A stretch of 64,000 bases of DNA, taken from Candidatus Cryosericum terrychapinii. GTDB lineage: Bacteria; Caldisericota; Caldisericia; Cryosericales; Cryosericaceae. Under the pieces are notes generated by a model that did not search any database, had not been told where the DNA came from, and worked only from the letters and a program-made list of their open reading frames with translations. The stretch spans positions 1 through 64,000 of the forward strand of contig NZ_QXIS01000032.1 of NCBI RefSeq assembly GCF_003570925.1. Direction: 5' to 3'. Of this stretch, positions 1 through 64,000 are shown piece after piece. Position numbers and translations under genes: made by a program. Every line of letters starts with the position of its first letter. The stretch's first letter is position 1.

Positions 1-846
1 ATCCGGTCCCCGATGATTGGCCAGGTGGAAGCCGCAGTCGAAGCCTGTGACTGCATTCTCGTCAGCGAGCGACATATCCTGGTGAGCCTTTCGGACGCCG
101 CTCGGGCTGCTCACCGCACCATTAACGTTGTTCCCATGATCGACGTCGGTGACCGGCGCGAGGGGATGTCCCCCGACCAGCTGGTTGCTTTTTCCCGGTA
201 TGCGATGATGCTGTCGGGCCTTCATGTGGCTGGCGTTGCTACCAACCTGGGGTGCTTCGCCCGTGTCCAGGCGACGCCGCGCAATCATCAACTGCTGGTG
301 CGCTCCGCTCAGACGCTGCGTGACCAGCTGGGACTGGCGTGTGAGACTGTCTCGACCGGGGGCACGCTGACGCTGACGCTCGTCGAGCACGGTGCCATGC
401 CCGCCGGCATCACCCAGGTCCGCATTGGCGAGGCTCTGGTGCTGGGGACGAGTACGGCTGACGGCAGGTTTATCCCGTGGCTCCGTCAGGACACTGCCAT
501 TCTGCGGGCGGAAATCATCGAGCTGCAGGATAAACAGGCGGAACCAGAGGGACTGGTCCGGTCGGATATCGCAGGTCCCGGCCCACGGTTGCGTGTCAGC
601 TCGAAGGGACTGCGACGCCGGGCGGTGGTCGCCCTGGGCAAGATGGACACTGATATTGATGGACTGACGCCGGTCATGGACGGTGCAGTGGTGCTGGGAG
701 GGTCCAGCGATCACCTGATTGTCGACATCACAGACGGGGAGAGCGACGTCGTCACCGGCGATGTTCTGGAGTTCCGGCTCTCCTATGCTGCACTGGCACG
801 CGCTGCAGCAAGTCCATTTGTGCATTGCATCTACACTGGGGCATAA
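1..846 (+). CDS. alanine/ornithine racemase family PLP enzyme, 5' truncated
   Basis: The last 281 residues of a fold-III PLP racemase of the alanine/ornithine racemase family. The reading frame is open to the window edge, and the residues before the first Met (IRSP, then MIGQVE) match the family's usual interior, so the true start and the PLP-binding lysine lie upstream. Visible family features are the GVATNLGCFA segment, STGGTLTL, and QVRIGEALVLG followed by the C-terminal beta domain. It is 22 bp upstream of the histidine-kinase-like gene and may be co-transcribed with it. Family membership is fairly sure; substrate (ornithine, alanine or another amino acid) cannot be told. Confidence 0.75.
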   Translation: MRSPMIGQVEAAVEACDCILVSERHILVSLSDAARAAHRTINVVPMIDVGDRREGMSPDQLVAFSRYAMMLSGLHVAGVATNLGCFARVQATPRNHQLLVRSAQTLRDQLGLACETVSTGGTLTLTLVEHGAMPAGITQVRIGEALVLGTSTADGRFIPWLRQDTAILRAEIIELQDKQAEPEGLVRSDIAGPGPRLRVSSKGLRRRAVVALGKMDTDIDGLTPVMDGAVVLGGSSDHLIVDITDGESDVVTGDVLEFRLSYAALARAAASPFVHCIYTGA

Positions 847-868
847 GAGTACAGTCGAGGGGGGCAAG

Positions 869-2452
869 ATGAAGGAATGGAACTGGAAAACGATGGTGGA
901 GCTGCCGGCTGATCAGGCACGGCAGGAGCCGGATGCTTCTGGTGTTCCTGAGAGCTGCCCGTGTTCGTGCCTTCGGAGCATGGTGCGCGTGGTGGACGCA
1001 GTCTCGACTGAGCAGGCCGTGCTGGAGGCCCAGGCGGCTCTCGGCGACGTGACCGGTAAGGTGCTCCTCTCCGTCTACCGCAGAGCGGCGGCCGAGGACC
1101 TACTGGACCTTGTTGCGACAGGACATGATATCGGCGACACGCTCGCGCGCATCAGGGTGCCGGTTGCGGCCGCCTCGATGCTGGCCGCCGTGCTGATGGA
1201 TGGCGTCGTGCGCTGGGCGACGGCGGACGAGGGCGACGTGTCCATGGTCGGCGTGGCAGCGCTCCGTGACCGGGGACAGATCATTGGCTTGGTGGTCGCC
1301 GAGTTTGCACGCGGTGGTAGTACAGGCGTCGGCAAGGCGTCTGCGGTTTGCCTGCGCTGCGTGGTCTCCGTCATGAGTGTGGTCATCCTGAGAACAATGA
1401 TCGATGAAGCACAGGGGAATCTGCTGACGTTGGCCCGTTATCGCAGTGTGGCGGAGCTTTCCGTGCAGGTAACCCACGACTTCAACAACATGATGCAGGG
1501 GGTGCTCGGCAACGCGGCGCTAGCCAAGATGGACGTACCCGAAGATAGTCCTGTCGCGGTGTCGATGGCTGCTATTGAGGAGTCCGCCACGCGGGCCTCA
1601 GTTCTGGCACGCAAGCTGCTGAACTTCGCGCATGACAGTGCCAGAGGCGGCGCAACATGCGACGCGGTCAAGGCGGCCTCAGATGCGCTTGACCTGGCAG
1701 GGACGCTGTACCTCAAGGGAGTCACAGTCACGAAGGATCTGCCTGGACATGCCGTTCCCGTGCGCATGACCGACAACGACCTGCAGAATACATTGATTCT
1801 GCTCATCAAATCCGGTGTTGTTCGGCTCAGGCCAGTCACTGGAGCCCAGTTGAGCATCGCCGGTGATCCGACGAGTGAGCGCGCAGAGGTTCGACTGGAG
1901 CTTGATGGCGTTACCCAGGCGATCAGTAGTGAGGATGGCACGAAGGCAGAACTGCTGGCGTCGGCGGCGCAGGCGGTGGCAACTAGGAGTGGAGCGTCGC
2001 TTGGCCTCGCGTCCGCCCCGGGAGTCATCAGCATAGTTCTGACGGTGGCAAGAGAGGTAACACAACATTCTTCGTCCGGTTCTGGCGCCACGGCGGCGCC
2101 GGCTCAGGGGATCGAGCTCAGGGGGACGCGCGTGGTGGTCGTCGGCAAGCCGTCACCGCTGGTCATGCTGCTCGGCGCGACAGGGTGTACAGCACAGGCG
2201 GCGTTGACCTGGGAGGATGCTGCACAGGATGTAGCACACTTCGCTCCAAGCGTAGCACTGGCCATCATCAGCGACAACTCCGACCTGGATGCGGCGGTGG
2301 AAGGCCGCAGGCGTCTGGGCCTGCCAGTTATTGTCATTTGTCAACATGGCGTCGGCTGTCCTGCCGACAAGGCATCGTCCGTCGATGGTGTCCTGGGGCT
2401 GCCTCTCGACCTCGACGACCTGCGTCGCATACTCACTCGCGTCCTTCACTGA
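869..2452 (+). CDS. degenerate hybrid histidine kinase-like protein
   Basis: A 527-residue protein. The ATG at 869 is chosen because a GAGGGGGG ribosome site lies just upstream; longer versions overlap the racemase. Residues 200-250 hold a good dimerisation/H-box (THDFNNMMQGVLGNA, His about 203) of the HDFNN kinase class. The following ATPase region is poor: the N-box position reads LQNTLILLIKSG without the usual Asn, and no clear DxGxG box is visible. The C-terminal 120 residues (GTRVVVVGKPSP onward) resemble a receiver fold but lack an obvious phospho-acceptor Asp near the second strand. No transmembrane segment is seen, so it is probably cytosolic. It could be a pseudokinase or scaffold. 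Confidence 0.55.
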   Translation: MKEWNWKTMVELPADQARQEPDASGVPESCPCSCLRSMVRVVDAVSTEQAVLEAQAALGDVTGKVLLSVYRRAAAEDLLDLVATGHDIGDTLARIRVPVAAASMLAAVLMDGVVRWATADEGDVSMVGVAALRDRGQIIGLVVAEFARGGSTGVGKASAVCLRCVVSVMSVVILRTMIDEAQGNLLTLARYRSVAELSVQVTHDFNNMMQGVLGNAALAKMDVPEDSPVAVSMAAIEESATRASVLARKLLNFAHDSARGGATCDAVKAASDALDLAGTLYLKGVTVTKDLPGHAVPVRMTDNDLQNTLILLIKSGVVRLRPVTGAQLSIAGDPTSERAEVRLELDGVTQAISSEDGTKAELLASAAQAVATRSGASLGLASAPGVISIVLTVAREVTQHSSSGSGATAAPAQGIELRGTRVVVVGKPSPLVMLLGATGCTAQAALTWEDAAQDVAHFAPSVALAIISDNSDLDAAVEGRRRLGLPVIVICQHGVGCPADKASSVDGVLGLPLDLDDLRRILTRVLH

Positions 2453-2453
2453 C

Positions 2454-2498
2454 CAATTGTGAATCCCATTGTACCAGGTACAATGGGATTCACAATTG
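2454..2498. terminator. perfect 21-bp inverted repeat between convergent genes
   Basis: Arms at 2454-2474 and 2478-2498 are exact reverse complements around a 3-base spacer. The element starts just after the plus-strand kinase-like gene and ends 15 bp before the end of the minus-strand CYTH gene, the usual place for a bidirectional terminator. There is no T-run on either side, so Rho-independent function is unproven. Confidence 0.5.
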
Positions 2499-2513
2499 AT
2501 GACAGAATGTCCG

Positions 2514-3155
2514 TCAGATGAGTTCGAGTGCCTTGAGCCCGTCCTGGTACTTGGATGAGGCGCGACGGGGGACGACGGCGAAAAACGTCTCGAACGCGCG
2601 CATCAGATCCTGAAGACCCTCGACCGAACCGGCTTCCTGCTCAATCTCCAGTTCGGTTGCGTCTGCCTTGTGGCCAGGCTTGCGGGGGGAGCTGAAGACG
2701 ACCGTGTCACACGCGATCTCGTAGGCGCGCTCGCCCTCATGGAGGACGTAATGGAGGGAGCGCTTGTCCATCGATCGCAGGGAAGCAGACAGGGTCACGT
2801 CCTTCAGCAGTCCAGCTGACGAAGGTATCAGCCGCAGGATGTCCTCCGCGCTTGGCAGTGATTTCTCCGAAAATCCCGGGGCGTCGACCTCGTCCTCGGG
2901 ACGCTCCTGTACCAACCCGTCAGATGAGGCGGACGGACCCTTGAGAGAGAGAAAAACCCTGCCCTGCATGATGCGCAGGCGCAGGGCGTGGCGGCTGTAG
3001 AACAGGGTCAGTTCGGGAGTGTCGAGGTAGATAGTCAGGATGTCGACGGTTCCGGCGTGCTCGAGCGCGAAGTTTCCAATGTGGTCCATGGCGTTCAGGC
3101 GCCGAAACAACGCCTGGTCTAGGACCTGATACTTGACTTCGCGCTCTATGCCCAC
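2514..3155 (-). CDS. CYTH domain protein
   Basis: A 213-residue CYTH (CyaB/thiamine triphosphatase) family protein. The N-terminal ExExK signature appears as EREVKY, followed by the strand pattern YLDTPELTL, ALRLRIMQGRVFLSLKG and later ATELEIEQEAG and RASSKYQDGL, which supply the acidic and basic residues of the triphosphate tunnel. Members hydrolyse inorganic or organic triphosphates or act in polyphosphate metabolism. It begins 1 bp after the dipeptidase stop, so the two are almost certainly co-transcribed. Exact substrate is unknown. Confidence 0.8.
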   Translation of the reverse strand: MGIEREVKYQVLDQALFRRLNAMDHIGNFALEHAGTVDILTIYLDTPELTLFYSRHALRLRIMQGRVFLSLKGPSASSDGLVQERPEDEVDAPGFSEKSLPSAEDILRLIPSSAGLLKDVTLSASLRSMDKRSLHYVLHEGERAYEIACDTVVFSSPRKPGHKADATELEIEQEAGSVEGLQDLMRAFETFFAVVPRRASSKYQDGLKALELI

Positions 3156-3156
3156 C

Positions 3157-4560
3157 TTATCCCTTCAGAAGCTCTGCCATGGCGTACGCGTAAATGCGCG
3201 TCGCCTTGAGCAGGGAGTCGACATCGATATACTCGTCCGGAGCGTGTTCAGTCATCGGCTGACCGGGGAACAGTGGTCCAAAGGCCACTGCGCCAGGGAT
3301 GAGCCGCGCGTATGTGCCACCACCGATGGCAAAGCACTTTGCTTCCGTTCCTGTATACTCTGTGTACGCTTTCTGGAGTGTCTGGATCAGTGGCGTGTCG
3401 GGATCGACGTAGTGTGGCGTGCTGTCAGACATGACTGTGAACTCGATCTTGGTCCCCAGCAACTTCTCGACGAACTGGTCGGTGACCTGTTTGCTCGTGA
3501 CCTTGATAGGATACCGGATGTTGATGACCGCGGTGCTGTTGTCATGATCGATCTGCAGGGTGCCCAGATTGAGTGTGAGGACACCCGAGACCTCATCCGC
3601 AAAGTCGACGCCGACACGATGTCCGGTCCACTCGGTACCGACCTCGCGTGCAAGGAACTGCAGGGACTCGTCGCCTTCGAGACAGTGCACGGCGTCCAAC
3701 ACCTGCAGCAGCTTGCCGATGGCGTTGCGGCCCTTCTCGGGAGTAGATGCATGCGCAGGCACGCCTTCTACGTCGAGCTTCAGCTCGCCGTTTGCGAGCG
3801 TCGTCGATACCGAGAACTCGTCCTTTGGCAGGCGCTCGATCAACCCTTGCAGGCGCTGCATCTTGTCATGATCGGTGATCAGGACCGCCTCGGCGTGCTG
3901 CGGTACGACGTTGGAACGCGTGCCGCCCTCGGCGTGACGCAGGATGCCTCCGTGCACGCCGTGACCGACCAGCTGCAGGTTGAGGATCCCCTTCTCGCCG
4001 TTGACGATAGGGAACTCACCATCCGGGCTGAATCCGGCCTCGGGGATGCCGTACTTCTTGAAGTAGTAGTCAAAGTCGACCATTCCGGACTCTTCGTCGG
4101 TGCCAAACAACAGCATGATAGCGTTCCTGGGCTCGATGTGCTGCGCTTGCAGCGCCGCACGGGCGGCAGCCAGCGCAAAGATGGAGGCAATGGCGGGTCC
4201 TTTGTCGTCGGTGGAGCCACGGCCATACAGCCGGCCATCCTTGATGGTACCAGCAAAAGGGGGAACACTCCAGCCCGTTCCTTCTGGTACGACGTCCACA
4301 TGGGTCAGGACAGCATATTGTGTCCCGTCGCCACCCCAGCGGACGCGACCGACGTAGTTCTCCATGTTTTCGGCTGTGAACCGTCGTCCTTCGGCAGTCT
4401 TGAGCATGAACTCGAGAGCACGGCCGACCTCTTTGCCAAACGGTGCATGCGAGCTGGCTGTCGTTGGGTCTTTGACCGACGGGATAGCAATGGCGCCGGA
4501 CAGGGCTACCATCATCTCGTTCTCGTGTTCGTTGAGATAGTTGTCGATAGCTTTCTTCAT
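3157..4560 (-). CDS. pepV: M20 dipeptidase, PepV/Sapep type
   Basis: A 467-residue cytosolic zinc dipeptidase of the PepV-like M20 family. Metal and catalytic motifs are present: THVDVVPEG, GRGSTDDKGP, FGTDEESGM and FSPDGEFPIVNGEKG, the last being characteristic of PepV, and a C-terminal His in PMTEHAPDE. Length matches the family. It cleaves dipeptides from peptide uptake. It sits 12 bp downstream of a chromate-transporter gene and directly upstream of the CYTH gene on the minus strand. The ATG at 4560 has an AGGGGGAA-type ribosome site upstream. Confidence 0.88.
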   Translation of the reverse strand: MKKAIDNYLNEHENEMMVALSGAIAIPSVKDPTTASSHAPFGKEVGRALEFMLKTAEGRRFTAENMENYVGRVRWGGDGTQYAVLTHVDVVPEGTGWSVPPFAGTIKDGRLYGRGSTDDKGPAIASIFALAAARAALQAQHIEPRNAIMLLFGTDEESGMVDFDYYFKKYGIPEAGFSPDGEFPIVNGEKGILNLQLVGHGVHGGILRHAEGGTRSNVVPQHAEAVLITDHDKMQRLQGLIERLPKDEFSVSTTLANGELKLDVEGVPAHASTPEKGRNAIGKLLQVLDAVHCLEGDESLQFLAREVGTEWTGHRVGVDFADEVSGVLTLNLGTLQIDHDNSTAVINIRYPIKVTSKQVTDQFVEKLLGTKIEFTVMSDSTPHYVDPDTPLIQTLQKAYTEYTGTEAKCFAIGGGTYARLIPGAVAFGPLFPGQPMTEHAPDEYIDVDSLLKATRIYAYAMAELLKG

Positions 4561-4572
4561 TCAATTCCCCCT

Positions 4573-5112
4573 TTATCTGAACATCAGGAGCCCGAGTCCA
4601 CCGGCTGCAAGCAACACCAGGAACAGATTGAGCTTCTTCCCATACTTGAGTATAAGCAAAAGGATGCCGAGTGCTGCGATGTATCCCCACCACGCGGGGA
4701 TTCCGCCCCTGGCGATGGAGTAGACGGCGTAGGTGAGCAGAGCCAGCACGACGGGTTGCAGACCGTCGAGAAATGCAGAGACCCAGCGGTTTGTGCGGAA
4801 CGTATGTGCGACAGTCGCGATGATGAGAATGATGATGAACGAGGGCAGGATGACACCTAGTGAGGTGACCAGCGCGCCAGTGAGACCGCGCAACTTGTAC
4901 CCGACAAACGTGGCCATATTGATGGCGACGGGACCGGGAGTGATCTCGCTGATGGCGACGAAGTCCAGAAACTCTTTCATTGGGACCCAGGCCAGATTGA
5001 CGACCAAGTCTTTCTGCAGCAGCGGGATCATGGCCTGTCCGCCACCGAACGTGAACATCCCAATCTTGAAGAAAACGCCGAACAAGGCAAGGAAGCTGAT
5101 CATGACGTTCAT
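4573..5112 (-). CDS. chrA: chromate transporter, short ChrA type (second half)
   Basis: A 179-residue integral membrane protein, half the size of long ChrA, as expected for the paired short-chain type. It carries the family motifs TFGGGQAMIPLL and ITPGPVAINMATFVGYK and about five hydrophobic segments. The ATG at 5112 overlaps the stop of the upstream paralogue by 4 bp (ATGA), so the two are translationally coupled and probably form a heterodimer. The family exports chromate and related oxyanions, although many members have untested substrates. Confidence 0.85.
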   Translation of the reverse strand: MNVMISFLALFGVFFKIGMFTFGGGQAMIPLLQKDLVVNLAWVPMKEFLDFVAISEITPGPVAINMATFVGYKLRGLTGALVTSLGVILPSFIIILIIATVAHTFRTNRWVSAFLDGLQPVVLALLTYAVYSIARGGIPAWWGYIAALGILLLILKYGKKLNLFLVLLAAGGLGLLMFR

Positions 5113-5726
5113 GACGTCCTCTTTGTGGTCGTCGTCCCTGCTCCCCGCGGTTTGAACGCCTCGACGGCGATGCCGATCAGGCCGCCGCCCAGGATGAGCC
5201 AGATGGGGCTGACCTGGTGAACGAAGAACAGGATGACGAGCGATGCCGCGCATACGACAGCGGAGACAATTGTCCATTTCTGCCGTTTGCCCAGGTCGAG
5301 GACAATGGTGGCGATCTGCGCCACGACCCCTACGATGACACCGGCAAAGAAGCGCTGGACCCAGACGTTGTCCTTGAAGCCGGGGAAGAAGACGGCGATG
5401 ATGATGATGACGGCCACGGCCGGGATGCTGACGCCCAGTGTCGCAAGGACGGACCCCAGGACACCGCCCTGCGTGTAGCCGACAAATGTGGCCATGTTGA
5501 CAGCGATCGGGCCAGGTGTGACCTGGCTGATGCCCAGCATGTCATAGAACTCCTCATCCTTGAGCCAGTGATATTGCTCAACGAGGTAGCGCTTCATCAT
5601 CAGGATCATGGCGTACCCACCGCCGATGGTAAACGCCCCGATGATGAAGAAGATCCAGAAGAGCAGAAGCTGTTTTCTGACTGGCGCGTGACCGGCTGTG
5701 TAGGTGATGAGCTTCTTCTGTTCCAT
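5109..5726 (-). CDS. chrA: chromate transporter, short ChrA type (first half)
   Basis: A 205-residue membrane protein of the short ChrA family with FTIGGGYAMILMMKRYL and VTPGPIAVNMATFVGYT motifs. The start at 5726 is chosen because a GGAGGA ribosome site lies 4 bp upstream; a GTG at 5744 is possible but would place that site inside the gene. It overlaps the second chrA gene by 4 bp and follows pta by 76 bp. A ChrB-like protein that may serve the same function lies far away at 58.7 kb. Confidence 0.85.
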   Translation of the reverse strand: MEQKKLITYTAGHAPVRKQLLLFWIFFIIGAFTIGGGYAMILMMKRYLVEQYHWLKDEEFYDMLGISQVTPGPIAVNMATFVGYTQGGVLGSVLATLGVSIPAVAVIIIIAVFFPGFKDNVWVQRFFAGVIVGVVAQIATIVLDLGKRQKWTIVSAVVCAASLVILFFVHQVSPIWLILGGGLIGIAVEAFKPRGAGTTTTKRTS

Positions 5727-5802
5727 GCATTCCTCCGGAGTCACGAAAAGGGCAGCACACGGCCGCCCCAGATTTCTATGTCGTATGGGTCAGTCCCCGC
5801 AA

Positions 5803-6777
5803 CTATGCGTTCAGCAACGCGATGCAGCAGACGTCGCGGATGTCTTCGGGCGAGCAGCCCCGTGACAGGTCGTTGGCCGGCTTTGCAAGACCCTGCGAGA
5901 TGGGCCCGATAGCCTGGGCGCCCGCCAGCCGCTGGACCAGCTTGTAGCCAATGTTGGCGGCGTTGAGCTCGGGGAAGATGAAGACGTTTGCCTTGCCCGC
6001 GACCGGGCTGCCCGGAGCCTTGCGTTCACCGACGGAGGGCACGTACGCGGCGTCGAACTGCAGTTCGCCGTCGAGCAGGAGCTCGGGTGCCTTCTGGTGT
6101 GCCAGTGCGGTCGCCTCACGGACCTTTGTGACCATGTCGTGCTCTGCGGAGCCTTTGGTACTGAAGGACAGCATCGCGACAGCGGGCTCGATGCCTGTCA
6201 GGGTCTTGTACGTCTTTGCAGTAGCGATAGCGACGTCCGCCAGCTGGTCGACGGTAGGGTCAGGAATGATGGCACAGTCGCCAAAGCCCAGCAGCTTGCC
6301 GTCGGGCATCACCATGAGAAACATGGAGCTGACCGTCTTGCAGCCAGGTGCGGTGCCGAGAATCTGCAAGGCAGGCCGCAGCATGTCGCCGGTGCTGTGG
6401 ACCGCGCCAGTCACAAGCGCGTGTGCCATGCCGGTTTCCAGCATGCAGGTGGCAAAGTAGATGGGGTCCACGGACAGCTCAGCCGCTTTCTCGGGTGTCA
6501 TGCCCTTGGCCTTGCGCTTCTCATAGATCAGGGTGGCAAACTCGGCCGCCTTGGGTGATGTCTTCGGATCCACGATTTGCACCCCGGTCAGGTCGACGCC
6601 CAGCCGGGTCGCGTTGGTGCGGATGGACGTCTCGTCCTCGACCAGAATGACGTCTGCCGTTCCGCCGCCGACCAGCATCTGTGCCGCTTTCAGGGTGCGC
6701 TCTTCGTTGCCCTCGGGCAGAATGACGGTGCGGTGCAGGGCCTTCGCCTTGACCCGTATCTCTTCCAGTACACTCAT
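5803..6777 (-). CDS. pta: phosphate acetyltransferase
   Basis: A 324-residue single-domain phosphotransacetylase (short Pta, no DRTGG/AAA N-terminal extension). It interconverts acetyl-CoA and acetyl phosphate in the acetate/ATP-yielding branch of fermentative metabolism. Typical segments include RTVILPEGNEERTLKAA, ALVTGAVHSTGDMLRPALQ, MLSFSTKGSA and FIFPELNAANIGYK. The ATG at 6777 follows a GGGAGGAA ribosome site; an upstream in-frame start at 6792 overlaps that site. No acetate kinase gene is present in this window. Confidence 0.93.
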   Translation of the reverse strand: MSVLEEIRVKAKALHRTVILPEGNEERTLKAAQMLVGGGTADVILVEDETSIRTNATRLGVDLTGVQIVDPKTSPKAAEFATLIYEKRKAKGMTPEKAAELSVDPIYFATCMLETGMAHALVTGAVHSTGDMLRPALQILGTAPGCKTVSSMFLMVMPDGKLLGFGDCAIIPDPTVDQLADVAIATAKTYKTLTGIEPAVAMLSFSTKGSAEHDMVTKVREATALAHQKAPELLLDGELQFDAAYVPSVGERKAPGSPVAGKANVFIFPELNAANIGYKLVQRLAGAQAIGPISQGLAKPANDLSRGCSPEDIRDVCCIALLNA

Positions 6778-6810
6778 GTGTTCCTCCCGCAAAGGTTGAC
6801 TATGCCAAGC

Positions 6811-6816
6811 ATTGTA
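6811..6816 (-). promoter_or_regulatory. probable -10 box for pta
   Basis: On the minus strand a TACAAT hexamer lies about 35 bp upstream of the pta start. A weak -35 (TGGACG) sits 16 bp further upstream. The spacing suggests a short leader for the pta-chrA-chrA-pepV-CYTH run. Confidence 0.4.
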
Positions 6817-6882
6817 CCACGCCAGCGCTCAGCGTCCAGCGGGACGGCGAAACGTTCCGTGCTGTCCATTGCTGTTGTGTCT

Positions 6883-7788
6883 CTATGGCTCTGAGAGCAC
6901 CACTTGAAGTCCAGGATCGTCGGTCAGGATGACGCCCGAGATGCTAGTCGTGTCCACAATGGCGATGATGCGCTGTGCGTCGATGTCGACGACCGCGGAA
7001 AGACTTGCGGTGTGTGAACCCGTAGTCTCAATGGGAACGGTCACAACCCGGCGCAGGAGTACGTAGCCGCTGCTGAGGTACAATGTGGTGGGGTCATACA
7101 TGAACGCCGATTTCTGTTGCTGGCCTCCAGGGTACGGAGTTACGCGCTGATAGACTGCTGCAGTCATTGGGTGTGCCTCGACGACGCGCCCCAAAGCTGC
7201 CACGCTTGCATCGCGTGAAGCGATTTCCTCACCGGTTGCCAGATCCTGCGCTGTCAGCGTACGTGCATCACGAGGGGCGATACGAACAACGCCCTCGGTG
7301 AGCGATGACGATTGTGACGACGAGGCGACAATGCCAACGATGCCGTGCCCCGGCAGCAGAAGCAGGTGACCGGTCCCGCCCGCCAATTCGGCTCGCAACA
7401 GGCCAGTCCCGGCAACCTCGCGGACACTTGTCAAAAGTCCACGTGGATCGCGACCGGTCAACGAGGCAAGCGCCCGTTGCAGCGCACTGGGAGCAGAGTC
7501 TGCTGCTACAGGGACCAGGCGCACAACGCCGGCGGGAATCGTCTGTGTCTCGTGGACTGCCGTTACCATTGGTCGCGTCCAACGGTACCAGACCGTACCT
7601 GTAACCATCACGAGCACGACGATTGCCAGAGCACACGAGGTCCGCGCGACGATGTGCATTCTGTGCCGCCGCTGGTTTAGCCGGGCAATCAGGCGTGCAA
7701 GCGACGCCTCGGTACGGGCATGGTCCTCGGCCGGCTCCCAGTCTGTTGTCTCCAGCAGTTGCTCTATGTCTCTGTCATCTGTTTGCAT
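6883..7788 (-). CDS. membrane anti-sigma-like partner of the adjacent ECF sigma factor
   Basis: A 301-residue protein with an N-terminal cytosolic part of about 45 residues (IEQLLETTDWEP), one transmembrane segment near residues 47-68 and a large outside domain. It lies 34 bp downstream of an ECF sigma gene, and the same arrangement with a paralogous product recurs at 26275-27138. The two share an LLxxxDWE-like N terminus and outside segments such as GIVGIVAS/SLVGVVGM and IVDTTSISGVI/VVNTTQLKGLV. It lacks the HxxxCxxC zinc motif of classic anti-sigma factors. The role is inferred from position and topology. ATG 7788 is preferred; GTG 7803 is an alternative. Confidence 0.6.
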   Translation of the reverse strand: MQTDDRDIEQLLETTDWEPAEDHARTEASLARLIARLNQRRHRMHIVARTSCALAIVVLVMVTGTVWYRWTRPMVTAVHETQTIPAGVVRLVPVAADSAPSALQRALASLTGRDPRGLLTSVREVAGTGLLRAELAGGTGHLLLLPGHGIVGIVASSSQSSSLTEGVVRIAPRDARTLTAQDLATGEEIASRDASVAALGRVVEAHPMTAAVYQRVTPYPGGQQQKSAFMYDPTTLYLSSGYVLLRRVVTVPIETTGSHTASLSAVVDIDAQRIIAIVDTTSISGVILTDDPGLQVVLSEP

Positions 7789-7806
7789 GAGGTTGCCTCT
7801 CACCTA

Positions 7807-7835
7807 TATAACGCACATGAGGTCAGATATCCGAA
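7807..7835 (-). promoter_or_regulatory. ECF-type promoter motif f (anti-sigma gene)
   Basis: Minus strand: TTCGGA at 7830-7835, 16 bp, then CGTTATA at 7807-7813. It overlaps the 3' end of the sigma gene and stands directly before the anti-sigma gene, so it could give that gene its own promoter. It matches five other copies in box sequence and spacing. Confidence 0.65.
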
Positions 7836-8368
7836 AGCTTGCGGCGCAGCAGCCCATATGCATGATTGAGAGCTGCTGTCACTTTGCGCGGACGACATCC
7901 CAGTTCACGTGCAACGTCCCTCGTCGGCATTCGCCTAAGATGTCGCAATGTCACGCACGCACATTCAAAAGGGTTCAACGAACTGATAGCGTTCAGGATT
8001 TCGGGGGCATGCGCTTCGATATTCTTCACCATGTCATCATCGGGGTCGCTGCAGGCGATTTCGGTGACGCCGAGCAGTCCTTCTCGCCCCCTCCTTCGTA
8101 GTTCGTCCATCGCACGGTTACGCGCCACGCAGTACAACCATGGCAGCAGGGGGCGGCGTGTCGAGGCGAGCCAGCCGAGGTGGCTGGTGAGCCGTGCAAA
8201 CGTCTCTTCGGCAACGTCCTCGGCCAGGTCCCTGTCGTGCAGGATACTGAGAGCATAGGAGTAGATATGATGGTGATGGCGGCCGTATAGAACTGCAAAT
8301 GCACGCGAGTCCTCCCGTGCCAGTATCAGCAACTGCTGGTCGCTCTTCTCCTGCAGATTGGGTTCCAC
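7823..8368 (-). CDS. ECF-family RNA polymerase sigma factor
   Basis: A 181-residue sigma-70-like factor with only regions 2 and 4. Region 2 is seen in AFAVLYGRHHHHIYSYALSI, DRDLAEDVAEETFARL and RPLLPWLYCVARNRAMDELRRR; region 4 in LNPFECACVTLRHLRRM and TRDVARELGCRPRKVTAAL. The GTG at 8368 is chosen since GGAGG lies 5 bp upstream and the paralogue at 25688 starts at the matching residue; an upstream in-frame start at 8464 has no comparable support. It is followed by a membrane anti-sigma-like gene. The six TTCNGM-N16-CGTTATA motifs in this window are its best candidate targets. Confidence 0.85.
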   Translation of the reverse strand: MEPNLQEKSDQQLLILAREDSRAFAVLYGRHHHHIYSYALSILHDRDLAEDVAEETFARLTSHLGWLASTRRPLLPWLYCVARNRAMDELRRRGREGLLGVTEIACSDPDDDMVKNIEAHAPEILNAISSLNPFECACVTLRHLRRMPTRDVARELGCRPRKVTAALNHAYGLLRRKLSDI

Positions 8369-8525
8369 TCCCACCTCCAATATGAGTATACGCACAAGAC
8401 AACACAAAGACGAGCCAGCTAATAGCACACACGCTGTTTTGTCAGACAGTTGGCGCACAGACATGCTGGGAGACTGTGGACATACTAGGCAACAGGAGCA
8501 TATATTGGTGGAACATTCGTGGTGA

Positions 8526-8554
8526 TTCGGACATTCTGGACGATCTCCGTTATA
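8526..8554 (+). promoter_or_regulatory. ECF-type promoter motif a (lipoprotein 8668)
   Basis: TTCGGA at 8526-8531, 16 bp, then CGTTATA at 8548-8554 on the plus strand. It lies in the gap between the divergent sigma gene and the secreted protein starting at 8668. The -35 box is identical to that of motif f. The rest of the roughly 300-bp gap (8369-8667) shows no gene. Confidence 0.65.
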
Positions 8555-8667
8555 TAGATGAGAGGAGGTGAGATGGAGGTTTCAACAATGAGCAACAACA
8601 TCTCCTCCGGCGACATCACATGGGAACCAGAGGGATACGTGGTACCAAGAGACTAGAGGAGGACTTC

Positions 8668-9243
8668 ATGAAGAAGCGAATGCTTGGTATTGTGATCGCA
8701 GTAATGCTGGGAGTCAGTGGTTGTGTGGCAGTTGCTCTTGCGCACGCCTCACGGCCTGATGTCCATCCAGAGAATACGTCTCAGGGTTCTCTCACGCGCA
8801 GCGGCACGGAGTACTTCACTTCGAAGATTGCCGACTTCGGCATGGAACTCAAGCCCCTCGACGGGGTGCCGAGCGTTACCGAAGACACGGCCATTGCCAT
8901 CGCAAAGCGCGAAGTAGGCGGCATCGATACGACCGCGGTGGATGCGGAACATATCACGGCCATGTACACCAGTTTCTCCGACTACCCCGCAGGCCCGGGC
9001 GAGTCTCCCTTGACGTTGCCCGGGACAACCAGGGTCATGAAAGAAGTCCCCGTCTGGATCGTGACCTTTCACGGCGTGTACATACCCCATTCCGGTCCCT
9101 GTATGATCGATGCCAGTGGCAACCGGATTCCTTCGACCAGGGATCCATGTGTGTTCGGAGACGCGAATGTCGTCCTCGATGCCGAGACGGGTGAAGTGCT
9201 CGAAGGCTTCAGCTACAACACCCCACCGGCAGCTCAGAACTAG
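8668..9243 (+). CDS. secreted or lipoprotein of unknown function, PepSY-like end
   Basis: A 191-residue exported protein. MKKR, a hydrophobic stretch and VSGC suggest a lipobox, although a signal-peptidase I site after AHA is also possible. Near residue 60 a TEDTAIAIAKREVGG segment and the C-terminal ANVVLDAETGEVLEGF resemble PepSY-type repeats. Start 8668 is chosen because AGAGGAGG lies just upstream; an in-frame ATG at 8620 has no such site. Divergent from the ECF sigma gene and preceded by motif a, so it is a likely regulon member. Confidence 0.7.
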   Translation: MKKRMLGIVIAVMLGVSGCVAVALAHASRPDVHPENTSQGSLTRSGTEYFTSKIADFGMELKPLDGVPSVTEDTAIAIAKREVGGIDTTAVDAEHITAMYTSFSDYPAGPGESPLTLPGTTRVMKEVPVWIVTFHGVYIPHSGPCMIDASGNRIPSTRDPCVFGDANVVLDAETGEVLEGFSYNTPPAAQN

Positions 9244-9317
9244 TGTCGGTGGCTCACCCGCGAGTCGATTCTCAGCAATGCAACCGCATGTCATTTCGAT
9301 GTTTTCACGGAATGTGT

Positions 9318-9346
9318 TTCTGACTTTTGAGGGGATCTTCGTTATA
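9318..9346 (+). promoter_or_regulatory. ECF-type promoter motif b
   Basis: TTCTGA at 9318-9323, 16 bp, then CGTTATA at 9340-9346. It is followed 47 bp later by motif c in the same direction. Its flanks closely resemble motif a (GATCT immediately before the -10 region in both). Confidence 0.6.
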
Positions 9347-9354
9347 TGAGTGAA

Positions 9355-9380
9355 GGGAGAAGTTTTCAGCAATTTCTCCC
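9355..9380 (+). other. hairpin between tandem promoter motifs
   Basis: GGGAGAA at 9355-9361 pairs with TTCTCCC at 9374-9380. The hairpin falls at the predicted start of a transcript from motif b, and its loop contains the -35 box of motif c. It might attenuate the upstream transcript or make the two promoters interact. Confidence 0.4.
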
Positions 9381-9393
9381 CTATCGCGTTATA
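9365..9393 (+). promoter_or_regulatory. ECF-type promoter motif c
   Basis: TTCAGC at 9365-9370, 16 bp, then CGTTATA at 9387-9393. The TTCAGCAA core matches motif e exactly over 8 bp. It is expected to drive the small ORF at 9456 and/or the secreted protein at 9720. Confidence 0.6.
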
Positions 9394-9455
9394 GGTATGA
9401 AAGGGAATGGAAACGAGGCACGGGTCATGAGTGTGAGAGAGTAAGCACGAAGAGT

Positions 9456-9695
9456 GTGAGCCCCACTGCCGGAACTGCGGCAGGCGTTTCGTTCAAGGAA
9501 GACATCATTCGATGGGTGTGCAATGAGAAAGAATCAAGCTCAAGCAGTCTTACGAACGCTGTTGCATCCAGCCTGCAATGGATGGATTCCCAAGGAACAT
9601 GGCAGTCTGGATGGAATGGTGCCTATTTCTATGTCGTTCCGCCGGCATCTGCATCTTGGGTCACCCAGTATCAAAGTGTTTCCAGCAGTCAATGA
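9456..9695 (+). CDS. small hypothetical protein, possible gene remnant
   Basis: A 79-residue ORF from a GTG without a clear ribosome site, ending 24 bp before the next gene. The C-terminal half (SLQWMDSQGTWQSGWNGAYF) reads like real protein, with Ser-rich stretches on both sides. No family is recognised. The frame stays open upstream of the GTG, so the true start is uncertain, and it may be the tail of a decayed secreted protein. It lies downstream of tandem motifs b and c. Confidence 0.35.
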   Translation: MSPTAGTAAGVSFKEDIIRWVCNEKESSSSSLTNAVASSLQWMDSQGTWQSGWNGAYFYVVPPASASWVTQYQSVSSSQ

Positions 9696-9719
9696 GATGG
9701 CCGACACAAGGGAGGTTCC

Positions 9720-10205
9720 ATGAAGAGAAGAAGAGTACTGGGTTCACTTGCAGTGATGTGTGCGGTGCTGGTTGCTGCCACCCTGGTTTTTGTGAATGCG
9801 GGGCGTTTTCAGAGAGTCCCCAAGGCTGAAGCAGCACCGATCGAGATCGCAACAACGCTTCCGTCGTGGAAGGGCACGAGTCTTCGTGACATGGCGGTGA
9901 AGTGGGCCGCACTCTGCGGTGAAGAACATCCCACGGACATACGATTTGTGGAAACCACACGGCAAAAAGCAGCAAAACTGCTGCATGGCGCCAGAGTAGA
10001 CAGCGATAATGCCTGTTATGCGGTAGTTTTGCACGGGAATTTTGTCGACACAAAGGCGTTTACGCCCGATGGCCGAAGCATTTACGGAACGACGATGACT
10101 TTTATTGTTCGCAGTTCAGATGGGGCCATGACAGATTTTGGGCTCAACGATCTGCCATATGCTGATCTTGATACTCTGGGTACTGTCAAAGCCATTGCTC
10201 CATAG
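9720..10205 (+). CDS. secreted hypothetical protein
   Basis: A 161-residue protein with a signal peptide (MKRRRVLG, hydrophobic core to about residue 27). The mature part has no recognised domain; it contains two Cys (ALCGEEH and DNACYAVV), which could form a disulfide. A GGGAGG ribosome site lies 7 bp upstream of the ATG. It probably belongs to the motif b/c transcription unit together with the ORF at 9456. Confidence 0.65.
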   Translation: MKRRRVLGSLAVMCAVLVAATLVFVNAGRFQRVPKAEAAPIEIATTLPSWKGTSLRDMAVKWAALCGEEHPTDIRFVETTRQKAAKLLHGARVDSDNACYAVVLHGNFVDTKAFTPDGRSIYGTTMTFIVRSSDGAMTDFGLNDLPYADLDTLGTVKAIAP

Positions 10206-10220
10206 GGCGGACGCCTTCAA

Positions 10221-10347
10221 GTTCTGGCATTTCGGACCTTTTGTCCTGCAAGTTAGCAAAGACATCGCCACCGCGTTACACTATTGTCGGAGGGTGTGAT
10301 CTCCGCTGCGACGCCGCACCGATATGGCGTGCTGACCCGGGTTTCGA
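10221..10347 (+). other. conserved leader element, copy L1
   Basis: About 127 bp that align almost base for base with copies at 13879 and 36685: a GGCATTTC block, CCTGCAA, GGAGGGTGTGATCTCCGC, a CGCC/GGCG hairpin and GCTGAC. Two short hairpins are possible (GGAG/CTCC and CGCC/GGCG). It precedes the PQQ-like lipoprotein gene rather than one of the other paralogues, and lacks the extended GTTGGAGGCGCAT ribosome site of the others. Confidence 0.55.
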
Positions 10348-10386
10348 TTTGCCATTGGATCAAGAGAGAAGAAGAGGGGGCAAGAA

Positions 10387-12207
10387 ATGGACACGAACAG
10401 ACAATCACAGAAACGTGTATGGGTTATTGCAGGACTGCTCGTACTGGCACTGTCCAGTACTGCCATAACTGGATGCCAGAGTCGGACAGATCCAGCGACT
10501 GTTGAACCTCAGAACCAGACAACCTCCGGGATTGTTAACAGCACATTTGTCGATGTAGATGGCCTGTTTGTGACGCCCACGAAGGTTATCGTCTCGTACC
10601 CCACCGAGAATGTGGACTTGGGTTATGACGCTTGCGCCGGCGGGCCACAGCTGCTGGACGGTACTCTATATACGTTCACGTACCATGGCAGAAGTGACGG
10701 CTATGATGATACGTGGACGACAGCATGGGACCAGACAACGGGCAAGAAGCTCTGGTCGGCATGCACCAACGCAGACACACTCAGCAACGCCGCCTTTCAT
10801 TCGGATGGGAAGCACCTTTTCTATGTCAGTGCCGTTTTGAGTTTCGATAGCAAGTTATCCAGGACTGCAACATCCAGGTCTATCGCGTGTCTTGACAAGG
10901 CGACCGGCGCCATGCTCTGGAAGAATGACATGACGGTCGCCTCGCCATTCATGTTTCAATTTTACAGCGATATTGCCATGCATATCAACAAGCAGAGCAA
11001 CACGATTGACCGAGTCTACATTCTTGGCGAAGAGGTAGAGCAGTTGCCCCTTCCTCCAGATAATCAAACGACATTCCTGGAGGTGACGCCAAAGGTGCGC
11101 AATCCCGGCATCTACATCCTTGATGGAACCAACGGGAAGCTACTAGGTCGCATTGACTTGCCTGCACTTTTTACCGGCTCCCTCTACGGTGGACAGTTAC
11201 TGTGCGATGGCACAACATTATACGCCATTATCTCTGAATCTACTGAAGTTGAATCGCCTGCCGAGAGGTCTTTTCTTGTGGCATTTGACCTTACAAGGAA
11301 CAAGATGTTATGGAAAGAAAGTATTGATGGAGAAGGCACAGATCTCGTCAAGCAAGGCAACATACTAGTTTTCATTCACAGTGCTGCGAGTATTAATGAC
11401 TGGATCGACGTATGGCAGATCGATGCCACGGCAACTTCCGCTAAACGGCTCTGGACACGGAAAACTGGAGAGTCCCAGAGTGCGTACCATGTTTTCTCAT
11501 TCGCCGTTGACAATACGTTTGTCTATCTTCAAGGAGACAAGGGGACGCTTAGAGCTCTGGAACTCGCAAACGGGAATGAAGCATGGGAGCAACGGTTTGT
11601 ATCGTACAAAACAGGTGGATTGGATATGCCGCAAAATCTGTATCCAAATATGACTTTAACCATAACAAGAGACATTCTGTATGTTGAAGATGGTGGTGGA
11701 CTTGTAGCAGCTCTTGACCCTGCTACTGGCGACGAATTCTGGAACAAGCGTGTCTCTCAGGTGGGCTGGGGTCAGACTCATACCGCCAATATGTTTGTGA
11801 TGCAGGTGGTGGACAAAGGACTCCTTATCATTGCCTGGGATGGTAATGTCAAATTGTGGGCTATCGACGCAGAAAGTTCAGCGGCGGCAGAAAAAGTAAT
11901 CAAAGAATATTATAAGTGCGTGAATGAGAAAAATGCTGCTGGAATGAAACAATATACGATTCCCGGCTTGGGGAACCCGTGGGAATTTGATAAGCTTGAG
12001 TATGCGAACTTGATAAGCGTTAGTGAGAGACAATCGCGAGAAGCAGGCATGAAAGTATTTGTGGTCATACTTGATGTCAAATATAAGCAGGGAGATGCGG
12101 GAGGTTCAGTAGAACCCAGTGGAAAATACACTTGGTACTATCTACTGAAAAGAGACAACGCGACTTCTCCATGGCTCATCTGTGACTGGGGCGGCGATGA
12201 ATACTAA
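10387..12207 (+). CDS. PQQ-like beta-propeller lipoprotein
   Basis: A 606-residue exported lipoprotein: positively charged start, hydrophobic segment, lipobox AITGC near residue 30. Repeated blades with the pattern LDKATGAMLWK, TNGKLLGRI, FDLTRNKMLWKE, LANGNEAWEQ and LDPATGDEFWNK identify a PQQ-binding-like propeller (about residues 70-500). The last 100 residues (AAEKVIKEYYKCVNEKNAAG) look like an NTF2-like domain. It probably acts at the cell surface as a binding or scaffold protein. It follows leader copy L1. Confidence 0.7.
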   Translation: MDTNRQSQKRVWVIAGLLVLALSSTAITGCQSRTDPATVEPQNQTTSGIVNSTFVDVDGLFVTPTKVIVSYPTENVDLGYDACAGGPQLLDGTLYTFTYHGRSDGYDDTWTTAWDQTTGKKLWSACTNADTLSNAAFHSDGKHLFYVSAVLSFDSKLSRTATSRSIACLDKATGAMLWKNDMTVASPFMFQFYSDIAMHINKQSNTIDRVYILGEEVEQLPLPPDNQTTFLEVTPKVRNPGIYILDGTNGKLLGRIDLPALFTGSLYGGQLLCDGTTLYAIISESTEVESPAERSFLVAFDLTRNKMLWKESIDGEGTDLVKQGNILVFIHSAASINDWIDVWQIDATATSAKRLWTRKTGESQSAYHVFSFAVDNTFVYLQGDKGTLRALELANGNEAWEQRFVSYKTGGLDMPQNLYPNMTLTITRDILYVEDGGGLVAALDPATGDEFWNKRVSQVGWGQTHTANMFVMQVVDKGLLIIAWDGNVKLWAIDAESSAAAEKVIKEYYKCVNEKNAAGMKQYTIPGLGNPWEFDKLEYANLISVSERQSREAGMKVFVVILDVKYKQGDAGGSVEPSGKYTWYYLLKRDNATSPWLICDWGGDEY

Positions 12208-12260
12208 TATGCAGCGTGCTGACGGCTCTGGTGACCAGGTTCCACTCCAAGACTGGGCCG
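12206..12260 (+). other. partial leader element, copy L5
   Basis: Only the second half of the leader is present (GTGCTGACGGCTCTGGTGAC then CAGGTTCCA), lying between the PQQ-like gene and the small membrane protein. It lacks the upstream hairpins and the usual GGAGGCGCAT ribosome site. Confidence 0.45.
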
Positions 12261-12276
12261 AAGAATGGGGGCGTTC

Positions 12277-12741
12277 ATGAGTGATCAGGAAGACCCCATA
12301 AGAACCACAGTCAAACAGGTGCACCAATGGACGACCCTAGACAAACAGAAACTAACCAAGCTTTCTTCAAGGCGACGTGCTCGTTGGGCGATTGTCCTTG
12401 CAACCTGGGTAGCGACACATGTGCTGCTGTTCTGGTCACTAGACCTGGGGCCGGCGGTAACAACAGCAGATGCGACCTCGCACGTTTCCTTGGGATTGCC
12501 GTTTCCCTTCCTGTATCAGGATCAGGCGTGGCAGTATTGGGACAAAGTCCCCATGAGAGCCCATTTCGTTTCTCCTTACGAGTTTCCCACCCATATGATC
12601 TTGCCCAACTACTTTCTTGATCTCGCCTTGGTTTGGGGAAGTCTCCTCCTGATCACATTGCTGATCCTGTGGGTGATACGAAAAGTAAGACTTCTGAAGG
12701 CGTATATCTTGCTTAAGACGCCGCATGATACGGCGCGCTGA
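12277..12741 (+). CDS. small membrane protein of unknown function
   Basis: A 154-residue protein with two transmembrane segments (WAIVLATWVATHVLLFW near residue 40 and LALVWGSLLLITLLILWVI near 120) and an outside loop of about 60 residues. No family is recognised. ATG 12277 or 12265 may be the start; neither has a strong ribosome site. Its last codons (TPHDTAR) are read from the first hairpin of leader copy L4, so the gene's 3' end appears to have been formed or replaced by that repeat. Confidence 0.55.
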   Translation: MSDQEDPIRTTVKQVHQWTTLDKQKLTKLSSRRRARWAIVLATWVATHVLLFWSLDLGPAVTTADATSHVSLGLPFPFLYQDQAWQYWDKVPMRAHFVSPYEFPTHMILPNYFLDLALVWGSLLLITLLILWVIRKVRLLKAYILLKTPHDTAR

Positions 12742-12805
12742 CGGCTGTGGGGACCGGGTTTCAATTCACCATACTTGTTGAAGGCACGTGTTGGAGGCGC
12801 ATAGT
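12719..12805 (+). other. leader element, copy L4 (shortened)
   Basis: Contains the CGCCG/CGGCG hairpin, CGCGCTGACGG, GGGACCGGGTTTCA and the downstream TTGAAGGCACGTGTTGGAGG block ending at an ATG. The first part of the long leader is missing, and its 5' end overlaps the coding end of the preceding gene. Confidence 0.55.
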
Positions 12806-13309
12806 ATGAGCACAGACAGATTGGTCAGATTCATCGCTGTCGGTATAGTCTTGTTGCTCGTTGTCTCTATTGCCGGGTTTTTCTTGTATCGGGCACCCAC
12901 AAGGTCGTTGCCGAATGAAGCGGACATCAACGCGATCTACCAGGTTGTCGGTGAATTTGGGGCGCGCCTGAAGGATGTGGTCATCACCACGTCCGACCAG
13001 AACGTGATTACCGCGGTGGACTTCAACTTGAAGCAGCTCATTACTGACCGACTGTATCAGGTATTTGTGCAGGACAAGATCAGGATCCCAGGAAGATACG
13101 TGTCAAGCCCATGGCCGGAACGCATTGAGATTGTCTCCGTACAGATGCTGGATAGCGGGTCTTACACGGTGAACGGAAGCCAAATCGTGATGACCGACGA
13201 TACACTGGCTCACGGCGGCAATGCAGGAGAGACACCCATCACACTTACGCTCAAGAAGGTCAACGGCACATGGCTTATTGACGACGTGACGGGAGGACCA
13301 AAGGCATGA
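12806..13309 (+). CDS. membrane-anchored NTF2-like family protein (module N)
   Basis: A 167-residue protein with one N-terminal transmembrane anchor (LVRFIAVGIVLLLVVSIAGF) and an outside domain ending in GNAGETPITLTLKKVNGTWL, an alpha-beta pattern suggesting an NTF2-like fold. The start is the ATG after GTTGGAGGCGCATAGT; the in-frame TTG upstream lies in that ribosome site. A paralogous domain forms the N terminus of the protein at 38472, and a deletion derivative sits at 14051. Function unknown. Confidence 0.65.
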   Translation: MSTDRLVRFIAVGIVLLLVVSIAGFFLYRAPTRSLPNEADINAIYQVVGEFGARLKDVVITTSDQNVITAVDFNLKQLITDRLYQVFVQDKIRIPGRYVSSPWPERIEIVSVQMLDSGSYTVNGSQIVMTDDTLAHGGNAGETPITLTLKKVNGTWLIDDVTGGPKA

Positions 13310-13335
13310 CAAGCGTACTGTTGGAGGCGCATACC

Positions 13336-13869
13336 ATGACAACAACGAAATCACGATCCTGTTCAATAACGGCTACGTTCATGATCGTCCTGCTTGCAGT
13401 GGTTCTTGTGGCGGGTTGCTCGCCAAGAGTCGTTGGAACAGTTGAGGTTCCCGTGGGAGATGACTTGACGACGCCTAGTGCGGAAGGAACGTCTGTGTCT
13501 CCCTATGGAGATATCATTGCTCTGTCAATTCTCAAGGAAGAAGGGAAATATCCTTCAGACTTCTCTGTCACTGTGAAGGTTCTGGAAGTTCTCAATACGA
13601 GATCCGTCAGAGGGGAGATTATGCCTCCTATTCCATTTGGGGAGCTGCAGCAAGGGAACATGATATATCTCTATCTCTGTACTCCCTTGTCAGAGAAGGC
13701 AGACAAGCTTTCCGACGGCACGATAGTGTACAAGGGCAACGGATATCCGCAGATCGTTGCCGCAAGACACTATGATGTGACCGGAGTTCTCCAGCCTGGT
13801 TGGCAAGATTATCCTTTTGTCTACGTTCCCACCGCGAGTCAGATCAAGCAGACTTCATCGGGGAACTAG
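13336..13869 (+). CDS. lipoprotein, module A
   Basis: A 177-residue lipoprotein with lipobox VAGC near residue 29. The mature domain starts VEVPVGDDLTTP and continues through FSVTVKVLEVLNTRSVRGEI to GYPQIVAARHYDVTGVLQPG. The same domain occurs internally in the larger protein at 36863 (VPVGDDMATQ, VKVINVLDTRTIRVEI, YSISGVLQPYW). The start follows a GTTGGAGGCGCATACC ribosome block identical in style to its neighbours. No known family is recognised. Confidence 0.65.
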   Translation: MTTTKSRSCSITATFMIVLLAVVLVAGCSPRVVGTVEVPVGDDLTTPSAEGTSVSPYGDIIALSILKEEGKYPSDFSVTVKVLEVLNTRSVRGEIMPPIPFGELQQGNMIYLYLCTPLSEKADKLSDGTIVYKGNGYPQIVAARHYDVTGVLQPGWQDYPFVYVPTASQIKQTSSGN

Positions 13870-13878
13870 AGTCGGATC

Positions 13879-14050
13879 GGCATCTCTAACTCTCTCCTGC
13901 AGATCAGTCAAAATATCATCACTGTGTTACGCTTGTGGTGGAGGGTATGATCTCCGCTGCGACACCTTATGGATGCGGCATGCTACCGACTCTGGTGACC
14001 GGGCTCCTGTCCACCACTCTCGTTGAAAGTACGTGTTGGAGGCGTATCTC
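13879..14050 (+). other. conserved leader element, copy L2 (full length)
   Basis: Full-length copy of about 170 bp: CCTGCAGATCAGTCAAAA, GGAGGGTATGATCTCCGC, GCTACCGACTCTGGTGACC, GTCCACC and CGTGTTGGAGGCG directly before the start at 14051. The GGAG/CTCC hairpin is kept, but the CGCC/GGCG hairpin is broken here (CACC/GGCA). Confidence 0.55.
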
Positions 14051-14272
14051 ATGAATACGAACGGACTAGTCAGGTTTATTGCAGTAGGCATCGTGTTGCT
14101 GCTAGTGATCGTTTCTGTCCAGAAGGAGGACGACACGTCGTACACAGTAAACGGAAAGATTATCGGGATGACCAGCGTTGAGATGACGCAGGGCGGTAAT
14201 GCGGGAGAGACATCCATTACGTTCACGCTCAAGAAGGTCAAGGGCACATGGCTCATTGATGAGGTGAAGTGA
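14051..14272 (+). CDS. internally deleted copy of module N protein
   Basis: A 73-residue ORF joining the transmembrane anchor (LVRFIAVGIVLLLV) directly to the last third of the module N domain (YTVNGKIIGM, GGNAGETSITFTLKK, GTWLIDEV). Compared with the 12806 protein about 90 residues are missing in frame. It keeps a full leader and ribosome site and so is probably expressed, but may be a decaying duplicate. Confidence 0.55.
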   Translation: MNTNGLVRFIAVGIVLLLVIVSVQKEDDTSYTVNGKIIGMTSVEMTQGGNAGETSITFTLKKVKGTWLIDEVK

Positions 14273-14299
14273 CGCGACAACTCTCCTTATACGATAAGG

Positions 14300-14366
14300 A
14301 GCCGATGCTGGCAACTGGGTTCCTGTCCACTGCTTCTAATGAAAGCACCCGTTGGAGGCATGCAAC
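14300..14366 (+). other. leader element, copy L7 (diverged)
   Basis: CCGATGCTGGCAACTGGGTT, CCTGTCCACT, GAAAGCACCCGTTGGAGG, then the ATG at 14367. An 8-bp hairpin (CTCCTTAT/ATAAGGAG, 14281-14299) lies just 5', where other copies have the CGCC/GGCG hairpin: different bases, but still paired. Confidence 0.5.
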
Positions 14367-15506
14367 ATGAAAACAACGAAATCACGATCCTGTTCAATGG
14401 TCGTCACGTTCATGAGCATCCTGCTTGTCATAGTTCTTTTGGCAACAGGTTGCGCACAGAAAGTTGTTAAAGTAGAAGGACCACAGATCAACATGATGCT
14501 GGAAACCAATTTCACATCGTCGGAATACGATGCGAGTTCACTTCTTCTGTGGAATATTGGGCAAAACACACTGCAGAGCTCTGACACATCCGTCGTACAT
14601 GTGAGTGATTTCAATAATGGGGGAATACTGTGCTGGCAACCTGGTTCACCCGTTCGAGTCGTTCAACAATGGAGTTACCTGAGCAAGAAACCACTCTTGA
14701 CGACGACATCCAAGGATGTGGATCTTCTGGTTCCACCCGCGGGGATGCAGTACTTGGTCAGAAAAGATGGTGGTATCAGACGGTGGTATGCTTCAGACGA
14801 GAATGCTTTTGTGAGCGTTCCCGCGCAACCAGGTTTACTCAATGAGACGCCTGGCACTAAGACTATCACAATAACAGAGCAGGGCGTTGCTTCCGGTTCA
14901 AAGGCACAGATACTGACTGTCCCCCTTCCCTCTGGGCTTACGCAGATGGTCGTGGAATATGGAAGCGGCAGCATTGAAAAGGGATTTGTTCTCTTTGATG
15001 CAACAGAGCCCAACGCGACGTTGCCGCGCTTCATCTTGCTTCTTCGTCTGAACAGCGGTAAAGCAACGTGGTTATGGTGCGACGACGCATTCGGTGGAAT
15101 CATTACTTCAGACCAGGGTTCGAGTTTTGCACGTGTCGGATCACTCCTCTATTTTACTCATACTGATATGAAAATCGGTTGCATTGATACATCAGCGACC
15201 TCGCTTTCAGTAACATTGCCAGAAACAATCAATACGCTCCTCGCCAAACTTCATCGTGAACAGCCTACCGATGCTCCGTACAATGTGCAGGCTCAGCTGG
15301 CAAGCGACAATGGTACGTTGATTATTGAGTATCCCGATGCCAATTGGAACGGTCTGTATTATGCCGTAGACGCATCTGGAACAGTTCTTGGAAGCCTTCG
15401 TTCAGACAAGACTTCGATAACAAGTTTTGACGCGAAGGGGAAGCAGGGCTCCTCCATTAACACACCAGGGAGTATCTCCTCTCCTTCCATCGGCCTCTTT
15501 CAATAG
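14367..15506 (+). CDS. lipoprotein, module B
   Basis: A 379-residue lipoprotein with lipobox ATGC near residue 29, then KVEGPQINMM and a beta-rich domain: VRVVQQWSYLSKKPLLTT, RRWYASDENAFVSVP, QAQLASDNGTLIIEYPD, TSITSFDAKGKQGSSI. It is closely similar along its whole length to the C-terminal two thirds of the protein at 36863. No database family is recognised. The start is set by the upstream GTTGGAGG block. Confidence 0.65.
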   Translation: MKTTKSRSCSMVVTFMSILLVIVLLATGCAQKVVKVEGPQINMMLETNFTSSEYDASSLLLWNIGQNTLQSSDTSVVHVSDFNNGGILCWQPGSPVRVVQQWSYLSKKPLLTTTSKDVDLLVPPAGMQYLVRKDGGIRRWYASDENAFVSVPAQPGLLNETPGTKTITITEQGVASGSKAQILTVPLPSGLTQMVVEYGSGSIEKGFVLFDATEPNATLPRFILLLRLNSGKATWLWCDDAFGGIITSDQGSSFARVGSLLYFTHTDMKIGCIDTSATSLSVTLPETINTLLAKLHREQPTDAPYNVQAQLASDNGTLIIEYPDANWNGLYYAVDASGTVLGSLRSDKTSITSFDAKGKQGSSINTPGSISSPSIGLFQ

Positions 15507-15560
15507 GATGTTTCATAAGCATCACGCATAGCGAAGGACTCATCCCTGTTCATACAAGAG

Positions 15561-15587
15561 CCGGATCAGATACACTGATCCGGTTTT
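15561..15587 (+). terminator. Rho-independent terminator
   Basis: A 9-bp stem, CCGGATCAG (15561-15569) with CTGATCCGG (15575-15583), 5-base loop, then TTTT. It ends the lipoprotein island transcript. Confidence 0.8.
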
Positions 15588-15645
15588 GTTGTAGAACCCT
15601 CCATGTCCAGCAGAAGAGCCCGTGAGCATACGCCCACGGGTGAGC

Positions 15646-16287
15646 TTAGCCAATATCGTGCTTCATATTCTTCTGTATGGGTCGACAGACGGCGTACGCG
15701 GCGACTCCGCCGATGATCGCTTCGGGAATGCCGCTCGTCAGGATGGTCAGGCCGATCAATCCGAGGAGCAGGTTGAACCCTTTCCCCAGCACCGTTGCGT
15801 AGTTATGCCCGAAGAAGACGTAGATGCCCCCCAGGACTCCCAGGGTGTTCACGAGACTGCCCAGCGCTCCGCTGAGGCCGTAGACGACGCCACTTTTCCA
15901 GTTCAAGCGGGTAAACAGCTTGAAGCAGGCACCCGCTACGACGCCGACCAGGATCCTCGGTACGAAACAAATGACCAGGCTCCACACATTTCCATGCGTG
16001 GCCCCGAGCATGTAGAACGGAGTGAAGACAAACGCGACCAGAGGGTTCGGCGGTGTGAACGTCCAGACCAGGAAGCTGAACAGGCCGGCGAATGCCCCCA
16101 TACAGGCGCCCGCGCCGGTGCCGAGAAGGATGGCCGTGATGATGACGGGAACCATGCCGAGCGTCGCGACGATCGGTCCCACCGCCGGAAGGGAGCCGAG
16201 TGGTGTAAAGCAGACCACGGCCTCAATAGCGAGAAGCATGGCGAATTGGGTCAAAGTGACAGTTTTTCTTTTAAGTGGTGTTTTCAT
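15646..16287 (-). CDS. ECF transporter S component (vitamin uptake)
   Basis: A 213-residue membrane protein with about six hydrophobic segments and an N-terminal TQFAMLLAIEAVVCF, the typical first helix of energy-coupling-factor S components. PAVGPIVATLGMVPVIIT and FVFTPFYMLGATHGN fit the family. The substrate vitamin cannot be assigned. No EcfA/EcfT genes are nearby, so it probably shares a distant energising module. The ATG at 16287 follows TGGAGGTT; the longer ORF start at 16374 lacks a ribosome site. Confidence 0.75.
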   Translation of the reverse strand: MKTPLKRKTVTLTQFAMLLAIEAVVCFTPLGSLPAVGPIVATLGMVPVIITAILLGTGAGACMGAFAGLFSFLVWTFTPPNPLVAFVFTPFYMLGATHGNVWSLVICFVPRILVGVVAGACFKLFTRLNWKSGVVYGLSGALGSLVNTLGVLGGIYVFFGHNYATVLGKGFNLLLGLIGLTILTSGIPEAIIGGVAAYAVCRPIQKNMKHDIG

Positions 16288-16551
16288 GCCAAACCTCCAT
16301 GTAACAGAGTGCGGCATCCTCGGCGCAACAGTCGCGGCCGCTTCCCGGCACGGAGAAGGCGGCGATGTCGTCATACGAGACCACCTTACTGAGGGGTCTA
16401 GTATTTATTGTAGCAGGTTTTCTGCAGCGAGGGTCTATACTGGTGCCGCGCGAGGTTGGATGTCCGGAGCGCGAGGTGACATGAATGGGTGATGTGATGC
16501 CGGGGGCAGCTGCAAGATTAAAGTCATGCTATACAACATAGGAGGGATGAC
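16288..16551. other. divergent intergenic region, no gene seen
   Basis: Upstream region of two divergent genes. A TATACAAC sequence near 16530 could be a -10 for the peptidase. I compared the minus-strand leader with TPP and THF riboswitch signatures and found neither. Confidence 0.4.
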
Positions 16552-17886
16552 ATGCCCAAACAGTCGGTGAACACATTGGCTTCTATATACAAAGGCCCCG
16601 TAGAGTTATTGCAGAGACTCATCCAATTCGACACAACCAATCCCCCTGGTAATGAGGCCGCATGCATTGGGTTCATCAACAACTTGCTGACCGACGCAGG
16701 TTTTGAAACAAAGGTCTTGGCTCGAACACCAGAACGTCCCAACCTTGTCGCCCGACTCCACGGGCAGGGCGAGGCCCCTCCACTGTTGCTCTACGGCCAC
16801 GTCGATGTGGTCACGACTGCAAGCCAGATCTGGCAATATCCACCATTCGAGGGCAGAGTGGCAGATGGCTTTGTCTGGGGTAGAGGCGCCCTGGATATGA
16901 AGGGTGGTATCGCCATGATGACGGCTGCCTTCCTGCGCGCCAAAGCCGAGAATTTGCACTTGCCTGGTGACGTTGTCCTGACGATCGTAAGTGATGAAGA
17001 AGCCGGCGGAGACTATGGCGCAAAGTACCTGGTCGAGAACCATGCGGACCTGTTCCAGGGGATTCGATATGCGATAGGCGAGTTTGGCGGATTTACGTTC
17101 TACGTCGGCAAACAACGCTTCTATCCTGTCATGATTTCAGAGAAGCAAATCTGCTGGATGAAAGCAATTGTCCGGGGGCAGGGTGGACATGGTGCGATGT
17201 CCGTGCATGGTGAAGCCATGGCAAAGCTGGCACGAATGATCCAGCAGCTCGACAGACACCACTTGCCTGTGCACATTACCCCTGCTACCCGCCTCATGGT
17301 TGGAAAGATGGCCTCGGCGTTACCTATGCCGACAAGTCTGGTTCTGCGTCAGCTTCTCAATCCTATGCTGACGGATCGTGTGCTGAACGCGCTTGGCGCC
17401 AAGGGACAGGTCTTCTTCCCGCTACTGCACAACACCGTCAATGTTACGGTTGTGCGAGCCAGTGATAAGGTCAATGTGATACCAAGCGAGATCACCGTTG
17501 AGCTGGATGGGCGTTTGCTTCCTGGTTTCAAACCCGATGACATGCTCACTGAACTGCATCAGATCGTTGGAAGCGAAGTCGAACTGGAAGTTGTCCGGTA
17601 CGACCCCGGGCCATCCGAGCCGAACATGGGGCTGTTTGGCACCTTGGCGGATGTTTTGCGCGAGTCCGATCCCGAAGGTACACCCACACCGTATTTGATG
17701 GCCGCTATCACAGATGCGCGTTTCTTCTCGCGCTTGGGCATTCAGACCTACGGTTTCCTGCCCATGGTACTTCCTGCTGATTTCAATTTCATCCAAACCA
17801 TTCATGCAGCCAATGAACGTATTCCTGTGGAGGCGTTGGACTTTGGCACAAATGCGATCTGCAAGTTGCTCCAGCGGTTTACGTAG
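16552..17886 (+). CDS. M20 family metallopeptidase (ArgE/DapE/CPG2-like)
   Basis: A 444-residue di-zinc hydrolase. Metal ligands and catalytic residues are in LLYGHVDVV, WGRGALDMKGG, VSDEEAGGD and the C-terminal IHAANERIPVE; a dimerisation lid domain lies around residues 195-330 (RGQGGHGAMSVHG). Likely a deacylase, dipeptidase or carboxypeptidase; the substrate is not predictable. The start follows ATAGGAGGGATGAC. It is distinct from the PepV gene at 3157. Confidence 0.85.
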   Translation: MPKQSVNTLASIYKGPVELLQRLIQFDTTNPPGNEAACIGFINNLLTDAGFETKVLARTPERPNLVARLHGQGEAPPLLLYGHVDVVTTASQIWQYPPFEGRVADGFVWGRGALDMKGGIAMMTAAFLRAKAENLHLPGDVVLTIVSDEEAGGDYGAKYLVENHADLFQGIRYAIGEFGGFTFYVGKQRFYPVMISEKQICWMKAIVRGQGGHGAMSVHGEAMAKLARMIQQLDRHHLPVHITPATRLMVGKMASALPMPTSLVLRQLLNPMLTDRVLNALGAKGQVFFPLLHNTVNVTVVRASDKVNVIPSEITVELDGRLLPGFKPDDMLTELHQIVGSEVELEVVRYDPGPSEPNMGLFGTLADVLRESDPEGTPTPYLMAAITDARFFSRLGIQTYGFLPMVLPADFNFIQTIHAANERIPVEALDFGTNAICKLLQRFT

Positions 17887-17916
17887 GTCAGACGTCGCCC
17901 CCTGACGTTCTTTGAG

Positions 17917-19458
17917 CTAGTCTGTCTGGTTCTGGGTGATCCCGAGAGACATCGTCTCGGTCTGGCCTTTCCACGTGATGGTCAGAAGAAGCTCCTGGGT
18001 GGCTCCTGGTCCAGAGTACCTGCCGACGATCAAGCCTTCGTTGTGCAGAACCCATCGACCTGATTCGGCCCCCAAGTCTCCTGATTCAGCCGACAAGGTT
18101 CCTGGTTTGAGTTCCCCCTGATCGCTCAGCTCATAGCGGACCTGGGTGATGGTCTCCGAAGAAGGGCCGGTCCATGAGACGTCGAGGTTCGCGCTGCATC
18201 TCGTCTCTCCATTCTTGAGAGGCGTCCTCATCAGGACAATGTACTTCGCGTCCCAGTGCGCGGAGGAACCAGCGAGCGTTATCGTTGTCGTGGTGGCAGC
18301 GCCAAAGAGACTATCGCTCGTACGTGGAGACGACAGTGCCGGCGCCAACGAGACAGTTGCAAGTGCCAGCACGAGGAGGGGAGTGGCCATCGCGAGCTGC
18401 CACTTGACTGCAAGCAACCCGTTGCCGCGTGCAGGGACCGACTTGGCGGAGGTGACCTGTTCAGCCACTCTCGGCTTTTTCGCGTCTGCATAGTACTGGC
18501 TGGTGATTGCGAGAGCCACGAAGACCAGAAATGTGTGAACGTCTATCAAGGAGAACCTGCTATTGCCATCCAATCCGGAGGCGTAGCTTACTCTCAGCCA
18601 CGAGAGGATCTTCTCGATGACGTAGATCACCGATGGATTGGAGATGAGCAGGACGGTGCCCACAGCGAAGGCCAACCACAGGTGCTGCAGCAGGAACGCG
18701 AGGCCCTTGCGGAGGGCTGCCCGCAGGTTCTCACTGTCTGCTACGGCAGCATAGACGAACAGCGCCGCCACGGTGAAGACGCCGATCGTCAGCGCCGGCT
18801 GAAGTAGCCCTGCCCAGAGGGGAGCGAAGTCCATGTTGGAGAAGAGGCGTGCCAGCACCCACCCTGACGATCGTTCGCATGCCAGGTTGATGAAGAAAAG
18901 CGAGAGACCGACGGCAAGGGCGCGGCCGGCGGTGCGCCACGTGGCCCGTGCCCCCGCCATCGCGACGACAGCGCCGACAATACAGTACGCCGGCAGGGTG
19001 AATGCTTGGAATACCACGAGAACCCAGTTGGTTGAAGTAATGGTATGTGAGTCATACTTGAACACGAAGATCCACAGAGCGAGTGCCGTCAGGTTGGCCG
19101 CCACGAACACACATGCCGTCTCCAGCATCACGAGCGCATGTCTTGGGCGCCGCTTGCGCCACGCCGGCAGGAGTCCGACCAGCAGCCACCCAAGAGCGTA
19201 TGCAGTGACGACTTGGAGCGCTCGGGCGTTGAACCACTGAAGAGGGTCGTTCCCAGCCGTCCCCAGGTACCAGAGCGTGAGCTCCGGCGTAAACAGGGCC
19301 TTACCTGCATAGGCGTCGCCCAGGGTGTACATCAGCATGATGGAAACGACAAAGCTCGCGCCTTCCGCTACGACGCGCGAGAATCCTGCAAGCAGGAACC
19401 ACCACTGCCAGATCGTCCCGTGCCATACGGCTCGCAGACTGCGGCCAAACTGCTTCAT
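17917..19458 (-). CDS. polytopic membrane protein of unknown function
   Basis: A 513-residue protein with about eight hydrophobic segments in the first 400 residues (e.g. WQWWFLLAGFSRVVAEGASF, WLLVGLLPAW, LVVFQAFTLPAYCIVGAVV), followed by a soluble beta-rich C-terminal domain of about 120 residues, probably outside. No family is recognised. Monocistronic and convergent with the M20 gene. A GGAGGCGC ribosome site precedes the ATG. Confidence 0.6.
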   Translation of the reverse strand: MKQFGRSLRAVWHGTIWQWWFLLAGFSRVVAEGASFVVSIMLMYTLGDAYAGKALFTPELTLWYLGTAGNDPLQWFNARALQVVTAYALGWLLVGLLPAWRKRRPRHALVMLETACVFVAANLTALALWIFVFKYDSHTITSTNWVLVVFQAFTLPAYCIVGAVVAMAGARATWRTAGRALAVGLSLFFINLACERSSGWVLARLFSNMDFAPLWAGLLQPALTIGVFTVAALFVYAAVADSENLRAALRKGLAFLLQHLWLAFAVGTVLLISNPSVIYVIEKILSWLRVSYASGLDGNSRFSLIDVHTFLVFVALAITSQYYADAKKPRVAEQVTSAKSVPARGNGLLAVKWQLAMATPLLVLALATVSLAPALSSPRTSDSLFGAATTTTITLAGSSAHWDAKYIVLMRTPLKNGETRCSANLDVSWTGPSSETITQVRYELSDQGELKPGTLSAESGDLGAESGRWVLHNEGLIVGRYSGPGATQELLLTITWKGQTETMSLGITQNQTD

Positions 19459-19728
19459 GGAAATGCGCCTCCTTCTTGCTGTATCAATTAATTATGCCAC
19501 TGCTGGACGTTGCGGTCAAGGGAAGACATACGACGTGTGGCCTGCACGACCCCCGTTGTTCCCGGAGACGCGGCCCCCACAGATCCGACCAGAGATGGAT
19601 ACCTGTATGCACAGCTTTCCAGCGAGGGGGCCCAACACATGCAGTTCCTGCAATCTTTTAGAATGTTGATGCTTGCGGCATGACAACGCGGTGACCGGCA
19701 ATATACTGTTTATTATGCGAGGTGAGCG
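19459..19728. other. divergent intergenic region, promoters only
   Basis: No gene. Plus strand: a TATACT -10 near 19701 with ATGACA 16 bp upstream is a likely promoter for the DUF2325 gene. The remainder is GC-rich with no recognisable motif. Confidence 0.4.
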
Positions 19729-21144
19729 ATGGATGAGAAGGAGAAGGCACAGTTGGCGCAGGCACTGAAAGGGCAACTAGCTGGGGGACAGCGCCCCGGC
19801 TCCATCATCCCATCCGTACGTCCTGCCATCCAGCCCGACCTCACTCCGTTTGCGATTGCGGCCTGTGCCGCGAATGCCCATCTGCATCGGCATATCGATG
19901 ACGCGCTGCGGCGGGCTGACCCCACCTGGGACGCGCAGGCGGCAGGCAGCATGCTCGTGCGTCACCCAGCGCTGGTCACCCTGTCCATGGAAGACGCAGC
20001 GTATGCGTGCAGGTTGGTGGGAGTATCGGTGGCAGCACACCACGACCAGCGGGCGCGGGCGTGCCTGGGTGAGATCATGCGGGATGGTTGGCGCCGCGTG
20101 TGGCAAACGGTCAGCGCCGGAGAGAGCATAAGTCTGGAGCGGTTCAGGGCGATGCATCCGAGGGAAGAGCAGCAAGAGCCCGATGTGGAACTGGTAGTGC
20201 TGGCCTGGTACGCCGACGTCTGCGGTGTCCCGGTAGCGGAGAGCCCGTTGCGTGAGACTCTGGATCATTCCCTCGTCAAGGCGCTGCACCGCCTGACTCT
20301 GGCAACGGCGGAGATCGATTCGGCAAGCCGGTCCCGCTATGATGCCGCTTTGAGGTATGACCAATTGTGGTGGCGAGCGACCGGTGGCGACAGTGGAGAC
20401 CGGGAGCTTGCGACGCGCCTGAGCGCCGCCCGTGACGTTCTCATGCAGGTGGCGCAGGTGGGCCAGGCCGTTTCTCCGGGACCGGGCGACGTCTGGCAGG
20501 CTGCCTTCCTGCTCGCTGGAACCGATGCTGGACTCGACGACGGGACAGCCGTCAGCATGCTCGCCGGACTCTTTGCTCTGAGGAAGGTGTCAGCGACACA
20601 GTCACCAACCGTCTACGGGCCGACTCCATCGGTCGGCGCCCCGGCGGACGGCGAGGAACTGCGCAGGGCACGCGCAGACCTTGTGATACAACTGCGTGAG
20701 GTGCACCGCCTGACCGGCGAGCTGGACCGGGCACGCGACCGGCTGAGCGCGCGCGAGGCCGAGATCTCGCGGCTGATGGGCATTCTCTCGGCGCGCGACG
20801 AGCCTGAGGCTGAAGTGCAATACACCGTGCGCTCCATCACCGAGCGGGTCCTGGTCGCCGGTGGACATGAGACATTGTCCCGGAACCTGCAGACATGGCT
20901 TCCCAACAGTGTCTGTATCGCTACAAATGGCAAGGAAGACCTCGACCCGGCAATCCTTTCCACGACTCGCCTCGTGGTCGTCCTGACGTCGTACATCAGC
21001 CATTCCTTCTCGGGTAAGGTGATCAACGAGGCACACAAGAGGGACCTGCCCGTCCTGATGCTGGAATGGCGCAGCGCCAAGCACATCCTGCAGGAGATCG
21101 ACCGCGCGCTGACAGCCCAGCAGGACCTTCCGGCAAAGCAGTAG
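19729..21144 (+). CDS. DUF2325 domain protein with coiled coil
   Basis: A 471-residue soluble protein. The N-terminal 300 residues are helical and unrecognised. A coiled coil (ELRRARADLVIQLREVHRL to REAEISRLMG) lies about residues 305-355, and the last 110 residues form a DUF2325 domain (RVLVAGGHETLSRNLQTWLP, RLVVVLTSYISHSFSGKV, DLPVLMLEW). Related proteins occur with dipeptide/peptidase and stress genes, but function is unknown. The start has GCGAGGTGAGCG upstream. Confidence 0.7.
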   Translation: MDEKEKAQLAQALKGQLAGGQRPGSIIPSVRPAIQPDLTPFAIAACAANAHLHRHIDDALRRADPTWDAQAAGSMLVRHPALVTLSMEDAAYACRLVGVSVAAHHDQRARACLGEIMRDGWRRVWQTVSAGESISLERFRAMHPREEQQEPDVELVVLAWYADVCGVPVAESPLRETLDHSLVKALHRLTLATAEIDSASRSRYDAALRYDQLWWRATGGDSGDRELATRLSAARDVLMQVAQVGQAVSPGPGDVWQAAFLLAGTDAGLDDGTAVSMLAGLFALRKVSATQSPTVYGPTPSVGAPADGEELRRARADLVIQLREVHRLTGELDRARDRLSAREAEISRLMGILSARDEPEAEVQYTVRSITERVLVAGGHETLSRNLQTWLPNSVCIATNGKEDLDPAILSTTRLVVVLTSYISHSFSGKVINEAHKRDLPVLMLEWRSAKHILQEIDRALTAQQDLPAKQ

Positions 21145-21152
21145 ACCCTATT

Positions 21153-21216
21153 GTCATTCCCGCACAGGGGAACGTGTTTCTCCTGTATCCGTCATTCCCG
21201 CGTATGTGGGAATCCA
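21153..21216. repeat. tandem copies of a GTCATTCCCGC inverted repeat
   Basis: A degenerate copy (GTCATTCCCGCACAGGGGAA, from 21153) is followed by a better one (21191-21216) with arms ATTCCC and GGGAAT around CGCGTATGT. Related copies occur at 33332 and at the two ends of the element at 47781-47950. It resembles the short palindromic intergenic repeats of the neisserial dRS3 type. Confidence 0.65.
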
Positions 21217-21312
21217 TCTTTGACCTTATTGCCGTTGTCCAGGCTGGTGAGTGCCATATACTAAAAGGTTAGGCCCAGATGAGTCTGTGCCGTGAACGTG
21301 GAGGTCCACAGA

Positions 21313-22107
21313 GTGAGAACGCACAAGGCAGCGGGATGGATCCTGCTGGTGATAGCAGTTGCGGCGGCAGTCGTCGTTTTGGTTGGATTCAGCCGTAACC
21401 GTGCCGACCAGCGTCAGACAGTCGCCTACGTGCAGTCCCCGGACATCTGGCAGGCCAGACAACATCTCCTGTGGCAGGAGGTCGACGTCGCTTGTAATGC
21501 CCAGGTGGCACAACAGGAGCGTATTCTGCAGACGGCCGAGGCTGAAGAGGCGGCGGACGTGGCTGCGGTTAAGGCCGGAGACCACGAGGCCATGATACGC
21601 CAGAGTAACCGCGAAGATCAGCTCATCCGGTCGGTCATCGCGGGATGTGACCCGGCGGTCGCATCGCAGCTCCAACCCGTGGCGGAGCTGGCATGGCCGC
21701 TGACGGGACCCATGAAGGTCACCTCACCCTATGGGGAACGCATGCACCCCATCATCGGTGAAGAGACGTTCCACCGGGGCGTCGATCTGCGCGCTCACTA
21801 CGGCTCACCCATCCTTGCGCCCGCTGATGGGGTCGTCCTGTACATCGGTAGCAAGACTACCTATGGCAACATGGTCGTCGTTCTGCACGGTGGAGGTATT
21901 GCCACCGTCTATGGTCACCTGTGGAAGTTCGCGGTCCACCCCTACGAACGCGTCAAGAAAGGGCAGCTTCTCGGGTATACGGGCGACACGGGCTTCAGCA
22001 CTGGTCCCCACCTTCACTTTGAGGTGCGCCAGGATGGCGAACCGACCAATCCGCTGGAGTGGCTGCCTCCCATCGAGACAACCGAGCAGGGGGCGGTCAT
22101 CCAGTGA
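21313..22107 (+). CDS. M23 family metallopeptidase (LytM-like)
   Basis: A 264-residue protein with an N-terminal transmembrane anchor (AAGWILLVIAVAAAVVVLV), a charged helical linker and a C-terminal M23 zinc endopeptidase domain. Zinc ligands are in HRGVDLRA and HLHFEV; TSPYGERMHPIIGE, HGGGIATVYGHL and TGFSTGPHLHF are complete family motifs, so it is probably active on peptidoglycan cross-bridges outside the membrane. GTG 21313 is chosen for a GGAGG 8 bp upstream; GTG 21292 is an alternative. A second M23 enzyme is at 27739. Confidence 0.87.
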   Translation: MRTHKAAGWILLVIAVAAAVVVLVGFSRNRADQRQTVAYVQSPDIWQARQHLLWQEVDVACNAQVAQQERILQTAEAEEAADVAAVKAGDHEAMIRQSNREDQLIRSVIAGCDPAVASQLQPVAELAWPLTGPMKVTSPYGERMHPIIGEETFHRGVDLRAHYGSPILAPADGVVLYIGSKTTYGNMVVVLHGGGIATVYGHLWKFAVHPYERVKKGQLLGYTGDTGFSTGPHLHFEVRQDGEPTNPLEWLPPIETTEQGAVIQ

Positions 22108-22113
22108 CCGCGT

Positions 22114-22141
22114 CCTTAGTGCATAACGCTCTGCACTGAGG
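22114..22141. terminator. bidirectional hairpin between convergent genes
   Basis: CCTTAGTGCA (22114-22123) pairs with TGCACTGAGG (22132-22141), with one G-T pair and an 8-base loop, between the M23 and FTR1 gene ends. It has no clear T-run. Confidence 0.5.
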
Positions 22142-22152
22142 TCAGAAAGTTC

Positions 22153-22983
22153 TCAAGTTGACTGCTTTGAGGCCATCGATGCTGACGTTGTTGGGCGAAA
22201 GTAGGCCCACAGCGCTCCAGCCAGGTAGGCAATCCATGCGACGACTTGGACGAGATTGGGGCTGTCGACGTAGCCAAAGACAGAGCCCAGCAGTCCACCG
22301 ACGATACCCGTGTCACTCAGCAGAGCGCGCGTGGACCAGAGAGGGGCGATTCCTGTCGGCAGAAGTCCAAGGCCCTGGAACTCGCCAACACCCCCGACCA
22401 GGAGACCAGCGGCCATGACGATGAGGAGGACGCTCATAACGGTGAAAAACGGCTTGAGAGCCAGCCGCCTGCTGCCGCCGTAAACGATCCAGCCAAGAAT
22501 GGCGGCGACGGCGAAGCCGAGGACGGCACCGCTGATGGTTGCAGCTGGACTGGCCTGCTGTGTGGAGCCGACGACGAAGAGGACGGTCTCGATGCCCTCC
22601 CGAATGACCGAGATGAACGCGAGTGAGGCGAGTGTCCACACGGAACCGTCGCTGACGGCATGCAGCACGCGTTGCCGCAGGCTGGAGCCGATCGTTGCCG
22701 ACTCGCGCTTCATCCACAGGGTCATCCACGTCAGGATGATGACCGCCAGGAGCTTCAGACTTCCCTCGAGGGGCGCCTGGAAGCCTTCGACCTTCGTCGT
22801 GTGCAGGACGGCGAAGATACCAACGGCTGCCGCAATGCTGACAATCGCCGCCGCCGCTGTCCCCAGCCATACCTTGCTCGCAGACCGGCTGGCGCCCAAT
22901 TGACGCAGGTAGGCCAAAATGATAGCTAGCACGACCGCTATCTCTACTCCCTCTCGAAGCGTTATAATGAACGTATTCAGCAT
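22153..22983 (-). CDS. FTR1 family high-affinity iron permease
   Basis: A 276-residue integral membrane protein with seven or so helices and both FTR1 iron-binding motifs, REGVE at residues 10-14 and REGIE at 128-132. It imports iron; partner EfeO/EfeB-type genes are not adjacent, so it resembles the stand-alone bacterial form. It has its own promoter (23041-23070). Confidence 0.85.
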   Translation of the reverse strand: MLNTFIITLREGVEIAVVLAIILAYLRQLGASRSASKVWLGTAAAAIVSIAAAVGIFAVLHTTKVEGFQAPLEGSLKLLAVIILTWMTLWMKRESATIGSSLRQRVLHAVSDGSVWTLASLAFISVIREGIETVLFVVGSTQQASPAATISGAVLGFAVAAILGWIVYGGSRRLALKPFFTVMSVLLIVMAAGLLVGGVGEFQGLGLLPTGIAPLWSTRALLSDTGIVGGLLGSVFGYVDSPNLVQVVAWIAYLAGALWAYFRPTTSASMASKQST

Positions 22984-23040
22984 ATCTCACCCTTTCCTGC
23001 CGACGCACAACGGGCTCTCAGCAAGAAAGTATATGTAGTT

Positions 23041-23070
23041 ATTCTAATAAACAAGTGAAGCAGGTGTCAA
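23041..23070 (-). promoter_or_regulatory. promoter for the FTR1 gene
   Basis: Minus strand: TTGACA (23065-23070), 18 bp, TAGAAT (23041-23046). The -10 is embedded in a small palindrome, TTATTCTAATAA on the plus strand, which could be a repressor operator; its match to a Fur or DtxR box is not clear. Confidence 0.55.
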
Positions 23071-23081
23071 CATCGCGGTCC

Positions 23082-23912
23082 TTACACCCCTGGCACGATG
23101 CCGCCCATTGGTGTCAGGTCGAGCCCGTTTGCCCGCAGAACCCGGATGAGCGCATTGAGTCCCACGGAATCGCAGGCCATGTGCCCGGCGACGACGAGCG
23201 TCCCTTTGACCTCCGACTGGCGCAGGTTCAGGATGTCGGCGACCTCCATGTGCAGGGTCATCACAGTCCCGACGCCATGGCGCCAGTACGCTTCCACGAC
23301 GGCCGAGCCACCATTGGTACCACCAGCAAAGGCCGTGACGACCTTGCCGGCGGGCGCAGCGGGGTCTCCGACGACCACCGCGGGACGCGTCTTCGCATGC
23401 GCGAATTCAGGAATTTCCAGCAGGATGTCGGTGAGGTCCTGTACGGTCGCTGCAGGGCCAGTCTCGGTCAGGCGCTGCTGAACGTGGACGTCCACGATGC
23501 GTTCCATCATGAGGTCGCAGGGATAGTGGATGTTCATGAACGGCATCCTCATGAGGCGGGCGACGCTGGGCATGTAGTCCCAGTTGCGCATGTGGTTGTT
23601 TCGTTCGACACCGAACTGCCGGGATCGCAGGGCCTCACGTGCCTCGTCCTCCAGTACACCTGCTTTCGTGAGGGTTAGCAGTTGCCGGTTCATGACGAGG
23701 TGCAGGTTCAGCATGGCCTCGTCTCCCTGAGGGTGGTGCACGATGACGCCATCGTATCCCAGGTCGCGAGCGATGCTCAGTAGACCGGTATCGGCGTCGA
23801 TGCACACCAGTGCCTTTGTGATCTTCCCGGGTACATATACTTGCGTGTCCTCCGGGACCTCCGTGAGTCCTGCCATATCGAGTGCCAGTTGCATGATTCG
23901 GTCAGTGTGCAT
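23082..23912 (-). CDS. NIF3-like dinuclear metal-binding protein
   Basis: A 276-residue protein of the NIF3/GTP-cyclohydrolase-I-type-2 family. The first metal site shows as YDGVIVHHPQGDE, and a later VAGHMACDSVG supplies the second cluster; VCIDADTGLLSIARDLGYDG is the family N-terminal pattern. Biochemical role is unresolved for the family. It is 12 bp downstream of the TGS-kinase gene and probably co-transcribed with it. Confidence 0.7.
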   Translation of the reverse strand: MHTDRIMQLALDMAGLTEVPEDTQVYVPGKITKALVCIDADTGLLSIARDLGYDGVIVHHPQGDEAMLNLHLVMNRQLLTLTKAGVLEDEAREALRSRQFGVERNNHMRNWDYMPSVARLMRMPFMNIHYPCDLMMERIVDVHVQQRLTETGPAATVQDLTDILLEIPEFAHAKTRPAVVVGDPAAPAGKVVTAFAGGTNGGSAVVEAYWRHGVGTVMTLHMEVADILNLRQSEVKGTLVVAGHMACDSVGLNALIRVLRANGLDLTPMGGIVPGV

Positions 23913-23924
23913 AAGTCTCTCCGC

Positions 23925-25586
23925 TTAGTAGTTGAAGTAGCTGTTGCCGATGAACTCGCGGATGATGGACGTGCTGGGAATGACGTCGATGTCCATTACC
24001 GGCAGAAAGTAGTCAAGGAACCGGATCAGCCGGCGTGCCTCGGAATACTCGGGCACCGTGTTGTCGATCTGCAGCAGAAGCTGCATGGCATAGTTTTTGA
24101 GGAAGGCTAGCTCGTACACGAGCGATGAGTTGAACATGGCGTCGGCGTTCTCCTGGAAGGGGAAGATGTGCCGTTCCTCACCCATGCGGACCGAGTGCCA
24201 TATCTGCAGGGTCTGAAGGGCTGAGTACCCACGGAAGTTGTGGTCACGCACCATACGCCGCAGGATGCGCACGTCGGTCGTCGGGATTCGGTTGTCGGCG
24301 TCCAGATTGAGGAAGGTGAGGGCCGAGACGTAGATGCGATACTTGGCGCTGTCCGGTATCTGGGATGTCAGCTTCGGGTTCAGGCCATGGATACCCTCGA
24401 CGACGAGGATGGTACGGTTGTTGGGGACGATGGTATCGCCAGTTTCGGTGGAGGTCCCGGTCTTGAAGCTGTACTTCGGTCGGGTGACAGTCTCCCCGGC
24501 CAGGATACGGTTGAGGTCGTTGTTGAACCGCACCGTGTTGAGCGACTCCAGGCACTCGAAGTCAGGCTTGCCCTCCGGGTCCAGGGGGTTCTTGTCGCGG
24601 TCGACGAAGTAGTCGTCCAGCGAAATGGCATGAGGGTCGAAGCCGTTGACCCTGAGCTGCAGGGCCAGCCGCTTACTGAACGTCGTCTTCCCGGACGAGG
24701 ACGGGCCCGCAATGAGGACCAGGTGGGCTCCCGAGGCCGTAACGCGATCGGCCAGCTGCGCGATCTTTTTCTCATGCAGCATCTCGCTCACCATGATGAG
24801 CTCGCGGGTGCGGCCGCTGGCAACGACACTGTTGAGGTCTCCTGCCGTTTCCACGCCGATGATGCGTCCCCACTCCTCTGCCTCGTCGAAGATGTCGGCC
24901 AGCTTGGCCTGAGGCACGTAGTCCGGCAGAGCGGTGGGACTGGTGATGCCGGGGAAGACGAGCACCATGCCGGTACGGTAGGGGATGAGGTCGAAGAGCG
25001 GAGTATCACCGGTGCTGTGTGGCATGAAGCCGTAGAAGTAGTTGGGGTGCTTGCCCAGGTAGTAGATGTTGACGGTGGACTTACTGCGGTAGCGTAGCAG
25101 CTCGGCTTTGTCGTGCATGCCCAGGTTCTCCAGCAGCTGCAGGGCGTCCCACTTGTACAGTTCCTTCTTCTGGTACTCTACGTCTTGGTCGATGAGCTCG
25201 TGCATGCGCTGCTTGATCTGAGCGATCTCGTCGTCGGTCACGCGCGTCTCGCGGAAGTCGCAGAATAGGCCCTGTCCCAGCGAATGAAGGACCCGGAGCC
25301 TCCGGTCGGGAAAGAGGTCACGTGCTGCAGCGTACAGGATAAACACGAGACCGCGCTGGTAGATGCGTGCGCCGTCTTCGACGCTCATGTCGATGAAGCG
25401 GATGGTGGCGTCGTGCTTCAGCGTCTTGAACAGCTCACGGATGTCGTTGTTGACGCGTGCCGCCATGATGCGTGACGTGTGGTATGCTGCGTAATCCTTT
25501 GCCAGCGAGTCCAGACGGACCCCTCGCGGGCACAGGACGTCCTCGCCGGTCTCCTCTATGTGCAGTCTGATCATCTCTGTCGCCAT
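23925..25586 (-). CDS. TGS domain-uridine kinase family protein
   Basis: A 553-residue fusion. Residues 1-70 form a TGS domain, 70-270 a threonyl-tRNA-synthetase SAD-like region (DLFPDRRLRVLHSLGQGLF), and 285-553 a uridine kinase/phosphoribulokinase-type domain with Walker A GPSSSGKTTFSKRLA, ISLDDYFVDRDK and VVEGIHGLNPKL. It probably phosphorylates a nucleoside or related substrate, with the TGS/SAD part regulating or binding RNA or ligand. Length fits the known fused family. No C-terminal catalytic synthetase domain is present. Confidence 0.83.
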   Translation of the reverse strand: MATEMIRLHIEETGEDVLCPRGVRLDSLAKDYAAYHTSRIMAARVNNDIRELFKTLKHDATIRFIDMSVEDGARIYQRGLVFILYAAARDLFPDRRLRVLHSLGQGLFCDFRETRVTDDEIAQIKQRMHELIDQDVEYQKKELYKWDALQLLENLGMHDKAELLRYRSKSTVNIYYLGKHPNYFYGFMPHSTGDTPLFDLIPYRTGMVLVFPGITSPTALPDYVPQAKLADIFDEAEEWGRIIGVETAGDLNSVVASGRTRELIMVSEMLHEKKIAQLADRVTASGAHLVLIAGPSSSGKTTFSKRLALQLRVNGFDPHAISLDDYFVDRDKNPLDPEGKPDFECLESLNTVRFNNDLNRILAGETVTRPKYSFKTGTSTETGDTIVPNNRTILVVEGIHGLNPKLTSQIPDSAKYRIYVSALTFLNLDADNRIPTTDVRILRRMVRDHNFRGYSALQTLQIWHSVRMGEERHIFPFQENADAMFNSSLVYELAFLKNYAMQLLLQIDNTVPEYSEARRLIRFLDYFLPVMDIDVIPSTSIIREFIGNSYFNY

Positions 25587-25687
25587 TGTAATGCCTCCTG
25601 ACTTCTCAGTCTACGCGTCAGAGCGGTCTGAGCAAGAGTGACGGCCCAGGCAAACCGGCTATACTGTCAATTGTGGCGGGGGTGAGC

Positions 25688-26278
25688 GTGGTGGAGGGCA
25701 AGTCCGATCAAGATCTCCTGAAGGAGGCACTAAGCGACACCGGAGCAGTAGCCGTGCTGTACGATCGATATCGCGACCGCATCTTCGCATGTCTCATCCG
25801 CACGGTGATGGACCGAGACCTCGCGGAGGAACTGACTGAAGCCGTGTTCGTCAAGATGGTGGACAACCTTCCGAAACTTGCACGCGGCAGAGCACCCTTG
25901 GTGCAGTGGCTCTTCCGTGTCGCCAACAACGAGGCCATGTCATGGTTCCGCCATCGCCGCAGCGCAGACAGATATTTGGCAACTGCTCGCATTGGTGATG
26001 ATGACGCCGACCCCGACTACGACGACTTGGTCGCGGAGGCTCAGGGTCATGCCGGCGAATTGCGTGTTGCCGCCGAGAAGCTGGCACCCTTCGACCGAGA
26101 GTGTGTCATGCTGCGCTACGGCGAGGGATTGACACCACGGGAGATCGCACCGATGCTCGGTTGCAGCGCAAAGCAGGTCAGCAACGCTCTTCAGCATGCC
26201 TTTCGTGTGTTGCGTGCCGGCATTTCAGCAAATCCGGGCGGGTTGCGTTGTCCTCATGAAGAGGAGGTGAGAGAATGA
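25688..26278 (+). CDS. ECF-family RNA polymerase sigma factor (paralogue)
   Basis: A 196-residue sigma factor paralogous to the one at 7823. Region 2: DRDLAEELTEAVFVKMVDNL, LVQWLFRVANNEAMSWFRHR; region 4: LAPFDRECVMLRYGEGLT, PREIAPMLGCSAKQVSNAL. GTG 25688 is chosen because GGGGG lies 5 bp upstream and it aligns with the paralogue's start; GTG 25673 is possible. It overlaps the anti-sigma-like gene by 4 bp (ATGA), so the pair is translationally coupled. No CGTTATA-type motif is seen upstream. Confidence 0.85.
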   Translation: MVEGKSDQDLLKEALSDTGAVAVLYDRYRDRIFACLIRTVMDRDLAEELTEAVFVKMVDNLPKLARGRAPLVQWLFRVANNEAMSWFRHRRSADRYLATARIGDDDADPDYDDLVAEAQGHAGELRVAAEKLAPFDRECVMLRYGEGLTPREIAPMLGCSAKQVSNALQHAFRVLRAGISANPGGLRCPHEEEVRE

Positions 26279-27138
26279 CTCAAAAAGAACTGGAACATCT
26301 GCTCGAGAACGTGGACTGGGAGTCGAAGGTCGACCCGTTGTGGGCTGAGGCCAGTCGGCGGCGTCTCGTTGCATATGCCGACCGGGTGGGGGTACACCGC
26401 CGCCATGTGCAGCATTGGCGTCTGACGTTGGGTCCCGCTCTCGCCATCGTGCTGGTTGTCCTCTGGTGGACCCAGACGGCACCCCTGCGCACGGCCATCC
26501 ATGCTACTGCACAGCTACCCGACAGCGTCCGCCTGCTGCAGGAGACGCAAAAAGGAACATCCAGCTCTGACTTGGTAGAGTCACCGCTACGCCAGACGTG
26601 GAACAACCTGATTGCGCTGGTCACCCCTGGAGCACGTTTGGCTGTGGTCACCGATGCAAGGCGGGATTCTGCAACAGGCTTGGTCCGCGCGACAGTGCGC
26701 GGTACGGATGGGTACATTCTTGTTGACCCTCATTCGAAGTCCCTGGTAGGAGTCGTTGGGATGAGCGTCCCGAGCGACACGCATACGCAGGAGCCGTCCA
26801 TCCCTCTCTTTGTCCGACTGGAGCTGGCGCGGCAAATTGCCATGGCCGATCCTGTAGTGCAAGAGAGCGGCCGTCAGGCAGTAGCGGTCTCTTCCCTGAC
26901 TGTGTATCATCTCCAGTCCACAACTCGTGCGTCCTCTTCTTCACAACAGCCTGCTGCCTCAGGAACGTTCGTTGCCGTACGCTTGCAGCAAGTCAGCGAG
27001 ACCGATCCCGATCTGACAGCAATCGTGAATACTGTCGAAGGACGCGTCGTCCAAGTCGTCAACACAACTCAGTTAAAAGGACTGGTGATCAGCGACTTTG
27101 CCGGAGCATATGCTGTTGTAGATAAGCAGGGCAGCTAG
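26275..27138 (+). CDS. membrane anti-sigma-like partner (paralogue)
   Basis: A 287-residue protein with a short cytosolic N terminus (LEHLLENVDWES), one transmembrane segment at about residues 50-66 and a large outside domain, paralogous to the 6883-7788 product. Outside repeats such as GYILVDPHSKSLVGVVG and VVQVVNTTQLKGLVISD are shared. No zinc-binding HxxxCxxC is present. Its overlap with the sigma gene supports an anti-sigma or sensor role. The ribosome site GAGGAGGTGAGAGA is strong. Confidence 0.62.
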   Translation: MTQKELEHLLENVDWESKVDPLWAEASRRRLVAYADRVGVHRRHVQHWRLTLGPALAIVLVVLWWTQTAPLRTAIHATAQLPDSVRLLQETQKGTSSSDLVESPLRQTWNNLIALVTPGARLAVVTDARRDSATGLVRATVRGTDGYILVDPHSKSLVGVVGMSVPSDTHTQEPSIPLFVRLELARQIAMADPVVQESGRQAVAVSSLTVYHLQSTTRASSSSQQPAASGTFVAVRLQQVSETDPDLTAIVNTVEGRVVQVVNTTQLKGLVISDFAGAYAVVDKQGS

Positions 27139-27149
27139 CCCAGCTGAAG

Positions 27150-27686
27150 TCATTGACCACTGGGACCGCCAGATTCCTGCCAAGTTGTGCTATAGGAGAC
27201 ACGTGAAGAGGAACTTGAAGTGATCAGATAGCCGATGACGGACCAGATCTTGGTCTGCTCTGTGCCAAGGAGTTGCCGCAGCCTGAAGACGACGACGTCC
27301 TTTTGCTGTGAAAATGTTACCAGAAACAAACGATCTCCATTCTTTGGATCCTTTCCCTCATCCTGGATGGACTGAACGTGTGTGATGTTTAAGTTTTGAG
27401 TGTGTAGATCGAAAGAACCCTCTCCCGAAGCATCCGTTGCAACAAAAGAGGTCAGGGTCTTCCGTGGATCCAGAAGGTCAGAACGTTTGCCGCTGTCTGC
27501 CAATTTCTGGGCTTGTTGCAATTCCTCGTGAGAATACGAAATGTGTACCCAGGGGTCAAGCACAGGACGGGGCTTTGGTGTGTACCAAGGCCGCCATGCC
27601 AGCAGCAGAATGACGAGCGTTACCAGTGGTGCAAGTACAATCAGTGCAGTTCGGAGTTTCTTCTTCATATGTCGTCTCGTCGTCAT
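27150..27686 (-). CDS. membrane-anchored hypothetical protein
   Basis: A 178-residue protein with an N-terminal anchor (LIVLAPLVTLVILLLAWRPW) and an outside domain of about 140 residues with no recognised family; SVIGYLITSSSSSR near the C terminus is Ser-rich. It is convergent with the second anti-sigma-like gene. A GAGAGGTGA ribosome site precedes the ATG. Confidence 0.55.
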   Translation of the reverse strand: MTTRRHMKKKLRTALIVLAPLVTLVILLLAWRPWYTPKPRPVLDPWVHISYSHEELQQAQKLADSGKRSDLLDPRKTLTSFVATDASGEGSFDLHTQNLNITHVQSIQDEGKDPKNGDRLFLVTFSQQKDVVVFRLRQLLGTEQTKIWSVIGYLITSSSSSRVSYSTTWQESGGPSGQ

Positions 27687-27738
27687 GTTGGTTTCACCTC
27701 TCGCAGTGTACCATGAATTCCAGCCAGCGTGCAGCCGT

Positions 27739-28548
27739 TCAGCTTCCGGAACGGGGCAGCAGCATCAACGGGTCGACGGGTGTTCCGTCGCGGCGTATTT
27801 CGAAGTGCAGATGGGGCCCAGTGCTGAAGCCCGTAGAACCTGACAGTCCGATGACTTCACCTTTGCTGACCGATTGTCCGGTGTGCACGCCAATGTGGCT
27901 CAGGTGGCCGTAGATGGTGGACAGGTGTGTCCCGTGACGTATGACGACGCAGTAGCCGTATCCCAGTTTGTTGCCACGCCAGACGATAACACCACGCGCG
28001 GTTGCCATGACCGGCGTACCGGCTGCCGCAACCAGGTCGACGCCGTGATGCTCAAGCTCCTGGCCAATAATGGGATGTTCGCGCAGGCCAAATGGCGACG
28101 TGACGACAAGCGTGCCAAGGAGCGGAGGAACAAACTGCTGTGGCGTTGGCAGCAGCAAGACTTGCCACTCCCGTGTCTGTGTCGCAGCACGACGGAAGAA
28201 GGCATCCTCCAGAGTCAGTTCGTGTTCCATGGCAGCGGGGTCCTGAGCCGATATCGCGTTCCACGTTGCCTGTTCGGCGTCCCGAGCCCGAATGGAGGCG
28301 ATCGGATGCTGAATACTGAACGGCGTGTTGAGCGTCGGAGGCGTGACATCTCCGCGCGCAGCCGCCTGCGACCGGTACCACATCAGTGATCCGATCGCAA
28401 GGATCAGGACAAGGACAACGGTCAGGCATCCCTTTCTGCGCCGATGCGTCCGCGGTGGAGACCTGTGCTGTGTCTGGTGAGGATCTGGAACATAGAACGC
28501 AGATGAACCGTAGTATGTGTCCGTTTTTCCTGGTTGTTTCTGATTCAT
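27739..28548 (-). CDS. M23 family metallopeptidase (LytM-like)
   Basis: A 269-residue protein: short cytosolic N terminus rich in Pro, Arg and His, a transmembrane anchor (GCLTVVLVLILAIGSLMWY), linker, and an M23 domain with TSPFGLREHPIIGQ, HHGVDLVAAAGTPV, YGYCVVIRHG and TGFSTGPHLHFEI. All expected zinc ligands are visible, so peptidoglycan hydrolysis outside the membrane is likely. It is preceded by ECF motif d about 100 bp upstream, placing it in the proposed envelope-stress regulon. Confidence 0.87.
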   Translation of the reverse strand: MNQKQPGKTDTYYGSSAFYVPDPHQTQHRSPPRTHRRRKGCLTVVLVLILAIGSLMWYRSQAAARGDVTPPTLNTPFSIQHPIASIRARDAEQATWNAISAQDPAAMEHELTLEDAFFRRAATQTREWQVLLLPTPQQFVPPLLGTLVVTSPFGLREHPIIGQELEHHGVDLVAAAGTPVMATARGVIVWRGNKLGYGYCVVIRHGTHLSTIYGHLSHIGVHTGQSVSKGEVIGLSGSTGFSTGPHLHFEIRRDGTPVDPLMLLPRSGS

Positions 28549-28650
28549 ATCTGTTTTACGCCCTTTCGAAAGAGTGGCTATGAGTGGTTTACTGCATTAT
28601 GTTGACGACGATTGCACCCTCTGCAGGTATTCACATCACCCCTTCACCTC

Positions 28651-28679
28651 TATAACGCAATGTGCCTGCTTTTGCTGAC
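28651..28679 (-). promoter_or_regulatory. ECF-type promoter motif d (M23 peptidase)
   Basis: Minus strand: GTCAGC (28674-28679), 16 bp, CGTTATA (28651-28657). Motifs d and e share CATTGCGTTATAGAGG across the -10 region although they precede unrelated genes, which supports a functional element. Confidence 0.68.
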
Positions 28680-28720
28680 GAGATCTGCGCGTACTGTTCT
28701 GCCAGAGTTCGAAGGCGCAG

Positions 28721-29644
28721 TTACTTCTTTTCTTCCTGGATCGCTTGCAGGAAGGTTGTCTCCAGAGTGTCTCGATCCGGGGTGATGGATTCAATGCTGG
28801 CTCCTGCCTGTACCAGATCACGAAGGGCAGCAGGAACAGGGACGGCGGTACCAACCATTCCTCCTTGCACCCCGTCTTTCTGGGAAAGGGTTGCCTGATG
28901 CTGAGCAGCCCACTGTTGGACCAGTGACCAGTCCTTGGCACCACTGACCTGCAGATCAAACCCATGGTAGGGAACAGGATCATTCTTGCTCATCTGACGC
29001 AGGACATGGCCTTGCTTGACAATGGCCACGCGGTCACAGACCTGTTCTACCTCATTAAGGAGATGACTTGCCAGGAAGATGGCAACCCCTTGATCTGCCA
29101 GATGCCGGATATTACTGCGTAGTTCTGCGACACCCTGAGGGTCCAGTCCATTGGTAGGTTCGTCCAGCAGGAGGAGCCGTGGTTTCTCCATGATGGCCTG
29201 GGCGAGCCCCAAGCGTTGACGCATTCCCAGGGAGTATCTCCCTGCCGGGGTCTTGTTGGCTGGGTCCAGCCCCATGAGTTCCATAGTGGCATCAACTTCC
29301 GGAAGGCCGATGACCCCACGGATGGAGGCAAGCAGTTGCAGGTTGCGTCTTCCGGTCAGCTCGGGGATAAAGGAGGGATACTCCACAAGGACCCCGATCC
29401 CTGTCGGCAGCTGGGCATTCCTGACCGTCAGGTCTGTCCCAAGGATCGTGACCTTTCCTTTCGTGGGATGTGCCAGACCGCACATGATACGGAGCAATGT
29501 CGTCTTCCCTGCTCCGTTGGGACCAATGAATCCAAAGACTTCCCCTGCATCCAGGGTCATGCTGACATCATGCAGGACTTCATGCACTGTCTTGCGGGAC
29601 CGATACTGCTTGCAGATCCCTGTTAGTTCACATACATGTTCCAT
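28721..29644 (-). CDS. ABC transporter ATP-binding protein (exporter type)
   Basis: A 307-residue ATPase with Walker A GPNGAGKTT, signature SLGMRQRLGLAQ, Walker B LLLLDEPTNGLDP and the H-loop ASH. The C-terminal extension is typical of antimicrobial-peptide exporters of the BcrA type. It is the last gene of a three-gene minus-strand unit with two permeases. Given motif e before that unit, envelope protection is a reasonable guess. Confidence 0.88.
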   Translation of the reverse strand: MEHVCELTGICKQYRSRKTVHEVLHDVSMTLDAGEVFGFIGPNGAGKTTLLRIMCGLAHPTKGKVTILGTDLTVRNAQLPTGIGVLVEYPSFIPELTGRRNLQLLASIRGVIGLPEVDATMELMGLDPANKTPAGRYSLGMRQRLGLAQAIMEKPRLLLLDEPTNGLDPQGVAELRSNIRHLADQGVAIFLASHLLNEVEQVCDRVAIVKQGHVLRQMSKNDPVPYHGFDLQVSGAKDWSLVQQWAAQHQATLSQKDGVQGGMVGTAVPVPAALRDLVQAGASIESITPDRDTLETTFLQAIQEEKK

Positions 29645-29660
29645 GACATATCTCCTTTCA

Positions 29661-30530
29661 TTACAGGTCTACATACCGTGCAGAGAAATATCCCAATGCT
29701 GACCATATCACGCAAAGAATGCCAAAGACGATGACAGATGCGGCAACGGGGAACGGATAGAGGGCTGCTGTTATTTTTGAGTCGGCCCATTGCCAGTGCT
29801 GTGTGAGTTGAAGCTGCGTCGAAAAGAAGAATCGGCCGCCTCCTGGCGAAAAACGGGTCACTCCACCTTGCAGACTCATGTCTACCATTAATATCCAGAC
29901 AACCGGGATGAAAACGGCGACAGTTTGACGCCACCATATGGAGATCACGACGGACAGCAGGGCTATGCCACACAGGGCCGGTGCCAGGTACCCAATGAGG
30001 CCTGCGAAGAACAGGGGTGGGCTAAGTGGCATGTTTGGAAGAAAATGATAGGCACGGAAGCTATATACTTGGTTTATGGTGCTGGTCAGGAAGGGACTGA
30101 ACGACGTGCTGGCCGGCAGAAAGAGAAGAGCAACCCCCAAACTGATGACAACTGCCGCTCCAACAAAGGCAACAGCCGCCAGAAACAAAGCTGGGATCAA
30201 TGATACAAACCAGGTTGCCCGGTTGCGGGTACGGGAAACCAGCATGGGCAACCGGCCGGCGTGCTCGTCCCTCAGGAAAGCGTCGCCAACAAGGAACACG
30301 AATGTCGTAACCAGAATGATAATCATCATGATATCGGCGCACAGCATTTGGACAGGAACGTCCCAGATGTTTGCGGGAGCGGAAATGTAATACTTGGTGA
30401 GAAGGTACGAAATCCTATCCTTACGGTCAAGAACGACTGCCAGTGCCAGGAATGCATCAATCACCAGGACGAACAGCCATCGCTTGCTGGAAAACAACCG
30501 ACTACACTGGTACCGCATCATGCAAAACAT
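29661..30530 (-). CDS. ABC transporter permease
   Basis: A 289-residue membrane protein with about six hydrophobic segments (FVLVIDAFLALAVVL, MLCADIMMIIILVTTFVFL, SVIVFGILCVIWSALGYFSA) in the ABC-2 exporter arrangement. It lies 16 bp upstream of its ATPase and 60 bp downstream of a second permease. Primary sequence is poorly conserved, so assignment rests on topology and context. Confidence 0.72.
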   Translation of the reverse strand: MFCMMRYQCSRLFSSKRWLFVLVIDAFLALAVVLDRKDRISYLLTKYYISAPANIWDVPVQMLCADIMMIIILVTTFVFLVGDAFLRDEHAGRLPMLVSRTRNRATWFVSLIPALFLAAVAFVGAAVVISLGVALLFLPASTSFSPFLTSTINQVYSFRAYHFLPNMPLSPPLFFAGLIGYLAPALCGIALLSVVISIWWRQTVAVFIPVVWILMVDMSLQGGVTRFSPGGGRFFFSTQLQLTQHWQWADSKITAALYPFPVAASVIVFGILCVIWSALGYFSARYVDL

Positions 30531-30590
30531 CGTCAGGGCCTCCTTGGAACAAGGTACAGTATCACGACCATCTCGTTCATCGCATTGCTC

Positions 30591-31349
30591 CTATGCATCT
30601 TCCTGCTTCCCGTAGGCAATGATGGCAACGGTGGCCGCTACCAGCAACCAGATCAAGAAATACATAAACCGACCCGACATGGTCCCCCTTTCCAGTGCCA
30701 GAATCCGAGATGGATTCCACTGCTGAGCACTTTCAGGTATCGTGACCATCGCGACAAAGATGGCGAGTGCGGGAACAATGCTGACGACAAAAGGAATCGG
30801 CACCCACACAGCCAGGAGCAGGGCAGTCGTCGAGTAGGCTGCGGCCGCCAGCAGGTCAACTCCTGCGAATTGGGCTGCAAACCACCATGGATGTGCAAGA
30901 TACGAGGCATGATCGGCAGGGTTGATATTGGCGAACTCACTTGTGCTAACTGTGGGTGCTAGTCCTTTCATGTGCGCCGCTGCCACGGCGGCGACAGCCA
31001 GCGACATTGTCAGAAGCAGACAGATAGCGATCGCCATCCCAATACCTTTGGCAACAATATATCTTCGACGTGTCAACCCCCGCGTGAGCACAAAGGTGGC
31101 CCAGGACGTATGGCGGTCGATCGCAAAGGAATCTCCGACAGCCAGCCCGGTAATGATGGGAAGTTCCCATGGGAGATTTGCCATGAGAGCGATCATGAAG
31201 TCTGCTGGTGCCGATCCAGGATGAACGCGCGTTGTGTTTAGACTGATGATATATACGAGAATTGCTGCGAGTGCTGCTGCCAGGATCCAGAATCTTCTGC
31301 GTGACAGCAGCCGTCTTAGCTCTTCTGCAACCATATGGATGACTACCAT
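30591..31349 (-). CDS. ABC transporter permease
   Basis: A 252-residue membrane protein, first gene of the exporter unit, with about six transmembrane segments (FWILAAALAAILVYIISL, GIGMAIAICLLLTMSLAVAAVA, FVVSIVPALAIFVAMV). The gene has an AGGAG site 5 bp upstream of its ATG. It is expected to pair with the 29661 permease as a heterodimer. Motif e lies about 160 bp upstream. Confidence 0.72.
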   Translation of the reverse strand: MVVIHMVAEELRRLLSRRRFWILAAALAAILVYIISLNTTRVHPGSAPADFMIALMANLPWELPIITGLAVGDSFAIDRHTSWATFVLTRGLTRRRYIVAKGIGMAIAICLLLTMSLAVAAVAAAHMKGLAPTVSTSEFANINPADHASYLAHPWWFAAQFAGVDLLAAAAYSTTALLLAVWVPIPFVVSIVPALAIFVAMVTIPESAQQWNPSRILALERGTMSGRFMYFLIWLLVAATVAIIAYGKQEDA

Positions 31350-31508
31350 TGTAACTCCTGTGATGTCCCCGGCGTCTCTACGTGTTTCACGTATTACTCC
31401 TTTCTTGCGGTGAAGTTGCCCCCATTACTGGGTCAAATGTCTTAACAAGCCAGAACGTTTCAGTCATTTCCTATCCTTCTACACGCATTTGCCTTACTCC
31501 CTCGCCTC

Positions 31509-31537
31509 TATAACGCAATGGGTTAGATTTTGCTGAA
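31509..31537 (-). promoter_or_regulatory. ECF-type promoter motif e (ABC exporter)
   Basis: Minus strand: TTCAGC (31532-31537), 16 bp, CGTTATA (31509-31515). It is the best-conserved copy, with TTCAGCAAAA and CATTGCGTTATAGAGG. The predicted leader to the first permease is about 150 nt. Confidence 0.68.
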
Positions 31538-31554
31538 GGGGTATCCAGAAATAG

Positions 31555-31585
31555 TTCAGCGCTGCCGGGGTTTGGCAGCGCTGAA
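31555..31585 (-). terminator. hairpin terminating the radical SAM gene
   Basis: A perfect 12-bp stem, TTCAGCGCTGCC with GGCAGCGCTGAA, 7-base loop, 26 bp after the radical SAM stop and just before motif e. Only a weak T-rich stretch follows. Confidence 0.6.
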
Positions 31586-31610
31586 GGAGGAGGCAATATG
31601 CGTGAGGGAG

Positions 31611-33167
31611 TCAGGAGCGGGGTGGTCCTTCTTGATGGCCGTGGGCGGCGGCGTGTGGTGCAGGGGTGACGTGCCCACGAAGCAGGTGCTTGAGGAACAG
31701 GAAGACGCCAGGCGCGCGGTTGCGCAGGAAGGATTTCATCATCTCTCGTTCTCCTTCCCAGTGCTCGGTGGTGGCGACGATAGCGCGCATGGGCAGACGG
31801 GGCGACAGGACGATGCGGTCCATCAGGCGACCCATACGAGAGTCTGTGCCATGCCGGCGGTACCATCGGCGCAGCGCGTTGAAGGACAGGGCCATGAACG
31901 CGACCTCTCCCGCGTGGAAGCCAGGCTGGTCGAGGAAGGTCAGGCGCGTGTAGTCGATGGGTTCGACGACAGAGCCATCCTTGATGCTGACGTCGTACAG
32001 GACCGTGGAAGGATAGGGCGAGAAGACGCTCATACAGGCGTCGTCCGTGTGTGCCTGTGCGTTGAGCTTGGGGGTCAGCAGTGCCGTGGCGCGTGTTTCG
32101 CCGGGCAGCCCCACCATGTTGTAGGCAAAGATGCGAATGCCCGCAGCGTGGAGCCGCTCGTTCACCTGGACCAGGAGCTCGTTGCTCATCGTGCGGCCCA
32201 GTGACCGATGGCGCAGCGCTTCGTCGCCCGACTCGATGCCCAGGTAGACCTGCGTGCAACCCATGTCGGCCAGTAATTGGACAGTATCCTGGGTCAGCAG
32301 CTCGGCGCGGTGGTCGCAGGCGAACGGGAGGCCGACCTCGCGCTTGTACAGCTCTCCGAACCGGGCAAGCCAGTCGACGGAGATACCGAAGACGTTGTCT
32401 AGAAAGCGCAGCTCGCGCACCTCGGGGTACCAGGTCCGCAGCGCCTGGATGTAGGCGATGGCCCCCTCAGGCGTGCGTGACCGATGATAGTTCTTCGCAT
32501 TGGGGTACAGGGAGCGGAAGGCGTGGTTGGTGCAATAGGTGCAGCTATAAGGACACCCGCGCGACAACATGCCGAGTGCAGTGTGTGTGCGAGTGGCAAT
32601 GAGCCGACTGCGGTCGAACAAGCTGAAGTCGGGGATCGGCAGCTCGTCGAGGTTTGCTACCAGCGGGCCGACCGGTTCATGCCGAAGCTCCTGCCCATCG
32701 CGCCACCAGACGCCGGGAATACCTTGCGGAGTCCTGCTGGTGATCCAGGCGTCCACCAGCTGAGGTAGCGCCAGGTCGCCGTCGCCTTGGAGGACGGCAT
32801 CCACACCCGCGACGCTCATGCAGCGTTCGGGCGCAAGCGAGGCATGATAGCCGCCCCAGACGATGGACGCGTGTACCGCATCCTTCGCCCAGCCGGTCCA
32901 CTCGCTGACTGACGGGAAGGCGCTGGTGCGTACGGAGAATCCGATGATGTCAGGATGCGTCGCCGTCAGACGCGCGGCGAAATCCTCCCGCGTCGGTGGC
33001 TGGGTCACGTGCAGGAGGCTCGCCGTATGGCCGGCCTGCTTGAGCGTCGCGGAAAGGGCCGCCAGCCCTTCGGCATACCAACCCCCGCGGTCCACCCTCA
33101 CTTTCTGTGGTTTGCTGTAGAGTCGTGTCGTCGTATAGTCAGGATAGACCAGTGTCACCCGCGCCAT
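31611..33167 (-). CDS. radical SAM protein with B12-binding-like N-terminal domain
   Basis: A 518-residue enzyme. The N-terminal 140 residues form a Rossmann-like cobalamin-binding fold (GLAALSATLKQAGHTASLL, IVWGGYHASLAPE, DAVLQGDGD) but lack the DxHxxG motif. The radical SAM cluster cysteines are C205, C209 and C212 in RGCPYSCTYC; LDNVFGISVDWL and YLGIESGDEALR complete the barrel. Members methylate or modify lipids, sugars or peptides; the substrate here is unknown. It stands alone with its own promoter at 33269-33297. Confidence 0.82.
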   Translation of the reverse strand: MARVTLVYPDYTTTRLYSKPQKVRVDRGGWYAEGLAALSATLKQAGHTASLLHVTQPPTREDFAARLTATHPDIIGFSVRTSAFPSVSEWTGWAKDAVHASIVWGGYHASLAPERCMSVAGVDAVLQGDGDLALPQLVDAWITSRTPQGIPGVWWRDGQELRHEPVGPLVANLDELPIPDFSLFDRSRLIATRTHTALGMLSRGCPYSCTYCTNHAFRSLYPNAKNYHRSRTPEGAIAYIQALRTWYPEVRELRFLDNVFGISVDWLARFGELYKREVGLPFACDHRAELLTQDTVQLLADMGCTQVYLGIESGDEALRHRSLGRTMSNELLVQVNERLHAAGIRIFAYNMVGLPGETRATALLTPKLNAQAHTDDACMSVFSPYPSTVLYDVSIKDGSVVEPIDYTRLTFLDQPGFHAGEVAFMALSFNALRRWYRRHGTDSRMGRLMDRIVLSPRLPMRAIVATTEHWEGEREMMKSFLRNRAPGVFLFLKHLLRGHVTPAPHAAAHGHQEGPPRS

Positions 33168-33268
33168 GTTCGTGCCTCCTCCATCCTTCTTGCCTGCCCC
33201 GTGCTGGGGTGGTGTCGTGTCAATGTCCTGTCACATATAGGACGCAGATGACACACATTCTTCTTATC

Positions 33269-33297
33269 AAGATATTCACATTGTCTTCACAAGTCAA
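33269..33297 (-). promoter_or_regulatory. sigma-70-type promoter for the radical SAM gene
   Basis: Minus strand: TTGACT (33292-33297), 17 bp, TATCTT (33269-33274), giving a leader of about 95 nt. Confidence 0.6.
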
Positions 33298-33331
33298 GGC
33301 AAGACACGATCAGGAGCTACTCCTTCAGTGC

Positions 33332-33357
33332 GTCATTCCCGCGCATGCGAGAATCCA
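33332..33357. repeat. GTCATTCCCGC-type inverted repeat
   Basis: GTCATTCCCGCGCATGCGAG followed by AATCCA; one mismatch breaks the GGGAAT arm. Same family as the copies at 21153-21216 and 47781-47950. Confidence 0.6.
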
Positions 33358-33418
33358 GCCCTGCTACCGTCTGCGGTTCCCCGCTGCCTCGAAACAGTGC
33401 TATATGCATCTGTTCGGC

Positions 33419-34045
33419 TCATTGCTGTAGCTGCAGGACCATTCGGCGACTCTCGACCATGATGGAGGATGTTCTCCGGCGGTCGGTGTGCAGGACGTGG
33501 AATCCGAGCCGCTCGTATAGCGCCTGGGCACGCGGGTTGTCGACGTCGACATCCAGCTCGACGCAGGAACACCCTGACGCGCGGGCCGTCTGGATGGATC
33601 TCGCGATGAGAGAGGAACCGATGCCAAGGGACTGCTGCAGCGGGTCCACACCAACGAAAGCAACGTACCAACTGCCAGGCAGGTTGCGCTGCAGCGCTCT
33701 GGCCACGACCACGCCACGCCAGGCAAGGAGCACGAGCGCGTGGGCTCCCAGCTGTCCAGTTGCTCGAGCCAGCCAAGTTGCGCTGCCATTCCTCGATGCC
33801 ACACTGTATGCAGTGATAAGGCCGGCTGGGAGACCATCGTGGAGCGCGAGTTCTGTGTTGTGCCAGGAGAACATCCCGCCCGGAGCCCGGTAGAACTTCT
33901 CGACGACATCGAGAGGTGACAACTCGGCAGCAAGACCCGTGAACAGCCCGTCGAGGTCCCTGTGTGCGATGTCATATAGGAGAGGTGCAACGAACGGCGC
34001 GTCGTCTGGTATCGCGGGTCTGAAGGTCAGTCCCGGGGCGCTCAT
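33419..34045 (-). CDS. GNAT family N-acetyltransferase
   Basis: A 208-residue acetyltransferase. The acetyl-CoA motif A is SWYVAFVGVDPLQQSLGIGS, followed by VELDVDVDNPRAQALYERLGF, the standard motif B. The N-terminal half is less typical. Substrate is unknown. ATG 34045 is used since AAGGAG lies 6 bp upstream; the in-frame start at 34075 does not have one. It is 48 bp downstream of the PhzF gene. Confidence 0.83.
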   Translation of the reverse strand: MSAPGLTFRPAIPDDAPFVAPLLYDIAHRDLDGLFTGLAAELSPLDVVEKFYRAPGGMFSWHNTELALHDGLPAGLITAYSVASRNGSATWLARATGQLGAHALVLLAWRGVVVARALQRNLPGSWYVAFVGVDPLQQSLGIGSSLIARSIQTARASGCSCVELDVDVDNPRAQALYERLGFHVLHTDRRRTSSIMVESRRMVLQLQQ

Positions 34046-34093
34046 GGTCGACTCCTTTCTCACGTCTGCAGGCATGACCTCGCAGGTGGTGCC

Positions 34094-34885
34094 TCAGGGA
34101 ATACGCAGGTCTCCGGCGGCTACCACGACCGTTTCGCCTGCGATGAGCACGCGGTCGCCCGCAAGGCGCACCTTCAGGATGCCCCCGCGTGAGGAAGCCT
34201 GGAAGGCAAGGAAGTCGGTCCTGCCGAGGACGTTGCTCCAGTAGGGTGTCAGGGCCGCGTGCGCAGACCCTGTGACTGGGTCCTCGAAGATGCCGTCGGC
34301 GGGCGCGAAAAAGCGGGACGTGAAATCATACGGCGCATCACCCGCTCCTGTGACGATGATACCGGGCAGGTCGATTGCCATCGTGGCTGTACGGTCGGGC
34401 GTCAGGGCCCGCACGGCGGCCGCCGACCCGAGGTCGAGCAGCCAATAGTCGTGATCGTTGACACCGCTCCAACGGGGTGCCGTTTTGATTCTCAGGGCGT
34501 CGAGGACCGCTTCGGGGACGGGCGCAGGCGTGGGAGGCAGTGATGGGAAGTCGAGCTCGATCCAGTCGCCCTGGTACCGGGCGGCAAGGTCGCCGCTCAG
34601 ACTGTGGAAGTAGACCTCGTCGTCTGTCACGATACCAGCCTCGCGCAGCGCCCGGGCAGTAGCGAGGGTCCCGTGGCCGCATAGTGGCACTTCCACTGTC
34701 GGTGTGAACCATCGCAGACGCCAGGCGTCGTTCTCCCACAGGACGAACGCTGTCTCCGACAGATTCATCTCCCGTGCGATGGATGCCATGACCTCGTCCG
34801 TCAGCGGCTCCTGTAAGAGGCACACCGCTGCCGGATTCCCGGCAAATAGCTTGTCCGTAAACGCGTCGATGACGTAGTATTTCAT
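34094..34885 (-). CDS. PhzF family isomerase
   Basis: A 263-residue PhzF/DAP-epimerase-fold protein. N-terminal YYVIDAFTDKLFAGNPAAVC, catalytic Glu in MNLSETAFVL, LCGHGTLATA and DPVTGSAHAAL are all present. The family isomerises small molecules, with the physiological substrate usually unknown. Part of its start region is duplicated upstream at 35194-35259. Confidence 0.85.
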   Translation of the reverse strand: MKYYVIDAFTDKLFAGNPAAVCLLQEPLTDEVMASIAREMNLSETAFVLWENDAWRLRWFTPTVEVPLCGHGTLATARALREAGIVTDDEVYFHSLSGDLAARYQGDWIELDFPSLPPTPAPVPEAVLDALRIKTAPRWSGVNDHDYWLLDLGSAAAVRALTPDRTATMAIDLPGIIVTGAGDAPYDFTSRFFAPADGIFEDPVTGSAHAALTPYWSNVLGRTDFLAFQASSRGGILKVRLAGDRVLIAGETVVVAAGDLRIP

Positions 34886-34912
34886 AACAGTATTCTATGA
34901 TGAGAAGCCTCG

Positions 34913-35041
34913 TCACGCAACGTCATTGTTCCTGAAACACAATAGCAATGCCTCTGTGAGGTTATCCTGGAGCCGTTGCTCAATTCGCCTGCGGCTCCAG
35001 TCTGCACTAACGAGCTTGTCCAGATATTCCGGACTGTCCAT
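34913..35041 (-). CDS. possible small protein
   Basis: A 42-residue ORF (MDSPEYLDKLVSADWSRRRI start) between the DUF6496 gene and the PhzF gene. It is amphipathic and unrecognised. No strong ribosome site; it may be noise or the remains of a gene. Confidence 0.25.
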   Translation of the reverse strand: MDSPEYLDKLVSADWSRRRIEQRLQDNLTEALLLCFRNNDVA

Positions 35042-35051
35042 GCGTGTCTTG

Positions 35052-35192
35052 CTACTTGCCGTGACTCTTCTTGGCCTTCCTTGCCACAGAAAGTGCAATT
35101 GCTATAGCTTGTTTCTGAGGACGGCCAGCCTTGAGTTCAGTCTTGATGTTTTCCCCAACCGTCTTTTTACCGTACCCCTTCTTCAATGGCAT
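35052..35192 (-). CDS. DUF6496-type small basic protein
   Basis: A 46-residue Lys-rich protein, [16 protein letters not shown] then [20 protein letters not shown], matching the small DUF6496 family found in many bacteria; function unknown, possibly nucleic acid binding. GGAGG lies 7 bp before the ATG. Its start is 1 bp from the stop of a 21-codon ORF that is a copy of the PhzF start. Confidence 0.7.
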
Positions 35193-35193
35193 G

Positions 35194-35259
35194 TCAAACC
35201 TCCTCTTCCGGCCCTTTGGCCAGAATGCCTGCAAACGCATCGATGACGCAGTATTTCAT
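35194..35259 (-). pseudogene. duplicated PhzF N-terminal fragment, 21 codons
   Basis: The [19 protein letters not shown] begins like the intact PhzF (MKYYVIDAFTDKLFAGN), and the CATAGAATA sequence just upstream of its ATG is also shared with the PhzF gene at 34885. It ends TGACATG, so translation is coupled to the DUF6496 gene. It is either a remnant or a recruited leader peptide. Confidence 0.55.
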
Positions 35260-35324
35260 GGCAATATTCTATGCCGGGTCACTCGGCAAGGCAACAAGAC
35301 ATTGTTCTGCATGATCTCCTCTAA

Positions 35325-35392
35325 GCGCGCTGACGGCTCTGGTGACCGGGTTCCAGTCCACCGCTCTGGTTGAATGTACCCGTTGAGGCATG
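35325..35392 (+). other. orphan partial leader element, copy L6
   Basis: GCGCGCTGACGGCTCTGGTG, then CCGGGTTCCAGTCCACC and GTACCCGTTGAGGCATGG match the second half of the leader, but no paralogue gene follows. The AT-rich YihY gene starts about 150 bp further on, suggesting that the original gene was lost or displaced. Confidence 0.5.
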
Positions 35393-35545
35393 GTGTCTAA
35401 ATGTAGATTTGCAGGTTCATCATGAAATACAGATGATTATTGGATGAATTTAGCAAAATGACTGTGCCAATATTCCAGACGTAGATTTCGGGATTCAATT
35501 GTACTCTTGACAGATAGCAGCTATTCTTGTCTTGGAGAAAATGTC

Positions 35546-36400
35546 ATGAATAAGATGAAGTCTTGGGAACTGCTCAAAGATATATATGCCAGATTTATGA
35601 ATGATGACCTGCTTTCAATAGGAGCCCAGGCAACTTTCTTTCTGCTTCTTTCCCTTTTCCCTTTTCTCATATTTGTAATTACACTTATTACCTATATGCC
35701 TATGATCAACTTTCAGGACAGTATTCAAGTCCTTGCCGCGTTTATGCCTGAAAATGCATATTTGATTCTGCGGGATATCGTCAATCAGACAATAGCCAAT
35801 AGGAGTGTTGCCCTATTATCTTTTGGCATGTTGTCCGCATTGTGGTCGTCTGCCAGTGGCGTTACTTCTCTTATTCGGGGCATAAACAGGGCCTATGATC
35901 AGGAAGAAACACGTCGCTCTTGGAAGATAACAGCTGTTTCGCTATATTTTACACTTGAACTTGCCGTTGCGATTATATTCTCCTTGATTCTTATCGTTTT
36001 TGGTAAAATTCTGGGAACGCAAATCTTTCACTTCTTAGGTTTCTCGGATGTATCCCTAAAGGTTTGGAACTATGTTGGCTACATCATTGCTCTAATTACA
36101 ACCATCCTTGTTTTCATATCCCTTTACTATAATACCCCAAACCGTCGATTAAAGTTCAGAGAGGTCATACCTGGAGCGGTAGTTGCTTCCGTCGGCTGGG
36201 TCATCGTTTCTATTGCCTTCTCCTATTATGTCGATAACTTGGGCAATTACTCGAAGGTATACGGAAGCCTTGGCGGTATCATTGCCTTGCTCATGTGGCT
36301 ATATGTGAGTAGCATCATCATTTTGATGGGCGCTGAAATAAACGCTTCTCTCATGTTTTCAAAGATGGGACTCGAAAAACTAAAGCTCAGACGATTCTAA
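35546..36400 (+). CDS. YihY/BrkB family membrane protein
   Basis: A 284-residue integral membrane protein with six hydrophobic segments of the YihY/virulence-factor BrkB family. Typical features are LSIGAQATFFLLLSLFPFLI, LWSSASGVTSLIRGINRAYD, YYNTPNRRLKFREVIPGA and YGSLGGIIALLMWLYVSS. Function unresolved. Base composition is strikingly AT-rich compared with the window, which suggests recent acquisition. Start 35546 follows TTGGAG; the in-frame start at 35507 is less likely. Confidence 0.82.
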   Translation: MNKMKSWELLKDIYARFMNDDLLSIGAQATFFLLLSLFPFLIFVITLITYMPMINFQDSIQVLAAFMPENAYLILRDIVNQTIANRSVALLSFGMLSALWSSASGVTSLIRGINRAYDQEETRRSWKITAVSLYFTLELAVAIIFSLILIVFGKILGTQIFHFLGFSDVSLKVWNYVGYIIALITTILVFISLYYNTPNRRLKFREVIPGAVVASVGWVIVSIAFSYYVDNLGNYSKVYGSLGGIIALLMWLYVSSIIILMGAEINASLMFSKMGLEKLKLRRF

Positions 36401-36684
36401 AATCACGGCCTCTTCCCCGTATCTGTCGAAGATAAACTGATAGGTCTCTCCGTAAGTTTCCGGGCACGAAATGCCAATGCTTCAATGTTTCACTCCAGGT
36501 TGAGGTGGACTGGGGCATTCAAGTGTTACCACTGTTGTACATCAAGGTCTTGCCATTTCGCCCAGAGGAGGACTGGATGAGCGTTTGCGGTGATGGCGGC
36601 ATATTCGTTCAGGCAGCGCCTGCACGCTACCCCGCTTCCGCATCTGTTGTTTGGGTTCTTTCCATGTGCGACGAAGGGAAAAGT
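36401..36684. other. intergenic region before leader L3, nothing assigned
   Basis: Short ORFs here (e.g. 36526-36723, minus, with CGSGVACRRCLNEY) match no family I recognise. It may be remnant DNA between the YihY gene and the lipoprotein locus. Confidence 0.3.
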
Positions 36685-36862
36685 GTTTTGGCATTTCTGA
36701 TCTTTCCCCTGCAAATTAGTCAAAACGTCGGTATCGCGTCATACTCGTAATGGAGGGTATGATCTCCGCTGCGACGCCGTACGGATATGGCGCGCTGACG
36801 GTGCTGGTGACCGGGTTCCTGTCCACGAATTTTGTTGAAAGCACGTGTTGGAGGCGCATAGC
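36685..36862 (+). other. conserved leader element, copy L3 (full length)
   Basis: The best full-length copy, about 178 bp: GGCATTTCTGATCTTT, CCTGCAAATTAG, GGAGGGTATGATCTCCGC, CGCC/GGCG hairpin, GCGCTGACGG, TGGTGACCGGGTTCC, GTCCAC, then GAAAGCACGTGTTGGAGG and the ATG. The 5' half aligns with L1 and L2, the 3' half with L2, L4, L6 and L7. Confidence 0.6.
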
Positions 36863-38437
36863 ATGAATACGAACGGATTGGTCAGGTTTATCGTTGTCGG
36901 CATGGTGCTTCTTCTTTGCATCTCTGTTGGCGCATATTTTTTGTTTCGGCCTAGTGGAAGGGCCGTAATTAGCGTACCTGTCGGTGATGACATGGCCACG
37001 CAGATCAAGAAAGGGACAACCATATACACAACAGCGAATGTCCCTGCTTTCGTCCTGAATGGAATGGACGCAGTCACTACGGATTTTTCAGCTACGGTAA
37101 AGGTCATAAATGTTCTGGACACGAGAACTATCAGAGTGGAGATACTCTCTCCTGTCTCGTTCAGCCACCAGGGGCCTGGAAATATGGGGTATCTCTATCT
37201 CTGTGTACCGCTCTCAACCAAGGCAGACCAGCTTGCCGATGGGAGCGAAGCGTTTGGCGGTAATGGGTATCCCCAGATTATCGCGGGGCAGGAATATAGC
37301 ATTTCCGGAGTTCTCCAACCTTATTGGCTGGATTATCCGCGTGTTTACATTCCTAGTGCGGTTGAGTTTAAGCGGGCGCCTGTTTCGCTAGAAGGTCCGC
37401 AGATCAACATGATGGGGGAAATCAGCACAACAAGATATGATGTAGTTCCGCTCTCGTGGAATGTCGGGTGGAACACACTGCAGGCATCTGAATCGCCCGT
37501 TGTCTATATGAGCGATATCAATAACAGGGGTCCGCTATGCTGGCAACCTGGTCCACCTGTTCGAGTCGTTCAACAATGGAGCTACCTAAGCAAGAAACCT
37601 CTTATAACAACGATATCCAAGGATGTGAATCTTCTGACTCCTGCTGAGGGAATGCAGTATTTATCGACCAAAGATGGGGAAATCAAACGATGGTATGCTT
37701 CAGATGAGAATGCTTTTGTAGCCGTTCCACTTGAATTGGACGCTCTGCCGCCATATAAAACGCTGGATGGCAAGACTCTTACCATAACGGAGCAAAGCAT
37801 TTCTTCTGGTTCAAAGGCACAAACACTGACGGTTGCCGTTCCTTCCGATCTGACGCAGATAGTTGTGGTGTATGGAAGCGGTAGCATTACAAATGGTTTT
37901 ATTCTTGTTGAGGCAGCAGACAAAGGGATGAGCAATATGTCTGATGGCATATGGCTTCTTCGGATAAGCGATGGGAAGGCGACGTGGATACGATGTGGCA
38001 ACAGGGATGCATTTACCGAAGGTTTCATCTCGGATCAGGAAGCAAGCTTTGCCCGTGTTGGATCCCTCCTCTACTTTACTCATAGTCATAACGGACAAAT
38101 TGGCTGCGTCGATACGGCAGCGACCTTACCCTCAATAACATTGCCAGAGAAAATTAATATACTGCTCCCCCAATTTTACAGTAAAGGTCCAACAAATGAA
38201 CAAACTGTAGGACCCCTTCAGGCACAGCTGGCAAGCGACAATGGTACGTTGATCATTGAGTATCCCGATACCAACTGGGACTCTCTGTATTATGCTGTAG
38301 ATGCGTCCGGAACGGTTCTTGGAAACTTGCATGTAGACAAGACTTCGATAACAAGTTTTGATGCAAAGGGAAAGCAAGGTTCCTCCATTAGTACACCAGG
38401 GAGTATTTCTTTCCCTTCCCCCGATCTTTTCGAATAA
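36863..38437 (+). CDS. membrane-anchored fusion of modules A and B
   Basis: A 524-residue protein. Residues 1-34 are the transmembrane anchor of the module N proteins (MNTNGLVRFIVVGMVLLL); about 40-175 equal lipoprotein module A (VPVGDDMATQ to GVLQPYWLDYP); 180-524 equal module B (EGPQINMMGE to SFDAKGKQGSSISTPGS). At 12.8-15.5 kb the same domains are three separate genes. Function is unknown, but fusion implies that A and B act together. The start is set by GTTGGAGGCGCATAGC. Confidence 0.7.
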   Translation: MNTNGLVRFIVVGMVLLLCISVGAYFLFRPSGRAVISVPVGDDMATQIKKGTTIYTTANVPAFVLNGMDAVTTDFSATVKVINVLDTRTIRVEILSPVSFSHQGPGNMGYLYLCVPLSTKADQLADGSEAFGGNGYPQIIAGQEYSISGVLQPYWLDYPRVYIPSAVEFKRAPVSLEGPQINMMGEISTTRYDVVPLSWNVGWNTLQASESPVVYMSDINNRGPLCWQPGPPVRVVQQWSYLSKKPLITTISKDVNLLTPAEGMQYLSTKDGEIKRWYASDENAFVAVPLELDALPPYKTLDGKTLTITEQSISSGSKAQTLTVAVPSDLTQIVVVYGSGSITNGFILVEAADKGMSNMSDGIWLLRISDGKATWIRCGNRDAFTEGFISDQEASFARVGSLLYFTHSHNGQIGCVDTAATLPSITLPEKINILLPQFYSKGPTNEQTVGPLQAQLASDNGTLIIEYPDTNWDSLYYAVDASGTVLGNLHVDKTSITSFDAKGKQGSSISTPGSISFPSPDLFE

Positions 38438-38471
38438 GCTGTTTATTGAAAACACGTGTTGGAGGCGCAGA

Positions 38472-40547
38472 ATGAACAAGAGATTTCTAATTGCTACTGG
38501 GATTGTTTTACTGGTTGTAGTTGTTTTCGTCGCAGGGTTCTTCTTCTGGAATTTTATGAATCCAAACACGATCAAAAAGGATGAAAGAACTGAGGTAACT
38601 GCTCTTGTTGAGAGCTTCGGCTCAAAATTGAAGGAAGTTCGTCTATCCGATCCCGAGGAAATGGTTTCTCAAGAAATAAAACAAGTCTATACCCCCTTTG
38701 TAAGTTCTAACCTTCTATTGGATTTGATAAACGATCCATCTAAAGCGCCTGGAGGAGATGTCTCAAGCCCATGGCCTGAAAAAATCGAAATCATTTCTAT
38801 GGAAAAGTTAGATTCCCATACGATACAGGTAAAAGGAAAAATCATCCTTATGACGAGTGTGGAAATGGCCCAAGGCGGCAATGCAGGAGAAACCCCAATA
38901 ATGCTTTGGGTGAGGAACACTAACGCTAATGGCGCATGGCTTATAGACCAACTTTCGTATGGCGAATATGCCTTCTATGACAGCAAAGAGTTGAGCGCAA
39001 TGCTGAAGAGGACGTTCCCTAGTATGACCACGATTGGGGAAAGGGGAGAGCCCTCTATCGCCCAGACCATTGATATTAACGGCGATTCTATTCCTGAAGC
39101 TCTTGTCGATTTGCAAACAGGTGGAGCTTATACGGAAGACTACGCTATTTGCCAGTTAGAAAATGGAAAGCTTAATGTTGCAAATTTCAAAGATAAGAAT
39201 GCATTGTTTTCCCAAATGTTCTTCGGCAAAGGTGCTTCTGTCCAGCATGAAGTGAAGTTGAGTTTTGCAGATGATGGGAAAGGCAATCACGTCATCTACC
39301 AATACACAATCGACAAGAGTGCTTCAGATCCGGCAGTGATCGACAATATCTCCGTCGAAGCCTATAGATGGAACGCGGCAACAAAGTTGTACGAGTATAG
39401 CGAAGGTCTTTCTCTGGCATTTGAGAAGGAAGAAGAGAGACTCCTCATCCCAAGGACCGTTGCCTTTTCGTCACTGAAACTCAAAGAAATGGAAAGTCGA
39501 TTCTCTGCAATTTCCGCTGTTGCGGCCTGTAACGGGAAAGTCGCCTATTCAACCGGAACGGGCAAGATAATCGTAAACGCCTTTGGGGCTGCAAATACTA
39601 AGCATCTCGTAATCTATGATGCCAAGAGTGGAAAACTGGAATACTCAACCGTCATAGATAGGGATTGGGCAAGAATTCTGGACGTGCAGATAAATGACAG
39701 TTGGGTGCTTCTTCAGGTGATGGAAGACCCGGGCGAGATCCCCTCTGAGTGTTTTGCGGTCAATAGAAAGGGCAATAAATTCATCAAATTGCTTCCCAAT
39801 TACAGTTGGGGTGGAGATACTTCCCCCACAACCACTGTTTTCACGGTGTTCAATCAAACCCTTCTTCAAGGCGACTATGCTTATCTCGTCATAAAGAGCG
39901 AAGAGATGGCGGTTAGTGGCAATTCTACGATCTTTCGTGATGGAGGTGGAGGAACAAGGTTCATCCGAGTTAACCTAAACGACGGAAAACAACAGAATGT
40001 CTTCACTAGTCCTCTGCAAGGTTTTGGAATATCGCAGTTGTGGGCGCTTGATGGGGCTTCTGTTGCGTTCGGTGCGTCAGAAAGAATGGCTAGTGGTGAT
40101 ATGAAAGATCAGGTGTATTTCTATGGCCCATCGACCACCACTGTTAGGCCGATCGTTATTGATCAATGGAAAGACTCATCAGACCCGAGATATATTGGTA
40201 CCTATACCATCACGCCAGATAGTAAAATAGTTTATGCTTCCAATAAGAGGATTGTGATTGCCCCTGTAGCAATGCCAAGCGCTTCTGCCGAAGTCGGGAT
40301 AGCCGCATCCAATGACTATATCTCTGACTATATTGTTGCTTCCGATGGCTATCTTGTTGCGAGACTCGATAGTGGAGACATTTTCGTACTGAATAGGGCA
40401 ACGAATCAAAGAACAATGATCACAGGCGCCAACGTGGAAAGTCAGATTGCTCTTCATGATGGTGAGCTCACCTTCATCAGGCACAAGAAGAACGCCAACG
40501 ACAGTGTCGTGTACCTGGATTTGACGGAAAGCGGACTTGGCTTCTGA
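38472..40547 (+). CDS. membrane-anchored module N plus propeller-like domain
   Basis: A 691-residue protein: anchor (FLIATGIVLLVVVVFVAGFF), then a domain homologous to the 12806 protein (SSPWPEKIEIISMEKLDS, MAQGGNAGETPIM) to about residue 160, then FG-GAP-like DINGDSIPEALVDL and a beta-propeller-like region to the end (LVIYDAKSGKLEYS, YLVARLDSGDIFVLNRAT). It starts 34 bp after the fusion gene with the same GTTGGAGGCGC block, so the two are co-transcribed. Likely cell-surface role; no enzyme motif. Confidence 0.65.
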   Translation: MNKRFLIATGIVLLVVVVFVAGFFFWNFMNPNTIKKDERTEVTALVESFGSKLKEVRLSDPEEMVSQEIKQVYTPFVSSNLLLDLINDPSKAPGGDVSSPWPEKIEIISMEKLDSHTIQVKGKIILMTSVEMAQGGNAGETPIMLWVRNTNANGAWLIDQLSYGEYAFYDSKELSAMLKRTFPSMTTIGERGEPSIAQTIDINGDSIPEALVDLQTGGAYTEDYAICQLENGKLNVANFKDKNALFSQMFFGKGASVQHEVKLSFADDGKGNHVIYQYTIDKSASDPAVIDNISVEAYRWNAATKLYEYSEGLSLAFEKEEERLLIPRTVAFSSLKLKEMESRFSAISAVAACNGKVAYSTGTGKIIVNAFGAANTKHLVIYDAKSGKLEYSTVIDRDWARILDVQINDSWVLLQVMEDPGEIPSECFAVNRKGNKFIKLLPNYSWGGDTSPTTTVFTVFNQTLLQGDYAYLVIKSEEMAVSGNSTIFRDGGGGTRFIRVNLNDGKQQNVFTSPLQGFGISQLWALDGASVAFGASERMASGDMKDQVYFYGPSTTTVRPIVIDQWKDSSDPRYIGTYTITPDSKIVYASNKRIVIAPVAMPSASAEVGIAASNDYISDYIVASDGYLVARLDSGDIFVLNRATNQRTMITGANVESQIALHDGELTFIRHKKNANDSVVYLDLTESGLGF

Positions 40548-40559
40548 GTAAAAACAAGT

Positions 40560-40593
40560 CAGGCACAAGCCTGGTTGATGAGACTTGTGCCTG
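40560..40593 (+). terminator. hairpin after the propeller gene
   Basis: CAGGCACAAG (40560-40569) pairs with CTTGTGCCTG (40584-40593), 14-base loop, no T-run; between convergent genes. Confidence 0.5.
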
Positions 40594-40626
40594 TGCAATG
40601 AATACCGAGAGATGCTTTCGGCCTAT

Positions 40627-41103
40627 CTAGTGTCCCTTCCCCGCGATCATCTCCAATGCATGAGGGAGCAAAGGAATGAGGACGTCCATGCCGTCCTGAA
40701 CAGCCTTGAGGCTGCCGGGGAGGTTGACGATGAGGGTGGTGGCTCGCAGGCCGGCTTCGGCGCGGGACAGGCAGGCGGTCGGAACGCCCTTGTTGAGGCC
40801 GTAGAGACGGATGGCTTCGCTGATGCCGGGTGCACGGCGGTCGACGACGGATAGGGTTGCCTCAGGGGTGACGTCGCGGGGAGAGAAGCCCGTGCCGCCC
40901 GTGGTGATGATGGCGTTCACGTGGCGTTCCATGGACCACTGCTCAAGGATTCCGGCGATTTCCACCTGCTCGTCGGGGACGATCGTTGTTTCCTCGATGG
41001 TCCAGCCGGCATCCGTGAGACGCTTTACAATAGCGGGTCCGCTCTCGTCGACGCGGCTCCCGGCGGCGCAACTGTCACTGACGGTCAGAACTGCTGCTTT
41101 CAT
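40627..41103 (-). CDS. mogA: molybdenum cofactor biosynthesis protein MogA/MoaB family
   Basis: A 158-residue MPT-adenylyltransferase-type protein: TTGGTGFSPRDVTPEAT is the conserved molybdopterin-binding loop, with VSDSCAAGSRVDESGP at the N terminus and NLPGSLKAVQDG near the end. It activates molybdopterin with ATP before metal insertion by MoeA. It is the last gene of the tungstate/Moco operon and overlaps the MOSC gene by 4 bp. Confidence 0.9.
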   Translation of the reverse strand: MKAAVLTVSDSCAAGSRVDESGPAIVKRLTDAGWTIEETTIVPDEQVEIAGILEQWSMERHVNAIITTGGTGFSPRDVTPEATLSVVDRRAPGISEAIRLYGLNKGVPTACLSRAEAGLRATTLIVNLPGSLKAVQDGMDVLIPLLPHALEMIAGKGH

Positions 41104-41555
41104 GGGGTTCCTCCTTTGCTGATGATGCTGATGATGTCGCCGGCCTCAATTGTGCCGGGTGTGATGACGCGGGTGAAGATGCCCTCGCGGGGCATGACAC
41201 AGTCGCCGACCAGCTTGCGGATCTCACAGCCGAGGTGGCACTCCTTGCCGATCTGCGTGACCTCCATCATGACGGCGGTGCCGATCTTGAGACGTGTCCC
41301 GATTGGCAGGGTCAGCAGATCGAGGCCTTGTGTCGTGATATTCTCGGCGAAGTCGCCGGGCTGCAGCACCAGGCCGTGGCCCTGCATCTTATCGATACTC
41401 TCCTGCGCCAGAAGGCTGAGTTGACGGTGCCAGTCGCCTGCGTGGGCATCACCCTGCATGCCCAGCATGCTAATAGTGACAGGACCTTGCAGCGGGTGCT
41501 TGCGTGTGCCCTTCTGCTCAGAGATGTTGACCGAGACCACGACGCGGTCGTTCAT
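41100..41555 (-). CDS. MOSC domain protein
   Basis: A 151-residue stand-alone MOSC domain: GMQGDAHAGDWHRQLSLL, QPGDFAENITTQGLDLLTLP, and EVTQIGKECHLGCEIRK with the conserved Cys. The family is related to the molybdenum cofactor sulfurase C terminus and often accompanies mogA. Overlaps moaC and mogA by 4 bp each, so the three are translationally coupled. The start at 41555 fits the overlap; the longer 41642 start runs into moaC. Confidence 0.88.
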   Translation of the reverse strand: MNDRVVVSVNISEQKGTRKHPLQGPVTISMLGMQGDAHAGDWHRQLSLLAQESIDKMQGHGLVLQPGDFAENITTQGLDLLTLPIGTRLKIGTAVMMEVTQIGKECHLGCEIRKLVGDCVMPREGIFTRVITPGTIEAGDIISIISKGGTP

Positions 41556-42034
41556 GCACCCTCCCACGTTCCGGACTGGCCGCCGCTCTTGCGGATGAGG
41601 CGCAGGTCGGTAATACGGATACCCCGTTCCACAGCCTTGCACATGTCGTAGACGGTGAGTGCGGCGGTGGAGGCGGCGACCAGGGCTTCCATCTCGACAC
41701 CGGTCTCGGCCTTGGTGCGGGCGGTCGCTTCGATGTCAACAGCGTGGTCAGTCTCGTTGAGTGTCAGTGTCACGCCGATAAACGTCATGTTGATCTGGTG
41801 ACAGAGGGGGATCAGCTCCCACGTGCGTTTGGCCGCCTGGATGCCGGCAACCTGTGCAACCGTCACGACGTCGCCCTTCTTGAGGTTGCCCGCCTTGACT
41901 AGCTCGAAGGTGGCTGGCGCCAGCAGGACGCGGCAGCGGGCGACGGCCTCACGGACTGTCTCCAGCTTACCGCCGACGTCTACCATGCGCGCGTTGCCCT
42001 TGTCGTCCAGATGTGTCAGCTCATCACTTCCCAT
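41552..42034 (-). CDS. moaC: cyclic pyranopterin monophosphate synthase MoaC
   Basis: A 160-residue MoaC: ARMVDVGGKLETVREAVA, LIPLCHQINMTFIGV and the active-site KAETGVEMEALVAAS are complete. It converts the MoaA product to cyclic pyranopterin monophosphate. The moaA stop codon begins 1 bp upstream, so the genes nearly abut. Confidence 0.95.
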   Translation of the reverse strand: MGSDELTHLDDKGNARMVDVGGKLETVREAVARCRVLLAPATFELVKAGNLKKGDVVTVAQVAGIQAAKRTWELIPLCHQINMTFIGVTLTLNETDHAVDIEATARTKAETGVEMEALVAASTAALTVYDMCKAVERGIRITDLRLIRKSGGQSGTWEGA

Positions 42035-42035
42035 G

Positions 42036-43001
42036 CTATCCTCCTATGCTTCCCATGGCGCGGCCGTAGTCACTGGCCGTTGCCGGCATGCACTCGGGTT
42101 TCTGCTGCATCGCCCATACAAGCAGTGCACGCAGCGCCTCCTCGTTGACGACGGGGCGCAGGGCGGGCTTGATGTCAATCTCGTCGGCGCCGAACAGGCA
42201 CAGCCGCAGATGGCCGTCGGCGACCAGGCGCAGACGGTTGCACGTGCGACAGAAATGCTCGGTCACGGGCGCGATGATGGCCACTGTCCCGGGCGCCCCC
42301 GGGATACGGCGATACTCCTGCGCGGGACCGTTGCCTCGTGGCTTGTCGGCCGGCTCAAGAGGGGCCAGTGCTTCCAGCTTGCGTCGAAGCTCGGCGGCGG
42401 GTACCAGGCAGTTGTCCTCACCGAGTGGGCCGATGGGCATGTATTCGATGAAGCGGACCTCGACGGGCAGGCGCCTGGTGAGGTCGAGGTACGGCGCCAG
42501 GTCGTCGTTGACGCCACGCAGGACGACGACGTTGAGTTTGATGGGGCTGAACCCTGTGTCGACGGCCGCTTTGAGGCCGGCAAGGGCGGTGTCCAGCGAG
42601 CTGAGAAGCGTAAGGTGGGCGTAGACGGCCGGATCCAGCGAGGGCAGGCCGATATTGACACGTTTCAGTCCGGCGGCTTTCAGCTGGCCGGCAAACTGAG
42701 GCAGCAGGATACCGTTGGTGGTGAGCGAGAGGTCCTGCAGGCCGGGGACGGCCAGCAGCATGCGCACCAGATCCACAATGCCGGGGCGGTGCAGTGGTTC
42801 GCCACCGGTGAGGCGCACCTTGACGATACCTTCAGAGACGGCGACGCGCATGAACGCGACGATCTCCTCGAAGCGCAGGATGTCCTCGTGCTCCAGCATG
42901 GGCACACCGTCTTCCGGCATGCAGTACCGGCATCTCAGGTTGCAACGGTCGGTGACGGAGATGCGGATGTAGTCTATGGTACGTCCAAAACGGTCAGTCA
43001 T
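42036..43001 (-). CDS. moaA: GTP 3',8-cyclase MoaA
   Basis: A 321-residue radical SAM enzyme. N-terminal cluster C20, C24, C27 (CNLRCRYC), C-terminal cluster in HFCRTCNRLRLVADG and LRLCLF, and the C-terminal Gly-Gly (GSIGG). The SAM motif reads LTGGEPLHRPG, slightly unlike the usual LLR form. Catalyses the first step of molybdopterin synthesis from GTP. Its ATG overlaps the moeA stop by one base. Confidence 0.95.
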   Translation of the reverse strand: MTDRFGRTIDYIRISVTDRCNLRCRYCMPEDGVPMLEHEDILRFEEIVAFMRVAVSEGIVKVRLTGGEPLHRPGIVDLVRMLLAVPGLQDLSLTTNGILLPQFAGQLKAAGLKRVNIGLPSLDPAVYAHLTLLSSLDTALAGLKAAVDTGFSPIKLNVVVLRGVNDDLAPYLDLTRRLPVEVRFIEYMPIGPLGEDNCLVPAAELRRKLEALAPLEPADKPRGNGPAQEYRRIPGAPGTVAIIAPVTEHFCRTCNRLRLVADGHLRLCLFGADEIDIKPALRPVVNEEALRALLVWAMQQKPECMPATASDYGRAMGSIGG

Positions 43002-44233
43002 CAGTGGTCCTCCGGAAGGTCGGTGAGCTGTACGTGAACGGTCTGGCCCGCTTCGACGACGGGCGTCTCCTCGGGGAGGACGGCGATGCCTGTCGCAAGT
43101 GCCATGGACGTGAGAATACCGGACCCCTGGGAACCGGTCAGTGCGGCGTGGAGGGCTCCGTCGCGTTCCTGCAGGCGGACCCGCACGAAGTGGGCGCGTC
43201 CAGCGTCGGCGCCCTTGGCATATCGTTCGTCGAGGATGGTGGTACGGACGGGACGGTACAGCAGGGCATGGCCCATCATGCGGCGCACCAGCGGGCGCAC
43301 GTACTCTTCGGCACAGACCATGGAGGAGACGGGGTTGCCGGGCAGCCCGACAATACGTTTAGAACCCATGGTCCAGAACGCCATCGGCTTGCCGGGCTTC
43401 TGCTTGACGCGCCAGAAGACCAGTTTTGCGCCCATCTCCTGCAGGACGTCCTTGACGAAGTCGTAGTCGCCGACCGAGACGCCGCCGTTGGTGAGGACGA
43501 CGTCAGTCTGGACAAGCGCTTGCTCGAGCGCCGACCTCACGGCCTTACGCGTGTCGGGCACGCGGGCGAAGACGACTGGTTCTGCCCCCATCGCGGCGAC
43601 CTGTGCACGCAGCGAGTGTGCGTTGGCATCGCGGATCTGTCCGGGTCCAGGCACCTGAGCGGTATCGACCAGCTCGCTGCCTGTGGTCAGGACGGCAACA
43701 CGGGCACGGGGGTAAACGGTGACGGTGGCATGACCGGCTGCAGCGCAGACGCCGACTTCGCCAGGACGCAGGACAGTGCCGGCTGTCAGGACGGTGGCGC
43801 CGTCCTTCATGTCTTCGCCTGCCCGGCGTACGTTGACGGCGTTCTTGAGGGCCAGGAGGATCAGGACGTCGTTGCCTTCCGTGCGGGTCACCTCGACGTG
43901 GACGACGGTGTCGGCGCCATCCGGGAGGGGAGCGCCCGTCATGATACGGATGGCGGTGCCAGGGCGGACCGGCTGCGTAGCGACACTGCCCGCAGGGACG
44001 TCCTCCAGGATGTGCAGGCGGACAGGCGTGGCCTCGGATGCCTGCTGAATGTCGGCAGCCTGGACGGCGAACCCATCCATGGCGGAGTTGGCGAAGGGGG
44101 GCACGTTTCCGTGCGCAATCACATCCTCCGCAAGTACCAGGCCGGCAGCCTCGTCAAGCGGCATGGTGACCGGTGTCAGCGGTGTTGCATGGTCCAGTAT
44201 TGCCTTCAACGCTTCCTCGATGCTCAGCATCAT
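43001..44233 (-). CDS. moeA: molybdopterin molybdenumtransferase MoeA
   Basis: A 410-residue MoeA: PPFANSAMDGFAVQAAD, RIMTGAPLPDGADTVV, TNGGVSVGDYDFVKDVL and GLPGNPVSS are all present. It inserts molybdate, or tungstate in tungsten users, into adenylated molybdopterin. It lies 41 bp downstream of the tungstate ABC ATPase gene, so the metal is likely to be tungsten at least in part. Confidence 0.93.
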   Translation of the reverse strand: MMLSIEEALKAILDHATPLTPVTMPLDEAAGLVLAEDVIAHGNVPPFANSAMDGFAVQAADIQQASEATPVRLHILEDVPAGSVATQPVRPGTAIRIMTGAPLPDGADTVVHVEVTRTEGNDVLILLALKNAVNVRRAGEDMKDGATVLTAGTVLRPGEVGVCAAAGHATVTVYPRARVAVLTTGSELVDTAQVPGPGQIRDANAHSLRAQVAAMGAEPVVFARVPDTRKAVRSALEQALVQTDVVLTNGGVSVGDYDFVKDVLQEMGAKLVFWRVKQKPGKPMAFWTMGSKRIVGLPGNPVSSMVCAEEYVRPLVRRMMGHALLYRPVRTTILDERYAKGADAGRAHFVRVRLQERDGALHAALTGSQGSGILTSMALATGIAVLPEETPVVEAGQTVHVQLTDLPEDH

Positions 44234-44274
44234 TCCTCCAGTGGCAGATGTTACAACAATGGGGATGTCCCCTC

Positions 44275-45060
44275 TTACACAAGCAGCTCGCCCGCAGCGA
44301 ATCGGCGGGTCTGCTCATCGCGGGGATTGGTGAAGAAGTCATCGCGCGGCGCCTGTTCTATGATACGCCCCTGGTGAAGGAACGCCACCTGGTCGGCGAC
44401 GCGACGGGCTTCGAAGATGTCCTGCGTCACGACAACGGCTGTCATGCCCAGGTCGTCCCTCATGTGCATCAACAGGTCTTCGAGCAGCTTCGTGCCATAG
44501 GGGTCCAGGCTGGCGGATGGTTCGTCGAGGAAGAGGAGGCGTGGCTGCAGGGCCAGGGCCCGCGCTACCGAGAGACGGGCCGCTTCCCCGCCGGAAAGCG
44601 ACGAAGCATGCTGACGGGCGCGATCGGAGATGCCGGTCTCGCGCAGGGCGGCCATGGACCGCTCCTCTGCCTCGGCACGGCTCACGCCGCGCAGCTGCAG
44701 CCCGTACGTCACGTTGCTGAGGACCGAGCTGCTGAAGATCGCCGGGTGTTGAAACGCGAGCAGCATCTGTCGCCGTAGCGGCAGGAAGTGTCCATCCTGG
44801 GAAGGACTCCTGGTCGACGTGCCATACGCGACGGTCGACGCGCCCGGGACAACGCCGTCGTAGGCGACAGTGCCTTCGTCGGCGGGCTCCAGCAGTCCAA
44901 GGATGCGCAGGAGGGTGGTCTTGCCGGCGCCGTTTGTGCCGAGGATGACGGTAATGCTGCCTGCGAGGATGTTGAGATCGATGTCCCGGAGGACCTCCCG
45001 GGCACCAAAGCGCTTGCGCACACCTCTGACCGTGATGAGGTCAGTTGATGTGACGGACAT
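44275..45060 (-). CDS. tupC: tungstate ABC transporter ATP-binding protein
   Basis: A 261-residue ATPase with Walker A LGTNGAGKTTLL, signature LSGGEAARLSVA, Walker B LLFLDEPSASLDP. Start 45060 overlaps the permease end by 20 bp, and the product matches the TupC/WtpC size. It energises uptake with the adjacent permease. Assignment to tungstate follows from the TupA-type binding protein upstream; a molybdate role cannot be excluded. Confidence 0.87.
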   Translation of the reverse strand: MSVTSTDLITVRGVRKRFGAREVLRDIDLNILAGSITVILGTNGAGKTTLLRILGLLEPADEGTVAYDGVVPGASTVAYGTSTRSPSQDGHFLPLRRQMLLAFQHPAIFSSSVLSNVTYGLQLRGVSRAEAEERSMAALRETGISDRARQHASSLSGGEAARLSVARALALQPRLLFLDEPSASLDPYGTKLLEDLLMHMRDDLGMTAVVVTQDIFEARRVADQVAFLHQGRIIEQAPRDDFFTNPRDEQTRRFAAGELLV

Positions 45061-45760
45061 TGCCGACCTCCGACGTGCCCTCACCCAGACGGGAGAGGAC
45101 CACATTGACCAGGAACGAGACGAGGAGCAGGATGATGCCCAGTGCAATGGCTCGGTCGAAGCTGCCCTGACGGGTCTCGAGGACGAGTGCCGTGGTCAGC
45201 GTGCGGGTCGCTCCCTGGATGTTGCCGCCCACCAGCATGGCTGCCCCGACCTCGCTAATGGCGTTGCCAAACGCCGTGATGACGGCACCGAGGATGGCCA
45301 GGCGTGCCTCGCGGAGCAGAGCGATGGACGCCTGTGCGCGTGTCGCGCCGAGCGTGAGCGCGAGGTCGAAGACGCCCTTGTCGGCGCCGCGCAGTCCAAG
45401 GACCGAAAGGCCGACGATGACTGGGAGAGCCAGCGTGATCTGGGCGATCACCATCGCCGTTGGCGTGTAGAGCAGTCCCAACGGCCCAAGAGGGCCGCTG
45501 CGGGACAACAGGAGGTACACGAGGAGGCCTGCCACCACGGGTGGAAACCCCATCAGGGTGTAGACGACGTTCATGACGCCCTGTTTGCCCCGGAAGTGGG
45601 AGAATGCGAGCAGGATGCCGAGGGGGAACCCTGCGAGCGCTGACCAGAACAGGGCGCTCATGGTGACGCGGAGGGACGTTCCCAGGGCTTCGTACGTTCC
45701 GGGGTCCAGGGAGACGATGAGCCGAACGGCCTGAACGAAGCCCCGGCCGATATCACCCAT
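45041..45760 (-). CDS. tupB: tungstate ABC transporter permease
   Basis: A 239-residue permease with about six helices and the EAA-like loop ALTLGATRAQASIALLREAR before AVITAFGNAISEVGAAMLVG, which is typical of TupB. It follows the binding-protein gene by 26 bp and overlaps tupC. Confidence 0.88.
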   Translation of the reverse strand: MGDIGRGFVQAVRLIVSLDPGTYEALGTSLRVTMSALFWSALAGFPLGILLAFSHFRGKQGVMNVVYTLMGFPPVVAGLLVYLLLSRSGPLGPLGLLYTPTAMVIAQITLALPVIVGLSVLGLRGADKGVFDLALTLGATRAQASIALLREARLAILGAVITAFGNAISEVGAAMLVGGNIQGATRTLTTALVLETRQGSFDRAIALGIILLLVSFLVNVVLSRLGEGTSEVGNVRHIN

Positions 45761-45786
45761 CGTCGTCTCTCCGGGTCGTTTGCATG

Positions 45787-47598
45787 CTACTTGTGGACTT
45801 CGAGTCGGTAGACGTACTTCAGAGTATTCACCAGGAAGGTACCCTTCGTGGTCATGAGAGCCATGAAGCCGTCGTCGGTCGAGAGTGTTGCGTCATTCTT
45901 GAGATAGACGACGATGATCTTCGTACCCGTGAGCGCGTTGTAGATGTCGTCATAGTCCAGCGTCACGTGGCTGCCGTCCGTGGCTGTGGCGACGACGGTC
46001 AGGTGCCTGGCGGCTGTAAGATCGGGCGAGATGACCTTCAGGATATCGATGAGCTGGACGCCGCCGTACAGGACCGGCGTAAGCGACTGGTTGTTCTGCG
46101 GGTAGATCTTGACCGTCGTCATGGGGAACCTGCGGACGTCGTTCAGACGATAGGTGACCGCCTTTCCGCTCGGGAGCACGATGTCGAGGCTGCGCGTAGC
46201 TTTCCACTCGGTGGAATCCGGGTAGAAGAGAGTCTGCCCGTATTGCTCTACGCCGAAGCTCTTGATGAGTTCCTGCCCGGGCAGGCCGGTCATGAAATCA
46301 GCAAATCGAATAGCAAGGTCGACCTTGACCGTTGGGTACTTGGCGGGGTTCACGGGCATGAGGCCGTAGGGATTGAGCAGTCCCTGGGACCCCTGGACGA
46401 GGATCGGCAGGTTGATCTTGCCACCGTTCTGATAGGCGAGATACGTGGCGCGATCGGTCAGCGTGTATGCCTGTTTCTGGTCGGTCATCATGAGGACTTC
46501 ACCCATGCCCTGTCCGGCGCTGAGATACCAGGACTTGCCGGCAGGCGTGATGCCCGCTGCCTTCCAGATGTCGAGCTCCTTGGTGTTGGTGCCCGACTTG
46601 TCGCCACGGCTGATGAAGGTCGAGCCGGAGGCAGCGAGCTTCGTGAACGCAGCGGTCGCGTCGGTCATGCCCTTGATCTTCGCAGGGTCACTGGCCGGCC
46701 CTACGATAATGAAGTCGTTGTACATGACGTCTTTGCGGAAGAGACCGAAGCCGTCGGCCATGAACAGGTCTTCCTGGGCACGCGCATGCACGAGCAGGAC
46801 GTCGGCGTCGCCGTTGCGCCCAGTCGTGATAGCCTGGCCGGTACCGACCGAGATGATCTTGACCTTGACGTGGTTGGCCTTCTCGAAAATGGGGATCAGG
46901 AAAGTCAGGAGTCCAGAGTCGAAGGTGGAGGTCGTCGTAGCAAGGATCATCGACTGTGTCTCGGGTGCCTTGTAGTCCAGGATAGCGGGGAAGTAGGCGG
47001 CAGTCTGAGCACGGGTGATGGCGGCGGTCGGCTTGGTTACATCAGTGACCATGCCTTCCTGTACGCAGGCGGCAGCGGCTGTGCATGCCCATTGCGAAAG
47101 GTCCTCCGAGCCTGCGACCTTGTCCAGAACCGTGTGCGTCGCCATGCCGCGGATCTCAAAGCCCATACGCTGTGCAACGATGGCCATCGACTCCTCGCGG
47201 GTGATGTTGGCTGTCGGGTGGAAGGTCCCGTCCGGGTACCCGGTGACCCAGCCCTTAGCGATGGCGGCGTAGACAAGAGGAGCAGCCCAGTTGCTCGTAG
47301 GCAAGTCCTTGAACGTCTTGGTGGGCGATTGTACAGGATCGAGACCAGCGGAACGTGCGAGTGCCACGATGAACTCGGCACGGGTGACCGGGGCGTTGGG
47401 ACGGAACGTCCCATCCGGGTAACCCTTCATGAACCCTTTGGCGACAATCAGCTCGATAATGGCCTGATCGGGACGTCCGGCGATGTCGGACAGTGATGCG
47501 GCGCGTGCAGGGGGGGCGGACGCCATGGACAGAAACGCGAGAATGAGTACCGTCGCAAGGACGCGACGGACCAGCAGACGTGACAGACCTCTATTCAT
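45787..47598 (-). CDS. tupA: SLH-anchored tungstate-binding protein TupA with mopterin-like C-terminal domain
   Basis: A 603-residue exported fusion. A signal peptide (to about residue 32) is followed by three SLH domains (KGFMKGYPDGTFRPNAPVTR, GWVTGYPDGTFHPTANITRE, a third degenerate). A TupA-type binding domain spans about residues 205-460 (ATTTSTFDSGLL, GTGQAITTGRNGDADVLLVH, MYNDFIIVGPASDPA). The last 135 residues (LPSGKAVTYRLNDVRRFP, VLYGGVQLIDILKVI, YIYRLE-like end) resemble a degenerate oxidoreductase molybdopterin-binding domain without its Cys. Normal TupA is about 280 residues, so both extensions are unusual. ATG 47598 follows GGAAAGGAG. Confidence 0.85.
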   Translation of the reverse strand: MNRGLSRLLVRRVLATVLILAFLSMASAPPARAASLSDIAGRPDQAIIELIVAKGFMKGYPDGTFRPNAPVTRAEFIVALARSAGLDPVQSPTKTFKDLPTSNWAAPLVYAAIAKGWVTGYPDGTFHPTANITREESMAIVAQRMGFEIRGMATHTVLDKVAGSEDLSQWACTAAAACVQEGMVTDVTKPTAAITRAQTAAYFPAILDYKAPETQSMILATTTSTFDSGLLTFLIPIFEKANHVKVKIISVGTGQAITTGRNGDADVLLVHARAQEDLFMADGFGLFRKDVMYNDFIIVGPASDPAKIKGMTDATAAFTKLAASGSTFISRGDKSGTNTKELDIWKAAGITPAGKSWYLSAGQGMGEVLMMTDQKQAYTLTDRATYLAYQNGGKINLPILVQGSQGLLNPYGLMPVNPAKYPTVKVDLAIRFADFMTGLPGQELIKSFGVEQYGQTLFYPDSTEWKATRSLDIVLPSGKAVTYRLNDVRRFPMTTVKIYPQNNQSLTPVLYGGVQLIDILKVISPDLTAARHLTVVATATDGSHVTLDYDDIYNALTGTKIIVVYLKNDATLSTDDGFMALMTTKGTFLVNTLKYVYRLEVHK

Positions 47599-47603
47599 TG
47601 TTT

Positions 47604-47700
47604 CTCCTTTCCACAATGGGAGGCACGGCCGTTTCCCGCCGTACCCTGCCGGCTGTACGCCATGGCTTGTGCCGAAGGCCGGACAGCTCGAAGAATTATC
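47604..47700 (-). promoter_or_regulatory. probable Moco riboswitch
   Basis: The minus-strand leader of tupA contains a GGCAC/GTGCC closing stem, internal CCGGC/GCCGG pairing, and the 3' signature GCCTCCC-N5-TGGAAAGG, which matches the end of the E. coli moaA Moco RNA as I remember it (GCCTCCCG, then TGGAAAGG before the start). The AAAGGAG is also the ribosome site, so ligand binding would act on translation. Context (tungstate uptake plus moaA, moaC, moeA, mogA) fits. A covariance-model search is needed for proof. Confidence 0.6.
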
Positions 47701-47716
47701 CTCTGCAGCTGCAGAG
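47701..47716. promoter_or_regulatory. 16-bp palindrome at the tupA transcription start
   Basis: CTCTGCAGCTGCAGAG is a perfect palindrome, extended by ATTAT/ATAAT on each side after one mismatch. It covers about +1 to +16 of the predicted transcript, so it may be a repressor operator or a 5' hairpin. It does not resemble the ModE TATATA operator. Confidence 0.5.
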
Positions 47717-47722
47717 AATAAT

Positions 47723-47750
47723 AGTATAGACGGTGGCACCTGTATGGCAA
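47723..47750 (-). promoter_or_regulatory. sigma-70-type promoter of the tungstate/Moco operon
   Basis: Minus strand: TTGCCA (47745-47750), 16 bp, TATACT (47723-47728). It sets the start about 120 bp before tupA and directly in front of the palindrome. Confidence 0.65.
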
Positions 47751-47780
47751 GAAGTCGAAGCGGACGCCTTCCTCTGCTCC

Positions 47781-47950
47781 GTCATTCCCCCCGAGTCCTT
47801 TTGTTCAAGACCCCCGAGTATTTCTTTTCAATGCCCCCGAGCATGTTAGTCCAATGCGAGGGGTGTTTCTGAGGGGTGCTCCTCACGAGTATTTCTTTGC
47901 AATACGAGTGGTGTTCCTCGGCGTATGCGGGAATCCAGCGGTGTCCAGGC
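47781..47950. repeat. composite repeat element: split GTCATTCCC palindrome around 23-bp tandem units
   Basis: The left end GTCATTCCCC (47781) and right end GCGTATGCGGGAATCCAG (from 47931) are the two halves of the dispersed inverted repeat. Between them lie three 23-bp tandem units (47788-47810, 47811-47833, 47834-47856), each starting CCCCCGAG, and two more diverged units (CGAGTATTTCTTTGCAATA). There is no ORF and no transposase, so it looks like a small non-autonomous element or recombination product. Confidence 0.6.
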
Positions 47951-48056
47951 CGGTGAGTTCCCGTCTTCATTGACCTTTGGGCCGTTTGGCGGTATACCCA
48001 ACACATCTGCCTCTGTGTGGGTTGAGCATGTGGCCCGCCGGCGGCGCAGGAGGAAA

Positions 48057-51000
48057 ATGATGACGAGGCGACTGCAATGGTGTCTGAGGATCGTGGTGGC
48101 GGTGGCTCTGGTGCTGGTGTGCGGGTTGCCGGGGAAGCCCGCACGCGGCGCACTGAACCTGCCCACGATCGACGCCGCCTTTCTGGCCCGTGTCGGGTCA
48201 TCGCCATCGTCACAGGACGTCATCGTCCGCATGCAAGGTCTTCCGCTGGTCGGCAGAGTCCAGGACGCGGGAGCGGAGGGGTGGCTGGACACTGCGGCCG
48301 CGCATGCATCAGAGGCAGCGATCTCACAGGAGCAGAATGCGTTCCTGTCCTCGGTGACGGCGCAAGGTGTCACGTATACGGTCAAGCAGCGACTGAGCGT
48401 GACGTTCAACGGTCTCGCACTGAGCCTTGCGGGGTCCGACCTCGCGGTGGTTGCGGGGACGAGCCATGTCTCGTTTGTCTACGAATCCCGGCAGGCGCAG
48501 GTCCTTGACGATGACACAAATGCCGCCATGGGAGTAAATCAGGCGTTGTGGAACAGTACGTCGGCGAGTGGAAGGAAACTCGACGGAACCGGCACGGCCA
48601 TTGGCATTATCGACACCGGTATCGACTACACGCATCCGGACCTCGGCGGAGCAAAGTTCCCCAATGCAAAGGTGGTGGGAGGCTACGACTTCGCTGACGA
48701 CGACGCGAACCCCATGGACATACAGGGCCACGGCACACACGTCGCGGGCATCGCCGCTGCGGATGGCAAGGTGCAGGGTGTCGCGCCAAAGGCGAAGCTC
48801 TACGCCTATAAAGTCTTCAGCGACCAGGGAGGAGGAGCCGCCGATGGAGACATCATCGCTGCACTTGACCGCTCCGTGCGCGACCACTGCACAGTGGTCA
48901 ATATGTCCCTGGGTACGTCCGGGGGGACGGCTGATACGCCCGAGAACGAGGCCATCAACAACGCGGTCAAGGCGGGTGTCGTGGTCGTCGCAGCGACGGG
49001 CAACTCCGGTCCGCGCAACCCTTTGACCAACTGGCCCCTGGGTTCGCCGGCGACGGCGCTCAATGTCATCGCGGTAGCCGCCTCCAACGACGGCCCCTAT
49101 CCAGTAGTGGAGGTCGTGACGCCGACCGGAACGGGACTGGACAATATCATGGGTAGTTATGCCGACATCGCTCCGGAGTTCAAGGAAGGCTCCACATATA
49201 GCATCGTGGACGCCGGGTATGGCTCGAAGACCGATTTTGCTGCTGTGAACGTCCAGGGCAAGGTCGCACTTGTCGAACGAGGGCCCATCGGGACCGGCGG
49301 GATCTACTTCCGCGACAAGGTTCTCAATGCTCAGGCTGCGGGAGCCGCTGGTGTCATCATCTACAACCACAGCCCCGGAGTCCTTGGTATGACGCTCAAG
49401 GTGGCGGTGGGCGACGAGAGTAAGAACTACGTACCCTGCATCGGCATTACGCAGGACGCAGGATTGGACCTGAAGAAGCTCACGACGAGAGGGCTTGTCG
49501 TCCGGTTTCAAACACGGAGCAGCCTGGGGACGCTTGCAGACTTCAGTTCGATGGGCCCTACCGAGGACTTTCACTTCAAGCCGGAGGTCTCTGCCCCCGG
49601 CGTCACGGTGAACTCGACATTTCCAGGTGGCGAGTATGCCAAGCTGGACGGCACGTCGATGGCCTCGCCTGCGGTGGCCGGAGCCGTCGCATTGATCAAG
49701 GCGGCTCATCCGGACTGGACACCGGAGACGGTCAAAATGGCGCTGATGAACACGTCCGATGTCCTGCGCAACTGGCAGAACGACGAGGTCATCACGTGGA
49801 CACTGCAGGGAGCCGGCCGGGTCAACGTACCAGCTGCCATCGACGCTCCGGCCGTGGCCGAGATAGCCGCGTCCGACGGCACAACGACGTTCCAGACAGG
49901 CGCCGTCCTTATCGACGATGACAGTATTGCGACCGCGACGACGATCAAGCTCCGCAGTCTTTCGGACCACAGTGTGACCTTCTCGCCTTCGTTCAATTGG
50001 ACGATGGATGCGCAGGCAGGCGTGGCGGTGACCATCACTCCGTCACCCGTAATCGTCGTTCCCGGCGGAACGGCACAGGTGAGCGTGACCACGACCGTGA
50101 ACCCGGCTGCCGTGGGGGACGGGCCGCACGAGGGGATGATCACCTTGCAGTCGACCAGCGGAACTTTGCACGTGCCCTACATCTACTGGCGCGCGGGCGT
50201 TGAGGTCCCTGAACAGCTGAGCGGGATGCAGACGAGCACGGCAACCCTTGAAGCGCCCAGTGGCACGATGGACGTCCGGTTCAACATCGGGTATGGCGGC
50301 GTGCGACCTGCCGTCGAGGCAGGAGACGAGCCGCAGGGTTCCAGCTTTGCCTCGCAGGTCGTGGCAACGGTCACGGGCATAGATGGCGCGGCGACCCTTG
50401 GGACCGTGTACCGTAGGTCGCTGTTGCTCGTGGGTGACCACGAGTTTTCCTGGGACGGTCGAGACGTTCACGGCAACTTCTTCCTGACCGACGGAGACTA
50501 TCTCCTGAGGACGTCGGTCGTCGAGAGCAACAACGACCCGGCCAACCTGAAGATCTCGGAGGCAGCACATCAGTCGGTGCCCATTCATATCACGGGCATG
50601 GCAGGTGTTCCCGCGCTGAGTCTGAGTATCATGGGTGGGAGTCTGCGTGAGGGCGAAGACATGACGGTCAGCCTGAGCGCCGACACGACAACGAGTATTG
50701 CAGGCATAGCGGCTGTCGTGCAATTCGAACCGTACTACCTTTCGGTGAAGTCAGTGCGGGAGGGAGACTTCCTGAACCAGGGGGGAACAACCCCGTCGAG
50801 CTTTGCCTCCACTGTTGACGCCTTGGCGGGCAGCGTTGCAGTCAAAGGCGCGACAGGGACGGCCCAGGTCCAGGGAAGCGGCAGTGTGTGTACGGTCACA
50901 TTTACCGTCGTACACAGCGGTTCTACAGAACTGTGGATTGGAAACCCTCTGGCGACCAACGGCAGTGGGACGACAGAGATGATCGCCCGGTCGCTGGCCA

Positions 51001-51206
51001 TCACGTTGCGTTCCGGAGGCAACGTCTGGGACATCGATGGCAACAAGCGTGTGGACCTGGCCGACATGGTCGCTCTTGCCCGCGCGTACGGCTCGAAGGC
51101 CGGGGATAAGCGGTATGACAACATGGCAGACCTCAACGGCGATGGACGCGTCGACGACGCCGACCTGCAGATCCTGCGCCAGCACTATGGCGACGTCTAC
51201 CCCTAG
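48057..51206 (+). CDS. subtilisin-like serine protease with cohesin-like and dockerin modules
   Basis: A 1049-residue secreted S8 protease. Signal peptide MMTRRLQWCLRIVVAVALVL; inhibitor_I9-like propeptide; catalytic Asp186 (IIDTGIDYTHPDLG), His228 (GHGTHVAGI), Ser534 (DGTSMASPAVAG); PA domain inserted at about residues 350-480; FlgD-like DGRDVHGNFFLTDGDY; a cohesin-like domain (about 850-985); and a C-terminal type I dockerin with two calcium loops (DIDGNKRVDLADMVAL, DLNGDGRVDDADLQIL). ATG 48057 is preceded by GGAGGAAA. It probably acts at the cell surface, tethered by dockerin-cohesin contact to the next gene's product. Confidence 0.9.
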   Translation: MMTRRLQWCLRIVVAVALVLVCGLPGKPARGALNLPTIDAAFLARVGSSPSSQDVIVRMQGLPLVGRVQDAGAEGWLDTAAAHASEAAISQEQNAFLSSVTAQGVTYTVKQRLSVTFNGLALSLAGSDLAVVAGTSHVSFVYESRQAQVLDDDTNAAMGVNQALWNSTSASGRKLDGTGTAIGIIDTGIDYTHPDLGGAKFPNAKVVGGYDFADDDANPMDIQGHGTHVAGIAAADGKVQGVAPKAKLYAYKVFSDQGGGAADGDIIAALDRSVRDHCTVVNMSLGTSGGTADTPENEAINNAVKAGVVVVAATGNSGPRNPLTNWPLGSPATALNVIAVAASNDGPYPVVEVVTPTGTGLDNIMGSYADIAPEFKEGSTYSIVDAGYGSKTDFAAVNVQGKVALVERGPIGTGGIYFRDKVLNAQAAGAAGVIIYNHSPGVLGMTLKVAVGDESKNYVPCIGITQDAGLDLKKLTTRGLVVRFQTRSSLGTLADFSSMGPTEDFHFKPEVSAPGVTVNSTFPGGEYAKLDGTSMASPAVAGAVALIKAAHPDWTPETVKMALMNTSDVLRNWQNDEVITWTLQGAGRVNVPAAIDAPAVAEIAASDGTTTFQTGAVLIDDDSIATATTIKLRSLSDHSVTFSPSFNWTMDAQAGVAVTITPSPVIVVPGGTAQVSVTTTVNPAAVGDGPHEGMITLQSTSGTLHVPYIYWRAGVEVPEQLSGMQTSTATLEAPSGTMDVRFNIGYGGVRPAVEAGDEPQGSSFASQVVATVTGIDGAATLGTVYRRSLLLVGDHEFSWDGRDVHGNFFLTDGDYLLRTSVVESNNDPANLKISEAAHQSVPIHITGMAGVPALSLSIMGGSLREGEDMTVSLSADTTTSIAGIAAVVQFEPYYLSVKSVREGDFLNQGGTTPSSFASTVDALAGSVAVKGATGTAQVQGSGSVCTVTFTVVHSGSTELWIGNPLATNGSGTTEMIARSLAITLRSGGNVWDIDGNKRVDLADMVALARAYGSKAGDKRYDNMADLNGDGRVDDADLQILRQHYGDVYP

Positions 51207-51215
51207 GAGGCGGCA

Positions 51216-54200
51216 ATGAAGAAAACGATTCGCTTGCTGTGCGTGATTGCACTCCTTGGAGCGTTGTTGACGCCCGGCACGGGAACGGCGACGGGCGCTG
51301 TTGCGTTGACCGAGGTCGACACGATCGGCGTGATGCCCTCTGACTATGTCGGGACGTTGACCATCGAGAGTGTCAACACGGTCGAGAAGGATTATCCGTC
51401 GGCACAGGCATTCCCGTCGCAGGGCGTGGCTGTTCTGCCGAATGGGGACGTCGTCGTGTGTGACACTGGGTACGGCCGCATCCACGTTCTCTCGGCTGAC
51501 CTTGTCCACAAGCGCGTCATCGGGTCGTTGGGGAGCGGGCGCGGGCAGCTTCAGTACCCGGCCGATGTAGCTGTGGACAGTGCCGGCAACATTTATGTCG
51601 CTGACTTTTTCGGCAACAAGGTTGTCAAGTACGGCGCCGACGGCTCGGTCGTGATGGAGTTCGGCTCGGAAGGCAAGGCAGCCGGCCAGTTCGAGGGACC
51701 GGCCGGCATCGCCGTGACGCCGGACGGCAGCATCTGGGTCGCAGACCAGTTGAACGACCGCCTGGAGCAGTTCACGGCGACAGGCACCTACGTAACAACC
51801 GTGACAGGCATCTCCCGTCCCGCCGGCATGACCTCGGCGGGTCTCTTCTCCTATGTCGTTTCCAGTGGCGACAGCGCCGTTTACCGGTTGAGCGGAACGA
51901 CGGCTGTGCGTGTTTTTGCGGCGCCTGGAGATGCGGAGAATCTCATCACCAGCGCTGCTGACCTCGCAGTGGACACAAAGGGCAGCATCTACGTGGCAGA
52001 CCGCGGCACGGGTGAACTGACGGTCCCAGCCGTCAAGGTCTTCTCCGGCAGCGGGCAGTACCAGCACAGTTTTGGACAGTATCCGGCCGACATGACCGAC
52101 ATCCAGGACGGCGAAGTGCTCAGTCCCGGCGGTGTCGCCGTTGCACCTGACGGCATGGTCTACGTCATGAACAGCGGGTTCTTCCGCGACGCGACCAATC
52201 CCTTTGGTAGCGGCTACCACGCGAAACTTATTGAGTATGCTCCTGACGGCAGCGTGGTGGCTGTCCAGGACTATGCCATCGACCTCCGAGGTCGGCTCAA
52301 CAATCCCCAGGACGTTGCAGTGGACGGCAAGGGTCAGCTGTGGGTAGCATGCAGCTCGCCCGCGGTCTCCGCAGACGGGCAGACGATCGAGTGGAACCGC
52401 GGGTACGTGGACGCCCTGGACCGCAGCGGCAATGAGCTGTTCACTGTCATGCGTGCAGGTTCCCGTTCGATGCAGCTGGTGGAATCCGTCGCGGCAAGCG
52501 GTGCAGGACTAGTGTACGTCGCGGCGCAGGATGCCAGGGGAGGATTCATCGCTGTCTATGATGAAGCCGGCAACTATGTCAGGACTATTGCCGCCGGCAA
52601 GGTTGACGGGCCGGGCGATCTCGAGGTGGCAAGCGATGGGACGCTGTGGGCCTGCAACCAGGGCGACGCATCTGTCGTCCATCTGGCGGCTGACGGCACC
52701 GAACTGGGCCGTTTCACGACTGCCGGTATGCCCGGCGGGCTGACCGTTCTTCCTGGCGGAGACCTGCTCGTCTGCCTCTGGGGTGAGTCTTCTGAAGTTC
52801 AGCAGGTGGTTCGCTATGGCTCCACGGGGGTCGTCATCCGGGTGTTCGGAGCAGCGGGCGGTGGTCGCGGCCCCGGCCAGATGTACTATCCTCACGATGC
52901 GATGCTGCTGCCCGACGGCCTTATCCTGGTAAGCGATGCCGAGAACGGGCGCTTCGTCGCGTTCCATCAGGACGGATCGGTGGCCTGGACGACGGCCAGG
53001 TCCTGGTATCTGCCGGGCAGGATGACGTGGTCGGCGCAGGGCACCCTCTATGTGACCGACGGCTTTCATAACGTGATCCGGGAGTTCAGCTATGGACAAC
53101 CGGGGGCGTCGCAGGATGCCGGCGTGACCGTCCGGCTGGACACCGTGGAGCGCTTGGTCTCGGCTGGAACGACGACCCGCCTTGAGGTGAGTCTTCGCAA
53201 CCGGGGTTCCCGGACGGACACGTTTGCGGTCAAGTCGACGGTCCGTGCCGGGAGCACGTGGTCGAGTTCTGTCAGTCCCGCGTCGGTCACGGTATTGTCT
53301 GGAGCGACAGGAACGGTAGAAGTGACGGTCCAGGTCCCGGCGGGACTTGCGCCGGGGACAGTCGGCACCGTGGATGTCGAGGTCAGCAGCGCGCTGGACC
53401 CGGCAAGCATCACGACTGTCCATGCCGAAGTCGCAATTCGCACTGCTCCGCCCGTGGTTATTGGGGGAGTCTCAGTCGAAACATCGATGGGAGCGACAGT
53501 GGATGTGCCGCTGGACGCACGCGACGTGGAGAATCTGTATGGAGCGGGGTGCCGTGTCACGTATGACGACAAGGCCCTGCAGTTCGTGAGTGTCGCGAAG
53601 GGCAGTCTTCTGGGAACCGAAACCCTGTTCATCGAGGATCACGGCACCGCAGGCGAAGTAACCGTCGCGTCGACACTCGAGGGCGATGCCCAGCCGGTCA
53701 GTGGAGACGGCAGTATCGCGGTCCTGACGTTCCGCGCGCTCGGGGCCGGAACGACACAGTTGGACATCGACGAGCTTCAGTTGCTGGGTGGAGACGGGGG
53801 CAAGCAGGAACTTGCAGGCAAGGCGCGTTCCATTCCCGTGCGTGTCATCGGAGAACAACCCCGGACGGTTCTTGTCCTTCATATCGGCTTGCCGACCATG
53901 AAAGCCGGCAGCTCAAACGTCGTACTGGATGCGCCGCCGGTCATTGGTGAGGGCCGCACGCTGCTCCCGATCAGGGCAGTCGTCGAATCCCTTGGCGGAA
54001 CCGTTGCCTGGGATGCCACTAGTCAGACGGTGAGCATATCGCTCGACGGGACCGAACTCGAGCTCGTCATCGGGAAGTCGAGCGCATTGGTGAATAGTAA
54101 ATCGATGCCCATCGACAGCATGAACCCAAAGGTTGTGCCTCAGATCCTGAACAGTCGTACGATGCTCCCTCTGCGCTTCGTCGCCGAGAGCCTGGGCGCA

Positions 54201-54257
54201 GACGTGCAGTGGGAAGATTCGACTCAGACGATCACGATTACGTACCCCAAGCCCTGA
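51216..54257 (+). CDS. NHL-repeat protein with cohesin and copper amine oxidase N-like domains
   Basis: A 1013-residue secreted protein. Signal peptide; about six NHL/propeller repeats (AVDSAGNIYVADFFGNKV, GIAVTPDGSIWVADQLNDR, DVAVDGKGQLWVA) up to residue 630; a CARDB/NPCBM-like beta domain (LRNRGSRTDTFAVKS); a cohesin domain around 745-880 (VDVPLDARDVENLYGAGCRV, GDGSIAVLTFRALGAGTTQL); and a C-terminal copper-amine-oxidase-N-like domain (GRTLLPIRAVVESLGGTVAW, SRTMLPLRFVAESLGADVQW). It starts 9 bp after the protease gene with GGAGGCGG, so the two are co-transcribed and may bind each other. Confidence 0.83.
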   Translation: MKKTIRLLCVIALLGALLTPGTGTATGAVALTEVDTIGVMPSDYVGTLTIESVNTVEKDYPSAQAFPSQGVAVLPNGDVVVCDTGYGRIHVLSADLVHKRVIGSLGSGRGQLQYPADVAVDSAGNIYVADFFGNKVVKYGADGSVVMEFGSEGKAAGQFEGPAGIAVTPDGSIWVADQLNDRLEQFTATGTYVTTVTGISRPAGMTSAGLFSYVVSSGDSAVYRLSGTTAVRVFAAPGDAENLITSAADLAVDTKGSIYVADRGTGELTVPAVKVFSGSGQYQHSFGQYPADMTDIQDGEVLSPGGVAVAPDGMVYVMNSGFFRDATNPFGSGYHAKLIEYAPDGSVVAVQDYAIDLRGRLNNPQDVAVDGKGQLWVACSSPAVSADGQTIEWNRGYVDALDRSGNELFTVMRAGSRSMQLVESVAASGAGLVYVAAQDARGGFIAVYDEAGNYVRTIAAGKVDGPGDLEVASDGTLWACNQGDASVVHLAADGTELGRFTTAGMPGGLTVLPGGDLLVCLWGESSEVQQVVRYGSTGVVIRVFGAAGGGRGPGQMYYPHDAMLLPDGLILVSDAENGRFVAFHQDGSVAWTTARSWYLPGRMTWSAQGTLYVTDGFHNVIREFSYGQPGASQDAGVTVRLDTVERLVSAGTTTRLEVSLRNRGSRTDTFAVKSTVRAGSTWSSSVSPASVTVLSGATGTVEVTVQVPAGLAPGTVGTVDVEVSSALDPASITTVHAEVAIRTAPPVVIGGVSVETSMGATVDVPLDARDVENLYGAGCRVTYDDKALQFVSVAKGSLLGTETLFIEDHGTAGEVTVASTLEGDAQPVSGDGSIAVLTFRALGAGTTQLDIDELQLLGGDGGKQELAGKARSIPVRVIGEQPRTVLVLHIGLPTMKAGSSNVVLDAPPVIGEGRTLLPIRAVVESLGGTVAWDATSQTVSISLDGTELELVIGKSSALVNSKSMPIDSMNPKVVPQILNSRTMLPLRFVAESLGADVQWEDSTQTITITYPKP

Positions 54258-54272
54258 GTTTCTCCGGGTTGC

Positions 54273-54314
54273 GGGCATGAAGATGCCCCCGTGAATGGGG
54301 GCATCTTCATGCCC
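54273..54314. terminator. 18-bp hairpin after the NHL/cohesin gene
   Basis: GGGCATGAAGATGCCCCC (54273-54290) pairs perfectly with the segment 54297-54314 around the loop GTGAAT. There is no T-run, but the stem is strong. Confidence 0.65.
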
Positions 54315-54528
54315 CGTCTGGTGGGGCGATGTGCATGAGTCCGCCGTCAGCGTTGTCTCGACCGGTGAATGGCGTAGACTATCACAAGGAGTCTTCCATG
54401 CTTTCGACGGCATGAGAGTGATCCAGGTGTTCTCCCAATCGTGGCATGAACCTGATCGGCTCCAGCTGCGTGCGTATTGATTTGCTCCAGAGTAGTGGCT
54501 CTGCTTTGAAACAGGAGGTTGACGTATC

Positions 54529-57402
54529 ATGACTGGACAGACGGCAATGATATCGGCGTTTGGCGTACTGCTGCTGGTGGCTGTCGCCATCTTCATCTGG
54601 GTGCGCAGGAGCAAGTTCGGCGGCTGGGCCCTGGGGCTCAGCGTGGCGCTTATGCTCGTCGCAGTCGCGGGGCTGCTGTTCTCGGCACTGGCCGGCATCT
54701 ATACGGATTTCCTGTTCTTCACCGAGGTCAGCTACCGGCAGGTCTTCTGGACGAGGACACTGGCGAGAATCGCCGCTTATGTGGCGGGCGCCATCGTGGC
54801 CTATGCCGTGGTGTGGGCGGTTACCGGACTTCCACGCGGCCTGTTCGCGGGGATGAACGCGGACGACGCCCTTCACACCTCCCAGGTCCTCAAATGGACG
54901 CGTATCGTTATCGCCGTTGTCGCTGCGAATTTCGTCGGGCTGGGCGCAAGCGGTCTCAGTCTGCAGCTGCTGGCGGCAGTACGCCAGGTGGCCTCGACGA
55001 TGTACACCGACCCCATCTTCGGTCACAGCATCAGCTTCTACTTCTTCACCTATCCTGTCATGCGAGGGCTCCTGGGCATTCTTGCGGGCATCGTCGTGGG
55101 TGGTATGGCGGTGATCGGCGCGAGTTTCCTCATGGCGAGTTCGGTGCCGGGTGACGCTGCCCTGCGCCGTGGGCTGCGCAATCGCCTGAGCTTCTTCGCA
55201 GGCATCCTGCTGCTGATCGCGGCTGTGGGAGTCTGGATCTCGATGTATGGGCTCCTGTTCCAGAGCAACGGCGTCGTGTTCGGCGTGAGCAACGTGGATC
55301 AGGTCGTCCGCATCCCGCTCATCAAGGCGACGGCCGTGGGCGTCCTGCTGTGCGGCATCGTGTTCCTGCTGGCTTCGTTCAAGCCACGGTTGGCAAACCC
55401 GAGATTCCTCGGCTGGGTAGGCGCCATCACGCTCATCGCCTATATTCTGCTTGTGTCCGGCATCCCAGCGCTCTATCAGCGCTTTGTCGTCAAGCCCAAC
55501 GAACTCTCGCGCGAGACGCCCTATCTAGCCAACAATATCACGGCGACCAACACTGCTTTCGGCTTGTCGGCGGTCAACGTGATCCCCGATCCCGGGACGC
55601 AGACGACCTTGACCGCAGGCGCAGTCATCGCCAACAAGGACGTGCTTCAGAACGTGCGGCTGTGGGACTGGCGCGCACTGGCCGACACCAATGAGCAGCT
55701 GCAGTCCATTCGTAGCTACTATAAGTTCAACGACATCGACATCGACCGCTACATATTGAACGGGACGTCGCAGGAGGTCATGATCGCTGCGCGCGAACTG
55801 GAGCAGTCACTGCTGCCAGACACGTCGCGCAGTTTCGTCAATGATCGCCTGGTCTACACCCATGGGTTCGGCGTGGTCGCAAATGGTGTCAGCGACTTCT
55901 CGTCCGAAGGCGCTCCCGTATATGCGGTAAAGGACATTCCCCCCGTCAGCAGCGGTGGGTTCGTGGATATTTCCGAGCCACGCATCTACTACGGTGAAGG
56001 CACGAGCGGGTTTGCCATCGTCAAGGGTAACTCGTCGGAATTCGACTATCCGCAAGGCGATGCCAACAAGCAGTACCAGTATACGGGCAACGGCGGCATC
56101 CGCCTCTCCATGCTCAACCGCCTGGCCTTCTCCTTCGTCAACCAGAATATCAACATCCTGATATCGGGACAGATCAGCAGTGAATCACGTATCATGGTCT
56201 ACCGCAATCTCCAGGAACGCATCAAGCACATCGCGCCGTTCCTCGAGGTGGACAGTGACCCTTACATCGTCGTGGACCCCGAAGGCAAGCTCTTCTGGTT
56301 CGGCCAGGGGTATACGACGTCGCAGTACTTTCCCTACAGCGAGTACTACGACGCAGGCACAGAGTTGAGCGGCAAGGTCGTCAACTACGTTCGCAACAGT
56401 TTCATGTACACTGTGAACGCATTCGATGGGACAACGACCTTCTACCTCATCGACAAAGCCGATCCTGTTGCGGCTACCATAGACCGCGTCTACCCGGGGT
56501 TGTTCAAGTCGCTCGACGATGCTCCGTCATTTGTCAAGGACCACTACCGGTATCCATCCGGGCTGGGCGCGCTGCAGAGCCGCGTCTTCTCGAAGTACCA
56601 CATGACGGACCCGCGTGTGTTTTATGGGCAGGAAGACCAGTGGGCGGTGGCGAAGGAACGCTACCTGGGAACAGATACGCCTATCGAGCCCTACTATATC
56701 TTCTTCAGGCTGCCAGGGTCGACGGGGCCTGTGTTCTCGCTGGTCACGCCGTTCACGCCAGTCGGCAAGGACAACCTCGTGGCGCTTATGGCAATCAGTT
56801 CCGATATCAACAGTCCTGACCGTGTGTCGGTCATCAAGTTCAGCAAGGACCGTGTCGTGTACGGTCCGTTCCAGGTCGAGGCCCGCATTGATCAGGATAC
56901 GGAGATCTCCAAGACGTTGACGCTCTGGAATCAGCAGGGTTCGCAGGTCCTGCGGGGTAACATGCTCATCCTGCCGGTCGATGGCTCACTGCTGTATATC
57001 GAGCCCATCTATCTGCAGTCCAGCAGTTCCAAGATGCCGCAGATCAAGAAGATCGTCGCGGCCACCAAAGACAAACTGGTGTGGGGGGATAATCTGGACC
57101 AGGCTCTGAGCAGTCTGCTGGGAACTCCGGTGGACATTGGCGGGGTAGGACCTGCGACCACTGCACCTGGGCCGGTCGTAACACCCGGAACGGTCGTAAC
57201 ACCTGAGACTGGGACGACGGGCGGGAATGTCACGCCTGGGACGGTGACTGCCGAACAGAAGGCGCTCATCGCGGAAGCAGTCGCCACGATGACCCGGTAC
57301 AAACAGTACACGGCGACGGGCGACTTCGCGAGTGCAGGGCAGGAACTCAAGGCGCTCGAGGATGTCCTGGCAAAACTGGACGCCTTGAACACGACGCCCT
57401 GA
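54529..57402 (+). CDS. UPF0182 family membrane protein
   Basis: A 957-residue COG1615/UPF0182 protein: seven predicted transmembrane segments in the first 310 residues (e.g. FTEVSYRQVFWTRTLARI, FYFFTYPVMRGLLG), then a large outside domain with the family's conserved YLANNITATNTAFGL, FVNDRLVYTHGFGVV, YYGEGTSGFAIVK, RLAFSFVNQNINIL and DPYIVVDPEGKLFW. The C terminus has a Thr/Pro/Gly-rich linker and a short helix. Function is unknown. CAGGAGG lies upstream of the ATG. Monocistronic. Confidence 0.9.
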   Translation: MTGQTAMISAFGVLLLVAVAIFIWVRRSKFGGWALGLSVALMLVAVAGLLFSALAGIYTDFLFFTEVSYRQVFWTRTLARIAAYVAGAIVAYAVVWAVTGLPRGLFAGMNADDALHTSQVLKWTRIVIAVVAANFVGLGASGLSLQLLAAVRQVASTMYTDPIFGHSISFYFFTYPVMRGLLGILAGIVVGGMAVIGASFLMASSVPGDAALRRGLRNRLSFFAGILLLIAAVGVWISMYGLLFQSNGVVFGVSNVDQVVRIPLIKATAVGVLLCGIVFLLASFKPRLANPRFLGWVGAITLIAYILLVSGIPALYQRFVVKPNELSRETPYLANNITATNTAFGLSAVNVIPDPGTQTTLTAGAVIANKDVLQNVRLWDWRALADTNEQLQSIRSYYKFNDIDIDRYILNGTSQEVMIAARELEQSLLPDTSRSFVNDRLVYTHGFGVVANGVSDFSSEGAPVYAVKDIPPVSSGGFVDISEPRIYYGEGTSGFAIVKGNSSEFDYPQGDANKQYQYTGNGGIRLSMLNRLAFSFVNQNINILISGQISSESRIMVYRNLQERIKHIAPFLEVDSDPYIVVDPEGKLFWFGQGYTTSQYFPYSEYYDAGTELSGKVVNYVRNSFMYTVNAFDGTTTFYLIDKADPVAATIDRVYPGLFKSLDDAPSFVKDHYRYPSGLGALQSRVFSKYHMTDPRVFYGQEDQWAVAKERYLGTDTPIEPYYIFFRLPGSTGPVFSLVTPFTPVGKDNLVALMAISSDINSPDRVSVIKFSKDRVVYGPFQVEARIDQDTEISKTLTLWNQQGSQVLRGNMLILPVDGSLLYIEPIYLQSSSSKMPQIKKIVAATKDKLVWGDNLDQALSSLLGTPVDIGGVGPATTAPGPVVTPGTVVTPETGTTGGNVTPGTVTAEQKALIAEAVATMTRYKQYTATGDFASAGQELKALEDVLAKLDALNTTP

Positions 57403-57424
57403 CACCAACCCCAGAGTGTGCAGG

Positions 57425-57452
57425 CGGGCCACGGCATGCCGTGGCCCGTTTT
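57425..57452 (+). terminator. Rho-independent terminator
   Basis: CGGGCCACGGC pairs with GCCGTGGCCCG (57425-57435, 57438-57448), then TTTT. Confidence 0.75.
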
Positions 57453-57518
57453 GCATATACTGGACGAAAGGCACCGACTCTCCTCCAAAATTCCGGTGTC
57501 TTTGGTGGAGACCTGGAC

Positions 57519-57776
57519 ATGATGCGACAACCTGACCTACGGCGTGGAATTCCTCTGGCGTTGCGCGCTGGTACGCTGATGGGAACAGGAGCTCCTCTTT
57601 CAAAACTGCTGGTCTCCCGGACGGACCCCGTGGCCCTTGCAGGAGCGCTATATACCGGTCCGGCGCTCATCGCCGCTCTGGCGCAGCTGCTGGGATCCGT
57701 ATCCAACGGAGTCGTCTTTGTCGTGGAACGCGACGACGAGAGGCGTTCACTGGCATGGGAGGTGGTGGAGCGATGA
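57519..57776 (+). pseudogene. truncated EamA-type transporter N terminus
   Basis: An 85-residue ORF whose first 60 residues (LRRGIPLALRAGTLMGTGAP, LSKLLVSRTDPVALAG) duplicate the N terminus of the next gene (RRGIPLALGAGVLFGLSAP, LSKLIVAGMDPIALAG), followed by an unrelated hydrophilic end. Only two transmembrane helices remain of ten. It has a GGAGA ribosome site and overlaps the intact gene by 4 bp, so it is probably translated. Partial tandem duplication is the simplest origin. Confidence 0.65.
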
Positions 57777-58657
57777 ACGTCCGCCGAGGCATCCCACTTG
57801 CGCTGGGAGCAGGAGTCCTGTTCGGACTCAGTGCTCCGTTGTCGAAGCTCATCGTCGCCGGGATGGATCCGATCGCGCTGGCTGGTGTCCTCTACCTTGG
57901 TGCATTCGTGGCCGTGTCTGTAGGTCGTCTGCTCGGGGTGACGCGTGGACTGCACAGCGAACCACTCCGGCGCCTGGACGTGCCGTATGTGCTCACGATG
58001 ATCGCCGTCGGTGGGGTCGTGGCGCCAATACTCCTGATGTTCGGCGTGCGTGCGGCGTCGGGGTTTACGGCATCGCTGCTCCTGAACTTCGAGGGCGTGA
58101 CCACGGCGGTTATTGCATGGATGTTCTTCAGGGAGCGTGTTTCGGGGGCGGTGTGGGCTGCGGTCGTGCTGATGACGACGACCGGTGTCCTCCTCACCGG
58201 GGTCGCAGCGGGCGGGAGGTCCAGCATGGTCGGACCGCTGCTGATCATAGGTGCTGCCATTGGGTGGGGCGTCGACAACAACGTGTCCGCGAGGCTGTCC
58301 CACTGCGATCCGCTTATCCTGGTCAGTATCAAGGGACTGGCCGCGGGGCTCTTCTCTCTGGGGCTCTCGTGGGCGACCAGAGGCAGCCTTCCTGCCCCAG
58401 GCAGCCTCCTGGCCGGTCTCGGCGTCGGCTGCATCTCGTATGGGGTCTCTCTGGTGCTGTTCATCCTTTCGCTCAAGGTCATGGGCGCGGCCCGTACGGG
58501 AGCCTTCTTTGCCGTTGGTCCCCTGGCCGGTGCCCTGCTGTCGCTGGTCATCTTCCGTAGCCCGTTCACGTGGTCGATGGCGGCGGCGCTGGTCCTGACA
58601 GCAGCATCGATCGCGCTGGTGGCAAGCGAGGGCCTGCGCACTGATGGAAGACAATAA
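57773..58657 (+). CDS. EamA family (DMT superfamily) transporter
   Basis: A 294-residue membrane protein with ten predicted helices in two EamA repeats; GLSAPLSKLIVAGMDPIALA, FRERVSGAVWAAVVLMTTTG and ARTGAFFAVGPLAGALLSL are typical. It exports a small metabolite of unknown nature. Start 57773 overlaps the stop of the truncated copy (ATGA). Confidence 0.85.
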   Translation: MNVRRGIPLALGAGVLFGLSAPLSKLIVAGMDPIALAGVLYLGAFVAVSVGRLLGVTRGLHSEPLRRLDVPYVLTMIAVGGVVAPILLMFGVRAASGFTASLLLNFEGVTTAVIAWMFFRERVSGAVWAAVVLMTTTGVLLTGVAAGGRSSMVGPLLIIGAAIGWGVDNNVSARLSHCDPLILVSIKGLAAGLFSLGLSWATRGSLPAPGSLLAGLGVGCISYGVSLVLFILSLKVMGAARTGAFFAVGPLAGALLSLVIFRSPFTWSMAAALVLTAASIALVASEGLRTDGRQ

Positions 58658-58732
58658 GCCGACCAGTTGACCGACTGACCGTTCGGGGCAAACTGTAATA
58701 TTTGTAGGCAGTTCGTCATCGGGGAGGCTCAT

Positions 58733-59170
58733 ATGAAGTGGGTAACGCGCGCGCACGTGCATGTGGACAGGATCGCCTGTCCATGGCTGATCAGCCGGTT
58801 CGTCGACAGCGAAGCGGAGTTCGTGTTTGTGGCGACCGACATTGTGGATCAGTTTGGTCAGAACGAGGTCGCGACACCCTTTGACCTTGAAGGCGCCGAG
58901 CTGGGTCACCAGGACGGTCACTGCAGCTTTGTCTCCATCATGGAGAAGTATCATCTCACCGACAAGGCGCTCTTGCAGCTTGCCGACGTCGTCAACGCTG
59001 CGGATACGGATCAACTGGACGCGAACCCGTACGCCAGGGGGCTCGAAGCGTTGGCGCAGGGTTTCTCTTTGATGTATCCCGACGACGTCAGCAACCTGGA
59101 GGCGCAGTTCGTTGTCTATGATGCCTTGTACGCGTTCTTCCGGCTCAAGGTCGCCCGCGAGAGCACGTAA
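58733..59170 (+). CDS. ChrB C-terminal domain protein (chromate resistance-like)
   Basis: A 145-residue protein matching the C-terminal domain of ChrB: KWVTRAHVHVDRIACPWLIS, ATPFDLEGAELGHQDGHCSF, ADVVNAADTDQL and FVVYDALYAFFRLK. It lacks the N-terminal DNA-binding part, so it is probably an accessory or enzyme-like protein rather than a regulator. The chrA pair lies 53 kb away. Monocistronic, with GGGGAGG before the ATG. Confidence 0.8.
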   Translation: MKWVTRAHVHVDRIACPWLISRFVDSEAEFVFVATDIVDQFGQNEVATPFDLEGAELGHQDGHCSFVSIMEKYHLTDKALLQLADVVNAADTDQLDANPYARGLEALAQGFSLMYPDDVSNLEAQFVVYDALYAFFRLKVAREST

Positions 59171-59200
59171 ACTCACACATCCTCACACTGGAAACACTGA

Positions 59201-60538
<1,338 letters not shown>

Positions 60539-60569
60539 GTAGCGGGCAAGAGTAATTGAACGGCGCGGC

Positions 60570-61811
60570 ATGACTCCTGTCGACAAGATGAATCAGGAGC
60601 GCGTGCCGCGCCGTGGCATTAGCAGCGTCATCCGCAGCTTCTTTGCGCTGAACTCCAGTATGATCGCCCTGCTCGCCATGGTTGTTCTGGTGGGCATGGG
60701 CGAAAAGATGGCCGAGCGGTTCCTTCCCCTTTATCTCATGGCTGTGGGCGGTACGACGTGGGCAGTCGGTTCGCTGAACGGCATGGACAACCTGCTGTCG
60801 GCACTGTACAGCTTTCCCGGCGGATACCTTAGCGACCTGCTGGGCTACAAGAAAGCGCTCATCGTGTTCAACCTCGTCGCGATGGTGGGGTATGTGATCG
60901 TCATTCTCGTCCCCACCTGGTGGGCGGTCCTCATCGGCGCTGTCTTCTTCATCTCCTGGACCGCTATCTCACTGCCTGCGATCATGTCACTGGTCAGCAA
61001 GGCTGTCCCAAAGGACAAGCGCACAATGGGTGTCAGCCTCCACTCGCTGACACGGCGCATCCCCATGGCCCTGGGGCCACTCGTGGGTGGCGCGCTCATC
61101 CAGGTGTTTGGACGCATCAACGGTGTTCGCATCTCGTTCGGGGTCGCCCTCCTGCTGGGGGCTGTGGCCATCGTGCTGGAGATTTTCTTCATCGAGGAAG
61201 ACCCGGACGCAGGCAAGAAGGACCGTGCTGTTCACCTCAGGGATTCCATCCACTTCATTACACCCGACCTGCGCAACCTGCTTATTTCGGACATCCTCAT
61301 CCGGTTCGCTGAACAGATTCCCTATGCGTTCGTCGTCCTCTGGGCTGTGGACCGGAACGGCATTACGCCCCTGCAATTCGGCGTCCTGACCACGATCGAG
61401 ATGGTAACGGCGATGCTTGTCTACATCCCCATCGCGATCCTGGCCGACCGCAACAGCAAGAAACCGTTTGTGCTGACGACCTTCGTCTTCTTTACGGCAT
61501 TCCCGATCGTGCTGTACTTCAGCCGGTCATTCCCTGCTCTGTGCGGCGCCTTCGTCCTGCGTGGGCTCAAGGAATATGGTGAGCCGACGCGGAAGGCGCT
61601 GATCATGGACCTTGCTCCAGAGAACGCCAAGGCGTCGACGTTTGGGACGTACTATCTCCTGCGCGACCTCATTGTCTCGGTCGCCGCGTTTGGCGCCGCC
61701 TGGTTGTGGAACAAGGGACCGGGAGTGAACTTCTTCACCGCCGCGGCCTTCGGGGCGGCCGGTACAATCTACTTCGCGGTGTTCGGGCGCGACCTCAAGT
61801 CGGCTGCCTGA
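60570..61811 (+). CDS. MFS transporter
   Basis: A 413-residue major facilitator with about twelve helices; the loop 2-3 motif is GGYLSDLLGYKKAL and the mid-protein mirror is IAILADRNSKKPFV. Substrate unknown. It lies 31 bp downstream of enolase. Its 3' end overlaps the convergent PAP2 gene by 43 bp. Confidence 0.85.
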   Translation: MTPVDKMNQERVPRRGISSVIRSFFALNSSMIALLAMVVLVGMGEKMAERFLPLYLMAVGGTTWAVGSLNGMDNLLSALYSFPGGYLSDLLGYKKALIVFNLVAMVGYVIVILVPTWWAVLIGAVFFISWTAISLPAIMSLVSKAVPKDKRTMGVSLHSLTRRIPMALGPLVGGALIQVFGRINGVRISFGVALLLGAVAIVLEIFFIEEDPDAGKKDRAVHLRDSIHFITPDLRNLLISDILIRFAEQIPYAFVVLWAVDRNGITPLQFGVLTTIEMVTAMLVYIPIAILADRNSKKPFVLTTFVFFTAFPIVLYFSRSFPALCGAFVLRGLKEYGEPTRKALIMDLAPENAKASTFGTYYLLRDLIVSVAAFGAAWLWNKGPGVNFFTAAAFGAAGTIYFAVFGRDLKSAA

Positions 61812-62503
61812 GTGTTCGCGGCGCTCCGCCGACGGACAAAGTCGGGCACGCCTACGACGAGAATGGACCACCACAGCCCGACACCCCATCCCCCGAGGAC
61901 GTCCGACAGGTAGTGCACGCCGAGGTACAAGCGGCTGAAGCCGATCATTAGAGGGAAGAGGGCGGCAAGGACCAGCCAGAGTCCTCTGAGACGTGGCGAG
62001 TGTGCGGCGCGGAACAGCAGATAGAAACCCAGGGCGTACAGGGCAACTGAGATGTTCGCGTGGCCTGAAGGAAAGCTGCCATCCAACTCTGTCAGGACGG
62101 AGAAAATGGCCGGTGGACGCGGACGTCCGAAACCAGCCTTGCCAAGGTAGACGACCAGTTCTGATCCGGCACAGGTCAACGCCAGCGTCAGGGCTGCCCG
62201 TCGTCTGCGGTTCCACAGGAAGATGACTGCGGCAACTACCACCAGGGTTGCCACCTCCCAGTTGCCCACGAACGAGACTGCTTCGAAGAAGCCTATGCCG
62301 AATGGCGTACGGTGCGCGGCGAGCCAGTGCACGAGCCAGCCGTCCACGCGGACGATGCTCTCATTGTCGAGGACGTCCTCCGCCAGTCCCGAAGCGAGGG
62401 CGCCGATGTACAGCAGGGCCGCGCCGACAAGTGCCGCAAATGGCCAGGGGTTCTCCAGCCACAGACGGGCGCGGTTCACGATGAACGAAGTCTGTTTTCT
62501 CAT
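61769..62503 (-). CDS. PAP2 family membrane phosphatase
   Basis: A 244-residue protein with about six helices and the three-part phosphatase signature: KAGFGRPRPP, LDGSFPSGHANIS, SRLYLGVHYLSDVLGG. Likely dephosphorylates a lipid phosphate such as undecaprenyl pyrophosphate. ATG 62503 is preferred over a far-upstream start at 62575, which would add an unusual Cys/His-rich segment. Confidence 0.85.
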   Translation of the reverse strand: MRKQTSFIVNRARLWLENPWPFAALVGAALLYIGALASGLAEDVLDNESIVRVDGWLVHWLAAHRTPFGIGFFEAVSFVGNWEVATLVVVAAVIFLWNRRRRAALTLALTCAGSELVVYLGKAGFGRPRPPAIFSVLTELDGSFPSGHANISVALYALGFYLLFRAAHSPRLRGLWLVLAALFPLMIGFSRLYLGVHYLSDVLGGWGVGLWWSILVVGVPDFVRRRSAANTQAADLRSRPNTAK

Positions 62504-62592
62504 GCAGACATGATAGCAGAACTGATGCGGAAGCATGCATGTCCGGACTTGCCTGAAGAAGTTGTCCCGATACACTTCAGAGGTGGGAGCCT

Positions 62593-63339
62593 ATGTCGAG
62601 AGTACTCCAGGAGGTACCAGTGGCGGACGCGAAGACCGGAGAAGCTTTTGCTGCCGAACACCGTGCAGTGCTGTTCGCGTGGGTCGCCCGGGAGGCGATC
62701 GCGCGTATGGGTGAGGAGGTAGCTGTGCCAGTCATACGGGCCTCCGTTCGACCGTATGGCGAACAGCGCGGCCATCGCATGGCATTGCGGGCACAGCAGG
62801 ATGGACAGCCCCTTTCCATGGCAAGTTATTTGTCATATCGCGAGTGGGAGGTCCCTGCCGGTGAGATGCAGCAGGTCGGCGTGTCCTGACGAGGAGACCT
62901 CCGGGCTCAGGTGCGCCGCTGCTGTTGGGCCACGACATGGCAGCAGGAAGGACTCACTGACTATGGCAAGTACTACTGCCAGGAGATCGACAAGGCAGTC
63001 GTGCGCGAGTTCAACCCCGAGCTGGTCATAAACGTGAAGGGGACCAGGACGAACAGAAGCGGGATATGTCAGCTCGTCTACCACGGCGCGTTCGAGGGCG
63101 CCCTGGTCCACGAAGAGGCACAGCGCGCTCAGGAGGCGTGCATTCTCCCATGGAGCTACCACACGGTACACCTCACTTCCACTATGAGTGCAGTACTACA
63201 GCGAGAGCTGGGTTCTGCCGGTGTCGCTGCCGCGCAGGCGGCGCTGGAGACCTTTGCCGTACGGTTCGGAAGCGCCATGGCAGATATCCTTGCCGGGGAT
63301 GCCGGTACAGATTTCGACGTGCTGCCGGAGGGACGGTGA
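62593..63339 (+). pseudogene. L-2-amino-thiazoline-4-carboxylic acid hydrolase-like, interrupted by in-frame TGA
   Basis: Two ORFs, 62593-62889 (98 residues) and 62911-63339, lie in the same frame and are separated by one TGA at 62887. Read through, they give one 248-residue protein like the ATC hydrolase family: EAIARMGEEVAVPVIRASVR, YGEQRGHRMALRAQQDG, RCCWATTWQQEGLTDYGKYY, EIDKAVVREFNPEL. The family opens thiazoline rings in cysteine synthesis, though many members have other roles. A nonsense mutation is the simplest reading; re-initiation or readthrough is possible. It overlaps the next gene by 4 bp. Confidence 0.6.
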
Positions 63340-64000
63340 GGTATTCCCTGTGCTGTGCCCGGTGCGGCCGGGACTACGACGACGATGGGAAGCGCCTCCG
63401 CTGTGAGTGTGGAGGCATGCTGGACCTGCGGTTCGAGCCGTCCTTCCGGCCTGACATGACGGCCGGACGACCGTACGACCAGTGGCGCTACCGCGAGGCA
63501 CTGCCTGTCGGCGAGGACGTTGTGACGATGGGCGAGGGCTGGACGCCCCTGCTGTCCGTGAGATTCGACGGGAGAGCGCTGCTGATCAAGCAGGAACAGC
63601 TCTTCCCCACTGGTTCCTACAAGGACCGGGGCGCGGCAGTGCTCATGACACGCCTGCGCGAGCTCGGCGTGAAGCGCGTCGTCGAGGACTCCTCAGGGAA
63701 CGCAGGGTGCGCAGTGGCCGCTTATGCTGCTCACGCAGGTGTCGCCTGCGACATCTATGTCCCGATAGACACCTCCCCAGCCAAGACGGCGCAGATCGAG
63801 GCATATGGGGCGACGCTGCACCTCGTCCCCGGAACGCGTGAAGACACGGCGCGGGCGGCGCTCGAGGCGGCTGCGACGTGCATGTACGCCAGCCATGTGT
63901 ACAACCCGTGGTTTCTGCAGGGGACGAAGACATTTGCGTATGAGGTGGCCGAACAGCTCGGCTGGACAGCTCCCGATACCCTGGTCCTGCCCGCAGGCAA
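63336..64000 (+). CDS. threonine synthase-like PLP enzyme, 3' truncated by window
   Basis: The first 221 codons of a fold-II PLP enzyme, open to the window edge. A zinc-finger-like N terminus (CCARCGRDY, CECGGMLDL) precedes MGEGWTPLL, the PLP lysine in PTGSYKDRGAAV and the phosphate-cofactor loop SSGNAGCAVAAYAA. This layout fits threonine synthase and the related cysteate synthase/DAP-lyase group. GTG 63336 overlaps the upstream stop (GTGA) with GGAGGG before it. The exact reaction cannot be decided without the rest. Confidence 0.8.
   Translation, partial: MRYSLCCARCGRDYDDDGKRLRCECGGMLDLRFEPSFRPDMTAGRPYDQWRYREALPVGEDVVTMGEGWTPLLSVRFDGRALLIKQEQLFPTGSYKDRGAAVLMTRLRELGVKRVVEDSSGNAGCAVAAYAAHAGVACDIYVPIDTSPAKTAQIEAYGATLHLVPGTREDTARAALEAAATCMYASHVYNPWFLQGTKTFAYEVAEQLGWTAPDTLVLPAG

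Follow-up and report, generated by a model that had tools for sequence, protein, structure and literature searches.

Among the described systems close to the arrangement presented here is the RpoE/RseA pair of Escherichia coli, an envelope-stress ECF system. Inside its sigma gene lies the sigma-dependent promoter rseA P3, which transcribes the anti-sigma gene, and positive feedback comes from another sigma-dependent promoter that precedes rpoE (PMC8595263). Positive autoregulation is the usual case for ECF sigma factors, and AAC is the usual core of their -35 elements (PMC8103513). EcfG1 and EcfG2 of Alphaproteobacteria resemble the present case in being sigma paralogues of one genome with different promoter sets; they serve the general stress response and are not organised in paired membrane anti-sigma operons, and by this description they are set apart (PMC8103513). 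For the phylum Caldisericota no study of a sigma-factor regulon was found in the literature searched.

Here, we describe two paralogous pairs of an ECF sigma factor and a presumed anti-sigma factor, together with two classes of promoter-like sites, in the window, i.e. the whole 64-kb stretch of DNA that was analysed (Table 1). As in E. coli, a predicted promoter inside the sigma gene would serve the anti-sigma gene, but here it occupies the extreme 3' end of that gene, and the regions upstream of the sigma genes yielded none. Considering which motifs there are, how they divide into classes, that they are conserved and where they lie, we infer, with a probability of about 0.72, two ECF systems with negative feedback, each with promoters of its own: SigA (encoded at 7823) would recruit RNA polymerase to those of class A and SigB (25673) to those of class B. 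A signal would free the sigma factor from its membrane anti-sigma factor, and the freed sigma factor would transcribe genes of surface and secreted proteins and also the gene of its anti-sigma factor, the latter from the promoter in which the sigma gene ends; the locus 9318/9365 would carry both promoter classes in tandem. This would provide a testable regulatory map for Caldisericota, the phylum of Candidatus Cryosericum, a bacterium of permafrost and sediment that has been little studied, and a related sigma pair with apparently different -35 specificity, from which one could learn how DNA is read by sigma4.

Table 1. Features of the two putative sigma/anti-sigma systems and their candidate promoters and targets (positions in the window).
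Feature	Position	Strand	Evidence
antiA, membrane protein, presumed anti-sigma factor	6883..7803	-	paralogous to antiB
candidate class A promoter, sigA/antiA junction	7807..7835	-	score 25.7 with matrix A vs 5.4 with matrix B
sigA, ECF sigma factor	7823..8464	-	Pfam, NCBIfam, orthologues
candidate class A promoter, PepSY-type secreted protein gene	8526..8554	+	37.5 vs 2.5 bits, leave-one-out
secreted protein, PepSY-like domain	8620..9243	+	PepSY 22.7 bits, just below cut-off 24
candidate class A promoter of tandem	9318..9346	+	matrix A; site also in G003
candidate class B promoter of tandem, 47 bp downstream of 9318	9365..9393	+	34.0 vs 3.8 bits
secreted-protein gene remnant	9456..9695	+	sequence comparison with G003 L058:6295-7026(-)
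class C promoter-like site	10252-10280	+	related to class B
class C promoter-like site	13904-13931	+	related to class B
sigB, second paralogous ECF sigma factor	25673..26278	+	Pfam Sigma70_r2 and r4_2 above cut-off
candidate class B promoter facing antiB, inside sigB 3' end	26224..26252	+	18.9 with matrix B vs 6.9 with matrix A
antiB, presumed anti-sigma factor of sigB	26275..27138	+	paralogy to antiA; low-confidence model
M23 peptidase	27739..28548	-	Pfam Peptidase_M23, 119 bits
candidate class B promoter, M23 peptidase gene	28651..28679	-	pattern and matrix B
ABC-2 type exporter, two permeases and ATPase	28721..31349	-	Pfam search
exporter ATPase	28721-29644	-	
candidate class B promoter, ABC exporter operon	31509..31537	-	pattern and matrix B
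class C promoter-like site	36715-36743	+	related to class B

An earlier note on this DNA had listed six sites with the pattern TTC[AGT]G[AC], 16 bp, CGTTATA. All of them are present at the positions and on the strands given there, five as exact matches and the one at 28651 with the deviating G that had been mentioned; one further site (26224), within the 3' end of the second sigma gene, had been overlooked. The heptamer CGTTATA occurs seven times in the window, in six cases with TC.G[AC] exactly 16 bp upstream, and the same pair at other spacings (10-15 or 17-22 bp) was found nowhere in the window. For NTCNGM-N16-CGTTATA the six observed occurrences compare with 0.017 per 64 kb in first-order Markov simulations of the window, and if up to two mismatches are allowed in the pattern of the note, 10 sites are found vs 2.75 expected by chance. 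Chance is not an explanation of six near-perfect sites. Throughout the assembly (1.49 Mb, 37 contigs, 81% complete), which was scanned by pattern searches, the full matrix scan being applied to the window, a loose pattern yields 10 matches vs 2 of the reversed control, and six of these 10 fall inside the window.

In most sites the -10 element reads CGTT[AGC]TA at exactly 16 bp, which is the CGT type and the fixed spacing of canonical ECF promoters; unlike those, the -35 elements of class A (TTCNGACATT) and class B (KTCAGCAAA) are without the AAC core, and the predicted autoregulation is not placed upstream of the sigma gene. The sites are largely intergenic or at gene junctions, but the -35 of 7807 overlaps the last sigA codons (..LSDI-stop) and only its -10 is non-coding. 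Largely as had been claimed, they face anti-sigma-like and envelope genes. They are conserved in relatives. The view that they are bipartite ECF-like promoters with a fixed 16-bp spacing is supported, and ECF-type promoters are the best explanation of the six sites.

Class A (TTCNGACATT...GATCTNCGTTATA, or YTCNGAYATY-N5-GATNTNCGTTVTA in the alignment of all sites) comprises 7807, 8526 and 9318, and class B (KTCAGCAAA-N7-CCATTGCGTTATA) comprises 9365, 28651, 31509 and 26224. Common to both are the -10 CGTTATA and the 16-bp spacing, whereas the -35 and the bases adjoining the -10 differ together. In 15 Cryosericum genomes the class A pattern has 27 matches with up to three mismatches and the class B pattern 21 with up to two, the reversed controls giving 0 in both cases. 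For a held-out test matrices were built from non-junction sites only, and each site at a sigma/anti-sigma junction was then scored with both. The six sigA junctions were all recognised as class A (13.6-28.7 bits with matrix A vs -2.4 to 8.1 with matrix B) and all six sigB junctions as class B (17.7-33.2 bits with matrix B vs 2.1-11.7 with matrix A), with margins of 11-29 bits. When the window is scanned with the full matrices, its seven sites reach 32.8-44.4 and the runners-up 16.0 and 13.3, and simulated 64-kb sequences have a mean best score of about 10 and a maximum of 19, but these window scores are partly circular because the window sites went into the full matrices, which is not the case in the held-out junction test. 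It is mainly because of the latter that 7807, 8526 and 9318 are putatively assigned to SigA and 9365, 26224, 28651 and 31509 to SigB. A single regulon read by the sigma factor at 7823, as proposed originally, is not supported, there being two paralogous pairs and sites that split into two classes matching their own junctions; 9365, 28651 and 31509 seem better assigned to the sigma factor at 25673 than to that at 7823.

The sigma factors are 38% identical to each other and antiA and antiB 27%. SigA matches Pfam Sigma70_r2 above the cut-off (49.6 bits) and Sigma70_r4_2 slightly below it (21.5 bits, cut-off 25.7), and homology sets in about 30 codons into the frame, which is probably the true start. 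Both SigA and SigB pass the NCBIfam sigma70-ECF model (59.4 and 65.3 vs cut-off 42.9), and the solved protein chains closest to them are ECF sigma factors. The best named ECF model for both is the BldN family (NCBIfam TIGR02952), but their scores (77.3 and 73.8 bits) are so far below its cut-off of 206.45 that they are not members. Orthologues of sigA (54-89%) are present in six other Cryosericum genomes (G001, G002, G003, G005, G006, G009) and those of sigB in G001, G003, G006, G008, G009, G011 and G014; in a scan with the sigma alignment the closest relatives were Candidatus Cryosericum species and Caldiserica MAGs.

Searches of antiA and antiB in Pfam, NCBIfam, PDB folds and PDB-sequence profiles revealed no known anti-sigma domain or fold, antiA having no match at all in Pfam or NCBIfam and the profile search of the two candidates against PDB sequences yielding no match. 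The structure model of antiA, which is of low confidence, consists of N-terminal helices, a long helix that runs through the putative transmembrane segment, and a domain at the C-terminus, and matched no PDB fold below E 0.001; a likeness to amine oxidase or a vibriolysin prodomain in the PDB fold search was weak and was dropped. It is only from position and topology that we infer an anti-sigma function of antiA and antiB.

At the sigA junctions the spacing of the site is kept although the sigma stop codon shifts from species to species. The anti-sigma start codon follows 18 nt past the -10 in all sigA systems compared, and accordingly placed is the probable start of antiA, the ATG at 7788. 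For antiB the start codon is at +22. The -10 of 26224 reads CGTTGTC here vs CGTTATA in C. odellii; most sigB junctions have this deviating -10, and the sigB loci of G008 and G009 are without the -35 and do not have this site. The codons of I-S-A-N and R in the sigB site are identical in 6 genomes, against a background in which the codon is unchanged for 44% of the conserved residues; this points, if modestly, to a constraint other than that on the protein.

Autoregulation, which is known for ECF sigma factors together with their anti-sigma genes, appears here to concern the anti-sigma gene only: a site of the own class faces the anti-sigma gene, but no A or B site is located upstream of any of the 15 sigma genes (best score 5.5 bits vs 13.6-33.2 at the junctions), where a positively autoregulated ECF operon has a promoter of its own type. 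Feedback would thus act on the anti-sigma gene alone. Since sigma synthesis would not be boosted by its own promoter type, the loop would represent negative feedback (a homeostat) instead of the usual positive ECF loop. If the sites are promoters, active sigma factor would raise its own anti-sigma factor and not itself, which suggests ECF circuits built for pure negative feedback.

The M23 peptidase and the ABC exporter that had been seen downstream of 28651 and 31509 are annotated here from Pfam; the exporter permease 30591-31349 has a weak ABC-2 match below cut-off and the other (29661-30530) no Pfam match. Of the secreted-protein loci only the first is as described: 8526 precedes a secreted-protein gene that probably starts at MKKRMLG, and the site is kept upstream of the PepSY-type homologue in relatives, but 9318/9365 precede a gene remnant, the homologue of which is intact in G003 (243 aa). 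In the tandem of G003 the A site is kept and the -10 of the B site is degenerate, and in G002 the A site has a 15-bp spacer. The genes downstream of class A sites encode secreted proteins, of PepSY type and others, and in one case, on contig 37, a protein of the LCP family; class B sites in the window and in relatives are followed by ABC-2 permease operons, M23 peptidases, an HlyD-type protein and small secreted proteins; lipoproteins are also among the listed targets. Such surface and secreted targets would fit an envelope role for the regulons. The class A site on contig 37 of G000 (L014:4426-4454(-)) lies 129 bp before its LCP-family gene, in a repeat-like stretch common to G000, G008 and G010.

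The presence of sites follows the presence of the sigma factors. Class A sites occur in 7 of 7 genomes with sigA and in 3 of 8 without, and non-junction class B sites in 5 of 8 genomes with sigB and in 0 of 7 without (1 of 7 if the B-like tandem site of G002 is counted). The one-sided hypergeometric p is 0.019 for class A and 0.019 for class B without the G002 site, as calculated by hand and ignoring the kinship of the genomes. Class A sites but no sigA were found in G008, G010 and G011, the last being 97% complete. Several class B sites share long flanks (an upstream terminator-like hairpin and the leader), so that some copies are duplications and not independent evidence.

Paralogous ECF sigma factors can cross-talk. 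It is conceivable, if unlikely, that all six sites are served by a single sigma factor, or by either of the two without distinction, and that the classes are only variation within one regulon; such cross-talk would agree with this, as would the common -10 and spacing and the class A sites in three genomes where only sigB or neither sigma factor was found. Against it, the classes are separated by more than 11 bits at every held-out junction site tested, and where the -35 changes, the bases before the -10 change with it. The shared flanks of the class B sites and the repeat-like surroundings of the contig 37 site could also mean that the motif is no sigma promoter but an operator bound by a different regulator, or a segment conserved within cassettes that were duplicated. 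This we regard as quite unlikely, for the junction sites have only the motif in common, and the motif is directional and bipartite with its fixed 16 bp, and a Shine-Dalgarno sequence and start codon follow at constant distance (+18 in antiA, +22 in antiB).

Most sites are conserved across species and have intact genes after them, which makes it very improbable that these are relics of a decaying regulon in which some promoters have lost their functional gene, even if the remnant after 9318/9365 and the degenerate -10 at the sigB junction of most species are in line with such decay. Two separate sigma systems remain the preferred reading, although the -35 without the typical AAC core, the class A sites of genomes in which no sigA was found, the imperfect sigB junctions, the duplicated class B copies, the lack of a match of antiA and antiB to any known anti-sigma domain or fold and the existence of a related third class (class C) in genomes without either sigma factor count against it.

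In 10 of 14 class B leaders a Shine-Dalgarno sequence and an ATG about 20 (12-33) nt past the -10 are followed by a stop within 3-6 codons, the predicted minipeptides being MRVEG, MRAEG, MHAEG, MSVEKY and MSGKE; examples in the window are 31470-31508(-) and 9394-9445(+). That class B transcripts carry a translated minigene as a layer of translational control upstream of each target gene is a doubtful proposition and may serve as a lead only, because some of the leaders are duplicates and about one random start in five would meet a stop as early as this. The class C sites (TTAGCAAAAACATC...CCGCGTTACA) stand before genes of one family, which code for secreted proteins or lipoproteins, and their leader is strongly conserved over about 110-120 nt after each site. 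A structured RNA was considered for these leaders but is not supported, since covariation does not stand out clearly from shuffles (47/500) and most fold z-scores are near 0; Rfam contains no RNA family matching there. On contig 4 of G000 an intergenic TTCCGC-N16-CGTTATA (L011:4973-5001(+)) is located 23 bp before an ORF and fits neither class A nor class B. Elsewhere in the window a molybdenum cofactor riboswitch (RF01055, 67 bits) is found at 47588-47705(-).

Follow-up and report, generated by a model that had tools for sequence, protein, structure and literature searches.

A gene on the reverse strand of the 64,000-nt stretch of Candidatus Cryosericum terrychapinii DNA analyzed here (the window) probably encodes the wall-anchored tungstate receptor of a TupABC importer, which is expressed in an operon with molybdopterin-synthesis (mo) genes under a P3-less riboswitch and carries a C-terminal tail acting as a non-catalytic accessory domain of the sulfite oxidase (SUOX) fold. 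The domains, contact residues, operon, riboswitch, loss of the Mo-ligand cysteine, lineage distribution and selection were computed; the direction of regulation, the position at the wall and the ligand or partner of the tail are our inferences.

In the mechanism that we propose, SLH repeats rather than a lipid anchor would fix the receptor to the cell wall, outside the membrane. The receptor gene would head a single operon with the molybdopterin-synthesis genes, and the operon would feed aldehyde:ferredoxin oxidoreductase-type tungsten enzymes. The tail, catalytically dead, would have been added in the Cryosericum lineage and since maintained by selection, and would most likely be a non-enzymatic accessory domain that binds, at the wall, either a small molecule or a partner protein. 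The cofactor of tungsten and pterin is assembled inside the cell. With a tungstate receptor and a dead cofactor-enzyme fold placed under a tungsten-cofactor riboswitch, metal and cofactor would be tied together in one wall protein.

Architecture of the probable receptor and its operon

The open reading frame at 45,787–47,598 (−) comprises 603 codons and a stop, and an AAAGGAG ribosome site lies directly 5′ of the ATG at 47,598. Its coordinates are exact and the gene is real. The orthologue from Ca. C. septentrionale is 97% identical over residues 1–603, and the gene is no assembly accident, as it is found with its tail in 11 of the 15 genomes of the genus. Cryosericum inhabits permafrost and lake sediment.

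The order of SLH, TupA and tail regions in the 603-residue protein was established from the reading frame, Pfam and NCBIfam profiles and a match to structure 3lr1. The export signal (residues 1–33; 47,500–47,598 (−)), read directly from the sequence, has no lipobox cysteine, and the first cysteine of the protein is residue 172. The SLH region (residues 34–205; 46,984–47,499 (−)) scored 86 bits in Pfam. Three SLH repeats had been predicted: the first two are strong, at 49.4 and 43.6 bits against a Pfam cut-off of 20.8, but the third has decayed, at 11.8 bits. The adjoining TupA domain (residues 212–462; 46,213–46,965 (−)) matched PBP_like_2 at 159.6 bits over residues 212–437. Together, the SLH and PBP_like_2 scores bear out the SLH-anchored TupA of the original prediction.

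The assignment of the TupA domain was based on profiles, fold and contact residues. The domain matched 3lr1 with an E-value of 2.7e-85. In a Foldseek search with the full-length model, in which the TupA core had block-mean pLDDT values mostly of 75–96, 3lr1 ranked first and 5my5 second. The tungstate contacts of Desulfovibrio TupA described in the portion of PMC5517513 available to us are Thr9–11, Ser12, His59, Arg118, Thr124 and Asp170. All of these are kept, as the TTTS of residues 221–224, H271, R331, T337 and D382, and the domain should work as a tungstate binder. Its score with NCBIfam NF041772 was 208.7 bits against a cut-off of 400, and that of the permease TupB with NF041773 was 167.7 bits against a cut-off of 320. 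As both scores are far below these equivalog cut-offs, we refer to the domain as TupA-type and treat its choice of tungstate over molybdate as presumptive.

The tupB permease gene (45,041–45,760 (−); NF038017, 246 bits, cut-off 100) is separated from the tail by 29 bases. It is followed on the same strand by tupC (44,275–45,063; ABC ATPase, ABC_tran, 88.2 bits), moeA (43,001–44,233; MoeA_N, MoCF_biosynth and MoeA_C, all above cut-off), moaA (42,036–43,001; TIGR02666, 335.2 bits, above cut-off), moaC (41,552–42,034; TIGR00581, 192 bits, above cut-off, and PF01967), a gene for a MOSC-domain protein (41,100–41,642; PF03473, 46.7 bits) and a mogA/moaB-type gene (40,627–41,103; PF00994, 114.1 bits, and TIGR00177, above cut-off). 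A terminator-like hairpin of 13 pairs with a T-rich tail closes the operon (40,560–40,593 (−)); it has the longest stem of the four such sites found, against 3.9 expected. The order tupA-tupB-tupC-moeA-moaA-moaC-MOSC-mogA was intact in all six Cryosericum loci whose flanks were long enough.

AFOR_C, the tungsten-type aldehyde oxidoreductase domain, was present in 14 of the 15 genus genomes. The Omp85 profile matched none of the 15 (control positive in 7 of 14). Based on the absence of Omp85, which is no proof of a monoderm wall, Cryosericum probably has a single membrane; this fits a wall-anchored receptor. A divergently oriented pair of genes at 47,925–54,257 (+) lay beside tup in all eight Cryosericum loci. 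One encodes a subtilase with cohesin- and dockerin-type domains, and the other an NHL-repeat protein with cohesin and copper-amine-oxidase N-terminal domains. The gap between the divergent genes contains four imperfect 23-nt direct repeats (CCCCCGAGT...) at 47,788–47,904. Elsewhere, an OLE RNA (RF01071, 330 bits) lies close to tup in Clostridium sp. Cult1 (L073:3302–3735).

Riboswitch and leader

The sole Rfam match within the window was a Moco/Tuco riboswitch, RF01055, at 47,588–47,705 (−), with a score of 67.1 bits (gathering 36; E = 5.4e-14). It spans the ribosome site and the start codon of the receptor gene, and the P3 positions are deleted in its alignment to RF01055. According to the portion of Regulski et al. 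(PMC2408646) available to us, P3-less forms pair with the tungsten cofactor (Tuco) in 17 of 19 organisms. By this criterion of P3 absence, the riboswitch is of the Tuco type. RF01055 also precedes tup in nine of nine further Cryosericum loci. Its presence at L013, a locus of a sister family with a tail-less SLH-TupA, and in 8 of the 12 other tup loci scanned indicates that the riboswitch is usual for tup.

The same portion of PMC2408646 places the E. coli ribosome site within P1, implying repression by the ligand. By analogy, the P3-less riboswitch at the start codon would most likely lower expression when the tungsten cofactor is plentiful. In the minimum-energy fold of the leader, the ribosome site is in a loop and P1 is not formed; the OFF direction is thus argued only by analogy with E. 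coli moaA. The original prediction suggested that the tail may link metal capture to cofactor status. The coupling itself is found in the riboswitch over the gene start and in the operon shared with moeA, moaA, moaC, the MOSC gene and mogA; any contribution of the tail is hypothetical.

Upstream, a consensus scan located a promoter-like site, TTGCCA-16-TATACT (47,723–47,750 (−)), with 10 of 12 matches. Such a site is weak when taken alone, as two were found against 1.3 expected; TATACT was kept in all eight other Cryosericum loci listed. The head of the leader forms a 12-bp hairpin (47,695–47,722 (−)), detected in the minimum-energy fold and by the repeat finder, which overlaps the 5′ end of the riboswitch. 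Its stem persists across the other Cryosericum loci, through compensating changes in the case of L026; the hairpin could be a 5′ stabilizer, an operator or a part of the switch. In Ca. Cryosericum hinesii, a second RF01055 (L028:4011–4128 (+)) lies 1.9 kb upstream of the tup riboswitch and precedes an aldehyde dehydrogenase (PF00171) gene.

The C-terminal tail

The tail (residues 463–603; 45,790–46,212 (−)) was assigned as a Cys-less SUOX-fold domain from the PF00174 profile, alignments, structure searches and a shuffle test. All 11 Cryosericum genomes carrying the gene have the tail, with the gene frame-broken in G004 and partial in G006; the remaining four, which are 61–87% complete, had no match of TupA strength. 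A twelfth match in the genus search was a Cys-bearing SUOX protein of G015 and was not counted. Among the 97 TupA-core loci retrieved, the 20 Cryosericum rows, which include several genomes fetched twice, all had the tail. All 77 loci from outside the genus lacked it, their proteins ending at most 11 residues past the core. The SLH-TupA of L013, from another family of the same class, has no tail, and the SLH fusion is therefore older than the tail. Orthologues without the tail, which the original prediction held to count against it, thus occur in the sister family and in none of the gene-bearing Cryosericum genomes. The tail is an addition of the Cryosericum lineage. It is under purifying selection, with a median dN/dS over 36 gene pairs of 0.107 as compared with 0.090 for the SLH region and 0.058 for TupA.

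In the whole protein, Oxidored_molyb (PF00174) scored 22.4 bits, below the cut-off of 24. Scanned alone, the tail scored 26.5 bits (E = 5.6e-6), with residues 490–602 aligned to positions 50–161 of the 169 in the profile. Such a partial match near the threshold, together with the poor structure model of the tail, might suggest that PF00174 matches by chance a wall domain to which it is unrelated. We consider this very unlikely: PF00174 matched all nine orthologous tails scanned, and the profile-profile score of the tail against six Cys-bearing SUOX-type proteins, 35.3, was reached by none of 100 column shuffles. Moreover, an independent profile match linked the tail to the Cys-bearing SUOX protein of G015 (E = 6.3e-5), and SUOX-fold entries topped the structure search. 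A pairwise profile test against the single SUOX protein of the own genome gave nothing (0.2%), and the tail profile alone had no match among PDB sequences up to an E-value of 10. As the model of the tail is very poor, its fold rests mainly on sequence profiles. By these, it is a genuine but partial PF00174 relative, and the predicted kinship of some 135 residues to the oxidoreductase molybdopterin-binding domain was upheld. The PF00174 score of the isolated tail could also be taken to indicate a working molybdopterin oxidoreductase at the cell surface, an idea that we find extremely improbable and that the sequence contradicts. Indeed, in the alignments, the position of the Mo-ligand cysteine is occupied by Pro500 in all nine genes compared, and the tail ends before the C-terminal GYWE.RGY segment of its Cys-bearing relatives. 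With both features missing, the tail is a relative of enzymes rather than an enzyme. The missing cysteine rules out catalysis, and the same substitution in every tail read leaves molybdopterin binding in the manner of the enzyme domain unsupported. Literature searches for SUOX combined with SLH and for a 'GEGP motif' returned no match.

To our knowledge, extracellular bacterial pterins had no clear purpose until PruR. PruR is described in the portion of PMC13259868 available to us as a Cys-less periplasmic pterin binder of the SUOX fold. The tail, likewise without the cysteine, might be a PruR-like sensor that binds extracellular free or cofactor-derived pterin and either alters the capture of tungstate or passes a signal to a partner. 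We regard such a sensor as unlikely. The structure prediction and search that had been proposed for the tail placed PruR and sulfite oxidase entries on top: 7kom was the first Foldseek match (E = 9.4e-4), and all five PruR entries listed (7kom, 7rkb, 7kos, 7kou and 7kp2) were among the best matches, at Z 5.2–6.8. However, the pLDDT of the tail-alone AlphaFold model is 35.7, which makes it a hint only (the tail region of the full-length model is mostly at 34–58), and unrelated superantigen-fold rows also reached Z 5 with this model; the structural likeness to PruR and SUOX is thus a hint, not proof. A profile of the tails and their Cys-less relatives found 7kos at 9.5e-5, but the direct comparison of tail and PruR profiles scored 15.0, a value that 23 of 100 shuffles attained and that is not significant. 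In the contact residues, PruR Asn102 corresponds to Asp541, a replacement that PruR groups C and D also show. Against this, Tyr104 corresponds to Ser543 in nine of nine tails, and Trp160 aligns with Lys594 or Tyr/Phe595. One fetched PruR relative has Asn102, Tyr104 and Trp160 numbered as in Agrobacterium PruR. All three annotated PruR relatives (of four fetched, one record being without annotation) adjoin an EAL-domain gene. The operon, composed of tup and mo genes only, contains no DcpA/DTB regulator or GGDEF/EAL partner. Membership of PruR was ruled out on the contact residues, as Tyr104 and Trp160 are not kept. As these residues are lost and the PruR profile comparison is not significant, pterin binding by the tail is possible but not supported at the residue level. 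The lost pocket aromatics would also suit a purely structural or docking role, in which the tail binds no small ligand and keeps TupA near TupB, the wall or a surface-layer neighbor. This is conceivable if somewhat doubtful. The position of the tail, C-terminal to the TupA fold, agrees with docking, as does its conservation: 92 of 141 sites are invariant, similar to the SLH region (114 of 172) and below TupA (201 of 251). However, more than a spacer is suggested by the Cys-less relatives, which are repeatedly found close to uptake and mob genes. The reading that we prefer, an accessory SUOX-fold domain, encompasses a ligand or a partner protein.

Cys-less relatives and comparison with known systems

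Additional exported SUOX-like proteins without the cysteine were reached through weak PF00174 hits in other genomes. The score of the tail to one such group, A8, was 54.9 and is partly circular, several loci having been selected by means of profiles that include the tail; to the independent group A9, the score was 33.1, no better than that to the Cys-bearing SUOX proteins. In G133 and its relative G390, two Cys-less SUOX-like proteins are encoded alongside a TonB receptor, PF09819, ECF ATPases, a CbiQ-type EcfT and MobB/FeS in one cluster. Both clusters are headed by RF01055, which is P3-less in G133; of the eight loci with Cys-less relatives that were scanned, two had RF01055. As G133 and G390 each hold a separate TupA, free tungstate is not the obvious cargo of the TonB/ECF cluster, and the cluster was rejected as a replacement for TupABC. 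The clusters at L166:6172–15416 and L233:355–9738, with a Moco/Tuco riboswitch at the head and the TonB receptor, Cys-less SUOX-like, PF09819, ECF ATPase, CbiQ-type and MobB/FeS genes, also include a phosphodiesterase-like protein and have the appearance of an undescribed system for taking up a cofactor or a metal.

In G408 and G401, the Cys-less SUOX-like gene adjoins a MobA-type gene and a gene for a membrane protein without a Pfam match; related membrane proteins adjoin such genes in G079 and G362. In G156, the SUOX-like gene overlaps an ABC ATPase gene. A family of membrane proteins of ~205 residues with the motif GS(I/V/L)WG..E was found at L235:3299–3919, L216:5893–6507, L234:2891–3514 and L168:14–637. 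It had no match in Pfam or NCBIfam, and at the four loci read its gene neighbors that of a Cys-less SUOX-like protein. At L167:9172–10980 (−), a PF00174-like protein with a CxxCH motif is fused to a tetrapyrrole methylase and adjoins a TonB-type receptor gene.

Neighbors were counted at 29 loci, of which L200, unmatched by the profile, was dropped, leaving 14 non-Cys and 14 Cys-bearing. The non-Cys assignment of L198, L199 and L210–L212 rests on poor alignments. Among the non-Cys loci, eight had a transporter-type neighbor and four had MobA or MobB; among the Cys-bearing loci, there were one ABC ATPase, one MoeA and no MobA or MobB. The count is biased toward an association, since the reference proteins (transporter parts, MobA and MobB) came mostly from non-Cys loci and several loci were picked with tail-holding profiles. 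The phylum-level searches centered on G133 and G362 covered only 13 and 17 genomes, respectively. There is a fair chance that the tail belongs to a wider Cys-less SUOX-fold set serving uptake of the Mo/W cofactor. The stronger proposal, which we put forward tentatively and think rather improbable, is that Cys-less exported SUOX-fold domains are recurring ligand carriers in the uptake of Mo/W cofactor or a pterin precursor, and that in Cryosericum such a carrier became fused to the tungstate receptor, giving a single wall protein that would handle both the metal and its pterin partner. If the relatives are carriers, they would represent an unrecognized salvage route for molybdopterin-type cofactors and would give a function to many small proteins annotated as 'molybdopterin-dependent oxidoreductase', an annotation also seen on PruR relatives.

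Compared with the TupA of known TupABC systems (3lr1 and 5my5), the Cryosericum receptor has the same fold and the same TTTS, His, Arg, Thr and Asp contacts, with tupBC likewise downstream and a Moco/Tuco riboswitch upstream. Known TupA has a plain signal peptide or a lipid anchor and no C-terminal SUOX-fold tail, whereas the protein described here has an SLH wall anchor and the tail, and, unlike the curated equivalog, it scores below the NCBIfam TupA cut-off. The riboswitch is a full-length RF01055 aptamer above gathering, placed before a tungstate transporter and moa/moe genes; it is of the P3-less form and otherwise nothing unusual. With sulfite oxidase and YedY (PF00174), the tail shares the domain family by profile; in contrast to these enzymes, it has proline for cysteine and no GYWE.RGY segment and is predicted to be non-catalytic. 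PruR (7kos, 7kom and 7rkb) and the tail are both small exported domains without the Mo-ligand cysteine and of the SUOX fold, as far as the weak model and the profiles indicate for the tail. Unlike PruR, the tail is fused to TupA, does not keep Tyr104 and Trp160, and has no DcpA-type partner.
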